Part shown: positions 1 through 64,000 of the stretch, piece by piece
Layout of the letters: each line of letters opens with the position of its first letter
Numbering within the stretch: the stretch's first letter is position 1
Assembly (NCBI GenBank): GCA_014871385.1
Contig: CM026426.1
Location: 104,319,281-104,383,280 of the forward strand
DNA: 64,000 nucleotides
Direction: 5' to 3'
From: Ceratodon purpureus
Lineage: Eukaryota; Streptophyta; Bryopsida; Pseudoditrichales; Ditrichaceae
Notes under the pieces: generated by a model
What the model was told of the DNA's origin: nothing
The model's input: only the letters and a program-made list of their open reading frames with translations
The model's database searches: none
Position numbers and translations under genes: made by a program

Positions 1-2065
1 TAGTATTCTGTTGTAACTTCTATTTAATGCAATGAATCCAAATTTTTGAATCCACTACTAGTAGAAGATTGAATAGAAACAATCAAGATTTAAGAGGAGT
101 ACCAAGGCATGGCAGGTTATACCCAACTCTGGTGTGCCTTACTCACAAGTCCAATCCGTCAAAGAATAATTAAAATTGGACATCCAATTCTTTAAAAAAA
201 TTAATGGCAAATATTGCAAATCTAAAGAAGCATCAGAACTACACAATATTAGTAAAACCTACAATTTTAACATCTAAAGGGCAATTGTCCTAGAATGAGT
301 TTTTTGAAAGTTTGAGCAAGTTCATATAATGTCAATTTTCGATGGAAACTTTTGGAACTTTTTGTGAATGTAGGGAACAAAATATGTTTGTTGAATTATT
401 TTTAAATATTTTTTTAATTGGAAATCTAAGAAAATAGTTATAGTGCCCAAAGGTGTTCAGTGAGCAATTTGGGCAGCCATGCTAAATATATCTGTTTATT
501 AAATTTCCAATTAAAAAAATATTTCTAAAATTTAGTGGGAATGTGGGAGGATCCTTCCATTTTAAAGCAAGATTTGGTGTACTCTCTCTAAATTTTAAAA
601 ATGTGGTATTTTCAATGAGACATTTCACCTACGTCAAATTTTTTACAATTTTTTTTCTTGAGAAATATCTCACGTTTATTCCGGTGCGCTTCTAATCATG
701 GTTTTTTTTCATTCTTTAATTTTGGGTCAGTCAAAAGATAGGTTTTGGTTTGCAGTGAGCTTTACAATGACCCACTATGGATGCACTAATGATGTGTATA
801 TAAGTGTTTTCTCCAACGACTTGCTAAATTTTGTGTTAAGAATCCACCATGTTGAGTCCTTTGGTCTATAAGATGTGGTGTTGATACTGCTTTGCATGTT
901 TCTTTGTTGTATTTGAATTTATATGAATTAAAATGTGTAATAGGGTGCATGATTCTTGCCATTTGTGTAAGAATTAGATGGTCATTAATTTATAAAGGTT
1001 GGTTAGGTTATTAAGTTGTATGGAGTTTTCTTCAAAGAACATTTTATATAATTTTTTAAAGATTTTCTATAGAAATGGGATATAATATTTTAGTGGACGT
1101 ATTATTTGGAGGTTTATAGGTCTTGCTACTAGAGTGTTATGTGGAATGTGTTAGGATAGTAAATAGTGATGGGAGTTTAAATTCATATTACTGTTTGTTG
1201 TGGAAAAATATATGTTATTGTTTAGTGATGTAATATACAATTCATCTATTAAATTAATTGTAGTAAACTTGTTATAGCCTTGTCTTAAAAAATTGGGTTT
1301 TTTTTTGGGGTTTATATTAAATATGGGCTTTTGATGAAAGCTTTCCGTTGTAGATCTTCATTTTTCAGTAATGAGGGAAAATTGTCATTTTGTCCTCTAA
1401 TAAGGGCAATGTCTTTATTGAAATTATTACATAAGATGTTTGTGTGATTTATAAAGGTAAATATATGTTTAGTGATTGTGTTTGTAATGTTTGGGATAAG
1501 TTGGGAGTCTTCTTGGTAAGATGGCATATACATGTGGATGATCAATCATGGTGGTGATGGTTGGCTAATTATCTGGATTACTCGAATCAATATACTAGCA
1601 AATATAGGAATCATGGTAATGTTGCAAAGAAAGGCATGTCTATTGTATATGACTATGAGCAATCCACTTCTTGTGGATGTATACGGCATTCTTTGTTGAA
1701 GACATCTTGTGAGAAAATGTGTGTTATTCAAGATTAATCTGTATTGTAGGAAGAAATTTTGGACATATTTTGTAAATATGGTTTCTGTTAATTTGATTTT
1801 ATTGCTGTTTGTATGCTGGATATAAGGTATTATAGACTTGGAAGTGTTGTATTAAGTGAAGATAAGTTCCAAGTAATCATGTATGTTTCACAATTGATTT
1901 TTATATTGATTCTAATTGTTGTTGAGGGAATGTTTGAAAGTAAAGATAACTGGGTATATTCATTTAGAGTTTCACAGCATTTAAGAGATTCATCAATCAT
2001 TTTAATAAGTAAAAATTGTAATTTCTGTAAAATATGATTTTTGTTCATAAGGATGAAGTCTTATA
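1..2065. other. AT-rich gene-free stretch
   Basis: Very AT-rich sequence in which I find no convincing coding region, RNA gene or intact element. The longest open frames here are short, lack family signatures and overlap on both strands, as expected for low-complexity DNA. Confidence 0.6.
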
Positions 2066-2296
2066 CTCCATCCGTCTCACTAAAAGACCATTGTTTGCTA
2101 ATAATATCAGATTGAAAGGTAATTCTAAATTTAGAAATAATTTGACCAAATTTAGAAATAATTTGGCCAAATTTAGAAATAATTTGGCCAAATTTAGAAA
2201 CCACTCTTTTATTTTGAGACAGATTATTTTATCAAACCAAGGTCTTACAAAGGTTAAAACCAAGGTTTTCTCAAGGTTTTAGTGAGACGGAGGGAG
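2066..2296. mobile_element. Stowaway-type MITE (Tc1/mariner), TA duplication
   Basis: The left end reads CTCCATCCGTCTCACTAAAA and the right end is its near-perfect inverted copy (TTTTAGTGAGACGGAGGGAG). Both ends are flanked by TA (2064-2065 and 2297-2298). The CTCC(A/C)TCCGTC terminus and TA target are hallmarks of plant Stowaway MITEs. The element has no coding capacity. Its centre is occupied by a 21-bp tandem array. Confidence 0.9.
2127..2201. repeat. 21-bp tandem array inside the MITE
   Basis: Three full copies and one partial copy of a 21-bp unit beginning AAATTTAGAAATAATTTG lie head to tail at 2127, 2148, 2169 and 2190. Units differ at one base (GACC versus GGCC at the end). The array sits wholly inside the Stowaway MITE and probably expanded there. 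Confidence 0.9.
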
Positions 2297-2656
2297 TAGT
2301 TCTTTATGTATGAAGTTTAAAGGTTGTTTTTGTTAGTGAATTTCTAGGAACTTTGTATGTATGTGGATTGCGTGAATATGCCTTTCATGGGAGTTTGTAA
2401 GATTACTAATTTTACAAGGACTTGATCTGTCCATTCAATATTGAATTGGTAGATGTCGGGGAGCTATCATGTTGTTAATATTTCTATTGAAGAATTTATG
2501 GCAGTAATGAGTGCATATAGTATATTTAGTAAAAAAGAGTTATTTTTGTGTTGTATGTATCAATGAAGATGGGGATGTGTTAGACTTGCAAGTAGTCTTG
2601 TTGGTGATTATTATTTGGTATGGATGAAAAGACTTCTATTATGTTTTGATATTCAA

Positions 2657-2744
2657 GGTGCAATTTTATAGTATTGGATTTGGTGCAATTTTATAGTATT
2701 GGATTTGGTGCAATTTTATAATATTGGATTGGGTGCAATTTTTT
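2657..2744. repeat. 25-bp tandem repeat
   Basis: Three and a half copies of a 25-bp unit starting GGTGCAATTTTATAGTATTG lie at 2657, 2682, 2707 and 2732, with one or two substitutions. No gene is visible around it. Confidence 0.9.
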
Positions 2745-3153
2745 GTGTAACATTTGTGTGCACTCGGATGGATGTTTAAAATGTTGGACATAGGTCATGA
2801 GTTGCTTTCAATGTCTTTGCATTGCATAGTATCATTTTGTTTAGAAAGAATTAGCATGTATATTGCATAATTTATTTGATTTTTTATAGTTGATTTTATA
2901 CTATATCTTTGATTTAATGTTACCTGTAGAAATTGAATCTAGAAGGATAAATATGTTTTTATTTTGGTGGTTTTTTTGGAAGAAGCATGTAGTTTCATTT
3001 TTGTATAATTGTGCTTGGTTTAGAAATTATTTTTGTGATAGAGTTGTTTATGTGGTTGTATATACAATACATTTTGGCATTTTTGTTTTTCCTTTTATGT
3101 CAAGGCCAATAGATCAAGACTATAGATTTAAGTATTTGTTTTGATCCTAAAAT

Positions 3154-3327
3154 CTATCTTACAATTGAGCATGGTTTGTCTCACTCGACGGTTCCAGGGT
3201 GGAATCTGTCGAGGAGACATAAAAGATGCGGTCGATGTGCTCAACGGCACAGGTCCCACTAGTCTATTTTACAATTGAGCATGTTTGTCTCACTCGACGA
3301 TTCTGCTGTGGAATCCGTCGAGGAGAC
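3154..3327. repeat. 65-bp direct duplication
   Basis: A block of about 65 bp (ctat(c/t)ttacaattgagc ... gaggagac) at 3154-3218 is repeated at 3264-3327 with about 90 percent identity by eye. The ~45-bp spacer is not duplicated. The block marks the change from AT-rich DNA on the left to more balanced DNA on the right. Confidence 0.8.
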
Positions 3328-5351
3328 AAACGTCCTTCATGCACGCCCAGGTATGGCAGGCACGCCTTCTCATGCAGAAGCTGCCGTTCCCCATCTCCGC
3401 TGCTCTGCTCTGCTCTAGCTTTGCTCCTCCTTCTAGCGTTGTGCAGACAATTGGGATTCGCGTCCAGGGTTCGCGGTTTGGTGGCGGGCTCGGTAAAGGT
3501 TTCTTCGTTGAGAGCGGTGTGATGGTTGGTGGGGTTTAGGTTCTGTCTCGGACGGATAACGTTTTGTTACATCGAAGTGGTTTTGTGCTGTCGACTTACG
3601 TGCAAAGTATGTAGAGAATAGAGCGTTTGAGGTTTACTTTCCTGTTTTGACATCTTGATTAATCAGTAGTGTACATTTCGGAAAATAGAGGAGCTTAGAG
3701 ATGCTGTTCTGGAATTGAAGCTGTCTGTGTTCCAACTGGGTTTCATTCTGCTTCATCACAAAACAACTTCACCACTCTCACACATCTCCTTCCTTCGATT
3801 CTTTCACTTAAAAATACATCTCATGCACCAGATCGCGAAGAAGTTTTGCGCATTTCCTTGTCGCATTTCGGAAGCGGATTCACTTGGTTGATTGTCTAGC
3901 TTTTTCTGTGTTGAATTTGAAGCTCGAAGTCGGAAGTTTTGGTATTTCTTGAAATCAGACAGGTATGTCGAGCTCCTTTGAATGCATTGATGTATTTGTG
4001 TTGGAGTTGAGAGGTTTTGGTTTAATTTTTGGCTTGGTTGTGGAGCTCGGAGGCGGAAGCACTTGAAATCCGAGCCTTAGGATGAAGTTTGCTGGATGTT
4101 TTGGAGTTTCGAGCGGAACATTATTATGTTGTTGTGTATGATTAGCTTGTAGTGGAACTACGAGTCTGTAGTTTGGTTTCTAGTTCTGTTGCGTTTGATT
4201 TGGAGGCTCTTGTTTTTCTTGGAGGTGAGGGAGGCATAGGAAGTTCTTTGACTGCATTGAAATTTGTTGATAGCTTTTTGTTAAACTACAAGGACAGTTT
4301 TTAAATTTTAAGTTCTTAGTTCCATTACTGTCTTTGTTGCATTAGATTTGGAGGCCTGAGTCGGAAACTCTTGTGTCTTTCTGGAATCGGAAGAGAGGTA
4401 TGGTACAAGCTACTTGGATACGTTGGAATCAAAGCAAGAGGGGGCTTTTTGTTCGGTAGTGAGATTTCTATGTTAGATAGTGTTTTGGTTGACGTTAGGT
4501 TAAGGATTGGAGTGTACAGAGAGTTATGTCGGCCATGGATTGTAATAATTGAACTCCAGTGCTTTGGAATCTGTTCTACCAATCTTCATTTATTTTTATT
4601 TTTATTTTTTTTCTTCCACGGCGCTGCTATAGCTTCTGCGGCGATCGAATTCGAGAGGAAGTATACTTGTACAGAGAATTGTCTGCATTCAGGGTTGCGT
4701 AACTTAATCCTATCCTAGCCATAGGGTTTAGGCGAAGAATCCATTAGGGTTTTCATGCGCGCAGCTTGGTATTCTTGCATTCCCTTATTGGTGGTCTCGA
4801 GCATCATCTGTAGAGTCGTTCGCATCTAGCTGTCTCGCATGTAGGCATGAATTTATCTGAAATTGCTATTTTCTCATTGAGTTCGAGTTGAAAATTTGCC
4901 AGACAGTTTGGTTTGTCAGAGGCACTCGCTGCTCTATCAATGCAGTTGCAATTCTCAAGCTTGCCCTAGCTACATGACGGGCGGCTGAATCGGAACGAGA
5001 CTTTCAAATGAACATTACCTGCTGTGTTTTGGTGGGATGTTGGTGAACTCTGATTTTCTCACATCAAGCAGAGGAACGTCTATGCACTTGAAGAGGGGTG
5101 TTATATTGGAGGTAAATACTCTCTGGCTTCAATGTCTACCATCAAGCACTTTCTGGTCATTACTTCCTGAATCCGGATAAAAGCCGGCCTAAGGTACAAT
5201 CCAAGAATCTTGCCTTCCCTTGCAACAACTACTAAATTGATGCTTTTGGAAGTTGGTTTGAAACATGAGTGGCTGACAATCTTGATTCTGCTCGCTATGA
5301 ATTGAACGTGAAAGTGCATGTGATACGAGGCTTTTTGTTTTTTGTTTACAG

Positions 5352-6220
5352 CATAATCTCAAGGACATCAACGAGAAATTGGTCAAGAAGCTCATGAGTG
5401 ACCCTGAGTTGGCCGCGTTTGTTCAGAATTTCATATCCATCAGCATTCTTACATCAGACAGGGTAGGACAAATGTAATTCTGGATTTTGATAGTGGCATA
5501 CTCACATGAATGATACTTGCATTCCAGTCCTGGAGTGTGTAGCTAGACATGCATCCTTTGTTAATGTCTTTGTTTTAGAGTCACTTCTCTGCAAAAATTC
5601 AACAGCGTCGCTCACATCCATATTTGCAGGCGTATGGAGCTGTGGATTGTCTGAAGGCTTTAGATGAGCCGTAATTGCTCGCAGCAATCTTTGATGAAGA
5701 GTTCGGTGCTGCGTCTAACAAGTGCTTCGATTCTCACCTTCTGTATTCAAGCTCATATTATATCGTCATAGGTTTCTAAATCCATGATGTGCTCAGATCG
5801 ATTGTGTTTAATTTGAGGTTCAGAGATCAACTACCAACTTGGTTCACATTCAGAACCAAGGTGTCGTTCTAGGCGCCGTTGGATTAGTATTTATGGAAGT
5901 GGTTGTTCTTTTGCTAGAAGACGGAAACAAGTAAGATCCTTCTTTGCAGTAGGTTGCAAAACTTGCTCGTTTGATTCATTTGGAGTTTGCTTGTGAAAAA
6001 CTGATATACATAAGTATAACATTGCAAGGGGTTGTTCGACTTCGGAAGTGGTGTTTGCTGTAGGGTGGGAATGTGAAGGCGTTGAAGGGGGATAACACCA
6101 CGACGACTAATGCGTCAGTTCGTCTTGTTATGAGCCAAGCGTATCCGCATAAGTTTGGTCAGCCGCTGGTGCAGTTGGTGTTGGGGGCTGAGGATAAGCC
6201 AGCAAAGCATTCTCCTCTTA
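5352..6220 (+). CDS. Candidate host gene exons, unknown product
   Basis: Three blocks look like plant exons but I do not recognise the protein. Block one (5352-5462, 37 codons) follows a TTTACAG acceptor and precedes a GT; it reads DINEKLVKKLMSDPELAAF and on. Block two (5824-5930) lies between TTCAG and GTAAG and includes NLVHIQNQGVVLGAVG. Block three (about 6064-6220) includes SVRLVMSQAYPHKFGQP. Phases do not join cleanly from block two to three in my reading, so exon borders are uncertain or the gene is degraded. Upstream DNA (3.3-5.3 kb) has leader-like pyrimidine tracts and short open frames only. Confidence 0.3.
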
Positions 6221-7073
6221 GGTACCTAAATCTTGATCGTCTTAGGAGCATCTTGCTTGACACGAGGATGTATTTGTACTGAGCAGCATATATGTTGAAC
6301 CGCTCATAAGATTGCTCGCATGGTCTAGTGCTTGTCCAAATTCCATGAAATGCAAAGCACTGTCACTGAATCAAAAACCAATAGGTTCCATGAACTCAGC
6401 TAATTTGCACATCTCCAAAGCCTCATTGTGCTCAGAGGATATCAACATCTTTGCTGTGCATATCTTTGACAAGTCTCTGTACCAGATACTTCCATTATTT
6501 GACAAACTTCATTGCAGATTTAATCACCAATTTTTTGTTGAAATTGTCAAAACACATGAGGGAGTCTTGCAGAGGACTGAACATGCAAGAAAGATCTCAA
6601 AACCCAGAAGAGGCAATATAAGTCAATGGGTAAGGAACACCTAAAGGGCCCCTAAACGAGGACATCTCGTGCTCAATGTTATTTTTCCTTGAATCGACAA
6701 GTTTCTGTTTCGGCCAATCACCTACCTTAGTTTTATTTCAACTAGAACTAATTCCACAAACAAATCACTAGTGGAATTCCGAGTAAAGAAGACACTGTAA
6801 ATGACTCAATCCAAAGTCACTGTGGACAAGGTTGCAAAAAAGTGACTCTGATGAATCATGTCATCATGGACGTGTCGCTCTTTGGCATATGTCCTTTTGG
6901 ACTGCTTTTACATCGAAGGTAAACGGAGTATCCGGAAAGACAGAGTGTCCCGAAATGTTTGACTATGTTGAGAAACCCATGTTACATTGCGGCAATGCAT
7001 ACTTCCTGTGACTTTCATCTCCGTCGAGTACCTCAATGTCTCTCCAACGTGCATCGCAAGAATGAACTGAATG

Positions 7074-7322
7074 GGAGAACGCTATTTCCCATGTAGGAAA
7101 GGGTAGGGTTGGTGGGTCCGCGCCTCGGCGGTCCCCGTCGCTGGCCACGTCGGACACGCGGTTTCACCCCAATCGCGACCCCCGCGGTAACATCGCCTCG
7201 CGTAATTTATCACCTGCGTGACACTACTCGCGATCGCCTTCTTCCCGTGACGCTATCCGTGACACAAAACACTGACCATTTGTGACATTGCCCGACGCAA
7301 CACTGACCGTGCCCGAAAAAAT
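7074..7322 (+). repeat. MULE left terminal inverted repeat
   Basis: 249 bp matching the reverse complement of 18805-19053 at all but one position (near 7111, G here versus T in the inverted copy), with no indels. It is GC-rich and contains one GTGACACT octamer (7218) plus related GTGACA and CACTGACC words. Confidence 0.95.
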
Positions 7323-7529
7323 TTGTAAACCGCTGGGACGGAAAAAAATATCATCCATGTTCAATGTCACTACTACTGTCGTTCTCTCGATCTAGGGTTC
7401 GGGTTTCTCTGCTTCTGAGTTAGGTTTCTCGCAGATTGGCAAACAATGTCGCTTGAAGTATGCTCCAGAGTAGATCGGTTAGTTTGATTAGGGTTTATTT
7501 TGTGATTTCGCTGTCCTTCGAAGTGTACC
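7323..7529 (+). promoter_or_regulatory. Transposase leader with telo-box motifs
   Basis: Between the left TIR and the transposase ATG there are several TAGGGTT words (about 7394 and 7488), the telo-box seen in promoters and leaders of plant genes active in dividing cells. The start codon context is TACCATGG, a good plant initiation context. No TATA box can be assigned with confidence. Confidence 0.4.
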
Positions 7530-10500
7530 ATGGACACATCTGTGAAGGACTCCGAGAGTTTCTATGATAACATTGTAGGCGACGTCGACATTAGTCAGTA
7601 CGATATCCACAAGCTCCAATTACTAGACATCGAAGAACGTGTCCAAAACCCGCCTCCTGGAATTGTTGGGCCTCGCGATTTGAGGTGGGATGTTGTCTAC
7701 CGTCCTCCTCGTGGTGAGCACAAGAGAGCACATGTTGTACAGCAATGTTACATTCCCACCGATCGCGTTCAAGACTTTATTGAAGGGATGCAGTGTGGGA
7801 GAGAGGGTGCGCAATGTAAGTTCAGAGCAAATAAGGAGAACAGAACATCTACTCAGCTGCGGGACGGGCCTCGCACAGCGTTAAACTTTGTGAGGTATGT
7901 TTTCCATCGCAAGAAGCATTGAACAACACTGATCGGCTCTAGGGTTAGAGAGAGGTAGAGTCACATCCTTCTAAAACATTATTTGCATTCAGCATGTTGA
8001 TTATTGCCATCTGTTATTTTCGAATAGGAGGAGTGCCGATAACCTGGCCCTGTACAGTCAATATTTGAAGGTTGGTTTTGTTAATGTATATAGGTATAAG
8101 TGCGAGTATGGACCTCAAGATTACAGTCACATTGTTAAACCTATTACCGAGGATCTACTGCCGAAACCGAGGAAGAAACATCGTGTTCCTGATGCTGTCC
8201 CGGAGGGTAACGTACTGGCTCCCACTCGAAAAGCTAGAGCCAAGAGGGCTGGCGGTCTGACTGCCAGGAAACCCCCGCGCAGGTTTAAATCGAAGACACC
8301 GACTTCAGTGGTCGATGCCATGGACTGGATGGTCGAGGAGCCATTGCCAGCTCCTCCTCCGAAGCGAGCGTCCCGGGCGAAGAAGGGTGTTCCGAAAAAG
8401 GGAAGTACTCTTCAGTCTCCATCACCTGATGCAGGGACATTCAGAATTCCGGATCTGAACGAGGCCCCGGTCGTGGAGGATTGCGTACCAGCACTGCCGA
8501 AGACTTCCAGAAAGCGACAACCAAGGAAGAAGGTATTAGAGGTCCCTATTGGCGGCGAAATCACAACGGCCGAAGTCAATGTCACAGGAATTGACAACCC
8601 GCCGAAGACCAGAAAGACACGCGGTCCCAGTAAAAAGAAGGATTCAAGCATCTCTAATGTCACAGAAGAGATTCCAGTATTGCCCAGGAAGCGAGCTCCA
8701 AGGAAGAAGAAGGTTTTAGCTGATACTCCATCCACTACGGAAAACTGTGACAATCCGGGAGAGGTGGTAAACCCCAGCAGTGGAGGTGCTACATCGCCAC
8801 CGAAAGCAGTTAGAAAAAGAGGTCCTCGCAAGAAGACTGTATGCACGACTACTGCGGGTTCTCCTATACATGCGGAACCCGTACCGAATGTTCCAGTAGC
8901 TGTGTCCGAGCTAAACAACAGTGCTAACCCCTCTGACGGTGTGGATTCTCTTCTGTCTGCACTATGTGACACTGTCATGGGTTCTGCCTGCCCAGAATCA
9001 GCACACGGGAGTACATGTGCGTGTGGAGAGGAGGTCAGAGGGGAAGTCCTTAATCCGGATAGCGCACGAGTGGAGGATGTCGCGGTTTTCCCAAAGACGG
9101 GTAACGAGCCTGTACAAAACCGTCCTAAAATGAACAGAGATTCGAAGAAAAAATGGGGGGCATCTGTTAAGAGGGGTTGCCTCGCACAGTTCACAGTTAA
9201 GACCTTCTTGCACTTACCTCACGTTTCTGAGATTACTGTCATCCAAGAGAAGCATGTAAATTGTGATGGGTTAGTGGTGCATGGTGGCATGAAGGTAGGG
9301 GACCGTAGTGCGTTCTCTGCTCATTTGTCCCCTGAGATCCGAGCGTTTGTTGAGGACTGCCTGAGACGGAAAGACACATCAAACCAAATTATGAAGAAAC
9401 ATTTGGAAATCCTGAAGAAGTACCAAGCGGACGGGAAGGAGATTACCAGGGACTTATTACTTACCACCAAAGACATTCGGAACATATCAGGGAAATTGGC
9501 GCAAGAGAGTTACATGTTGGACAAGAATGACGCGCAGTCAGTGCGCATGTGGGTCCAACGAAACAGTGACAAAGTGTTTTATTACACCGAGTCGAACAAG
9601 GAGAAGCCCGTACCGGTTCCGGGAGAACTCACTGGAGAGAACATGCCCTTCACTGTGGGCATTCAGACACCTTGGCAGAAGAAGATGATGCTGGAGCATG
9701 GACATCGCAGTGGTATATTAGTAGACGCCACATTTGGGACGAATGAGAAAAAGGTATGTTTTATGTTCATACGACTTTAATGATGTCTACTGTGGCACTG
9801 ATATATACCGTGACACTGATATACATTGTGACATTGATATACGTAGTGACACTGAAATCTGATCATGTCCATGTTCTTTTTTCAGTTCCCTCTGTACACA
9901 CTCATGGTATTCGATGAGTGGCACAACGGTGTTCCTGTAGCGTTTATTCTCACTTCACGATGTGGCGAGAAAGACCTAAAACCGTGGATGAAGGCATTGA
10001 ATTCAAGAATGACTGACGAGAAGCCAGACTGGAAGCCCGCAGCCTTCATAGTCGACTGCGCTCAAGGAGAAATCAATGCCATAAAGTAAGTATAATTTTG
10101 TAAGGCCCTCTCTTGTTCTTCATGTATTCTATTCGAATTACCCTTAGTCAGTATAGTGTAATGCTGTACCGGGGATTATTTGTTCACTGTAATACATGCA
10201 ATTGCAGTTCTAAAAGTCATTGTAACATTGGTTTCGGCAGTGACACATGGCCCGATACGGCGATATTCTTGTGCCTCTGGCACGTTCGACGGGCTTGGCA
10301 AAAGAACTGTTGTTACAAAATATCCAATCATGAGCGACGAGCTGCTATCCTGAAAGAATTAGGTCTAATGATGTACGACCGGAGTGCACCGGAGGGTCCT
10401 GAAGGCAAGGACTGGGCTGCGAGACGAATTCAAGATTTACAGAAAAAATATCCGGAGGAAGAGGAGTTCTGGGAGTATATGAAGACCCAATGGTTGGACA

Positions 10501-11396
10501 AGGTACATATGTGGGTTGTAGGCTTACGTAACTTAAAGTATTGCGGGCAAGACACTAATGCAGCTATCGAGGGTTACCACGGATTCTCAAAGTCCATATT
10601 AAAATCAGAGCGGAGCAGGATGACCGGAAGGAGAGTAGACTGGTGCATTACTGCACTTACGGAGGACGTTCTTGATCACTACTGGTACAAGGATCTTAGG
10701 AAGCAAAAGGGCTTCGTAGACAATAAAAAAATGCAGGACTCTATTGTGAGCTCCATTCTGAAAGCCAGAAGTATTCTGGATGAAGACGTGACACTTCCAT
10801 CTACGGAACATGATTTTGCACTGGTGACGTCAACTGATCATAGACATTTGCGGTACACTGTCCATAATCCAGGTTCGGAATGGGGGGTTTGCAATTGCGT
10901 CTGGGCTCAGCGTGGAAATATGTGTAAACATCACATCAAAGTCGTGATGATTATGCACCCGGAGATGGCTGAGGGGACCATTGCGAGGTATTGTGGGAGA
11001 TTAGCAGGCAATGCTAATGGCGGATTGCAACAGCTGCTGACGCCTAGACGGGTTGAACATCCTCCAGTGTCACAGGCAACGACGCCCATGTCCATGTCCA
11101 GACCTACGCCTGTTAGGACTTCACAGGTAGATCTGGCGGAGACATTAAGACTGCAGATTATTTTACTTCACGAGGAAATTGGTGGTGATGAAGTTATGAT
11201 GCAGCATGTCATAGCCGATCTAAACCAGACATTAGGCCGACTGAGAACTATTAAAGCGGAGATAAAGTTGGGGACTGTGCATCCTATGGCTGGAACGCCG
11301 CATTTCTCCCCCGTCAAGGATGGGAAAGGATTCAAACTCGGGCGGTTTAAGGACTTCTTGGAGAAGCCGAAGAGTTCCGTGGCCCGGCGTTTGTAG
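7530..11396 (+). CDS. MULE transposase, four exons, 1148 aa
   Basis: DDE transposase expected to bind the TIRs and to excise and insert the element in the nucleus. My exon model is 7530-7894, 8028-9753, 9886-10085 and 10241-11396, all with GT-AG borders; the total is 3447 nt, in frame throughout. Order of parts: N-terminal region; first half of a zinc-binding domain (YKCEYG, Cys147); a basic, Pro-rich linker of about 350 residues with repeated R-x-P-R-K-K blocks; second half of the zinc domain (GCLAQF, Cys506, with His531 and Cys534); MULE catalytic core with DATFGTN (Asp688), VDCAQGE (Asp754) and NAAIEGYHG (Glu874); SWIM zinc finger C-x-C...C-x-H at residues 981-994. The ORF ends in TAG, after which the same frame stays open for 204 codons. 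All hallmark residues are present, so activity is plausible. Confidence 0.93.
9792..9863 (+). repeat. 18-bp tandem array in transposase intron 2
   Basis: Four 18-bp units, consensus GTGACACTGATATACATT, start at 9792, 9810, 9828 and 9846 and fill most of the 132-bp intron (9754-9885). Each unit begins with the GTGACACT octamer or a one-base variant, the word that is enriched across the whole MULE. Confidence 0.9.
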
Positions 11397-12008
11397 GGTA
11401 TACCCGCCCGGGAACCCGAATCGGGTATCAAACTAGGGTTTAGTAGGTTATCTAAGAAGGTATCGTCATTGTCTCCGAGGGATTTAAAAGTTCAGCAGGT
11501 TTCAGAGCCCGACCTTTTCTCCCCACGATCCCTTACAGCGCAACTAGAAGAAGAGCTCTCCCGTCGTCTTCGTACTCCCGGAATGTGCACGATGGTAGTG
11601 CTGATCGTATTCGATCTACAGGGGTGGGCGTCTCTTCTGACGGTTGGTATTGCAATCCTGGCGATGTCGATTGCATGTATCTGCATTGTACGCGCGGTGT
11701 GTGTACTTCCACACCCAGTGACTAGGTGTTGTGGAGCTCAGTCCACACGTCATGGGTGTGTATGTATCCCAGTGTCACGGAGGGGGAGATGTGGTACAGA
11801 CCGCATCCGTCGAAGACGGTCTGAAGATGTAACCCCGACTGTTCCTGTTCTGCGACGGCCGTCCGGAAACGCCCCTTCCGAACCCAACGAAATACCATAC
11901 GTTGGAGAGGGATGCGATTCTGACGATCCTGCATTTATATGGAACGAGTACTTCAGCGGAGTCGGTGACGAAGAGTTCGACAATCTCTCTTGTTATAGTG
12001 CTAAGTAG
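11397..12008 (+). CDS. Membrane-protein frame after the transposase UAG
   Basis: The transposase frame continues past its TAG (11394-11396) with no other stop until TAG/TAA-type closure at 12008. It may therefore be a readthrough extension of 203 residues, or a separate gene starting at the first ATG (11583, 141 aa). From that Met there is a strongly hydrophobic stretch (VVLIVF, then SLLTVGIAILAMSIACICIV) predicting one or two membrane spans. A Cys- and Arg-rich segment and an acidic tail follow. The tail ends DEEFDNLSCYSAK, matching the pattern at the end of the CACTA membrane protein at 57159-57899. I know no family for it. The hydrophobic part plus acidic, aromatic tail suggests a membrane-anchored adaptor, but no function can be assigned. 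Confidence 0.6.
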   Translation, partial: GIPAREPESGIKLGFSRLSKKVSSLSPRDLKVQQVSEPDLFSPRSLTAQLEEELSRRLRTPGMCTMVVLIVFDLQGWASLLTVGIAILAMSIACICIVRAVCVLPHPVTRCCGAQSTRHGCVCIPVSRRGRCGTDRIRRRRSEDVTPTVPVLRRPSGNAPSEPNEIPYVGEGCDSDDPAFIWNEYFSGVGDEEFDNLSCYSAK

Positions 12009-12604
12009 TCCGTAGTCGGTCAGATAGATGTGTACTAGTCCGGCCTCTGTCTATTTGGCTTCAGACCAATGTTTGGCTTCGCTTGTACTAAACAAAAAAA
12101 AATTTAATATTATGGTCAACCTACATAGTATTCAGCAGTATCCAACATTGTTTTCCATGCTTCCTTTCGCTGTTTTACATTGTGACACTACCGAACAGCG
12201 ACCAGTAAATGTAATGAGCAACCTTCTAACTATTTAAAAGGGTTCCAAAGTAACCTCTACATTTACTGATTGCAAAGGTCTACTCCATATTTACAATCTA
12301 CCGTATGCATCCTAATATAAAATCAGAAATTCAAAGCATTCTAATTCTTGCAATTAGAAGTCACGGTTGGAACAAGGATTCCATGTCCCACTATTAAGCA
12401 AAGCAATTAAGAATACGACAACGACATAGACAGTGGTGGCAATTTTGAAAAACAGATACGCTAACACATATAGGACGTTTATACAGCCCGTAACTGAATG
12501 AGAGGAATGGCGCAGTGACAGTAATTTACATTTAGAAATACCCATTTCTGAAGAACATTGTTTTAAGTTTAAAGCAGTTTTTTCGACTTGAATACTAAAC
12601 GGCC
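12009..12604. other. Gene-free centre between convergent MULE genes
   Basis: AT-richer DNA that separates the 3' end of the plus-strand genes from the 3' end of the ULP1 gene. It presumably holds both polyadenylation regions. Apart from one GTGACACT octamer (12182) I see no structure. Confidence 0.6.
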
Positions 12605-15600
12605 CTACTTCTTCTGAGGGACACAGAACGGAGCCCTGAACCTAGTGTCACGGCGATCACTGTCCATTTCGCGCGCTAGAAGGGACAGAATTTCCATATT
12701 CGTATCCTTCGGTGTGAATGGGACCATCAGAGCATTCTTCATCAACTGCTCCCTCTTGTTGGAACGCCACGCTCGCAACTGCAGACGATAAAATCACCTG
12801 AATCAATATTCATATTAAACGGAGTAGTCTTCCATCCAACTGAAAGTACATGAACTTTAAACAGCATGCAGTGAAAATTTAAACATAGACTCTCTTACCT
12901 TCAAGTATAGAATGGTGTTCCGTATAGTGTGATGACCACACTCGTAGTTCCCCTTCTGCTTTAGAACCTCCAACCTCACGAGGGGGACCCTATATGGCTC
13001 TACCCCTCTCAAGGTCTGCCAAGCATGGGATATGGCATTCACGAACTCCGCATCCCTACCGTCAGGCTGATGGTACGGTTTATCGGCCGAGTCCAGGTGG
13101 ACAACGTTCCCATACTGGAACACGAGCAGGGACCAATGATCGTGAGCGACCCAGGGCACCAAAATTTCCTTGACCTGATGCACCATAACAGGGCTAGGTG
13201 GCTGGAGAAATGCACTGGCCCACTTAAGCACCGACGTCTGGTCTTGCATGGAACGTTTGTATGTTGAACTAACACGTGATAGCGCAAAGAGTATTTCGTG
13301 GCGGTTAGATGGAGGGTATTGGAAATATAGACGGGACATGACAAAGTCGACAATGTCATTACCAAGCCTGGTCCGCATACGTCGTAGGTCTCTTATCGCC
13401 TGGAACTTCACCTCGAGCTCCTTGTTCTTCTCCGAAAAGAAAACAACATCAACCGCTCCGTCCCGCCGCCCTTGTCTCCCCGGCAGAGTCTGCATGAAGT
13501 CCTCAACGTGTAAGTAAGTATACGCCTGAGACAGTGTCATGAGAGCAACATCTTCAAGTCGGAATATGGCACAATCCGGCCATGGCGCTGCTGCCATGAC
13601 ACGCGCAAGTTCTTTTCCCTCAACAACGTCAGCCTCCGGAATTGCTGACTTACTTTTCGTATCCGATCGCTGAGACAAATTCACGAGCTCGGCCGCAGTG
13701 TCTTCCAGCTCCTCCTCTTCATCAAACGTGGACATGAGATTCCTACATGTAGAATCCTTCTGGACTGTTGGCAGTCGAGGGTCGCTGTTACCGGGGATTA
13801 TAGAGACACCTTTATAAGGTGTTCGAACATTCCCATCTGGATTTCCTTTCACCCATTGCTGGAAACTGGGATCTTGCGAAAATGTCGTCTCCTCGACAAC
13901 CATGTCTTCGTCCCCATGAGCGGTGTTATGGAACTGGCTCAAGGTAATCAAAGGGGTCTGAACAGGTGGTGAACCGGGATCCTCTAGAATCTGACGGATT
14001 TCAGGGAAAACCGTCGGAACTGTGTTACAGTCGTTCAGGTTAGCAGGCGGATCGATGGAGTCTTGCAATGTCTCAGCATTCCCAGAATTCGCCTCTGTGG
14101 AATAATTGGAGTCGGCCCCTTTTTCCAATGTGGGAACTTCCGCCTCAGCTCCCCTTGTGAAGGGGACATTGACAGTGTCCTTCACATCCGTGTTCCCAGA
14201 GGAAGGTTGTGTCGAGAAGTGGGCGGATGTAGTAGTTCCACCACCAGGGCTGTCGAGGCCCGGTCTCTTCAAGTCCTCTACGGCACTGCTGTCACTACGT
14301 CCATAATTTTCCGCGTGTGCGGGAGACCCGTGACCATCACTGTGACACTGTTTGCTTGTGCTGAAGAGAGTCGGTAGGAAAGGTCCTTCGGCGACTATGA
14401 TACCGTCTTCGCGGTCAGTTTTGATGGAGTACAGAGGCTTCGCGGTTGTGTTAGTAGACCCCGGGTCGGATACTATGGGACTGGACGGGATACCCGATGT
14501 GGGTTCGGCATTCTTTTGGTCGACAGCGTCATTGTACTCTGGCAGGGCCATTTCACCCGCAGTTATTCCGTTCCCCTGATGGTCGACGTCCTCGCAACGT
14601 GGGACACAATCTGCGTTCAGCGGAGCGAGATCAGAGATAGGGACCCGGATGGTGATGTCAGGAAGGGTCTCCGAAACCTCTGTCTCTAATTGTGGCAACA
14701 CCTGTGTATCAATCCTTGTATCCTCTGTTACCTGAATGCCAACTTCATGCCCACCGTCCAATGCTCTTTTAACGTCAGTCGCCGCCAGTGCTAGAACCCC
14801 CTCCCCCTCCATCTCCCGTGAACATTGTCCCTCATAGGGGGGTTCCGTGACACTGAACTCCCTTGAACAAACAGACCAGTAAGCCATGTCCTCCCTCTTT
14901 AGTGTATCGTATACCTCGCATACTGCCTCTTGAATTTTCAGCTTCAAGGCAGCGACTCCCGGATTCCAATTCGGGGTGTGTAGAGTTGCCACCCAACCAA
15001 CGTCATGTTCTTCTCTTGTGCGCAGCACCGAATCCCATATCTTCACGTGCTCCTTCCATTGGTCGGGACATGTCGTCGTCCAGATACGGTTGAATTCCAT
15101 TGCGTGGCACACCGCCAGGTCATGTAGCGCCCGCAGTCTGACCACTCGGACCCACTGAAGTAGACTCTCGATTAGGTCTCCTCCTTCTCCACTGTTAATT
15201 TTCTCCACATCACTTATAACATGTGACCGCAGCGTCTCACCGAGGCCGAATCGGAGTCCCGAGTAAGTGTAGGACCCTTCTGCCGTGAATATGGATAATG
15301 CGCGCTGGATATTTAAGACTACTTTACACTCCCTTCTGATAATAGACTCTGTTAATCCAAAGAAAGGGCAGGAAAGGAGTCTGAATTGACCATGCACACA
15401 TCTAAAAAGGACCCTGAATACGTATAGTAGAGGTACCGGTGGTGCCGCCTCAACTCGGTTTTCGCACAGTAGCCTCCTGACTTCTTTCGCCTCAGCCGCT
15501 GTAACATGTACATCATTTAAAAATCAGTACTACAGATGAAGAAGAGGAGCTCGCAAATTCCTCACTTTGAAGTCATTAAAGAAGTGTTTCAGACATAGAG

Positions 15601-18554
15601 CGATATCGACTCAGGATAAACGAATTGAGGTAAGGTTTTCTACCGTCGTGGCGCCAAGGCATTCCGGGCATTTGTCGGAGTACGTTTTCTGTACCGGTGA
15701 TTATGCGCCACAAGGGGGACCAGTCCCATAGGACCTCTTCGTATAGCCTGCCATTGACCTCCCTAAACTTCATCGTAGCAGTAGCCTCTCTCCTCATTTC
15801 AGCGTCTCGCATTTCCACTCGATAGGTATTCAAGGCGGTCTCATACGATTTGAAGTCCAGACTCCACTGAACATACTTTCCGAGAGCTTGCAAGTCCTCG
15901 TACGGAACCCCTTCCTCGACGCTTTGGACTAGTGCGTCCAGAGCGAGTGTCACGGATTGGACAACCGTCTGATGCAATGGCGACTTCTTATCCCCCTAGT
16001 AAAGAATATAATAATTAGTTAGGAAACGGAGCAAGACACACCGGCAAAGGAAGTCAGTCCTGCATAAGCCAGGTTTTTCTAACTTGAATTCCACAGCACT
16101 AACCTTTTTCCGACTCCACCAGTACGGTAAATGCATTAGCTTGTCCTTGAACTCGGGTCTTGCTACATCTTCGTTCCACCGACGGACGAACTCGTCTCCA
16201 GTGACACTGTCCCACGTCCAAGGCAGTGTCACGTCTTGAGCAATCTCTCGCAAATAATACAATCCGGGCATGTCCGGTTTGTCGGGGCAGACTGGAGGCG
16301 GTGGTTGACGTAGAACGGAGTCGGCTTCTCTGCACTGCTTCGCCACGTGCTCTCTTTCGATGTCCAGTAGAAGATCCCTACGTGCAGTGAAGCCCTCCCT
16401 CGCTCCGGGTTGGAATGTGAATGGCCCGGGACACCCATTTCCGGCCGCCCAATAGTATAGAATCTCCGTGTTGGAGTCGAAATCAGTATCCCACACATGA
16501 ATAGAATGAACTGACTCCTGAACTGAGTGTCTTGGACTACGTGGGTGCAGACGTGATGGACTTTCCATGATGGGGAGATCATCTACTCCATCCATGTCAC
16601 TGTGACACTGCAGACAATCACCTAGGACGTTACGAGACTTCTGCTTCATAATATCTATACCCTCAGTATCTACAGGAACAGAATCTGTAAAATCTATGTT
16701 AGCCTGAATACTTTCCTCACAGGAGTTCTTTTCAATGTTCGAAATCCCATAGGTTCTAAATAAATCTCCCGTCCCCTCAGCCCCACTCCTAATTCGCACC
16801 CTAAACCTCTCTCGTAAGGTGGCAATAGCCTGTAGCCTCTCACTTACCTCTGCAGTCGGTGTAGGAACACCCTTCGGTTTCTTCACAGCCTTTCCCTTCT
16901 TGCGGTTTGTTTTATCTCCCTTCCCTGCTTCTGCTTTCCGCTTCAGCGAGTCCCTGATACTGGGCCCCCTCAAGTGCAACTGTAAATCGTCGTCTGGGGA
17001 CATCTCCGCCTGGACGTTAGTGTCACAGGCGAATGTAACAGCTTTACTATGAACCACGCTCCGTGGCAACACCGCGAGATTATCCATCACTGTCGACTCG
17101 GTCACGGTAGTGACATTTAGTTCCTCCTCTTTATCCGCAGCCTCGTCAACGTGTCCCGTGGCATTTTTCGCATTTCGAAATCCTAGCAAAACAGGATCGT
17201 CCTCCACTGTCTCACTGTCATGCCGTACCTCCGAATCCACGTCCCTTTCAGCGATGGCAGCACCCTCGTCTGCATCGAGCCGTTCTGGAGAATCTCGTGG
17301 TCCAGGTGTCGCTCGTTTCCGGGCTGCTTTGGTCGGGGATTTTCTTACAGTTTTCCCACCACGACCCCCCTTCTCCTCTCCCTTCGCCGCCGGAGCCTTC
17401 CTGAAAAACAGATCCTGAGGTGGAGAAATCGTTCCGTCTGTATGGAGCTTATTCACCCGGTCCTGAGCACCTCCTGGATGAACAGTATCATCAGCGGCCA
17501 CGATTGTCTGATTTCCACTCTCCCCTCCATCTTCTGCCCCAACTGGTTTCGTCTTCAATGCCTCCGTCTCCTTGCACATCACCTCCACGCGTTTACCCTC
17601 CCCACGCTTGAAGTCTGGATATGGAAGCAGTAATGCTATTGCACCATCCGGGTACCTCGCAGCAGCGCACCCCTCCACATATCGATGCCGGTTAAGCATC
17701 ATCTTGTTGGAGAAATCATCTCTTCCGCAATGTATACAGACGAAGAACTTCCTCGTCCCGCATGGTCGATACGATCCCTTGCACATTGTCGCGTACTCCT
17801 TCTGCAATTCGTGAACCCTCCGAAGACTCGGGTACCGGACGTTGTAGCTATGGCCGTAGATAACCACCCTGAGTGTCACTGGCTCTTCTGCCATATCCTC
17901 CGCCTTATACACCCCTGTAGCTTCTCCGCACTTAGGACACCCAGCTGCAAAAAAACATATAAACCTAAATCTATTCACCACCCCTATAGGAATCCCGCAC
18001 CCGCTTCTGCAATGGACAAAGGAATAGAACCAATCCGCCTCAGAGCTTTCGTCGTGGTCCCTGCAAATGTTGAGGTTCACACGAAAGGAATTAAATTGAA
18101 ATGCCCGTGACAGTGCTCAGGCGCAGGCATACTTTTTGCGGAAATAAATTAACAGGCAGTAGATGGTGACATACCTCTGGATGCAAACCCTAAATCGAGA
18201 AGGAACAGAATTTCAATCTCCGCCCTAAACCGAAATGCGGAGACAATGTGCAGGAAAAATCATTACAATTAACCTAATCAGCTTCCGCACCTTGGTATGC
18301 TCCAAAACGCGAAGTCCGTGTCCGACGTCGTCTCCACGGAGCTCCTGGTCGTGACGCAGACATCAGTAAGATGGAAGGTGACGGACTCCATTTCTATAAT
18401 AGACGTTGCGATTCGCTGGAAACACAAAGACAGATTCGGGGAGGGTGTGAAACTTACCTCCATCGTGACGGTAGGCGCAAAGAAGGTCGCGCTCCAGCTT
18501 GAAGGCGCTGCTGATCCGCTTCTCTGAAGATGTCATCTCCACAGCGTAGCACAT
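12605..18554 (-). CDS. ULP1-type (C48) cysteine protease fusion, six exons
   Basis: My exon model, from the start: 18554-18458, 18393-18291, 18060-16104, 15995-15644, 15498-12899 and 12778-12605. All borders are GT-AG and phases agree, giving 1760 residues and TAG. The N-terminal third has Cys-rich zinc-finger-like segments (GCPKCGEATG and FVCIHCGRDDF...H...C). A long low-complexity acidic and Ser/Thr/Pro-rich middle follows. The C-terminus is a C48 domain with catalytic-type His1624 (DHWSLLVF), Asp1639 (VVHLDSADK) and Cys1690 (YECGHHTIRN); the spacing fits ULP1 SUMO proteases. Such proteases remove SUMO or process SUMO precursors. Capture of ULP1 domains by MULEs and CACTA elements is known, with unclear benefit. 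The gene is transcribed toward the transposase from the right TIR. The start ATG is the least certain part; a further 5' exon is possible. Confidence 0.88.
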
Positions 18555-18804
18555 AATGATCCCGGATTGATGAGGGGTTCCACCTGGAACTGAAGCGACT
18601 CGATAGAACACCAAAACGGCGAGAGTTAATTTCGACTAGACCCTACAACCTACGGAGATCAATGCTACAACCCCAGGACTTTCAATGCAATTCAAACCCA
18701 TCATCACGCACATATCCTTCACCAACAAAAACTCCACGAAACACTGGAAAACCCTAGTTCTCCAACCATGTACCGAGAGAGACGATGACGTGGCATGACG
18801 TCAC

Positions 18805-19053
18805 ATTTTTTCGGGCACGGTCAGTGTTGCGTCGGGCAATGTCACAAATGGTCAGTGTTTTGTGTCACGGATAGCGTCACGGGAAGAAGGCGATCGCGAG
18901 TAGTGTCACGCAGGTGATAAATTACGCGAGGCGATGTTACCGCGGGGGTCGCGATTGGGGTGAAACCGCGTGTCCGACGTGGCCAGCGACGGGGACCGCC
19001 GAGGCGCGGACCCACAAACCCTACCCTTTCCTACATGGGAAATAGCGTTCTCC
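18805..19053 (-). repeat. MULE right terminal inverted repeat
   Basis: 249-bp inverted partner of 7074-7322 (248 of 249 identical). It lies just upstream of the minus-strand ULP1 gene and so is its likely promoter region. It contains the octamer at 18902-18909. Confidence 0.95.
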
Positions 19054-20066
19054 AACTGAATGTCCTCTGAATCTACAAATAGCACAAATCCGAACAGGAC
19101 TTACCTCAAGAATTCCTCGCGATAACTGAACGTTTAGGTTTAAACGTGTCTTTCTCTTACGACTTACTACCGAGCATGTCGTTGTTGACTCATTCCGGTC
19201 TCGGGAGCACATCTGTGACACATGTCTCTGTAATGGATAATTTAAATCCGTTTCTGAAATGTATTATTACTATTATAAAATATGACACTACGACAAGTAG
19301 CAGTCCGTATTTTGCTAATAAATTTGAAAATGAGCCCTGTGATCCAATCCTGGACCCGGGTTACATTAATTCTAAGCTAGAGTACATTATGGTGCTAGTT
19401 ACGCCTGCATTTCCGGAACCTATAACCAGCAGACTATTCTATAATATAAATCATTGATGTATGGAGATATCTAAAAACACCTTGCTCGATCCCAACAAGA
19501 GTATTTCCTTCCGCATTTCTGATGCACTGTGAATATCCTGTTGTAGCACCGTTCTAAAGATCTTGTTTTGGAGCATGGTAGTGCAGCTACAAACAACTTC
19601 AAATCTCACCTCTTAAGTCATCGAGACGTCATTCTTGAACTCCAACTCATCTGCCAGATTTTGCTGTCGAGATGATAGTAGTCCCCTGTACCAGAGAACA
19701 TTTGATCCTAGCGCATCGCTTAAAGTCGCTTGATCGTCATCTTCGACTAGTATCATTAAGGGGAGATTAACATAGACCTTCTCAACATTCACACGAGCGT
19801 ATTGCGGTAGAATCATTCGACCATGAAATGTTGCTTGTCCTCCTAGACTCATCACCGTGCCACTCGCCACACGAACTGATGGGTCCAACGTATCCGCAAA
19901 CCACACTTGGTCGCCTGTTTTAATCTACAACATTACAAGAGAACAGTCTTAGATCAGAGAATAGTTACATCAACAGCCGTAAGCGACCAAAAACGTCTCT
20001 CCAAACTATGACTGAGTCTACATAATCTCTTAAGTCATAGCAAACAATTACAACCTTCATGCGTAC

Positions 20067-20120
20067 CTCTTCCTTCTTTTCTTCGAAGTTTTCTGGTTCA
20101 TTGCTAGTTCCCTTTTTTTC
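20067..20120 (-). CDS. Small internal exon of the CACTA ORF1 relic
   Basis: An 18-codon, Glu/Lys-rich block with a TGCAG acceptor at its upstream border and a GTACGC donor at its downstream border. It is phase 0 at both ends, like the neighbouring exon 20547-20594 (16 codons, NVGTLNAADILEVLQ). Too short to find by ORF length alone. Confidence 0.45.
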
Positions 20121-20546
20121 CTGCATCGTAAGTCCCACTGATCGAAAGTACCTCTATATAGCATAACTACTTTTAACACATACAAGCACTGTGGACCTTG
20201 TACTACTAAGGACTAAAGATGTTTTGTATGTCGACGCATAGTTGTTGTTCCTTCAGTGCTTATTGTTTTGGGACTCTGTACTTCTACATGTCCTACTCAA
20301 GTGCATCGGAAGTTCGGTACGAGTTATCCCCTAACAAAGCACTTAGCTGATATTCCTTTTCATGGCTAGCTGTATAAAATAGAATTAAGAGAGCAATTTC
20401 TACTTTGTATTATACTTGATGAGTCTATAGCTTAAAACCTACCTGGAAGACATGTTTGTTATCATAATCAAATGATTTCATTTGTTCCTTTCATAAGTAT
20501 AGTATATAAGTCCAAAACAAATCGGAGTGTTCCGTAGGGAACGTAC

Positions 20547-20594
20547 CTGCAACACTTCCAAAATATCCGCAGCGTTCAGTGTACCAACGTTTCT
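20547..20594 (-). CDS. Small internal exon of the CACTA ORF1 relic
   Basis: A 16-codon block between TTTTGCAG and GTACG, phase 0 at both ends and on the same strand as the other ORF1 exons. Confidence 0.45.
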
Positions 20595-22038
20595 CTGCAA
20601 AATAAGGAGCACTACGCCTTATGGATTGCTAACATTCCATCCAGTTTTAATTACAAACGACATTGAAAAGAGACCATAACAAAAAGACAACACTGTCACA
20701 ATGAATCACTATGATGCAATACTTTTTGATAAAGCGTGCTTAATGGAAAATTTGCTAACACTTCAAGAGTCCCAGGATTAGTGATGCCACTTTATAAATC
20801 CACTACATAAAACCCGGACAAGTTAGTCTACGCTAGGATCTTCAGGAGCAAATTCCCTCATCGGTTACCCCTGACCAAGTAGACTCATAAACGTGTGAAT
20901 TCAACGGATGCTTAATAAAACATTCTACAGCAAGGTCAGAGACGCTATCATTACAGGCATATAATGACAAAGTAAAAAAAAAAAAAAAAACTATACACGA
21001 CTGCTTACATTTCCAAATCTCCAGATCTTGTCTATGATAATTCGTTCAGTTAAACATAACTAACTTTGCATAAACTACAATATGAACTATTCAAAGAAAT
21101 TTATCTGTTCAACTGCTAACTTGACAATCTGGTTCGCTACGTATTGCTCCTCTTTTTCCGTTGTTGCTGTCGAATATATGTTTCTCCCAACATAAGGTAC
21201 ATAGTTACGTTCACTTCCTCATAAAAATTTATTCATCACAACTGCATGCCTATTTCGCTTAGATTTCTATGCGACCATAATCCTGTTGCGTCCATAGTAA
21301 AATCCCCGGTCATCGCTACATGCATAAATGAATCTTAGTTATGAAATAACGGACACATAATATTTATCTTGAAATAACAACTCACCTAGTTCAAAAACAG
21401 TTGTATACATTACATAGCTAGCCAGAAGTATTCCTTGTCATTTAAAAAAAAAAAAAACTTGAATTCAAGGATTACCAGGTGTATATGTTTGTCGATGAGT
21501 GATGAAGCCTCCTTAACTCTAACCTCAGATGTAATCGTCGTAAAACGCATATTCATATCCACTACTATGGTACTATGTCAATGCAACACTTATGTTGGTA
21601 GTTCGTTGTAGATGTACCTCATCGGGTTTTGTATGTCGAGAGCGTGGTAACTTTATTCTGCGATCGTTCACATCTTCCCCGTTGTCTGAAGTCTTGCACA
21701 TATTGTCCCACCACAGCTCGCTAGTTCCTGGACCTTTCATCTGGGAGCTTGAGTTTCGAAGCCTTACTTGATGTCTCCCCCACCGAAGTTTTTCCCTTGC
21801 AAAATTTATCTTCATCCAACCCAACATCACATCAAGATATGCTATTCAAGACAGTCCGCAGCATTGTCTGTAGATTCAAGCCACTACTCATAACATCCTC
21901 CAAACCCTTGTTTGTTTCTATTTGGTTGCGCTCCATGGCTGAAAGTCTGGCTGAATTTCTTTTTTCCAAAACCTATATATCACTCAAGTCAATATCACTC
22001 AAGTCAATCGAATGAAATTCACATATATGATTTGCAGT

Positions 22039-22199
22039 CACTAGTAGAGAACCTGACGTTTTCCATTTCAAAAGTGTCGCTTCTCACTTGCGAGAACGCG
22101 GAAAAGCGCTCTTTTTCTTGTCCTATGTGACCAACTCTACTCAACAGTGTTCATAATCTTGAAAATAGTAAATGGAAAACGTCAGGTTCTCTACTAGTG
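22039..22199. mobile_element. CACTA MITE, 161 bp, AGT duplication
   Basis: Perfect 30-bp terminal inverted repeats beginning CACTAGTAGAGAACCTGACG, flanked by the 3-bp direct repeat AGT (22036-22038 and 22200-22202). The CACTA terminus and 3-bp duplication define a non-autonomous CACTA element. It has no coding content. Confidence 0.93.
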
Positions 22200-22733
22200 A
22201 GTAGAGAACACATGAACAGAGTCGTTCAGAATCAAGCATATGGGATAATGCCCAATTGTTCAATACAACTACATATTGTCACTCCACATTGACAGATTAG
22301 ACTACTAGATACATATATAAACTATTTATTGACTATTAATATTTATATTTGAAAACTTCATAAATAAAGATATATATGTATATATATATATATACACTTT
22401 CGATAAACTGTATACTCCCTTTTAGAATTCTGGGCTTACCTTTGTAACCGGAAGGTCATGCGAATTCCTTATCTTTTCCGCTATGTCTGTCAAACCTGGA
22501 GTAACTTCACACTCCATTTTTTGCATTACAGCACATGGACAACCAAGGATGAAACGGAGTACAGAAAACAATAGATTAATAAGGCCAAATTGAAGACAAA
22601 TAGTATAGTTCCCTTCTCTCTTCAAGAGAAAACAACGTTCCACTCGTAATTGACAGCTTGGTTGGAAATTCCCTTTCCATTTTCTCCTATTTCCCAGCAT
22701 ATCCATGCCGACCTACCCGGGGATGATACACTA

Positions 22734-23150
22734 CAGTCTAACCTTGATAATATCACACCATCCGTTTCACCATAAAGTGTGATATAAACAAGGTGTGACA
22801 TATTTGATAATGTCACATTTTGAAGATTTGTGCATAATGTGATATTATCAAGGTTAGAGTATAGCCAAATACATACAATCTGTTCATTCATACAATTATC
22901 CATCCATATAATCTGTCCATCCATAAACTCCATTCATCCATACAATCTGTCCATCCAACCATCACATACATCCATCCGTATTTGATATTATCACATTTAC
23001 ACTACGGATTTTGGAAATATATAGTGACATTATCAAGGGTGACAGGGATAATAACGAGGGAGTTTTACACTAGGAAAATCGGTTTCAAACTTTTAGGTGA
23101 CAATATCAAGGTGTTCTATTAACAAGGGTGACATTATCAAGGTTAGACTG
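22734..23150. mobile_element. Pogo/Tc1-mariner-like TIR element, TA duplication
   Basis: Ends CAGTCTAACCTTGATAAT and its inverted partner ATTATCAAGGTTAGACTG are flanked by TA on both sides. The 417-bp interior has more copies of the ATTATCAAGG word and a short imperfect repeat of CATCCATACAATCTGTC type. There is no transposase, so it is non-autonomous. It sits inside the Transposase_24 coding exon of the ORF1 relic. Confidence 0.85.
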
Positions 23151-24552
23151 TACCTTTCGCCGTGTCTCGGACATTTTCTCAGACTTTGCTTTATATATAG
23201 GGGATTCCCAATATTTCTTCATATTCTCCCATTCTTTCTCTGAAAAATTTGATGGAGCTTTCAAATTGCTCCATGTAATCTCTTCACTCTTTCACAATCT
23301 CTACGGAGCCACGTCTTGATCATCTTGTCAAAGGCCACCAACTGTGACACATCGTGCTCCAGGAATTCAAACTTTGCAGATAGAGCGTCTCTCAACTTTG
23401 CCCGGGAACTTTCATTCTGTTCCTCGTATTTGATGATGCTCATATCCAACATCCAAGGTGTTAAATCTCATACATACTCTTGCCATTTTAAATGGCCTTT
23501 ACATCCACTATCAAAGGTACTAAAGGGACGCATCTGCACAACGTAAGGTTTTAGACCGGCGTTCACCCTTCTGTTTGCCTCTTCATCGGCTTCCCTTTTA
23601 TTTGCCCTCCCGATCCTCTTCTTCATTGATTCTTCCTTTATGGAAGAGGATCTGGATGGACAACCTTCTCTGTCCCTATCTCTTGATTAACTCCAATCCC
23701 TGCGTTGGAATTCCCTAAGCTCACTCCAGACACACCTTGCCAGTTCGAATGAAATGGAACCTGAGACATGCCACCTAACACATCAACCACATCCGCACTG
23801 CTTTGGTTTTGTGGAAAAGGTACCCACGTCCAATGAACGGGACCCTGCATCGGAATGGTTGTAGGACACGGAAACACGTGACCTCCATGAGGAACTCGAC
23901 AATCCTGTTCAGCATTTTTGTGTGCCAGTGTACTTCCTCGGCTGCATCGATAAGTGATGGGTGGGTCTTCATCAAGTTTCCTTGAAAGCGAATTTTTATT
24001 ATGATTGTTGTTGATGGATTGGGGCGTAGGACTACCAATATGCCTCCGCGGATTCTATGAATTAGAATCACTCGCATCGGATTCTGTATATCATTAAAGA
24101 ATTAGGTCATACAAAGTGTAATTCCCCATTCATTCCCACTGTAATTGCCCCAACAGAGTGTGTGATCAAACTCATGTGCATTTATTAAATCTAGCATCAC
24201 ATGTTACGCGAGCAACCCATTACAGTAGAGAATAAACATCATCCTGAGCAGTAACCTATTGCAATGAAATCGGCTACCAAAATAACAAAGGACGGTTTCC
24301 ACATGCGGACACGTAAAACCCTAAACAATGCGGAAGAACCAAGGGTCAGTGCTTACCTCGACGGTCGCATGCGCGTCTTTCACCGCTGCCTCCATCAGAC
24401 CCATCTTCGTGGTCTTCCGTCGTAGCAGCCGCCGCTTTCAAAGGTCCAACCCCGTCGCCTCCACATTGTACCCTCCCGCTTCTACGAGGCGGAAAATCTG
24501 TGCTTGCAATGCTCTTCCGTTTGCGGTAATTTTTGCGACCACGAATTGACAC

Positions 24553-27109
24553 AAAACTGAAGCAATGGCAGAAGGCAACAAGTGTGATTAAAGTAAGCCA
24601 TTACAAAAACATCTTAAACAACAAATACTATCAAAGGAATGAACCTGGGAAGACGATGCGAATACGGGGATGGAAGTTGAATCCCTTGCGACAAACAATT
24701 TGAACCGTCCTCTATTACACATGTCAATCCAGGATATTACTAGACAGGTCTCTCGTAGGGTTTATTAATGGCCTGTTAACTCACAGGTCCTTTGCAGCCT
24801 CGATGGCAGGTTCCAGCATTGTCCTGTTTCGCGCGAATCTAGCCTTAAGAAGTAGCTCGTACTCATTTTCCTCTCCCTCTCTCGTTGTTGTCAACGTCTT
24901 CCGGTTGCGATTCTTCCCACTCCGTTTCAGGACTCCCTCGAGTCATTCTATCCCTCGCCTGACTATGATATATTGGACTCTATTCGAATCTAGAGACCTT
25001 CCTAATGCACATACAAAGTAACGCCGTTGTCTGCGACTCGGACTCTTCGCATGTTGTTGACTCTTACTCTAGTGCATCGTTATGCATTGCCCATTCATAG
25101 AATAGAGACTCTCTCTGTCACCTCCTTTCTTCGCATGTCTCATCGAGGGTTTCAGTAATACTGTACTGATGGTTAACTGAAGCTACAATTAGGAACTTCT
25201 ACCTTTCAATCCGTTTCGGAAGTGGAATTACAATGGATTCTGCGATTGTACATTGAGGTATTTCTAATCCGATACACCCCTAGTTTGATGTCTTTCTTAT
25301 TGTGATTGTTTAATTTCTGTTGTTGAGGACAATTCCGGCTTTGTTTCATTTATCAACTTCTCAATGTCATTGGATTCCTATTCGGTTTTTCTGTACTAGA
25401 GAGTGGGCCGGGGAAGCACATTCCGGCTCCCAGCGCGGCCACAGGGGAGCCCGGTAGGGCGACCCTTTCTTCTGAGTACATGTACTGTATCCTCTATGAT
25501 AGAATACTACCAGTGCATGCGGATAAGAAGCTCTTGATTAATATGTATATGTGTTGATCTGGCTCTCTTTGGATCCGAGTCTTCCATTTCGCACTCGTGT
25601 CACTAGTTTTCCTACACCAGGAGCTGCATATTAGAATTCTCTCATGGATATTCATATCAGATTAGAAGAGTAGAAAGGTTTTCCTCTGGTACCTGAGTCC
25701 GCAATACTCCTTCCAATGTTGAAAGTCTCCTCTCCCTATCTTCTCGTCATAATTGAGCTCGCTCACGAAATGCGTTGAGGTGAATTAATTCCTTGTGCAG
25801 ATCAATGCTATCAATTGGAGTGATGGATTGACAAACCAGGTTCAGTTCCTAAATGAAGCTAATATCTGGCCACAACCAAAGCGGTATTTCAGAGCAGACT
25901 AGCCGAGCTTTTGTCAACATTTCATCTCCAAACATGGAAAAAAAATGTGAGCAATTAGAATGCAAACAACATCCTCTCACGCTAATTTACAAGCTTTTGA
26001 GAGAGGATCGAGGATGTCGCTAATTTGTCTATTCTGAAATTACAGATGTACACAGCATATCATCAATGACCTCATGAATTCCAGTCTCAGAAGAGAAGAT
26101 GAAGCGCTCGAAATTAAGACGAGGTCCAACAGCGCTTTGAAGTAAAGACGAAGAGCTCAACATCGAACACACGTCAAAATTTGTAACAAGAAACCGAGAA
26201 GTGAGGTAATGTCGAGCTGCTTAACCTCACCGTCTCTGGCAAGCGCTCTCAACCTTCGTGCCGACATTACTTCAGAAAACTCCGGTGGAGAATTATTCCT
26301 GTTCCTTGCCCTGCGAGGTTCCTTTGGAACCTGGAATTGATTTTGATCAGCTGCATTGTTTGATTTTGTGTCTTTGTGCATGCATGCAGGAATGATGGAG
26401 CACCGTGTTGCTCTGTCTGATATTTCTAATGTTGTAACAGCGAGTGCATCACAGAACACTACGCCAATTCATGTGTTTTTCTCGCGAGGGTCCACGTACT
26501 TTTCCATTCTCATTCCACTACGAGTGGAAATGCACTGTTGCGCTTGGTTGGCCCGCAGATTTCGACCTACCCCGAGAGTTCGCGGCAAATCCTATGATCC
26601 CTGTGATCACTATACGCTCCATTAACGTTTCCTGCTGTAATCATTATCGTTCCCGGTTTAGAGTTACGTTGCCTTTACTCTCGCGACATGTGCTTTTGGC
26701 TTTCCAAATCTGTTCTACGTAAAGGTTTTTACAATTTGGTGTGAAATTTACTTCAGAAGTTCTCTTATGCATTTTCACAGTGTTCTTTTTCAAGACCGAC
26801 CCTTGTCGTTTAATCGATTTCATTATGCTATTTCGTCGCTTTCGACTCTTGCTTTTTTTACGGCTTTTATGTATTCATACTTACCTCTCCATTTATAATT
26901 TTTCGACTCGGGTAGCGCGTACAAGACGGGAGCTTTTCGTACAGGTAAAGTATTCAATTCATTTTTGGAATCATTACACGTCATACATAGTTCTGATGTG
27001 AATCCGAAAACTTACATCGTCTGAATATCAATTTCAAAATTACACTGCCGAGTAAGGATAAACATATCATACTTAATACAGGGACTATTTCAAAAATCCT
27101 AAACTCCGA
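24553..27109. other. Gene-free stretch with one GC-rich block
   Basis: I find no supported gene here. A compact GC-rich block near 25405-25470 (GGGCCGGGGAAGCACATTCC and following) stands out from its AT-richer surroundings and may be a fragment of an old element, but it has no recognisable ends. Confidence 0.5.
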
Positions 27110-28128
27110 CTTATGCCCCCTTCAGACAGGGAGGTACGAAACACCGCTGGAAAACCCTGTGCCACTGTGGTCATCCAAATAACCTGAAGATGTTCACACT
27201 TTGAAGTGACGTAAATGGATATTCTGGAAAGGAGAGTTCTGTACATGGAGTGGGCTGGACGAGACCCTTCCCACCATCGTTGATACAGACCTCCTGAGTA
27301 TACATGATGATCAAAATCCGATTTCTGTGATCATTGGATTTACTGTGTACTGAAGTGACATCCACGTTCTTCGCTCCCGGGCAGTGTCGGGCAGCTGGAG
27401 ACAATGTCGGGCAGCTGAATAATTTTTTTTTGAACCGTAGCTCTCCCTCCCCCCCCTCCTCTTCCTCTTCATTCGCAACGACTCCTTCTTCTCTCTCCGC
27501 CTCGTTGTTGCGGCCACCGATTGTTGCATGCGCTCGGGTTTCGCAGTAGTTTCAGTATTGCAGAATTGTTGAATTGCTCCCAGCGGTACGGTGTACTGTG
27601 TGCATCGGTTGACTCAACGGGCTTGTCGAGCGCGGCATTGGCAGAACTCAATTCCCCTGCCGTGGTCATATCAATTTTGGATTGTGTGCGGAGTCATGCT
27701 CGGGGCTCGCGACGGTGAATTCGTTGATTTCCGGGTGATCACAGGAGAGGTACGATTCAATTACTGCTGATGTTTGAATGCTGCGTTCGTTTGAGTTCGT
27801 CATTCGTTTTGAGCTCTCTAATTATGTGGATTCTAACATGTGTATCCGATCTCAATGCAGATTAGGAACTTTCCATTGTCACTCGGAGTCTTGGAAACCC
27901 TCCGCGGCGTGCGTCATCGGTAAGCACTTGGCCGCCAAACCAAGGCGCAGCCAGGTACGCTTACTGTGTCCGCTACGTCCGTGTAAGTCTTTCCATTTTC
28001 TCGTCATCGTCCAGCCGATTCGGTACTTGGTTATTAGTCCCCCGGGTTGATTGCCCTTAGAATCCAGTGGCCCTAGGTCTTCGATTAGGGTTCGGTAATC
28101 TGTAGGAGTTCATCCCTCTGGCTCCGCC

Positions 28129-29463
28129 ATGGACCCGCGTCTAGACCCCCGTAATGTCGCCTTCTTCCTTCCGTCGCTTGTTCTTCTTCTTCAGAACGTG
28201 GTCGACACCATGTTCCGGCCAGGGGAGGACATACCTCCTAATGAAGGTGACGGAGCTGTTCATGTGGCTCAAGTGCATGAGACCCTCGTCAATATGAATT
28301 CCATAGTAGCATCTGTTTTGCACGATTTTAGAGTTGCCCATGCGGTGACATTGCTCGAGCAGGAGCTAGGATGGTGGGTGCTTCCACGCTCCACATTCTG
28401 GTTCTCGCGCTTCGTTCTTCAGGAATATGACGATAACCGTTGGCTAGAAAATTTTAGGATGACCAAAGCTTCCGTGTTTAGTCTCACCAATCTGTTGCGA
28501 CCGCATATAGAGAAGCAGAATACGATGTACAGAATGGCTATCCCTCCCATCGTTAGAGTCGCCTGTACCTTATTCAAATTGTGCCAAGGATCAAACCTTT
28601 TGCTATGCTCGGAGTTTTTTGCTATCGGTGTGAGTACAGCCTCTGGTATTATCAGAGATGTCGTGAAAGCGATAAATGACACCCTGAGACATGAGATATC
28701 CTGGCCTACTGGGAATCGCCTCCACTTAAACATGGCTCAATTTCGTGAGTTCTCGGGGTTACCAGGGATAGTCGGGGCAATAGATGGAACTCACTTCCAT
28801 CTACGCAAACCTAACCATTGCCCCGAGGACTACTTTTACTTCAAAAGTGGCGGGTACACCATGGCTTGCCAAGCAGTTGTGGATCGTGACCGAAAATTCA
28901 TAGACATATCAGTTGGTATGCCGGGCTCTCCTAACGATGCACGTCAATTGAGACGGTCCATGCTTTATCAAAAGGCTACCACTACTAATCTGTTCAATCC
29001 AGCGGATTCAATTGAGGGATTTGTGCCCTATTTGGTAGGGGACAAGGGCTATCCGATTCTACCCTGGTTGATCACACCATACCGTGAGATGCCCAATGGT
29101 CGCCGTTCTGTTCAGGAGACGCTATTCAACCGCAAGCTTTCCCGAGCCAGAAGTGTGGTTGAAAATTCTTTTGGAATTCTAAAACAAACTTTTAGAGAGT
29201 TGCACAGTACCTTGGATCTGCATGTGACACTACTGCCCGATGTGGTGGTTACCTGTTGCATACTGCATAATCTACTGCTCGGCCAGTCTTCGGAGGAAGT
29301 GGACAGGTTACTGGAGATGTTGCAGCGGGAGGGGATGGCGCCTATCATTGATGATGATGCTGTACCTGAAGAGCTTCCAGAGGACGGGGCACCAAGGAAT
29401 GAGCTAGATGGAGAGGATAAAAGGACTAGCCTCGCCGCATTCCTTGTTCAGGACAGAGTCTGA
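28129..29463 (+). CDS. PIF/Harbinger transposase (DDE_Tnp_4), 444 aa
   Basis: Nuclease and strand-transfer enzyme of the Harbinger element, expected to act in the nucleus with the Myb-like ORF1 partner. The ATG lies in a CGCCATGG context and the frame is uninterrupted. Catalytic motifs are visible: VGAIDGTHF (Asp219), YLVGDKGYP (Asp305) and ARSVVENSFG (Glu345), with the usual RCIIHNLL-like helix near the end (CCILHNLLL). The N-terminal half contains the helical region ahead of the DDE core, and the C-terminal tail is acidic. Length fits the family (roughly 400-450). I see no intron and no break, so it may be functional. Confidence 0.95.
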   Translation: MDPRLDPRNVAFFLPSLVLLLQNVVDTMFRPGEDIPPNEGDGAVHVAQVHETLVNMNSIVASVLHDFRVAHAVTLLEQELGWWVLPRSTFWFSRFVLQEYDDNRWLENFRMTKASVFSLTNLLRPHIEKQNTMYRMAIPPIVRVACTLFKLCQGSNLLLCSEFFAIGVSTASGIIRDVVKAINDTLRHEISWPTGNRLHLNMAQFREFSGLPGIVGAIDGTHFHLRKPNHCPEDYFYFKSGGYTMACQAVVDRDRKFIDISVGMPGSPNDARQLRRSMLYQKATTTNLFNPADSIEGFVPYLVGDKGYPILPWLITPYREMPNGRRSVQETLFNRKLSRARSVVENSFGILKQTFRELHSTLDLHVTLLPDVVVTCCILHNLLLGQSSEEVDRLLEMLQREGMAPIIDDDAVPEELPEDGAPRNELDGEDKRTSLAAFLVQDRV

Positions 29464-29961
29464 ACTGGGAAGTCGGCAACAACTGGGAGGGCGGGTGGGA
29501 AATTCTAATCGACCGGGACTACGACCATCAGGTAATGCAATCAAAACACTCATTGTCATAATTCAAATCAGTTTCCCTGTCATGCAGTTTTATTAGCTGA
29601 AAGCATAACACATAAGGTCGGGTAGCTAGAGTAGTAGACTGTGTCGTTTTTTTTTTTGAGCCTCAAAGGCCGAGACCAGTACTACACTCTGTTCCAGATA
29701 TGTTCTAACATAGTTCTCATCTGTGCTACCTAGGAGGAGGTCGGAGACGATGGTTGGGAGGAAGTACAGACGACGTGAAGGGCAGGTAACTAGACCAACT
29801 CTACGACATCGATATCACTGAATTGTACAGTCAGTGATGTGTAGCAGATAGTGGAGTTTCTTCTGATGAATTGCTTTTGGGTGTTGCAGATGGAGGAGGA
29901 GCGCTGCGGTTGCAGTTGGAGTGGGAGCGCAACTTCGGCGGTTAGATATGGAGGGGGAGCG

Positions 29962-31839
29962 TTACTCCGGTCCTAGTCCCGGTCCTTCACCAGGCGGGGC
30001 AGCACCGTCGGGGGGGAGATTCGGGTTATTTTTGTGGGCAGCGTGTGGGGTTCCGTTGGGAGGGGGAGTTCTTGATATAGCTGAGGCTAAATTGGCTATG
30101 GCTTGAACAACCATTTGTTGGTTCATCAAGCCAAGCCGGGTGTGTTCCTGAGCGATCCTCACGTTCTCCATTGCCATTCTATCTCTCTCTCTCTTATAAT
30201 CCAAGCTCTCCCTGAAATGCCTTGTCTGAACTTCTAATTTTTCCCTTTCCGTAGTCTTCTGCGTGTCATTTATATCACTCAGAATTTTGGCCATCTTCTC
30301 TGCACTCTGCGAAACTCCCTCTGCAATTGTTGTAGTGTCTGCACTTCGCTTCTTCCTATGACCAGTACTACCGAAAGTTTTCCTCAACTCTGCAGCTGCA
30401 GATGTAGCAGTTGATGAGAGAATGTGAACCTCATTGGGGGGTCTCCCCTGTCGAGAGACTTGAGGGACGGAGCCTGCGGGAGCTGAGTATCCAACTGATG
30501 GAGACCCTCGAGCATTTGCCAATGGAGCTGGATGGTTGGGGCCTGTCCTCTGGGGTGTGCCCCCGTGTGCTGGAGGGGCGTTGAGGTTTATCTCGTCGCC
30601 CACACGTCTAGGGGGCATGAAGTCAGGCCTGCGCCTTCCAATCTCTGCTGCAGATGCCATATGGGATGGCACAGTGGGATCTTGGCCTACCCCACTGGAT
30701 CCGCCTACCCCTGGTTGGCCATGTGCTGAGGATACAGATGGGGACTCTCCCGCTGTCAAGTCAATGTGTGGTGCAGCATTCAAGGGCACTTGTCTCCATG
30801 CGTCCTCCCTCATCATGTCCAGTTCGTCCATAACCTCATTGGAGTCACCTCGAACCGGGGCTCCATAGTTCGCATCCAATGGGTCACTAATGTCTCTTGC
30901 GTGTGGCGGGTTGATTGTGGCTTTGTTACGAAGCCATTCTGCCATGTTACGATATGCAGCTGCATAGAAGCTCTTCGGCAGCTTCTGCTGTTTCTTCTCT
31001 TCAGCTGATGTATCTGTAAAGTATGCCTTAGAATTCATCCCAGTACGCCTATGGAAATCCCAGATTTTTTTAAAATCGGAGAGCAACGTCGTCCACTTGT
31101 ATTTACAAGCGTCACGGTCTCTGTCCACATCTCCTTCCCCCTTGCTTGAGTTCAATATGACGGCTATTTTCCCCCACTTCCCCAGTTCGGGGCACATGAG
31201 CTCCCTCACATCCTCTACTGACATCTCATTGATGTGTTCCTGTCTCTTGGCCTCGATGAGAGCTAATATCTCACCTTTGGACCAGTTCGGGTCCCTCTCT
31301 TTCTTTCCAGACGGACCTGATTCTGCTTGTTGAGCCTTTCCCTTCCGAGACCCTCTCCCTCCTGCTCCCCTCCTTGACTGCGGTGGCCCCGAGCTCTGAC
31401 TGTCTGCAGATCATATCAGTAGTACTTTTAATTTTTTTGTTCACTGAATTCTATGTGATTTTAGGACTGACTTTGGCATCGGAGGGGTTTCGGGGGGGTG
31501 TGCAGGTACGCCCACATAGGTTGTGAACACGCAAAAGCAGCATTCTACAGGAGTAGAGGAATCTGAAGAAGATTATATGGAGCTGAAATCATTCGTAAGG
31601 TAAGACTACAAACCGGGTTTCAGATTTTCTACATTCTACTGCTCCTATGAACTCTTACATTCCTGGATATAGTGCCGATTATACTCAGAATATTACATCA
31701 ACAGTGGCTCAAGTATTGTACGATATTCAAAAGAGAAAAAAATAAAACAGAATGAAGTGTAGAAATAGAAACAACTGTGTCCACGGTACTTACTCTCCGG
31801 CTGTGAATGGCTGCGCAGGCTGTCCATCTGGTCGGCCAT
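29962..31839 (-). CDS. Harbinger ORF1, Myb/SANT-like DNA-binding protein, two exons
   Basis: My model joins exon 1 (31839-31794, starting MADQMDSL) to exon 2 (31403-29962) by GT-AG, phase 1, for 495 residues. Exon 2 carries a Gly/Arg/Lys-rich stretch, then a Myb/SANT- or trihelix-like domain: DPNWSKGEILALIEAKRQEH, then CPELGKWGKIA, then CKYKWTTLLSDFKKIWDF. A Pro-rich middle and a charged helical region near the end follow, the latter a likely coiled coil or partner-binding part. In PIF/Harbinger elements the Myb-like protein binds subterminal DNA and helps bring the transposase into the nucleus. The gene runs toward the transposase, and the 3' ends are about 500 bp apart. Skipping exon 1 would leave the ATG at 31224, in the middle of the SANT domain, so the spliced form is preferred. 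Confidence 0.85.
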
Positions 31840-32598
31840 GGTGAATTTGACGAGGAATGTCCGTCTGCAGCAGCTCCTCACCTCACAAGATCTCTCGGCT
31901 CCTCGCCCAAGGCAGCGGCATTGTAATGGAGTAGCAGTAGAATAGAAACACTGTAGAGGAAGAGAGATGTAGTTCTGGAGTGTTGGGCTCTTATAGGCGG
32001 GGTAGAAAAAAAATTTCACAGTGGGCAGTGCTGACCGGAGTCTCCCCGGGCATCGCCACTTGTTCCGAATTATGTTCAAAAAGACCGCAATATACTCACA
32101 TTTATCAACGTTGTAAATGGCCCCTTCCCTGGCCCCATCCATACCTCCGCTGTAACCACATTTTCTTTACTATATACAGTAGTCGACGTCCTTCCAGACC
32201 TCCTTCCTAGCACCGCTGTAACTCATCTTTACCACCGTTGATAACTTCATGTTCGACCCTGGACACGTAAGCCGATGACTAGGTTCGGCAAGACTTTGTC
32301 TTTTAATGTGTGAATGCGTACCTACGTACCACCGTCCCAACTCCTCCGTTACCTACCCTGGACCTCTGTGTGGGAAGGGGGCATAAGGTAAGCATTCCAC
32401 ATGCTATTACAATAAGCTGAATAGACTGGGAGTTCGGACTTTACACGCCCATGTCAAACTATGTCCTTGCATGCAGAGTTTGTATACATGTCATAAGAAC
32501 AGACTCATGAAGGTTCCGTAACCAACAAATAATTAGTTTAAGGGATATTTAAAATATACAATTCCTTTCTGATTGTAATCTTTGTATTTTACGCTTAT

Positions 32599-33338
32599 GG
32601 GTGTAAGCATGGTAAAGTGTACCAAAAAAGTGGTTAACTATTTGTCAGATTCAGCCCTTTTGCTAAAATTATGCAAAAGTGATGGAAAAATGTTATTGAA
32701 GTCAAATTTTCTTGCTAATATAGATTCTCAACTTGTTTTTGTACAACTTGGAAAAGTCTCATGCAAAGTAGACACTTTTAAGTTATTGTATGAGGGCTTT
32801 AAGTCCAAGCAAAGTGAATGTGACCATTTGAAAAAGTGGCTAGAAGAGAATCAAAAACTATCTAAAAATCACTTTTGATGATGGGGGGCCCTCTGTATGT
32901 TTAAGAGGTATTCTAAAATAGTCAATTCATATACTCATCAATTGGTTTAGGGTTCCAAAAGTATCGCAAGGATGTTTTTTAAGAGGGTCACTTCCGCAGT
33001 ACTTTTAGTGAGTTTTTTTTCACCGAACATTGTTTTTCAAATTGGAAAAAACATGCTCTAAAGACAATAGAGGGCCCCAAATGAAGAAATTAAAACTTTG
33101 GAAAAGTTTATTTTCATGATTTAGAACTAGTGGTCAAATTAAGTATCAATTGAAGATGTTCTCTTTAGGAAGTTGCTTATTAGATACCTTGTGACACCCT
33201 GAAAAGTGACTAAAAAGCTCAAAAACTACACCAAAATGCTCAAAATCAGCTTAGAGCTTCAAAAAACAGCACACTTCATATTCACTTTCTAGTGATCACA
33301 CATTGCACTTACTGGTCCACTTTACCATGCTTACACCC
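32599..33338. mobile_element. 740-bp non-autonomous TIR element, class unknown
   Basis: The ends GGGTGTAAGCATGGTAAA and the inverted partner TTTACCATGCTTACACCC match for about 26 bp with one mismatch. TTAT lies directly outside both ends and may be a 4-bp duplication. The AT-rich interior has an open frame of about 98 codons without a family signature (LVFVQLGKVSCKVDTFKLLY and on); I do not regard it as a supported gene. Confidence 0.7.
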
Positions 33339-34993
33339 TTATATATAAGTTACCTTGGAGGACTGGTTTTGTCCCACCATGGTTTTGTGAAGTGCGGGCT
33401 CCTTTTTTGAGAGACATAATTACAGAGTTTGTGGTCAAGAACGGTGAAGTGAGTAGATGTGTAACACTTTTCTTAATGCCATAGTCCTACTTGTGGAAGC
33501 AGATTGTGTTCGCTTTGGAGGTACAAGTTCTGTATGTATTTTAACAAGATGTTCTTTGTCAGTATGCATACAGGCTTTGCTTAGAGAGGAGTGCGTCCCA
33601 CATTATTGGTCATATGAACTTCAAATGCCTTCAATACCCAATCACTTTATTTCACAATGCGCATATTGTACGATCGAATAGTTATGTATAGTAGAAGATA
33701 TGTGTCTAAGAAAGCCATCTATTCACTTTGAGAGAATAGAAGATAGCAATATTTGTGTCATCTTGTAATAAATCCATCAGAAGTTTTCGTTTGAAAGTAT
33801 GCGAAGAAGATTGTGAGAGTAATAAGGATATGGGGCATGTATATATTACAAGCCAGGAATCAAGCTGGGTTTTGGAGGAATGAATTGCCATACAGGTCAT
33901 GATGAAGCAAAAAATGTGTTTTTTTTTTTTCTAAAAGAAAATAGAGCGCAAACACAGAGATACATATCTCTAATGTCAAGAAATATTGGAGAGAATAATG
34001 TGAGTGTGTTATACATTTCTCTACCGGAAGCAATAGGCAATTTTTATAAAAGTTTCTACAGTATGTGCTGCTACACAGATGTCGTAAAGTTGAACAATCT
34101 TGTAAAGGGATTTATAAACGTCTTCGACCGGTGTGGAGCATGGTTGTCCATCGACTAAGGAGGTACGTTGTGAATAAAAGTCTATGACAATGTTGAACTA
34201 TGTTAGACATTACTTTCTTTAAATTAAACTTCACAAGCTAGGTTGTGGATTGTTATTAGTGTTTGAGAGCACAGTCGACAAACAGAGTTGTATGTCCGAC
34301 TATGTTGTTATAAAAGCAGACGACTCTGTCGACTTGATCTATTCATGGACGGTGAGTCTGTGGTTGCTCTCTGCTCTAATACTTTGTGGAGTCATGTAGA
34401 GCATAAAAAAGAGAACATTGCAAAGGAGATGAGAAACGCACAACGTACTGTCCAAATAATTAACCAGGTTAGTAAGCTCAAATTAATACCTGTATTTTTA
34501 TATATACACCACATTGGAAACTTCGTCATTTCAGAGGAAGATACGATAAAAGAAACACCACACAAAATGGTGAAAATATTTTCTATATGATAGGTATTAC
34601 AGAGCAATAATTCTATTTGCACTGAGCTCCTATACGTATCGTCATGGTTTCTCTATGATCTATCTACTCCTTTGTCGTGGGCAAAACACTTACATACGGA
34701 TAAGTTTCTTAGCTAATTTTATGTTGAGAAATTTACAGTCGAATGTTTATAGTAGCCATGAAAAGTCTTGCACATAGTTTCCTCCGGTCTGGAGTATAAT
34801 TCACAGAACTAGGGATTTCCTCTAATAAACTCTATTGCAGTAAATACATAAACAGAGAGAGTTGCATTGTCGGATCACATTACCTATGCAATGAAGGAAA
34901 ACAAAATGAAGTACTGGTATTAACAGAGTATGGTAAAACACAAGTGATAGATTAATAATTACTCCAGATTTAACGTGATGAGTATGAGGAACC
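33339..34993. other. AT-rich stretch, no supported gene
   Basis: Short open frames exist, for example one rich in Lys/Glu near 34321-34475 that ends at a GT (HKKENIAKEMRNAQRTVQII), but none has a family signature or a convincing exon chain. Confidence 0.4.
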
Positions 34994-35470
34994 TCACAAG
35001 CGCAAGTGTCTTGTTGTCAAGATTGGAAATCGCGGAATATTTAACGCTTTCGGAGACGCACAAACTCGGTATACCGGGAATTCTGCGCTAGCATCGATTT
35101 GAGAACCAGGACAGGAGGCTTGACTGCTAATTGTGTTGCAGGTGGAATCCTGCTCTGAAGTATCCACTGGAGACGCTTTGGCTTTGACGTCACGGCGTTT
35201 GTCGTTGTACCTCCTCACCATTGCTGCATGCTCGGCACGAGTCTGGAGCCTGCGTATTGGAGACCGACAGCGATTAAAGTAGTCCGGAAAGTGCAGACCC
35301 AATGCGTTGCTCAGTGCAACCATCTCCTGGTAATAACCATCATTCCAGCGGAACTTATTAGAGAAATGCACAAACTGCCCAATGCAAGGAACGTCAGGGT
35401 AAGTCAGATGATGTTTGGCTTTGAGGCGGTAAATCTCCACTAGCCAGCCGAGAATAGCTTCTTTATCCAT
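34994..35470 (-). CDS. Hypothetical protein, 158 aa
   Basis: An uninterrupted frame from an ATG at 35470. The N-terminal two thirds look protein-like (ILGWLVEIYRLKAKHHLTYP, then FVHFSNKFRWNDGYYQEM, then HFPDYFNRCRSPIRRLQTRA), with several aromatic and basic residues. The C-terminal third is Ser/Thr-rich. No membrane segment or known motif is visible. It could be an exon of a host gene or part of an old element. Confidence 0.3.
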   Translation of the reverse strand: MDKEAILGWLVEIYRLKAKHHLTYPDVPCIGQFVHFSNKFRWNDGYYQEMVALSNALGLHFPDYFNRCRSPIRRLQTRAEHAAMVRRYNDKRRDVKAKASPVDTSEQDSTCNTISSQASCPGSQIDASAEFPVYRVCASPKALNIPRFPILTTRHLRL

Positions 35471-36599
35471 TTTTGTAGCGGCGAAGCAAGCCAATCTGAA
35501 AGGTAGTATAGTTCCGAAAAGATGAGGGGAAGCTGCTTTGAGAGCGAACAGGAATTCAGAAGCTGCAAACGAAGTAAGTGAACTACCAGGTGCTTCATAT
35601 GAGAACAGTGAGGGAGGTAAAGCTGTGATGACGAAGATAAGAGATGTAATGTGGATTTACGAAGGATACGAATGTGATTTTGTGTATCTGGAAGGACACG
35701 TTCCAATGAAGTGAAATCATATCAAAAAGCTTCGTACGGATTCAAGGTTACTGAAATTGACAAGATGTTAGAGAAATCAGGGAGCGTTTATGTCAACACT
35801 GGTTTAGCATGAGATTTTCAGTAGTTTGTGAAGCAATTTTCATAATATGATAGTACAGTGGCTTTGATCCATGTGTTACACTTTGATCTTCATGTGTTTC
35901 AATAGATGCCTAGGATTTTAGTCCAGATCTAAGTGTTAAAAGTAATTACACACATCGAACAGCATGATCACCTCATCTTCCGTGGATGTGAGGTTCTGGT
36001 TCTGAAATCTTCGCCGGAACATAAGGATTTCGTAGATTCAGGGGACAAAATGATAGATTTGAAAACGAAGTACTGATTTCATCTTATAAGGAAGATGTGA
36101 ACCAGTGAGGAACGTAATCAGTTAGGAAAGTTCTGATATGTACACTCTGGTTCAATGGAAGGAAAATTACCCGATAGGTACATTCATAATACTTATCTGA
36201 AAAGCCTCACAGACTGTACTCAATTCATTCATGAGCGGTACATCAAGTCAAGAGTCTATGTGGCTCATGTGTTCCTAACACTCCAGAAATCAGAGACGTG
36301 AATGCGGTGTAGCCATTCGTTACATTCAGTTTTGGGTAAACAGTCGCTCAGGTGATTCAGATCGATGTGCTTTTAACTGCACTCACCAGAGAATCGACCT
36401 GAGGGTGACACGACACTGTAGTGAACTCTTGAATTTGCTGAATTATTCCATTGTCATTTAAACCGGTAGTCTTACACTCACTCCCGAGGTTACCTCCCCT
36501 TTCTAACTTCGGAGTCAAAATATCTTGAACTATTGATGTGATTCCTTGAGAGCTCCGAGAGAGGTGGAGAGACCTCACAAGAATAGGGTTCCAAATGGT

Positions 36600-37109
36600 T
36601 CACAATTATTCACTGGCTCCTCAAGGGTAAGTAGAACATTGGACCTGCCAAGACTTTCCCTCTCGAACAATGCATCTTTGGAAAGAAGATCAGGTTGCGA
36701 CGGATGGGAGCAATCAGGATTTGGGAGCTTCTCCGAGGAATTGTTCTGTGGGGCTCTTGGATTCTCCGCAATGAAGCAGTATTTGAGGGCACCTACTGGT
36801 CGAGCAGGAGAATCCAAGACTATGTCTGGGACTCTCTCGTTGAGTATGGCCGGATAGAATGGAACAAGACTAAACTAAAAGTCACCAGGCTAAAACCCCG
36901 GAGAAAGCTCAGAAAGCTTTAGACACGTTTGATCCTGTTTGGACTCAGAATGAATTGTTGTGTGTGAGAAATGGTCTTTCAGTAGTTTGGAATACTATTC
37001 CCACTAACCGCCTTGTGATTTTCTGGTGACTTCCCTGCCCTGGGCTTTCCCAATGAGGGCTTATATTTTACTTCTCTGCAACGAATTTTGCTTCAAAAAA
37101 AAAAAAAAA
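36600..37109 (+). pseudogene. LINE 3' fragment with poly(A) tail
   Basis: The frame from about 36695 reads IWELLRGIVLWGSWILRNEA and on to EYGRIEWNK. This resembles the C-terminal tail of plant non-LTR (LINE) reverse transcriptases, where LW-x-IW-x2-RN is common. It continues in another frame (DTFDPVWTQNELL...), so at least one frameshift is present. A 3' untranslated stretch of about 80 bp ends in 15 A residues (37095-37109), the classic LINE end. No reverse transcriptase core is left: a 5'-truncated, dead copy. Confidence 0.65.
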
Positions 37110-40100
37110 CAAATGGTAGAGAGTCTGTCCCCGCCTTATATACCCGGACACCCGGTTTAACAAATCACAGAGGACATTAAATGAACAGCATATCTTTAAA
37201 AAGACACCATTTCTACTAGTGAATTAAAGTCCAATCTCCAACAAAGAACTTACGAACAATCAAAGCAGTGACTTTGGTTGATCTGCTCCATATAAAATTC
37301 CATCAATTAAACCATCTCTCTTTTAATGTTGTCTTCTAGGTTGATGGTGCTGCACATGCACTTGAGAAGATGTTGATGTAGAGTCGCTTGAGTGAGTGAT
37401 GATTGGCTGATTATTCTCATACAAATTGGAATTGCAGTTTGTGTAGAGAGAAATTGATAGACTTACAAGATCTGGTGGTGTTGGACTTTGCTGCTCATCA
37501 AAAGGGTGAGCAACCACGGGAGGACCTCAACTGTTGGAAAAAACAAGTCTACCTTTCATGTTGATGATTGATAAATTTAAACTACTTAATTCCAAACTAA
37601 CTAGCAATCTAAACTAACCAACAATTATAAAGTGCTTGAATGATATGTATATATTAATCTAACTACATAAATTTCAATTTTTTTTTTCAAGAATTAAAGA
37701 TTACAATTGAAGGTAAAATTATCAATTAAAGAAAATTAGTACATAAAAATATGTTTTAGTGATTAAATAAATAACTTCTCACCATTTAAAGAAGATGATG
37801 AATTTTCATATTCTTCGTATTTTTCCAAACAACCGTTATTGCATTCCAATGTAAACAATCTCAATTTGAATAATTGTAGTCAAAGTGCGCATCAAAGTGT
37901 CCAACGTCTCTAACTTCAACTAGTACATAGATAATGTTTAATTAGTTTATTTTCAAAAAACTCTATCAAATATCAATGTCTTTAATATAATCATTATAAA
38001 TAGAGACACATGTATTAGATAACTTTTTCAAGTTTGCATATACATTGGTGGATAGATCATTCCTCCAATGGATAGATTTGATTAGCCAATGTTGGATTTT
38101 GTCTTGGAGCCAATAGTTCTCTTTTACATCTATAGAATACAATGGATGTCATATCAACAAGTTTTGCAAGGAATTTTGGATTGTATGAAAACATTTTTTC
38201 AAGATTTTTGTAAAGGCGAACTAACATGGTATCATAAATTGGCATCGTTTCAATTCTAGATCTTTCTGCATTTCCTCCTCGATATTTTTGCTGAGCTAAA
38301 TAAAATCTATAATTCAATTCACGACGGCTTTATAGATTTCACTTAGATTGAAGGCCAGTTAGGCATTTGAGATTATTGTTTTGAGTTGGGGCTTCTTTCT
38401 TAATTAGAGGTGCTGCATTTAGAAAACGTCGTAAAGAAATATTGATTTTTTATGAGGCATATACAAAATTTATGATAGTGTCCCTACTAGCAGATGGTGG
38501 CGAAAGAACTTTTGCAATTGTAAAGTAATTAAAGATGATGGATAAATGAATGAAATCTTCTAAATACATGTGTATATGCAGAGGATAAGAGGAGTCATAC
38601 AACTCCTAGGTGAAGATAGATGGACTAGAGTTAGTCAACTCCATATTAAAAACATGTGCACTGGAGTTAGACAGCTCCTTATTTAATGCATCGAAGTCAG
38701 ACGACTCCAGATTAAGAACATGTGTAGAAGAATTAGACAACTCAAGATGATGTGCACGAGAACTAGACTACTATGCCGTATTTAGATGGTAATGAAATAG
38801 CTTCTCTCTAGATATAGGAGTAAAGGATAAAAGATTTATGAGTTAGATCTAAGTTTGGAATAGAAAGTAAAAAGACAGAAAATAGATTCTAGTTCCTTTG
38901 AGAAGAAAATAGTATATAAATGCTTGGAGGAGAAAAGGTCTATTGTGATCTCTTCTCTATAGTTGGGTGGTGAGCTTAACCCCTAAGTTTCCTTGTGTTT
39001 TTGAGAGCTTGAATTCTCAAAACTGTGAATTTTTACCACTATGCCCTCCCGAGGATATGAAACAAAATTTTTAACCTTTTTTGGAATTTCAACCATAAGA
39101 TCTTGTACCTAACCCTACTTAGAAGAACTGATCCAAATTTCAACCATTGGATGTTTTTCATTAGGGAGATCGTAGTGTTCAAAGTTTCAGCAAATATTTT
39201 TTTTGGCCTTGGCCGAGAGGCATAGTGCAAATGGGCCAAAGGGAGACTTGATGATTATTACTTCAAACATTTTGGTCACATTTTTTTCCATGTAGCTTAC
39301 TAAGTTAGGTATGCTCACGCAAAATTTTAGGCCAAAAAAACGCTTTTTAGACCTTCATAAAAATTATTTTCTATAAGAAGGTATAAAATTGAAAAAATAG
39401 TAAAACATGCATTACAAAAACAATTTGTGAGCTAAAGAAAAATTGAACGGTGAGTAGGTACCTTTATAAAATTTGTGATTTTCAGGAAAAAATATTTTAA
39501 AAAGATTCAAAAATCTCGAATTTTGACAAATTTCTAAAAAAAAAATCATAAATTACTAAAAACTTTGAAGCTTGTCTTTGTAAGTTTTGGAGGCTGCCCT
39601 TGTAAAATTGGTAAACTATTTGACTTAGGTCACTATGGAACTTCATTAGTGATTTGGTTATGAAAATATTTCAATTTGTATTTTTTTTTAAATACCTAAT
39701 TTTAGACTGCCCGTTTTGGACTTGAAACCTAAAATTTCTAGTAGAAGGTTCTAAAATTGGAATTTGGCTTCAAAAGTTTTACTACATAGACCTTACAGTA
39801 AAGGGAGATCCCAGTAAAAATCTTGAAAAAAAATATTAATTTTAACCTCCCCATCCAAGCTGCCCGAAATAGCCAAAACCCATTTTGGGTTTTAAGGATA
39901 GTTAGGGGTTAAGACAATATATTTTGGTCCTTGTTGTTTATATTCATTATATTATATATATTGAGTTTCCAACTCGTCTTTCTTTCTATTATATTATTGT
40001 GAAGCATATGGAAGAGTTGGTGACAAACCTGTTGGAGGTTTGTTACAGCAATGCATTCAAGAAATGTTTTGAATTGGCTTGGTATCATTAAAGAGTGAAG

Positions 40101-40192
40101 ACTCATTGGTGCAAAGCATGCACAACATGAGGTCAATGCACTAAATGAGAGGTTCCAGAACTTTGGCATATTTGATACATGCAATCTATGAA
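37110..40192. other. AT-rich gene-free stretch
   Basis: Strongly AT-rich. A minus-strand frame at 38057-38317 (EKMFSYNPKFLAKLVDMTSI) is the only protein-like block and has no recognised family. No element ends were found. Confidence 0.45.
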
Positions 40193-41101
40193 CTACCGTA
40201 GGTTAGGGGCCGGTTCGACACTTCTTTGTCGAATAATTAATTAAAGTGAAAAAACTGCATTCAATACCTAAAAATGATTTTTTTGATCATTTCGACAATT
40301 TTCTCCTTAAAATTATAATTTCCATCATGTTGACAAGACCATGTCTTTTCATCGATGTTAGCATGTGAGACTTAAGTGTAGAGTTCTTAGAATGCTCTGT
40401 ACTTTATACAAGTGGAGTGGAGTTGTATCCAACAATCCATGTGGGATATGTGAACTTTGAGGTGAAGCACCTAGTTAGTCTTTATTTTTATAACATGCAT
40501 AGCTTTTGCATAAAGTCTTCAAATGACATAAAATTTGTTGGAGGTGGAAGATTACTTGATTCCTAAGATTTTCTTAGACCGAAACAATTCCAAAAAAGTT
40601 GATCCTCTAAGCACAAATGAGCTTTGAAAAACTGTTAGAAACGCAGTTTGACACATAGACCTTTACAATGTTTTTTCGTCTATATCTTTTGCATAAAAAC
40701 TTATTTTAACACAAAATTTGTTGGAAGTGGGAGAAGGCTTGATTCCTCAACTTTTTTTAGTTTGACACAATTCCATTAAACTTCATCTTCTATGCTTAAT
40801 TGGACTCCGAAAATCTGTATACAACACATTTGAAAAACCTCACCTAGAGTTTTGCTACGTCTTAACCCATACTCTTTGTGGACTAATGTAAGTGGGTTTG
40901 ATTACAAAAGGAGCACCTTCACCCCACTGAACCTCACACACACCTTCCATTTAGGGTTGAACCTAATGAATTTAATTTATTTCGTCAAATGCATACTGTA
41001 TTTTAGATTGATTCCGGCAATACTAAGCAATAATTTCAAATAATTTTTGACTTAAAATTTTTGAATTATTTAGTGTCGAACTGGCCCCTAACCTACGGTA
41101 G
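40193..41101. mobile_element. 909-bp element or insert bounded by 30-bp inverted repeats
   Basis: CTACCGTAGGTTAGGGGCCG and the next ten bases at 40193-40222 recur inverted at 41072-41101 with one mismatch. I see no clear direct target duplication, because the outer part of the repeat is itself partly palindromic. The interior is AT-rich and non-coding. It is probably a non-autonomous DNA element of unknown class. Confidence 0.65.
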
Positions 41102-43164
41102 TAATCTCAAAATGATGAAGAAAGATCTCACATTACCGTACTGAAGATTGGTTAGAATGGTTGTTTGTAAGGTTCAATCTTCTAAACAAAGAACAAGATC
41201 AATTCTAGAGTGATTGTTTGGAAATGGTGGAGACTGTGAAAGAGATGATCCTTAATAAATCTTGGAAGTTTGCATGTATTTTTCTAAGTTCTTCAATCAA
41301 TTGATCCAATTTGAACAAACTAAGGTGGAACCACCTATTTCCGAACACTTAAGGAAATATCCTTGATGCAAAGCTGTGTATGAGCTGAATTTTTTTCCAC
41401 AGATTAGCAAATATTAGGATATGAGAATGGAAGTGAAATTATATTTTTCTCATTCTATATGAATAAGTTATGAATTTTCAGAGATTTGTATGGCTAGACA
41501 CCTATTTGTGTATATAGACCCCTCTAAAAGCGTGCACAAAGACAACTCACCTTTTGGTGACTTGTGCTAATCAATGAGTGCCTTGTGTTGGATTTGTTTT
41601 AGAAATGGAATCTTGCTTGTTCAGAAATAGGTGATGCATTGCTTGTGCATGCTGCCATTTATAGGGTTCGGTTATGGGATGCTGTTCGCCAATAGGTGGT
41701 TCTACCTTATGCTTCTCTCAATGCATATTAGGGTCAAGGTGACTGTCTGCATCAGTGTTGTCCCAGGCGTGGCTAAGCTCTAAATGCCGCAATGAGCCAT
41801 AACAATACGGCAATTAGAGTTACTTGCTATACATTTTAATAATAATTTCTATATTTTACTTTAGTCTCTATGAAATTTTTTGAAGATAGTCACAGTACTT
41901 TTTGAGAAATTACTATTGTCATTTTTTGATCAATTTGAGACGAAGTCTTTTTTTCTCAACCATTTTGAAGACAGCTCCCTTTTGAAATAACCAGTTCCAA
42001 AATGGCTTGCAATCTTTTTGCCTATCAATTCAAAAAATTTGGATGTGGACATCTTGTACAAGAAAAATCCACAGGCAAAATCAACCTTGTATAGAGTGAT
42101 AGTGGGTCCTCATAAACCTTGAAACATAGAATGGTTTTGCAGAAACCTCATTTTAAAAACAATATCATTTTTAAAACTCTGTATGTTAAAATTGGTCATA
42201 TTATATATAATATTCAACCTATATAAATGTACAGGTACCTTTAAAAAAAAAGTGTCGGTCAAATCTTAGTAATACTGGTCGTTGGATTTGAAAGGATTTA
42301 TTTTTTAAATCTTTCATATCTGAACATCAAAAAAATTTAACTGATTATTTACAAATTTCCCGTAATTGGCATTTTTGCAACACGAAAGTAATCACATGGA
42401 CGTCAAAGGGTTTAACACCCCTCATAGAGCATCCTGATTATATTTTTATTGAGTGTGCCGGACACTTTCAACTTATCAAGAGTCATAAACCTCAAAGCAC
42501 TATTCTAAAGCTCTACTGTCCTTTTAAAAATAATTGTTTTGCAATTATGGATTCTTCGACTCCAAATTGGTGTATTACAGGAAGCCAGGAGCAATGCTTT
42601 TCAAGAAGGGATTGTCTTGAACGGAAGGACATCTTCATTTCTCTCCAACGAGAGTGGCCTGTTTCTCGGATGCCAGGCTTGGTTGGGTCCATTTTTCTGG
42701 CCTTCCCCATCCTCTCATTTCAAGGTTTTTATTTTATTTTTAGAATAAATTGGAGGCCGCATGCCCCCAATTATTCTATAGAGGTCCTCTTGAGATCAAG
42801 AAGGGCGTCACTCAAACATAACAATAGGGGCAAAGATTTGCCCCTCCCCTCCTGAACCTGGGCTCCAAGCCACGCTCAATGCCTCGTGAGCGCTCACATA
42901 AGGGATTTTAATAGGATTCAAAGGAACACCTCTTACACAGTGTGTGGGAATGGCAGCTAATTGGAGAGCCTAGATTTTGGACAAGATACAAGACAAATTT
43001 ATTGCCTCTTCAGAAAGGAACAAGGGTCTATTTAAAAAAATATTCACTAATTTTTTACTTCAACTTCTTTGTAATGAATTGTCTTTGGAATAGAGCAGTG
43101 TTTTTTTCCAATTTTTCAAATAAATATCACTATGATTTTATCTAAAGACATTGCGTTGTACTTT
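41102..43164. other. AT-rich stretch, no supported gene
   Basis: Non-coding by inspection. A somewhat more GC-balanced segment at 42540-42900 holds overlapping short frames on both strands but no family signature. Confidence 0.45.
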
Positions 43165-43304
43165 CACTAGTGGGAAAGGTGTACAGCTACTCCAAAGATG
43201 AACACCAAAAAATGACCAATTACACCAAAAATTTGATTTTTTGGTGTAATTGGTCATTTTTTGGTGTTCATCTTTGGTGTAGTTGTACACCTTTTCCACT
43301 AGTG
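43165..43304. mobile_element. CACTA MITE, 140-bp near-perfect hairpin, TTT duplication
   Basis: It starts CACTAGTGGGAAAGGTGTAC and ends with the inverted partner, so almost the whole element folds into one hairpin with a loop of a few bases near 43232. It is flanked by TTT on both sides (43162-43164 and 43305-43307). The terminus and 3-bp duplication place it with CACTA MITEs. Such hairpins can give rise to small RNAs. Confidence 0.9.
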
Positions 43305-44273
43305 TTTTGGAAGTAAGCATACTATCCCAAGTATTCAATGTAGAATAGCATTAATTCAGGTATTAGCATATTTTTTTAATGATATTCTATAAAAAATTCA
43401 ATTGTTTTAAAACTCGAATTTTGGTCTCGCAGATTGAATGTGTTTTTTAATCATCGATCAACAAGATGCAAAAATGTTGATTGCTCTTTGAGTGGTACTT
43501 TGGCAGAACTAATTTTTTTTTCAATGTTATCTCAAACAAGATCATGTTTGTGTGTTGTATAAATATATTAAATTTCTAAAATTTGGCAATTTTTTTAACA
43601 AAAGACATCATTCTTTTAATGTGCTGTAAGTGTTAATGCAAGTGAGACATAAAATCCCAACCACATAATCTTGGAGTCGACTTGCATAAATGATGTGGAT
43701 CAAATTTGCATTCTTAAAAGCCTTATAAATCAAAAGGTATAATGTTCAAATTTAAAAGTTGTTTCTAAACCTTGCTTATTGCTACTCTGAAGTTGAGATG
43801 GTATTGTCAGAGCTTTTGTAACTAAATATCTAATTACCACAAACTTGTAGAGCATCATAATAAGAATTCATGAATACAAAAACATTATTGAACAAATATA
43901 TTATGTATTACAAAATAATCCAATTTTAACAAAGCAAAAAAGACCTCCAAAACTAAATCTGCTAGATAAAACTAGTTTCAAGATTGATTGATTTTGGAAT
44001 CTGACAAAGTTTTGAACATTTAAAATGTCAAAAAATGAAAATTAGAGCCTTTTTGAATTAAAGGTAGTAGAATTTGTAGATTTGAAGAACTCATAATGGC
44101 ACCATAACATTTCCTCTAGATATATGTTTTAATGTAAAATATATCCTTGCATATTTAATACAATATATATTTGAAATTTTATTATAAAAAAATGGAAAGT
44201 TGAAATTCAATAACATGGAATATGCTACTTCATTATTTAATTTTCAAAGATACTTTATCTACCCATTGATATA

Positions 44274-44346
<73 letters not shown>

Positions 44347-46430
44347 TATCTTTCTATAAGAGATCAACTAAATATTCGGTTCTATTTATCTTATTCATGT
44401 ATAATCTTTGTTTTGGTAATCATACTAACACCATTGCCACCAATGCCATCATAAAAAGAAATACATTTTGTGTCATTTAATGGATTCTCATTTCAAGTAT
44501 TATTTCCTTATACTAAAATTGTATAGAATCTTTAAACCTTGTAAGGTAAGCCTGATGATATTTGTTGGTTTTTATATTTACTATGTGGATTGAATGGTAA
44601 TTGATGATGAAATTAGCAATCTAATCAACAATCATTTATTCTATAATTAATTGATTATATTTTTCTTTTAGTTATTTTATTTTTAATTATTTTAAATTTA
44701 TTTATATTCCATGTAGCTGTAATTAAATGTAACATCAATTCAAAGTTTTTAGTCAATTATACGCATTAATCGTGATATTGCATACATATTTCAATCACAG
44801 ATATCAATCATAGATAATTCGAGTTATAAAAAGATAAAGTTTAAATCTTCATTAATGATCGTAACGATTATTTTTTCAAGCTTTAATCCCTAAACGGTCA
44901 TTGTCTTAGAATGGGCGTTTTTTGAATTTGAAAAAAACGTATTATTTGAACTATAAATGTTATAATTTTCTAATCCGTGCGGTTAAAATGCCCCAAAAAA
45001 TTTAGAAATTTGTCAAAACAATCTTATTTGAGATCCTACGATTAAACATCTAAAATATGAGTTTCATTTTGAAAATTATTCTTTGCACCAAAAATGGCAA
45101 ATTTTTAACATTTTTTGAGGAAATTTAGTGATGGCCAATTAGGGATTAATGCATGTTTTTTTTTTTCAAACTATATGTACGCAAGTACTAACTCTTATCC
45201 AAGAATTAGATAAAAACCCATCTTGTTTGCATGTTCAATACAATATGTTGAATGCTCATTAATCGTTTTTTATCCTTTGCTACATATCATTTTCTTAAGC
45301 TATAATCTATTTTAAATAGAAGAGAATTACATGTTTATTTAAATTTAATTTCCCTCTTAAAGTTTAACCTTGAAGTTTTTATATACATATATAGCAAATA
45401 TTTGTATTACAAAAAAGACCATGTTTGCTAGTCAAGAGACAATTTGACAAGAAACCTTGCATGAAACTAATCTTTCCAAACATGTAATCATTTTTACATG
45501 TTTGAAATTCTATAATTATGCAGTATGTATTATGATCTTGAAAATTAAAATATTACTTTAGGTTTTGTTCGTCTTTTATAATGTATAATCCATAAATGAA
45601 ACTAATATGCTCAATGCAAAAAACATGTAACACATCATAGAGGATTTATCTTGTATACATTTTCATGAAAACAAAATTTTAACAAGCTTATTTTTTTCTC
45701 AGTCATAAAACGTTTTTGGTTAAATTTATTTTAATTTAATTCATTTCTATAAAACTCATAATGAAAATTACTTAAAAGCCGTAACTACGTTGATGTTGTA
45801 AAAATACCATTACAGAATGAATGCATAATTTTTTTCCCTGTGATGTTTTATTGAAACAATTATGTTTTGATTAAGAGGTGCCTATAATTTGTGGTGACCA
45901 CCATATCACCATATAATCAAGAAAAAAAAGAAAAAGAAAAAAGAAAACTACCTATAATATTAAAGAAAAGCTTGAATTGTTTCTAAATGGTAGGGCACTT
46001 TTTTTATTAAAAAAAACCTGAAAACGAAGTGGAAAAGGCTATGGTCTGTGCAGTTCTACATGTGATACATTTGGGATATGATAGAACAATCAAACACTTT
46101 ATTGTTCAACATAAATACCAGAATTAACTATTATTGACTCTATTGATTTACAATTTGTGGAATTTTCACTGCATGCATGGCCTTAAACTGTTCAACATAT
46201 CCAACTTTACCTGTATTATACACTAAGAACATCTATACTTGATTTAAAAAAACCAATGTACAACAGCATTAGAATAGTTATCACCAAATTTAAAAACATG
46301 CAGAATGGCTCGTAATGTCATCAAGGGTACTACATATCTTCCATACATAGTAACATATATACAATAATGTTGTGATTTTATGCCAACAAATCAGAAAACC
46401 GTATTAAATTGAATTGCTGTCAATATTCAG
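43305..46430. other. AT-rich gene-free stretch
   Basis: No supported gene. It contains the long TA microsatellite at 44276-44341. It may be intronic relative to the dynein-like exon at 46431. Confidence 0.5.
44276..44341. repeat. (TA)n microsatellite
   Basis: An uninterrupted run of about 33 TA units. Confidence 0.97.
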
Positions 46431-46830
46431 GTACGATTTAACTACATTATCAAAAATCTTATCCTTGCTAAAAGACACACATTAGTTGTTGGAAACGTGG
46501 GTGTTGGCAAAACATTGGTTATTGGAACTGTACTTAATTCTTTACCAGAAGGCCTTGCATCATTTACAATGAACTTTTCAGCTCAGACTTCATCAAACAG
46601 TTGTCAGGTAATCCATGATATTACCTGCCAATCATAATTTTCATCTATTTAATCTTAAAATAGCTATTTATAAACGCATACTGTATTTGACTTAGATACC
46701 ATGAATTTTGATTAAATATAATCTTATTTGTTCATTTTATAGTGTACAAATATGAAAGAGCTTGGTGATTTTTACATATTGGGCGTGGAAAAAAATGGTG
46801 GTCTTTGAATCGAAGAAAAACTACTTATTG
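46431..46830 (+). pseudogene. Dynein heavy chain AAA3 exon and decayed next exon
   Basis: 46431-46607 is 59 codons in phase 0 between ATTCAG and GTAATC. It reads NLILAKRHTLVVGNVGVGKT, a Walker A P-loop, then ends FTMNFSAQTSSNSCQ. The FSAQTS-A/S-x-Q ending after a GNxGVGKT loop is typical of the AAA3 module of dynein heavy chains, motor subunits of axonemal (flagellar) dynein. The next expected block, around 46742-46830, has KKMVVFE in one frame where the family has a Walker B type motif, but it shows frame breaks and a stop. I therefore read this as a relic, or a fragment of a gene whose other exons are outside or lost. Confidence 0.7.
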
Positions 46831-47302
46831 AAGATGGAATAATTGCTAAAATGGTTTCCTTTGAGTTTAAAGACCACCAAGTTTTTGCACACCATACATA
46901 GTGAAACCACCTAAATGTTCCATGCCTCCACACTATTTGGAGTAGAAAACAATGATATAATAAAATAATACTCATGATGTTTTAAAAAAAATCAAGGTGA
47001 CTTCAAGGATAACTTTAATGAGAGTGACCTGACTCTTAGTTTCCATTGGGTCTTAACTGCAATCCTTGTGGAACCCATGGCATGTAAAGTTCAGGATTGC
47101 AGATGAATCATAATATTTAAAAATTAGAATTACACTAATAATTCAAAGAAAAGAAAGATAATTTTACTTGATTAGTATAGTGTACTTTCTTCTAGCAATG
47201 TCAAGCACCACGCATCCAGGAATTTATGTAAGTTATTAGAAATTTTATTTTTTCTAGTTCATTGCAGTTGTTTTGTTTTGTTTTGTTTCGTTTATTTATT
47301 AT

Positions 47303-47308
<6 letters not shown>

Positions 47309-47342
<34 letters not shown>
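47309..47342. repeat. (AT)n microsatellite
   Basis: A run of about 16 AT units, 80 bp outside the CACTA terminus. Confidence 0.95.
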
Positions 47343-47346
<4 letters not shown>

Positions 47347-47728
47347 GATTTATTTTTAATTCTTAAAAATTGACGATTTCTGAAGCTTTATCAATTTGTT
47401 TGAAATTTACTGAATTCATCACTAAGTTAGTGGAATCAGAGTACGAAACGAGGCTCAGTTCGAGGGCGGAAACGAGAGCCCGCCCGTAGTTCGAGGCGCG
47501 TCGTCCTGTAGTCGGGTTCGCGTCATTTTGGCCATATGTCAGGACTGCGTCCGCAAAGGCAGGTCGCACAGTGAGTCTGGTGGATCCGTGGTTCTGCGAT
47601 AGCGGGCACTGCTTTGGAAAAAAGGTCCTGCCCATTCTTCCAAGCCGATCCACATGGATGGACATTGAACGCGGATGCATCATCCGGTCTCCTGCGTGGA
47701 GGTAATGCTCGGGTGAATTCTCGGTTCG

Positions 47729-47935
47729 TGGTAAGTTTGACAGCTAGACGTCCGCCTGGGATGGATTGGTGTTTACATCCAGGGTAGAGGTACTGATCGG
47801 TGACGCACTTATCAGGTGGACGTCAAGTTGTCAAACTTACCACGGACCCAGGCGGACGTCTAGCTGTTCGGTCTAGCTGTTCGGTCTAGCTGTCGTGGTA
47901 AGTTTAACTAGCTAAGTTTAACAGCTAGACCGTAT
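47729..47935. repeat. CACTA subterminal direct and inverted repeats
   Basis: The word GTGGTAAGTTT(G/A)A, and CAGCTAGACGTCCGCCTGGG with its inverse, recur in both orientations (47729-47760, 47831-47870, 47895-47930), together with a tandem of TTCGGTCTAGCTG. Dense subterminal repeats of 10-20 bp are binding sites for ORF1 (TNPA-like) protein in the En/Spm family. Confidence 0.75.
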
Positions 47936-48500
47936 AACCGTCTCTTGAATTTAGATTGATAACAAGCACTTCCGGAGCAAGGAAGGTGCGAATCTTGTGA
48001 AATTTTATTCTTCTTTGCAATTCGATAATTTTATCCGATGTCAGTTTGTCGTGGGATTCTCATAGTGCAATTATAGTAATGCCATATTAAGTCACTAGCT
48101 CATTCGGGTGTCAATATTAGATTAGCAATAATAGCGAATACCAATGGACGTTAATATTGTGTCGGTAGCGGTCATTGTATTCAGATGATTTAGCTCCACA
48201 ATTCTAGTACGTAAAACACCATATCGGCGATGCTTGTAGAGTGTTTTCAGAATAGGTTTATGTGGAGAATTGCATTTTTATTATTGCCAGAATATCCTTA
48301 CAAATGTCTGGAAAGAACGCAGTCGTTCAATATCAATTTGTCGTAGCAATATAATATCTATTAGGCTGTCTCTCTCCTAATGTGGTCAAACGTCGGTCAA
48401 GACGACGTGCATGTGGACTCATCCATCTTATAAGGGATGAGGTACTTTGAGTCCTATGGAAGAAGGGCATGCCGACCCCGCTTTGGGGGGAGAGCACACT

Positions 48501-48909
48501 TATTGGAGGAAGGTGGAAAGTCTCGTTGGAACAAAAGCACACTCTCTTACACAAAAAGGACCATCGACATGGCAGACTCAGGTTTAATGAAAACGATCCG
48601 TATACTTAGATTAACATTCAAGGCTGCTAAGCACAATGCATACACATGAATAATAACCTAGCTCCCACTGCTACTAGGCACTAGCTACGCACAGAATCTT
48701 GGAGCACAATACTCGCATACAAATCCTGTCAGGTAAGAGAGAGCTACTACGGTGCCGTTCTTGGAATTAGTACAAGCCAGTGGCGGCGATTTGCGGGGGA
48801 AGTAGAATCATGATGAGAGATTCAAATGGTCGGCCGATGCCAGCTGGTATGCATCCAGCTGGTTGTACTGTTGGTCTCTTGCGTACTGCTGAGGTGGAGG
48901 ATATCAACA
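48501..48909 (-). repeat. copia 3' LTR
   Basis: 409 bp, identical to 53718-54126. On the minus strand it begins TGTTGATATCC and ends CCTCCAATA, so it has a TG...TA rather than the usual TG...CA border. Confidence 0.96.
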
Positions 48910-48943
48910 CTCCCACTCGCGAGAGACCAACAGTGAGCGTGTC

Positions 48944-51900
48944 TTAGCCGCATGAAACGTTGGTGAGGCCGAGAATGCTTGTGAGTCGCTGGAATCGATC
49001 TCGAGGGAGCGGCTTCGTAAGAATGTCTGCTGCGTTATCGACAGTTGATACGTAGACAAGTGTGAGATGCCCCTGCTGGAAGTGGTCGCGTATAATATGG
49101 TACTTGACGTCCACATGCTTCGTGCGGCGGTGAAACTCCGGGTTGCGTACGAGTCGTATCGCAGACTGATTGTCACTACGTAAGGTTGTAGGTTGAATCT
49201 GCGGGTACCCGAGGTCGCTTAATAACTGGCGCATCCCCAATATCTCCTGTGATGCCAAGTGCGCCGCAATATATTCTGCCTCCGTAGTGGATGCCGCCGT
49301 GCATCCCTATTTGCGGCTGCCCCACGCAACGGGGCCACCATTCAGGACGATAACAAATCTCGAGCGTGAACTGCGGTCATCGGTGTCACCCGCGTAATCT
49401 GCATCACAAAATGCCTGCATCGCATTTGGTTGCCCTGTTGCTGCGTAGGTGAGGCGTAGGTCGGGGTTGCCGCGTAGATACTTGAGCACGCGCTTGACAC
49501 CTGCGATATGACTGTTGCGGGGATTGCGAGAAAACTTGGAGAGATGACTTGTAGCGTAGGTGATGTCGGGGCGTGAGCCTTGGCTTGCAAAATGCAAGCT
49601 GCCAATAATCTCAGAATAGGGAAACGAGGGATCCGTACCTTTGTCGATGGAGGAGGCGAGGTCGAGAGGGGCATGTGGATCAGCAGGTACAGAGAGAGGT
49701 GCGGAGTCGAGAAATCCATACTGAAGCAGCTTCCTGAGGATGTAACGAGATTGGTCGAGTTGAAGAGTGCGTTCAGCTCGGTTGCGAGTGATGTGTAAAC
49801 CCACATAAACCTCTGGATTGCCGGTTGTGATATTGAAGATTCCGCGCATGGAGTCAGTCACGGTATCAATGCGATGTTGATCGCTGCATGCGATGATGCC
49901 ATCATCAACGAATAGAGCCAATATAAGTGTTGGCCCGTTGAGACAAATGTAAACGCAGGGGTCTGCGGGGCTTGGAGTAAGGCAGTGCTGGACTAAAAAG
50001 TCATGGAAGCGCTGATTCCACACGCGAGAAGCCTGCTTTAGTCCGTATAGGGCCTTATGTAATTTGCAGACCAGATGGGGTGCAGCTGAATCAACAAACC
50101 CTTTCGGCTGTGCCATGTAGATTTCGTCACAAATCTCCCCATAGAGGAAGGCGGTTTCAACGTCGAACTGGACTAGTTGCATATCCTCCGCGGCAGCCAC
50201 AGAGAGTATGGTACGAATTGAGTCGAACTTCACGACAGGTGAAAATGTCTCAGAATAATCGACACCCTCCCTCTGTGAGAACCCTTTCGCTACCAGACGA
50301 GCTTTAAATCTGCTTACGGTACCATCTGCGGCCAGTTTTACACGATAAACCCACTTATTTTGGATCGCTTTTCTGCCTGCAGGGAGCTCACTTAGCGTCC
50401 ATGTACCGTTGCTGAGGAGGGAGCCATACTCCTGCGCCATGGCTTGTTTTCACTGATCTGACTCGTCCATCTTCAGGGCCTCTTGATATGTCTGTGGTTC
50501 GAGAGGAGACTCTATGGTGACAGGTCCAGAATGTGCCATTCCTGCAAAGGGAACAGGTTGATCTAAGCAAACCCATTCTCCGTAACGATTCGGTGGCTTG
50601 CGGCTGCTTTGGGGAAGTGCATGCGGAGGGCTGCTGGCACGCGGTGTGTCACTTGCTTCTTCAACATGACCGTCAAGGGATAGGTCCACGATGAGCGTGC
50701 CAATGCTTGCGTCAGGATCCACCATGCTGCCCGCTGTGTGTGGTGCCGCTGATATGGGCGGAGGTAAAGCAGCATCTGTAGCATCTGGTTGGATTGCCGG
50801 CTCGGTGGCTGGTAGAAGCGAGAGGGTTGTAGGAACCTCTGTTTCCGCATAAGTAATGTCCTCCCACTGTGCTAATGTCGCATCAAGAGAGTCACGGGGT
50901 CCACCAAATATTTCTTCAATTGGCTCTGCCTCGGTGGTGGAAGAGGGTTCTGATGTCCCGCTGAAGGTGTTCACTGGTGTTGACGCTGGGTCGCTCTGGT
51001 CGCCAGGTTCTACAGGTGTGAGATCCACCTCGTCAGCAGATGTGGAGTCTTGGGCAGGTGCCGGGTGTTGTGCTACGGGTGCTGCATGCTGGGGCGCTCC
51101 TCCTGCAATTAGAGCCGATTGAGGAACTCCCACTGCGACTTGTTGTGGAACTCCCACTGCGATGGGCGGTGGAAGGTGAACTGGCGGTGCTGCCAGGGGA
51201 ATAGCTGCAGTTGCTTGTGGTGTAGCTGAACCGACTGAAAAGAGCGGGAGGGGTGTCTTTGTGCGCACAGGAGCCTGACTTGCTGTCTCGCTGTATACAC
51301 CGCGGAGAACACTACTTTCGTCAAAAAGAACGTCTCTGGACTCGACGATTTTCTGTGAGCTATTAACCCATATGCGATATGCCTTACTATACTTGCTGTA
51401 TCCCATTAGAATGCCCCGAGTGCTCTTGGGTGCCAGCTTGGTGCGCAACTCGCTCGGAATGAAGATAAAGGCATCAGCACCGAAGACTCGGATGTGTGAA
51501 ACGCAGGGGCGTACGCCATGCCAACGCTCAAATGGGGTTTCGCCATCAAGCATGCGACTACCGCTACGGTTAAGACAATAGACGGCAGTGTGCAATGCTT
51601 CGCCCCAAAACCTCGTATGAACATTCGCAGTGTAGATCATACTACGGACTGCTTCCATAAGTGTACGGTTGTCCCGTTCCGCTACCCCATTTTGCTCTGG
51701 CGTGTAAGGCGTCGTCAACTCTTGAGCAATGCCGCTGTGCTGCAAGAACGCCCTGAAAGCTGTACTGGTGTACTCGGTGCCTCGATCTGTGCGAAGGCAG
51801 CTTACATGGAAATTGGTCTCACGAGCTAGCTGGTTCACGAAGTCCTTGAAGTGCCGGAGTGCCTCGGATTTCTTGGCCATACATTGGATTACGCAAAACC

Positions 51901-53536
51901 CAGTTGCGTCATCTTTAAATAAGATAAAGTATCGAGCCTCGTTTACTGTAGCCTGATTCATAGGGCCGCAGATATCGCTGTGAATGAGAGCACCTGCGGT
52001 GGGTGCTTTCAAGCGTTCATCGTTGTGGGGAAAGCTACATCGCTGCATCTTGCCATAAGCACAACCTGTGCAGAAAGGAGGGGGGCCTGGTCGAGAAAGA
52101 ATACTGAGACCTTCGACAGTATTGCGGGATGACATCTTGGTGAGCATGTCGTGATGGACATGGGCAAGACGTTTATGCCAGACGTCTATGGTCTGGAGAC
52201 TATCCTTCTTTCTTGATACACCGAAACTACCAACGTGTAGGGCGGCTATGGCGCTTGGTAACAGTGGGGTGATGAGCAGTTTGTAAAGCTTGCTGGTCAA
52301 GACTCCGCTCATAACTATCTCTCCCTCCTGTGTGACCAGACGACATGAATGTTTAGAAGTAATGGTGTCAACATTCTTCTGAGCCGCTCTCTCGGATGAG
52401 AATAAGCTGGTACCGAGGCGAGGAACCAGGAGTACGTCAGTAAGCGTGGCGAAGTCTTCGCGATCAGTAAGGTGCACCTGGACATTGACATCTCCAATAC
52501 CGATAACCTCAAGGAGAATTCCTCCGACACCCTGAACTGTTCTATTCTCGTGTGAAATGTCTGTGTATTTACAAAAGAATTCTTTCGTATTGGTCATATG
52601 ATCGGTACAGCCGCTATCAACGTACCAAGAAGAGTGCTCTGCGACACCACTAGTCGTCATGTATGCGCGATGCATGGGCTGTTTCGGCACTGAGTTCGAC
52701 GGCTGTGGGATCTCATTAGGCTGTGGGAGCAGGGTTGTAGGATCTTGCGGACCGGTTGGGCATTCTTTTGCCCAGTGGCCTAACTGGCCGCATTTCCAAC
52801 ATGTAGTAACCTTCTTTCGCTCATTTATCTGAAGTCTACGCTCCTGGCGCTGCTCGTATGTGAGCTGCGGGCGATTGAGGGACGGAAGGGAGGACTGGTT
52901 TGAATTGCTATATGTTGTTGCGTATGCAACAGCAATCTTCTCCTCTTCCTTTTCCTCGTTCTTTAAGCGGGCTTCATGACGAAGCAACCTGACTGTGAGG
53001 TTGTTGAGCGTGCGAGACTGATCTTCGACATTATCCCAGGCTGATAGAAAAGAGCTGTACTGAGCAGAGGGGAGGTTTGCAAGAATTTTCGCAATGAGAC
53101 TAGCATCTGAGATTGAGTTGTCCCCCATATTAATGAGGGAGCTCTTGATGACTTCCAGCTTGCCTAGAAAGGTAGCGATAGTGTCTGAACTGTCCATTTT
53201 GCACTCATAAAAGCGCTGTTGAACATGGTGAACGGACTCATGAGCGGACTGATCGTGGAGAAGTTTAAGTTTGTCCCAAATAGCTTTGGAAGTATCGCAG
53301 TTGATAAGGATCTCAAGAATGGACTCGGCTACTGCTTTGCAAAGCAAAGAAATGCACTGGTTGTCTTTTTTGACCCACTCTGCCTGCGCTACAGTGTCTG
53401 TGGGTTTCGGGACTGACCCATCTACGATACCCATGAGGTCTTGTCCGAGTAGAATGGCTCTGAGTTGGAACTTCCAAAGGTGAAAGTTCTGGCCATTGTA
53501 CAGTTTGACATTTCGGAGCTCTGCGTTTGCATCCAT
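48944..53536 (-). pseudogene. copia gag-pol polyprotein, one frame with two stops
   Basis: A single frame of 1531 codons from the ATG at 53536. Parts in order: gag with a UBN2/copia-type capsid region (KLYNGQNFHLWKF), CCHC knuckle (CWKCGQLGHWAKEC), aspartic protease (WYVDSGCTDHM), integrase zinc motif (WHKRLAHVHH...CTGCAYGK) and catalytic core (HSDICGP, RTDRGTEY, PEQNGVAERDN), reverse transcriptase (FDVETAFLYGEI, ALFVDDGIIA) and RNase H (SDNQSAIRL). In-frame TGA at 50450-50452 falls where copia proteins have Trp ahead of the AM-x2-E motif. In-frame TAG at about 49304-49306 falls where they have Gln after WGSRK. Both fit G-to-A or C-to-T changes. Otherwise intact. An upstream non-ATG extension is open to 53593 but MDANAELRN is the likely start. 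Confidence 0.93.
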
Positions 53537-53705
53537 GATACGGTGAGCAGGGTTCTGATACTGAGAAAGAAAAGATTGCTGTCGACGCAGCAAAAAGAAG
53601 ACACGTGAAGCTTTCTACGGCTGCTGTAGGCACAGCAGTTTACTAAAGAGCACTTTCTTTATCCACAACACTTAAGAAAACTAGGTCGCTAAAAAGAAGC
53701 GAGCA

Positions 53706-53717
53706 GGGCCCATAACC
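53706..53717 (-). other. Primer binding site for a half initiator tRNA-Met
   Basis: Directly adjoining the 5' LTR, the minus strand reads GGTTATGGGCCC. This is the complement of the plant initiator tRNA-Met anticodon stem-loop (GGGCCCAUAACC) and not of the tRNA 3' end (TGGTATCAGAGC). Copia of Drosophila and Ty5 of yeast prime in this way, with a tRNA cleaved in the anticodon loop. Confidence 0.85.
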
Positions 53718-54126
53718 TATTGGAGGAAGGTGGAAAGTCTCGTTGGAACAAAAGCACACTCTCTTACACAAAAAGGACCATCGACATGGCAGACTCAGGT
53801 TTAATGAAAACGATCCGTATACTTAGATTAACATTCAAGGCTGCTAAGCACAATGCATACACATGAATAATAACCTAGCTCCCACTGCTACTAGGCACTA
53901 GCTACGCACAGAATCTTGGAGCACAATACTCGCATACAAATCCTGTCAGGTAAGAGAGAGCTACTACGGTGCCGTTCTTGGAATTAGTACAAGCCAGTGG
54001 CGGCGATTTGCGGGGGAAGTAGAATCATGATGAGAGATTCAAATGGTCGGCCGATGCCAGCTGGTATGCATCCAGCTGGTTGTACTGTTGGTCTCTTGCG
54101 TACTGCTGAGGTGGAGGATATCAACA
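53718..54126 (-). repeat. copia 5' LTR
   Basis: 409 bp, identical to 48501-48909; expected to carry the promoter for the minus-strand transcript. Confidence 0.96.
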
Positions 54127-56859
54127 ACACTCTAGCGTGTTTCTGTGGTCCTCTGGGCTTGGGTGCATCACCCTAACCGATGGCTTGAATACGCGGAGAA
54201 CATGAATCCATTGTGCTCCGTTTGGACATGGAGGACCTTCCTTCAGGATCTTTGAATGGGGTCCAGGCCCAGTTTTCCCTGCGGCAACAACTACCTCTCC
54301 GTGCTCAGGATGTAGTATCCACACTGATTTCTTGGCTGCAACAAGTGTGTCTTTCTCTTTCGCGGGTTGAAACTCTCGTGGACTTTTAGAGCATGCAGTG
54401 GATTTCCTGGCTCGGACTCCTCTTGTAACAATACAATGTTCCGATAATAGTGGACCTGTAGGTAGAGTTATGGTCACTCGTTGCTCGACGTCAGGCACGC
54501 TGGTGTGGATCGCTGGGACGGTGTCGACCAGAGCGTGATGGCCTGTGATCGTGCCCCGGCTGCTCACTGGCGATGTCGGTTGTGGAGAGGAGCTGGAATT
54601 CGATAATTCAGCTTGACTGCATAGTACTGGCGATAATAGGACCGTATCACCACTGCATGGCGATCGTGAATTAGGATAAGCGGGCTGCTGACGTTCTGTC
54701 TCCCTGGTCAAGACTGCAATGCGAGTGAGACCATCAGCGAACTTGGATATCTCTACACTCTGGTGAACCGTTAGTGTATATAGTGGACTTCCAAAAAAAT
54801 AATTAAATATCACATTGTACAACTCAAGACGGTAATGGAAGGAGTATGATACCTGAGCTCTGTAGTGTGCTATCCGGATGCGTGTGTTCAACTGTTCCGT
54901 TAATCGGGGGGACGGTGTCAACACGGAAATTTGGAGACGGCGTGTCTGCGATCATGTCCACGGCATGGGCTTCGGAAAGTATCTCGACTGGGCGTCGTGA
55001 GTCCGATGTTACACCATGTTTTAGGAGTTGGAGCAACTCAGTCAAGTTCGTCTGAAGAAAGTCCATGCGCGACTCCATCCCTTCCTTCCACGCATCGGTT
55101 AACTTCTCGGGGGTAGTGGATTGGTTGCAGCTCCTGGTCATCTGAGGAAATAGCATAGTTTATCAACATCACGATGTCTCGACAGGACATGAAGCAGGAA
55201 TATTATAACCATGGGTATTTAACAAGATGAACGGCTCATGTGCACCGGAATGGTCGTACCTGCTGCATGGATGTTGAATTTACCACTTCGGGTGAATGTG
55301 CCTGCGACGCCAATGTTTCTGTGGCTTCGTACTCGATGGGAGCATCCATGACCCAGTCGCTGCACATGGGTGTCCCATAGGGATTTGCATACTGCCAAGG
55401 CATACGAGGAGAAGTAGTCAAATGTAATTATTGAATCATCGGGCGCAGGAGCTACTACTGAGGACATAAGAGACGATGAAAGGCTGCTAATTTCCAAACG
55501 TATTGTGTATTACATATGCAGATTAAATGAACTAGGAAAAAAATAAGGAAGGATGAAAATCCTTGTGAACCTATACCTGCACCTGCGCGGATACTGGAGT
55601 GTGGAAATCCGCTGATGCTGACCCGCTTGGTCGGGATCGTGTAGGGGTTAGGTCGATGTCCTTTTCACTGCAGAATGACACATCCTTACCCACCTTAGAC
55701 CGAATCCCCTTCATGGTTTCACTTTTTGCCTTGCCTTCAGGACTCTCCCAGAATTGACGTAGTGTTGCGAATGCTTCGTTGGGACAATCTTCGTGCTGGC
55801 CACCTGAGGTATGAACGTAGTGCTTGTGCCACTTGTATCTGTCGTTGCTTAAAATCATAGATAGATAGGTGGACAAAATCTCTGGCTTAACAGGATAAAC
55901 AAATGAAAATCGAAGGCCTATTTCTCTTTGAATGGTTTTCAGCAACTATTTCCACTCTGTCGGTTCTTTCTTATACTCTCGTATGGAGCGATCCACTGTT
56001 AGTTCTACAATAGATCTAACTGCAGCCTGCCACTTCCCTTAATGTCCTATAATCTCGCCCTCAGGGTTTGTTAGTATGGGATACCTTAATTGGCGACCTT
56101 CAGCGTGTGCAATTCTTTGCATTTTGTAAGCCTCATTCTGCAAGCTCCGAGCCCTCCTTTTAGCCATCGCTTCACGTTCCTTTGTCGCAGGGCTCCTGGG
56201 CCGCCTTCCTGTCCGAGGGCCACTGACTAAAATTTCTGTGGAGGCGTGGAGGGTGTCTCTTATGCTTGGCGGAGCTCTCTGTGCAGGGCGGGGCATTAGG
56301 TTAGGCAGCCTGCGTTGAAACGGACTAGACTCGTGATTCCTTTCATTCGCACTGTGTTGCCGAATCGTAGGATCATAGCTGGGGGGTCTCTGAGGATCTG
56401 TAGACCAGCCGGGAGAAAGGGCACCTGCTCTTGGCATTTGCGGCAACCACTCCCTTAATGGAGCTTGTGACATCCCAATCTGCGAGAAGCAATTAAATGT
56501 AAATGTGTTATTCGATGGGCGTATCTGGTGAGAATCGACAATGCAGTAAGGGCCTGCATTCTGGGTACCAGTATAATACTGAAATAATAAATGAGGCAAA
56601 GGGTGCATAAACTAAGAGTACAGAAACCCTAATCCGTGGAATGTGTACCGCGTGAAGAAACGCAACCTACTATTCCGTTAAAGAGGTCCTCTGTATGGAA
56701 AAGGGGGAATGTAATTGGTGTTAAGGCACGATGACGGCATACCTGAGACGTAGTTGGGGCTGACGCAGGAAACATGGTGTTGCTTGGACTCCGAGCAGCC
56801 GATGCCATGACTGTCCTTCGCAGCAATTCAAAGCAGGGGATTTCATCATCAATTACCAT

Positions 56860-57158
56860 TCAATTCAATTCAAAGCATGATACTTCCATCTTTGGGTCAC
56901 AACTCCACGAAACTTTATTCTGGCGTCTGACCGCTTTGCCATCTTATTCCGAAAAAGAACTTCCCGTGGAGAGCTAAAATCCAAGGTCATATCAGGGTTA
57001 GTCGTGAATCGCCTTCCAAGTTTGTTATCGCGCCACACCTGTCATTTTGAATATCCGCCGAGCAATCCAGCCCCAAAGGAGTAATTCCTCTTAGGAAGAA
57101 ACCTCAAATCCCTAATAGCGCCATTCCATAGCAAGTGCTGTTGGAGCTTTCTCTAGGT
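56860..57158. promoter_or_regulatory. Divergent promoter region of ORF1 and the membrane-protein gene
   Basis: About 300 bp separate the ATG of ORF1 (minus, 56859) from the ATG of the membrane-protein gene (plus, 57159). The two genes probably share this region as a bidirectional promoter. I see no certain TATA box. Confidence 0.4.
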
Positions 57159-57899
57159 ATGGACGTCTCCTCGGTGCTAGATTATGAGACGGTACTCTGT
57201 GAAGAGAATGACGGGAATGATGGATGGTGGTTTCCAAACAATAGGAGCGACGGAGGAAGTCCCATACGGTGTAGAGAAGAGGTTGATCGACGGTCTGCTC
57301 TCGTGCTTGATGAGCAAATGCCGTCGATTGACTCTCACTCTTTGGACTTGTGTGAAGGTTTATCAGAAGGCGGTCAAAAGCTAAGTGACTCTGAGATAAA
57401 TCACATAGACGCCCTCTGTACGAGGTTCGGCTTAACTGTCGCGTTCAAACAGGAGTTGGTGAACGTTGTTTTCCTACTACTTGCTCTCCGCAAGATGCAG
57501 GTCGTGAGGGGTGACAACAGAGCTATAGAAAGGACTCCAGACTTTACAGTCTGGATTGTCCTTTGTATACTCTTCACTCTACTCGTGCTCTGTTTTTCAG
57601 CATGCAGGTTTCGAGAAATGGCAGTCTGGGCCCAATTTTGCAAGTCACCTCCAAGCATGCCTCCTGTTTGGGTGGGGAAGGTCTGCAAAACGGGAGAATC
57701 CCAGGAAACGATGGGCGTATTCGGTGTGAGCGTTCTTAGAAATACCGTGCATACTGGGGAAAATGGGAGTGCGTCTGATGTAGAACAGGAAGTTAAACAG
57801 ACTGTAGATGAAGGGGAAGCGCTGGGAGCATGGTCTCACTGGTACGATAACATGACCGACGAAGTCAAACACAACCTCGAATGCTGGTCCCCTAAGTAG
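57159..57899 (+). CDS. CACTA-borne single-pass membrane protein, 246 aa
   Basis: Uninterrupted single-exon frame from ATG (57159, context GGTATGGA); the frame is also open upstream to 57135 without an ATG. The N-terminal 125 residues are acidic and hydrophilic, with a shorter hydrophobic patch (residues 100-110, LVNVVFLLLAL). One clear membrane segment follows at 131-149 (VWIVLCILFTLLVLCFSAC) and then a tail of about 97 residues. The last residues, WSHWYDNMTDEVKHNLECWS and then PK, align without gaps with the end of the membrane-protein frame in the MULE (11397-12008). No known family comes to mind. A membrane-anchored accessory protein of the CACTA element is the most that can be said. It shares a divergent promoter with ORF1. 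Confidence 0.7.
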   Translation: MDVSSVLDYETVLCEENDGNDGWWFPNNRSDGGSPIRCREEVDRRSALVLDEQMPSIDSHSLDLCEGLSEGGQKLSDSEINHIDALCTRFGLTVAFKQELVNVVFLLLALRKMQVVRGDNRAIERTPDFTVWIVLCILFTLLVLCFSACRFREMAVWAQFCKSPPSMPPVWVGKVCKTGESQETMGVFGVSVLRNTVHTGENGSASDVEQEVKQTVDEGEALGAWSHWYDNMTDEVKHNLECWSPK

Positions 57900-58474
57900 T
57901 CTATGGAGGATTTGGTTACACGAAGGTTGAATGGTGGAGTAGGTTAGAGTCTATGGCCTACATTAATGTTTTCTGTAACGACTACACAGATGCGCCAACG
58001 TCCTTCCTAGTACCTTAAGAAATTTGTGTGGCTAAAACTCCTAGGAAGAGTTCTGTACTAGACACACGGATTTATAAGGTTTCATTGTTCCACTCTTGCT
58101 CTGGACAACTTGAGAAACTGTTTTGAAATAAACGACAGTCCATCGAATTGTCAAGACTCTACATATCAATGTCTGTGCGGAACCAAGTATTGACCATTTC
58201 CCTCGATTTCAATTGCTACTTCTACTTGAAGAATGTTGAATCTATACAAGCCTTTGCGAAATTGAAGGAGTATACAAAAAATCATTCTTCTGCCACATCT
58301 AAAATTGGAATATAAAGGCAATGCCGTCATAACTGTTTGTAGTGGATACATCCTGATATTCGCTACTACGTGTCAGAAAGTACATCAGAAATCACGGATC
58401 AAGTGGTAGGTTCTGGGCCCCCACATTATACCCACCTGGAAGGATAATTCACACCGCATATGATCGTTGACGTG
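57900..58474. other. Gene-free stretch inside the CACTA element
   Basis: Downstream region of the membrane-protein gene. No coding signature is visible. It ends at the 9-bp duplication of the inserted MULE. Confidence 0.5.
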
Positions 58475-59046
58475 GGGTCTCTCTAAATACCCCCATCAAG
58501 AGGTGCACCGCGGGCAGCCTCTCCTCCCGGGCAGCCGGTTTGGTGGATGTGGGGTCTGTCCACCGTTCACCTCCTTCCGTTGCCTCCGCCCATCCTCCCC
58601 TTCCCGCCCTTTCTCCCCGCTTCCTCCCCCCGCCTCTCCTCCTCCGCAGCTCATTCCCGCTTGCTCCCTCCGACGCTCTCTTCCCCCTCGCCTTTCAGCT
58701 CGCATCGTCGCCTGCACCTGCTCCTGCTCTCTCTCCCTCGCCTCTCACACCTGCACCTGCTCTCTCACCTGCGAAGCACTTGCACATCGTTTCGGCACAT
58801 CGCCTGCTTCTGCACATCGCCTGCTTCTGCACCTGCTTCTTACATCGCTGCACGTGCTTCTCACATCGCTTCACCTGCACTTGCACCTGCTTCGCTTCTC
58901 ACATTCTTTTTGGTTTTAAAAAATGTTAGTGTCCTGGTGTTCTTTGTTGGTATGTTGAAGGAGTGCTGCCTCCACAGCGGGTTGGATTTGGTATGAGCTT
59001 ACCTCATACTTGGCAGGATCAAAGAAGAAGTAAATGTGAAACAAAG

Positions 59047-59079
<33 letters not shown>

Positions 59080-59979
59080 AAAATCAAAGAACATACAAAC
59101 ATGTTCACAACACAAAAGACAACATAACTGATGAAGAATTGCAAACCATATTCTCAAGGACACCATAGTATGACAAATCCTCATTCAAAATTATGTGCAT
59201 ATGATCCTAGATCTGATCCATCCGAATTTACTAAATGCTTGGAATGAACACCATCTCTTGAAATGTTGCTTAGATGTGCACAGATTTGTTGCATTCTTTG
59301 AGGTGCACATGACAAGGAAAGTAAGCTTAGGGTGTGGTGTATCATTGAGAATAGTTATCACAATTTTTTGACAATCCTGCTTTCATTTCTGTTATGATTC
59401 GGTGAGGCGGCGATGATGGCGCGGGCAGTGTAATGGTGGGGGGGAGGGGCAAGGGCGTGCATGGGAGAGCAGCTGCGCGGCCAAGCAGAGGCAGGATGCA
59501 ATAAACTACGAGGGTTTGCAGGTGCCGAGGCCATGTGAGAGGCGAGGTGAGAGGCGAGGGAGAGAGAGCAGGTATGAGAGGCGAGGGAGAGAGAGCAGGA
59601 GCAGGTGTGAGGGGCGAGGGAGAGAGAGCAGGAGCAGGTGTGAGAGGCGACGGAGAGAGAGCAGGAGCAGGTGTGAGGGGCGAGGGAGAGAGAGCAGGGG
59701 CAGGTGTGAGGGGCGAGGGAGAGAGAGCAGGTGCAGGTGCAGGCGACGAGGCGAGCTGAAAGGCGAGGGGGAAGAGAGCGTCGGAGGGAGCAAGCGGGAA
59801 TGAGCTGCGGAGGAGGAGAGGCGGGGGGAGGAAGCGGGGAGAAAGGGCGGGAAGGGGAGGATGGGCGGAGGCAACGGAAGGAGGTGAACGGTGGACAGAC
59901 CCCACATCCACCAAACCGGCTGCCCGGGAGGAGAGGCTGCCCGCGGTGCACCTCTTGATGGGAGTATTTAGAGAGACCC
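58475..59979. mobile_element. Non-autonomous MULE, 1.5 kb, 9-bp duplication
   Basis: Ends GGGTCTCTCTAAATAC and its inverted partner are flanked by GTTGACGTG at 58466-58474 and 59980-59988. The inverted repeats match for about 285 bp with few differences (left 58475-58760), then diverge because the right arm carries an expanded minisatellite. Between the arms lie about 400 bp of unrelated AT-richer DNA with a 29-base poly(A) run (near 59045). No transposase is encoded. The layout (long GC-rich TIRs around foreign DNA) is that of a Pack-MULE-like element. The TIR sequence differs from that of the 7-19 kb MULE, so it needs another helper. Confidence 0.9.
59540..59745. repeat. 30-bp minisatellite in the right TIR of the small MULE
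   Basis: About six imperfect units of roughly 30 bp (GGCGAGGGAGAGAGAGCAGG plus GCAGGTGTGA) in tandem. The left arm has only one or two units. On the minus strand the array would read as a Pro/Ser/Ala/Leu decapeptide repeat, but it is repeat DNA, not a gene. Confidence 0.85.
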
Positions 59980-60049
59980 GTTGACGTGGTTGCTGTTCTC
60001 TAAAATAGCATGCACAGCCGGGATTCGAGGAATGCATTTCCAATTTTTC

Positions 60050-60683
60050 TTATTCGAGGAAATCGGTAACGGCGTTCATCAGTAGGTCATTTACCTGGAG
60101 ATTCCTCGTGGCACGGTCCTGACGTCGCTGATTTTCTTCAAAGAGTATCACCTTCTCTTCGGACATATCCCGAGCTGACTGTAGATTCAAATCGGTGTAC
60201 CTCAATTTTCTGTTCAATCTCCCTAATTCTACTGTTGTAGAAGTCAGTATTGCAGTACTGAGCTTCGCAATTCCCCTCAACGTGTCGATAGGGCCAGGTT
60301 CTGCATTGGCAGCAACGGTCTCGGCAACCGCGATTGTGGCGGCCTGATTGATGTCTGCTGCAGCATTGTAATTTTCTTCCCCTTGACGTTGATGTTTCTT
60401 CATGTCATTGTGTTTACCTCGGAGAATGACAACTCTGTCTTGTGCATCCTTGAACTCTTTCCTGGCTTTCCAAATATTCCTCATGCATTATCTTCTTTTT
60501 CCTCTGTGCCGCTGCAATTATTTCTGGCTTGATTTCTCGTAGTCCCGTCAGGATGTTGCCGTCGATGCCGCATGCACAGTCCTTTGGAGGATTTACGGGA
60601 CGTCGGTTTCGTTCAGCTCGTGGTACATGGGGTACCGGCCTCGGCGGAGTGCCCTCTGAGTATCGATCTTGACTGCCCTCCAC
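60050..60683 (-). pseudogene. Unrecognised CACTA-internal protein with one frame break
   Basis: Two minus-strand frames follow one another with an overlap near 60414-60484. The first (from an acceptor TTTCAG at about 60690) is basic and Pro-rich and ends near AAAQRKKKIM. The second runs to a stop at 60050 and is helical and charged (WKARKEFKDAQDRVVILR, later LGRLNRKLRYTDLNLQ), likely coiled coil. The change of frame at an A-rich stretch suggests a 1-base indel or a missed intron. No family recognised. Confidence 0.45.
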
Positions 60684-60766
60684 GTCCTGAAATCACAAAA
60701 TAGAAGCATGTCAAGAAAAATTAACCACATAAGATGTTGTAGAACAATTGAACTCGGGAGTAGAGT

Positions 60767-61321
60767 TTAGTGACAGGCCTGTTCTGCCGCTAGAGGGGCT
60801 CTTGCCTCGTCGGTGTCGTGTCCAGGCAACACCTTCACGTGGACCCAAGGGAGGGGGGCGGTCACTGCTGCGTACTTCTCGAGCGGTCTGAAGGGTGTTC
60901 GTTTGTGGGCAGCGAAACAACGAGACATAACAAGAGACAACCAATTCACTTGATTCCCTTCCGCCTCCACAGCAAGACCTCTGGCAAAGTGTAGGGGCAG
61001 GACTCTGCGTCGAAGAGGTCGCTGATGGACTCTCTCGAAGAGCTCGGTTACGTACAAGTGGTATGCTTCGCCATCCTCGTCTCGAAATTCATATCCTCAA
61101 CATGCGCCCCCTTCTCCGTCGAAGAATTCCACTGCTGGGCCCCAACCATTTGCCACCTCTCTTTTTGAGTAAAGAGCCCTATTGGCCGGATCTCCTGGCA
61201 CGAATCCATCCCTACTCAACAACATGCATCTAAAGAACCAGTCTGCCCATTGAGCTTTAGTCCTCTCCATCTCTCGGTGCACTCGTAAAATGTTTTGCGT
61301 CGCCTTGGAAAATGAGAACAA
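60767..61321 (-). pseudogene. Unrecognised CACTA-internal protein with in-frame TGA
   Basis: One minus-strand frame is open from 61321 to 60767 except for a TGA at 61097-61099, between GEGGAC and GYEFRDEDGEAYHLYVTEL. The protein-like quality on both sides suggests a single gene with a nonsense change, or a short intron. Features: an amphipathic N-terminus (QNILRVHREMERTKAQWADW) and a basic middle (RVHQRPLRRRVLPLHF). Together with 60050-60683 it may be one spliced gene. No family recognised. Confidence 0.4.
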
Positions 61322-61863
61322 TGGACTGCCTCAATGTCCATAAGCAAGGTCGACTTGATCCAGACAGAAGAGGGAGCAATTAATCAAGTACAGTTCGCCT
61401 TCAAGCCACACTATGACTACCACTCACTTCCACAGATTTGATATAAATATTTAGTTGCCTTTGTATCGATCTGATTTTAATTGCACGATGCGAAGTACTC
61501 CTCACTTTTAATGTCGACCGGTCGCTTAATCATGGCTCTTGTCTACCCCTTAAGTGACGAACCCCTTTGACGCAAGCATCCAAATGCGTCACCAGATCAA
61601 CCAGGACATTGCAAAGTGCACGTAATACAGAATGCAACAACATCGTCATTTGCCGCTGCGAATGGTTTCCAACTATATAGAGGAAGAGGAAGGGGATTTT
61701 TTAGGACTGCGAACGGTATATGCATTCAGGAATAGTTTTCATGTTAGCAATTTCACGATTAAATTCGTGACTAGTACAGGCCTCACTAATTGCACTGATT
61801 GTATTACCATTTGCAATGGCAATTGGATCAGGTTTTCAGCCCTTCCCGTGAAACCCTACGGTG

Positions 61864-62478
61864 CTACATTTCGTAATCTGTTTCGCTATCAGACTTGGAT
61901 GGATAGGTCGTCTCAGATTCGGTATCAATGTCCTCGGTTCCGCTCTCAGTGTCATTGGTTGTGTACCTCTGGTTCATGCGATACTCCAGGTCCGTGAGAA
62001 CGGACTCCGGCGCCTCCCGCTTCCGGACAAGCGCCATGGTCGCAGACATTTCGCAAACCTCGGTGCAGCGGTGGCAAAACCAGGCACCCCAAGACACATG
62101 CTTTGCAAGATTACAACGGCAACGCATTCGACGAGTTCGAATCCTATCTTTCAATGTCAGGTATCGTCCCCTCTTCCAATCTTCACATTTGCAATTCTGC
62201 GGTTGACGTGGCCACGACAGTTGGTAGCAACGACCGCACCTGCACTCGCAGATCTCGTGCACGCCGTGTGCGTTTTCATGGAACTCCAGCATTATGCACT
62301 CTTCTAGCCAAGGCGAAAGACGTGAGCGATGGTTTCTACAATCGTCTCGCCACGGACCTTCTACTACTCCCCCGGAGGCAGCGATACCCTCCATTGTTGG
62401 AAATGGGTACAAAAACCCTAGAATCAGCAATCGATTACTGAGTACATGGCCACAGACTAGATTGTCCCGGTAGTACAT
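61864..62478 (-). CDS. Cys-rich putative zinc-binding protein, 204 aa
   Basis: Uninterrupted frame from an ATG at 62478; a second Met (MEGIAASGG) 28 residues in could also be the start. The middle is rich in paired cysteines: CECRCGRCYQL, then NCKCEDWKRG, then MRCRCNLAKH, then FCHRCTEVCEM, about 12 Cys with His, probably one or more zinc clusters. The C-terminus is acidic with repeated Thr-Glu-Ser. It is divergent from the TNPD-like gene with about 600 bp between the starts, so co-regulation is possible. The plus strand here also has open frames of similar length, which I take to be shadows because of the Cys pattern on the minus strand. Family unknown. Confidence 0.45.
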   Translation of the reverse strand: MYYRDNLVCGHVLSNRLLILGFLYPFPTMEGIAASGGVVEGPWRDDCRNHRSRLSPWLEECIMLEFHENAHGVHEICECRCGRCYQLSWPRQPQNCKCEDWKRGRYLTLKDRIRTRRMRCRCNLAKHVSWGAWFCHRCTEVCEMSATMALVRKREAPESVLTDLEYRMNQRYTTNDTESGTEDIDTESETTYPSKSDSETDYEM

Positions 62479-63075
62479 GCGATCTTCAGATGTTGCATAC
62501 CGAAATTAGAGAGAGGACAGGTCGCCAAAATAGAGGTTCCGGATTAGAATGTCTATTTCCGTATTAAGACAACCGCCATAGCCGTATTCCACTCTTTGGC
62601 ATCGTCTACAGTCATGCTCGGTTCTCTTCACTTTGTATCCTATTCTGGAAATGCGCCCTATCGAATCATGACATGTTCTCCATTATAAAAGTATATGAAT
62701 TTAGTAAATAGCCATAACTAAAAGTGCGAGATATCTGTCCTAAACCAACGGCCTCAATCCACTCCTATTTTCATCAATCTATTGTCCTGTCTCGAATTGT
62801 GCAGTGATCGGAAGAGTAAGATTTCCTGTCCTACAGCAACCTCAGACCAAGAACGCAGGCAGATCATTTCGGGGCTTGGAAAGAAGGACGTCGCCTATCG
62901 AAGTCATTCGACACTCTCAATTACACTGAACACACTGTAAGTATGATCGAAGTTTTTTACAAATTTCCCCATGACTGTCTTGTATACTCATGCCGTTGAC
63001 TCTGTTTTAACAATGTTGTGTCCTCCACGATTTCGGATTGTGTTCAACGGAGATTTCTGACGTTGCTTTAGAAAC
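62479..63075. promoter_or_regulatory. Divergent intergenic region ahead of the transposase
   Basis: About 600 bp between the Cys-rich gene (-) and the TNPD-like gene (+). No coding signature. It presumably holds the transposase promoter; no element could be assigned with confidence. Confidence 0.35.
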
Positions 63076-64000
63076 ATGCACAGGCAATCGGGCACTCTAT
63101 TTGACATGGAGCCCGCGGCCAGACATGCCATCACAAGCCAGGAGCGTATGGTAGCACGCGACGCTAAGCTGTTGAGGCGGGACTGCTCGTGGGCGGAAGC
63201 GAACAACTTCTACCTGGTGCGTTGCAAGTGCAACATCTACGTAGGCTCACCATCATCCAAGCGTTCCCCTTCTATGTCTGCAAAGCACATATTAGACTTC
63301 GGGCGTCACCCATATTACAGGGGACGAACACCGGTATGTTTCCCATACTCCTGAAATCAAAATGTTGCAGCAATTTTTAAGCTATTTGGCCTGAATTTCT
63401 AATGATTGAATATTTCGCCATCGATAGACCGTCCTGTCGCAGCTCCTTTGTTAAGCGAGAATATTATGTTCAAATTGAGATATCTCACTTATGTAATTTT
63501 GGCCATACATTAGGGCATTACTCCCGATTCCTCCGATGACGAGTGGGATATGCACATTGAAAACGAATATGGGAGATTTGGGAGAGCGAGACTCCTTAGA
63601 GAGGCAGCCGCGAAGACAGATGCAAATTTAGATATGGGTGGACTGGTGCAAAACACTTTCAACCAGTATGATAATATTGCTCAAGGAACAGGAGAAGGAG
63701 TTGAACATGTGCAAGATGAGCCAGCCGCAGATTTGGAGAGAGAAAGCACTGACGAGGAAGACGATGGGGAAGAGTTATTTCCACGACCTATGACGGGACC
63801 AACAGTCGATACTTTGTCAGATGCACAACGAATACTAGAAGAGAGCTCTCACACGCTCCTCTATGCTGGAGCAAGGATGAGTAGCCTCAGTGCCACCATG
63901 ATACTTCTGCAGACGTGCAGGACGCACAAATGCACGAGTGCATTCATCACCGAACTTTTCTCTGTGCTCAAGAACGCCATTCTTTCGGAGATCAACACTC
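63076..64000 (+). CDS. CACTA transposase (TNPD/TNP2-like), N-terminus, cut by window
   Basis: Catalytic transposase of the CACTA element, of which only the N-terminus is present. Exon 1 is 63076-63333 (86 codons, phase 0, donor GTATGT). Exon 2 starts at 63514 after ACATTAG and stays open to the window edge. Exon 1 has a Cys/His-containing segment (RCKCNIYVG, then AKHILDFGRHP) like the N-terminal zinc region of TNP2 proteins. Exon 2 begins with an acidic block (DSSDDEWD) and reaches LLYAGARMSSLSATMILLQT and FITELFSVLKNAIL, which resembles the conserved segment preceding the catalytic domain in En/Spm transposases. The DDE core would lie beyond 64000. No break is seen in the visible part. Confidence 0.75.

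Follow-up and report, generated by a model that had tools for sequence, protein, structure and literature searches.

Accessory proteins of DNA transposons act, to our knowledge, in the nucleus or on DNA. VANC of the Arabidopsis VANDAL MULEs binds DNA, counteracts silencing and is not known to have a membrane helix, and MURB, encoded by mudrB of maize MuDR, is not known as a membrane protein. Membrane segments do occur in the env-like ORFs of plant LTR elements. The rotifer Terminons have ORFs with transmembrane domains, according to sections of PMC6431247, and sections of PMC6446971 describe mudrB as an extra gene beside the MULE transposase that is apparently required for integration.

The window analysed here, a stretch of 64,000 nucleotides from the moss Ceratodon purpureus, contains two presumably unrelated elements, a MULE and a second element tentatively labelled CACTA. 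Each encodes a membrane protein whose C-terminus bears a similar signature (hereafter the tail proteins), a likeness that chance does not explain. The MULE tail gene resembles mudrB in being a second gene adjoining a MULE transposase, but its product has a membrane segment, which sets it apart from MURB as that protein is generally described. VANC offers the likeness of a MULE-encoded accessory protein acting on host control, and is distinguished from the tail protein on the same descriptive basis. Transposase_24 or TNPA-like of En/Spm (CACTA) is an accessory gene of the type presumed for the second element, with a weak, indirect match nearby, but it is a different gene of the element, and the tail protein lacks a Pfam match. 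The Terminon and env-like ORFs are, by description, similar to the tail proteins in being transposon-encoded with membrane segments, but they belong to retroelements. The sequence-only reading named no described membrane accessory protein shared by the two superfamilies, and the open-access literature surveyed here likewise yielded none from either MULE or CACTA elements.

The MULE, of about 12 kb and apparently young, spans 7074–19053 between 252-bp terminal inverted repeats that are 99% complementary (7074–7325 and 18802–19053). The same 9-bp target site duplication, AACTGAATG, flanks it on the left (7065–7073) and right (19054–19062), within the 8–11 bp given for MULEs in sections of PMC6446971. 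Its plus strand encodes a transposase with introns, followed by the tail frame, and its minus strand carries two long frames (12857–15523 and 15996–18116). The last transposase exon (10241–11396, plus strand, its start placed by inspection) ends in TAG. PF10551 is the sole Pfam family in the exon at 9856–10086, below the cut-off there (E 0.0025, 18.6 versus 27.6 bits), and it was not matched in the frames at 7975–9777 and 10104–11393. It lies above the cut-off (7e-15) in P0034, a C. purpureus protein that matches the window at 77% over 133 aligned residues, and we count the domain as present from the exon and P0034 together. The repeats, the duplication and PF10551 bear out the MULE label of the sequence-only reading. 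P0034 is one of at least 34 relatives retrieved with the transposase and tail read through the stop, when the 7997 candidates sharing most words with that query were scored. The viral and prokaryote contigs, with 53 pattern stretches aligned in each set, yielded no transposase relative. On the minus strand, the frame at 12857–15523 ends in a DHW...HLDSAD...NYECGHH arrangement, which to us recalls the Ulp1/C48 proteases; a Pfam search of this frame gave no match.

The second tail protein, of 246 residues from the first ATG, is encoded at 57159–57899 on the plus strand, with minus-strand frames around it at 54.1–56.9 kb and 60.1–62.5 kb and plus-strand frames at the window end. The CACTA label of this element is weakly supported by sequence, because it depends on a minus-strand frame (55574–55945) that resembles a decayed frame at 23109–23291 (42% over 31 residues; E 5e-5 and 1e-4 in two runs), itself a sub-threshold match. 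That decayed CACTA-like remnant, also on the minus strand, matches Pfam Transposase_24 (En/Spm, PF03004) below the cut-off (E 0.015, 15.9 versus 28.7 bits), and the frame at 55574–55945 has no Pfam match of its own. A plus-strand frame without a Pfam match (63514–63999) runs past the window end, beyond which the element seems to extend. By its look this frame may be the start of a CACTA transposase; neither it nor the frame at 63061–63348 matches a CACTA family (Transposase_21/TNPD). No pair of CACTA...TAGTG ends with a 3-bp duplication turned up in the window when 11 or more of the 14 end bases had to match.

Other insertions lie around the second element and elsewhere in the window. A minus-strand copia retrotransposon (48501–54126) adjoins the second element and probably inserted inside it; its identical 409-bp LTRs and 5-bp duplication ACACT indicate a recent insertion. 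A 1.5-kb foldback element (58475–59979) has 295-bp arms (98%) and an apparent 10–11 bp duplication, CGTTGACGTG(G), and a 33-bp tandem repeat (59520–59772) extends into its right arm. In the region at 28099–31410, a DDE_Tnp_4 transposase (1.1e-32) is accompanied by a minus-strand frame whose Myb_DNA-bind_4 match falls below the cut-off, a pair that we presume to be PIF/Harbinger-like.

Both tail frames, with their ends, lie where the sequence-only reading put them, at 11397–12008 after the MULE transposase and at 57159–57899. The signature occupies 11949–12008 in the MULE protein (YFSGVGDEEFDNLSCYSAK-stop) and 57840–57899 in the CACTA-side protein (WYDNMTDEVKHNLECWSPK-stop), both on the plus strand. 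Over the last 24 residues, FIWNEYFSGVGDEEFDNLSCYSAK and GAWSHWYDNMTDEVKHNLECWSPK, the two proteins share 8 identities and score 46 (BLOSUM62, ungapped). Set against 1726 further frames that end in a stop and span 24 residues or more, each tail scored 46 with its partner and 8 with the runner-up, and none of 200,000 residue shuffles reached 46. All pairs of frame ends taken together gave 39 of 1,490,401 at this score or above, the tail pair among them; duplicated DNA or AT/IY repeats account for the remaining 38, which are identical at 47 to 72 of 72 nucleotides, as against 31 of 72 in the tail pair. Between frame ends of the MULE and the second region (77,910 pairs) the best score is 46 and the next 25, and two control sets that used the window's middle part peaked at 37 (231,966 pairs) and 31 (209,085 pairs). 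A back-translated pattern, derived from the two window ends themselves, matches the window at the two tails only, and two matches arose in none of 100 shuffles. In BLASTP of 112 against 100 frames of the two elements, the tail pair (E 0.011) was outscored by two short pairs (8.2e-4 and 0.002), so local BLAST alone would be insufficient for the case.

The likeness is confined to the end. Between the whole MULE and CACTA-side proteins 4 of 1000 shuffles align as well, and when the last 24 residues are removed 669 of 1000 do, in agreement with the initial impression that the remainder cannot be aligned. The sequence-only reading also proposed that the gene may have moved between the elements. At 31 of 72 nucleotides, the identity of the two tails equals the prediction from their proteins with random synonymous codons (30.7, sd 2.3), a comparison of little power over 24 codons; it gives no sign of recent transfer, and any transfer would not be recent.

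A further case of the signature, which that reading had set as a test, occurs after another MULE transposase. P0019, a transposase relative of 493 residues on a short contig of 2064 bases, is frameshifted at the transposase end and continues into a tail-like protein with a matching start, membrane segment, CC and arginine stretch, and end. After the transposase it reads MFRAGFVFCFELPEWVVWLGVATLLYVMY..., CC, RRRRR, then YYGVMADEEFQNLSNFSAA, where the MULE protein reads MCTMVVLIVFDLQGWASLLTVGIAI..., CC, RRRR, then YFSGVGDEEFDNLSCYSAK. Beyond DDGQG, its residues correspond to the usual transposase ending read in a shifted frame: P0019's other frame recovers the ending of P0007 at 12 of 13 residues (shuffles at most 7) and that of P0003 at 10 of 13 (shuffles at most 8). 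The frameshift may be a sequencing error. P0019 was detected because its frame happens to be open, and it is uninformative on how often such tails occur.

Against the MULE protein, P0019 scores 55 over the last 24 residues and 69 over whole tails, the latter equalled by none of 1000 shuffles; without the last 24 residues the score is 37, reached by 91 of 1000. Its end scores only 22 over 24 residues against the CACTA-side end, so the common core is short. This core, [YW][FY]-x2-[VM]-x-DE-x3-NL-x2-[FYW]-S-[AP]-x-stop, fits all three sequences, from which it was itself drawn, and no fourth was found. Of the longer pattern first proposed, W-x2-[YW]-[FY]-x4-DE-x3-NL-x-C-[YW]-S-x-K, the core stands; at those places P0019 has neither the W (nine residues ahead of D), nor the C, nor the K at the end. 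A profile built from the three tails, with which the window was scanned, scores 79.0 and 73.3 at the known tails and 13.3 at the next best place, which places the match above background and leaves no decayed third tail in the window. Without its last 24 residues, the CACTA-side protein gives a local score of 54 with P0019, equalled by none of 1000 shuffles. This involves residues 296–337 of P0019, in the spacer, and residues 179–219 of the CACTA-side linker (33% over about 41 residues); the match does not line up with the register of the tails and may be chance.

P0019 also bears on the extent of the MULE tail protein. The sequence-only reading placed the frame correctly at 11397–12008, but the protein most likely starts at the ATG at 11583, giving 141 residues (11583–12008, plus strand) with an N-terminal membrane helix, a CC and arginine-rich stretch, and the C-terminal signature. 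The spacer between the transposase stop and this ATG (11397–11582, plus strand) is 186 nt long and open in the tail frame, and in P0019 it measures about 186 nt when the P0007 ending is taken as the length. If the MULE part were instead a C-terminal extension of the transposase, produced by read-through of the stop or by splicing it out, the two window frames would be expected in register across an open spacer, as they are, and splicing could join a good donor (CAG/GTAGAT at 11127) to acceptors in frame. Such an extension is nonetheless distinctly improbable: the stop position is kept in 12 of the 34 transposase relatives, which end exactly there (7 more end 3–6 residues later), the P0019 tail lies in a different frame from the usual transposase ending, and a methionine stands at the same place and spacing in both copies. 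As the frame relative to the transposase differs between the window copy and P0019, the MULE tail most likely belongs to a gene of its own, beginning at 11583.

A membrane segment precedes the tail in all three proteins. The two window frames rank first and second in peak hydropathy among the 80 window frames of at least 100 residues (2.79 for the CACTA-side protein, which has a second peak of 1.77, and 2.77 for the MULE protein; the third frame reaches 2.46), and the peak of P0019 is modest at 1.60. The observation of the sequence-only reading, two frames with a hydrophobic segment and like ends, is confirmed. In single-sequence structure models, the MULE protein forms a helix at residues 2–40 with block-mean pLDDT of 81–92 and low confidence after it. 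The CACTA-side membrane segment (about residues 129–149) falls in a helix at 129–158 of middling to low confidence, followed by a low-confidence helix near the end, and model confidence is low at both C-termini. Net charge in the 40 residues after the segment is +7, +12 and +2 in the three proteins, and ahead of it −1, −1 and 0 (15 residues, 14 in the first two). The positive charge after the segment suggests a cytosolic C-terminus, although this topology signal is weak in the CACTA-side protein.

Database searches placed neither protein in a known family. Alone, the CACTA-side protein retrieved only itself (1 match among 1626 candidates) and the MULE frame nothing among 140 candidates; these are weak negatives, since a match had to share exact 5-residue words and fall within a length window, and P0019, at 493 residues, was too long for both searches and missed. 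In the PDB by sequence, the MULE-side protein had no match and the CACTA-side protein 3 up to E 10, the best (0.064) an unrelated antibody chain. Pfam and NCBIfam gave no family for either protein at E up to 1, and at E up to 10 only DUF5325 for the MULE tail protein, below the cut-off (E 2.6). The lack of database relatives in the searches with either tail alone would suit two unrelated spurious frames that are alike by chance. So would the codon-usage scores, which are unremarkable (ranks 92 and 84 of 316), although part of the training set was faulty. We consider chance highly implausible, given a match far above the shuffle, pair and profile controls and, strongly, the third case in P0019.

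Two further candidates were set aside. The tail pattern occurs in three stretches of viral contigs, 39, 54 and (L001) 2 residues before the protein end, with hydropathy peaks of 1.36, 0.16 and 0.30; the first two are internal and L001 lacks the remaining motif, and we regard all three as unrelated. In the VAP-binding FFAT motif, an acidic tract contains an aromatic pair with D/S and then A at set positions behind it, and by inspection its A position holds G, V and N in the three ends.

By sequence, the family combines a strong hydrophobic segment, a positive stretch after it, a freely changing body and a kept C-terminus of 19–24 residues at the stop. Judged from these proteins, the body evolves fast and the end is conserved. 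Docking motifs usually take the form of a conserved terminal peptide on a loose linker, and a docking role would fit this pattern. Our best explanation, which we hold with about even confidence, is a family of transposon-encoded accessory membrane proteins of old shared origin, anchored in the membrane with a docking C-terminus in the cytosol. The gene would be a small separate one just downstream of the transposase in the MULE and a stand-alone one in the second element. Its product would sit in the membrane as a single-pass adaptor, with the C-terminus in the cytosol as a short docking peptide for one cytosolic partner. This partner is probably a host protein, because elements with presumably unrelated transposases carry the end. 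Docking might recruit or sequester the partner in the element's favour, for instance in silencing or trafficking, which is the least certain step. The likeness itself would most likely go back to an old common origin, either of the gene or of its final portion.

Two other histories must be weighed against this shared origin. Two unrelated transposon membrane proteins, whose genes have no common origin, may each have acquired a similar peptide that docks the same host partner, which would explain why the MULE and CACTA-side proteins align nowhere outside the last 24 residues, why no nucleotide trace of common DNA remains and why more than 100 additional residues precede the membrane segment on the CACTA side. 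Against such convergence, both proteins have the same order of membrane segment, linker and signature at the stop, and a peptide with 8 identities, fixed in their spacing across 24 residues, is long to have arisen by convergence; we regard this history as a minority possibility, to be taken seriously. It is improbable that both elements captured the last exon of one host membrane-protein gene in the manner of Pack-MULEs or Pack-CACTAs. MULEs do tend to take up host gene fragments, according to sections of PMC6446971 and PMC6431247, but neither protein had a host relative in the protein searches, of limited sensitivity, or in the PDB, and the equal gene spacing in two diverged MULEs is unlike a fresh capture.

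A broader reading, which we put forward tentatively, at somewhat less than even confidence, is that unrelated superfamilies of moss DNA transposons have in common a gene dedicated to a membrane adaptor, with a conserved cytosolic end to which a single host factor docks. No description of such a gene as a transposon accessory function was found in the open-access literature. If this is true, it would point to a membrane-located host pathway to which cut-and-paste elements need access, and the peptide at the terminus would serve as a direct bait for the partner.
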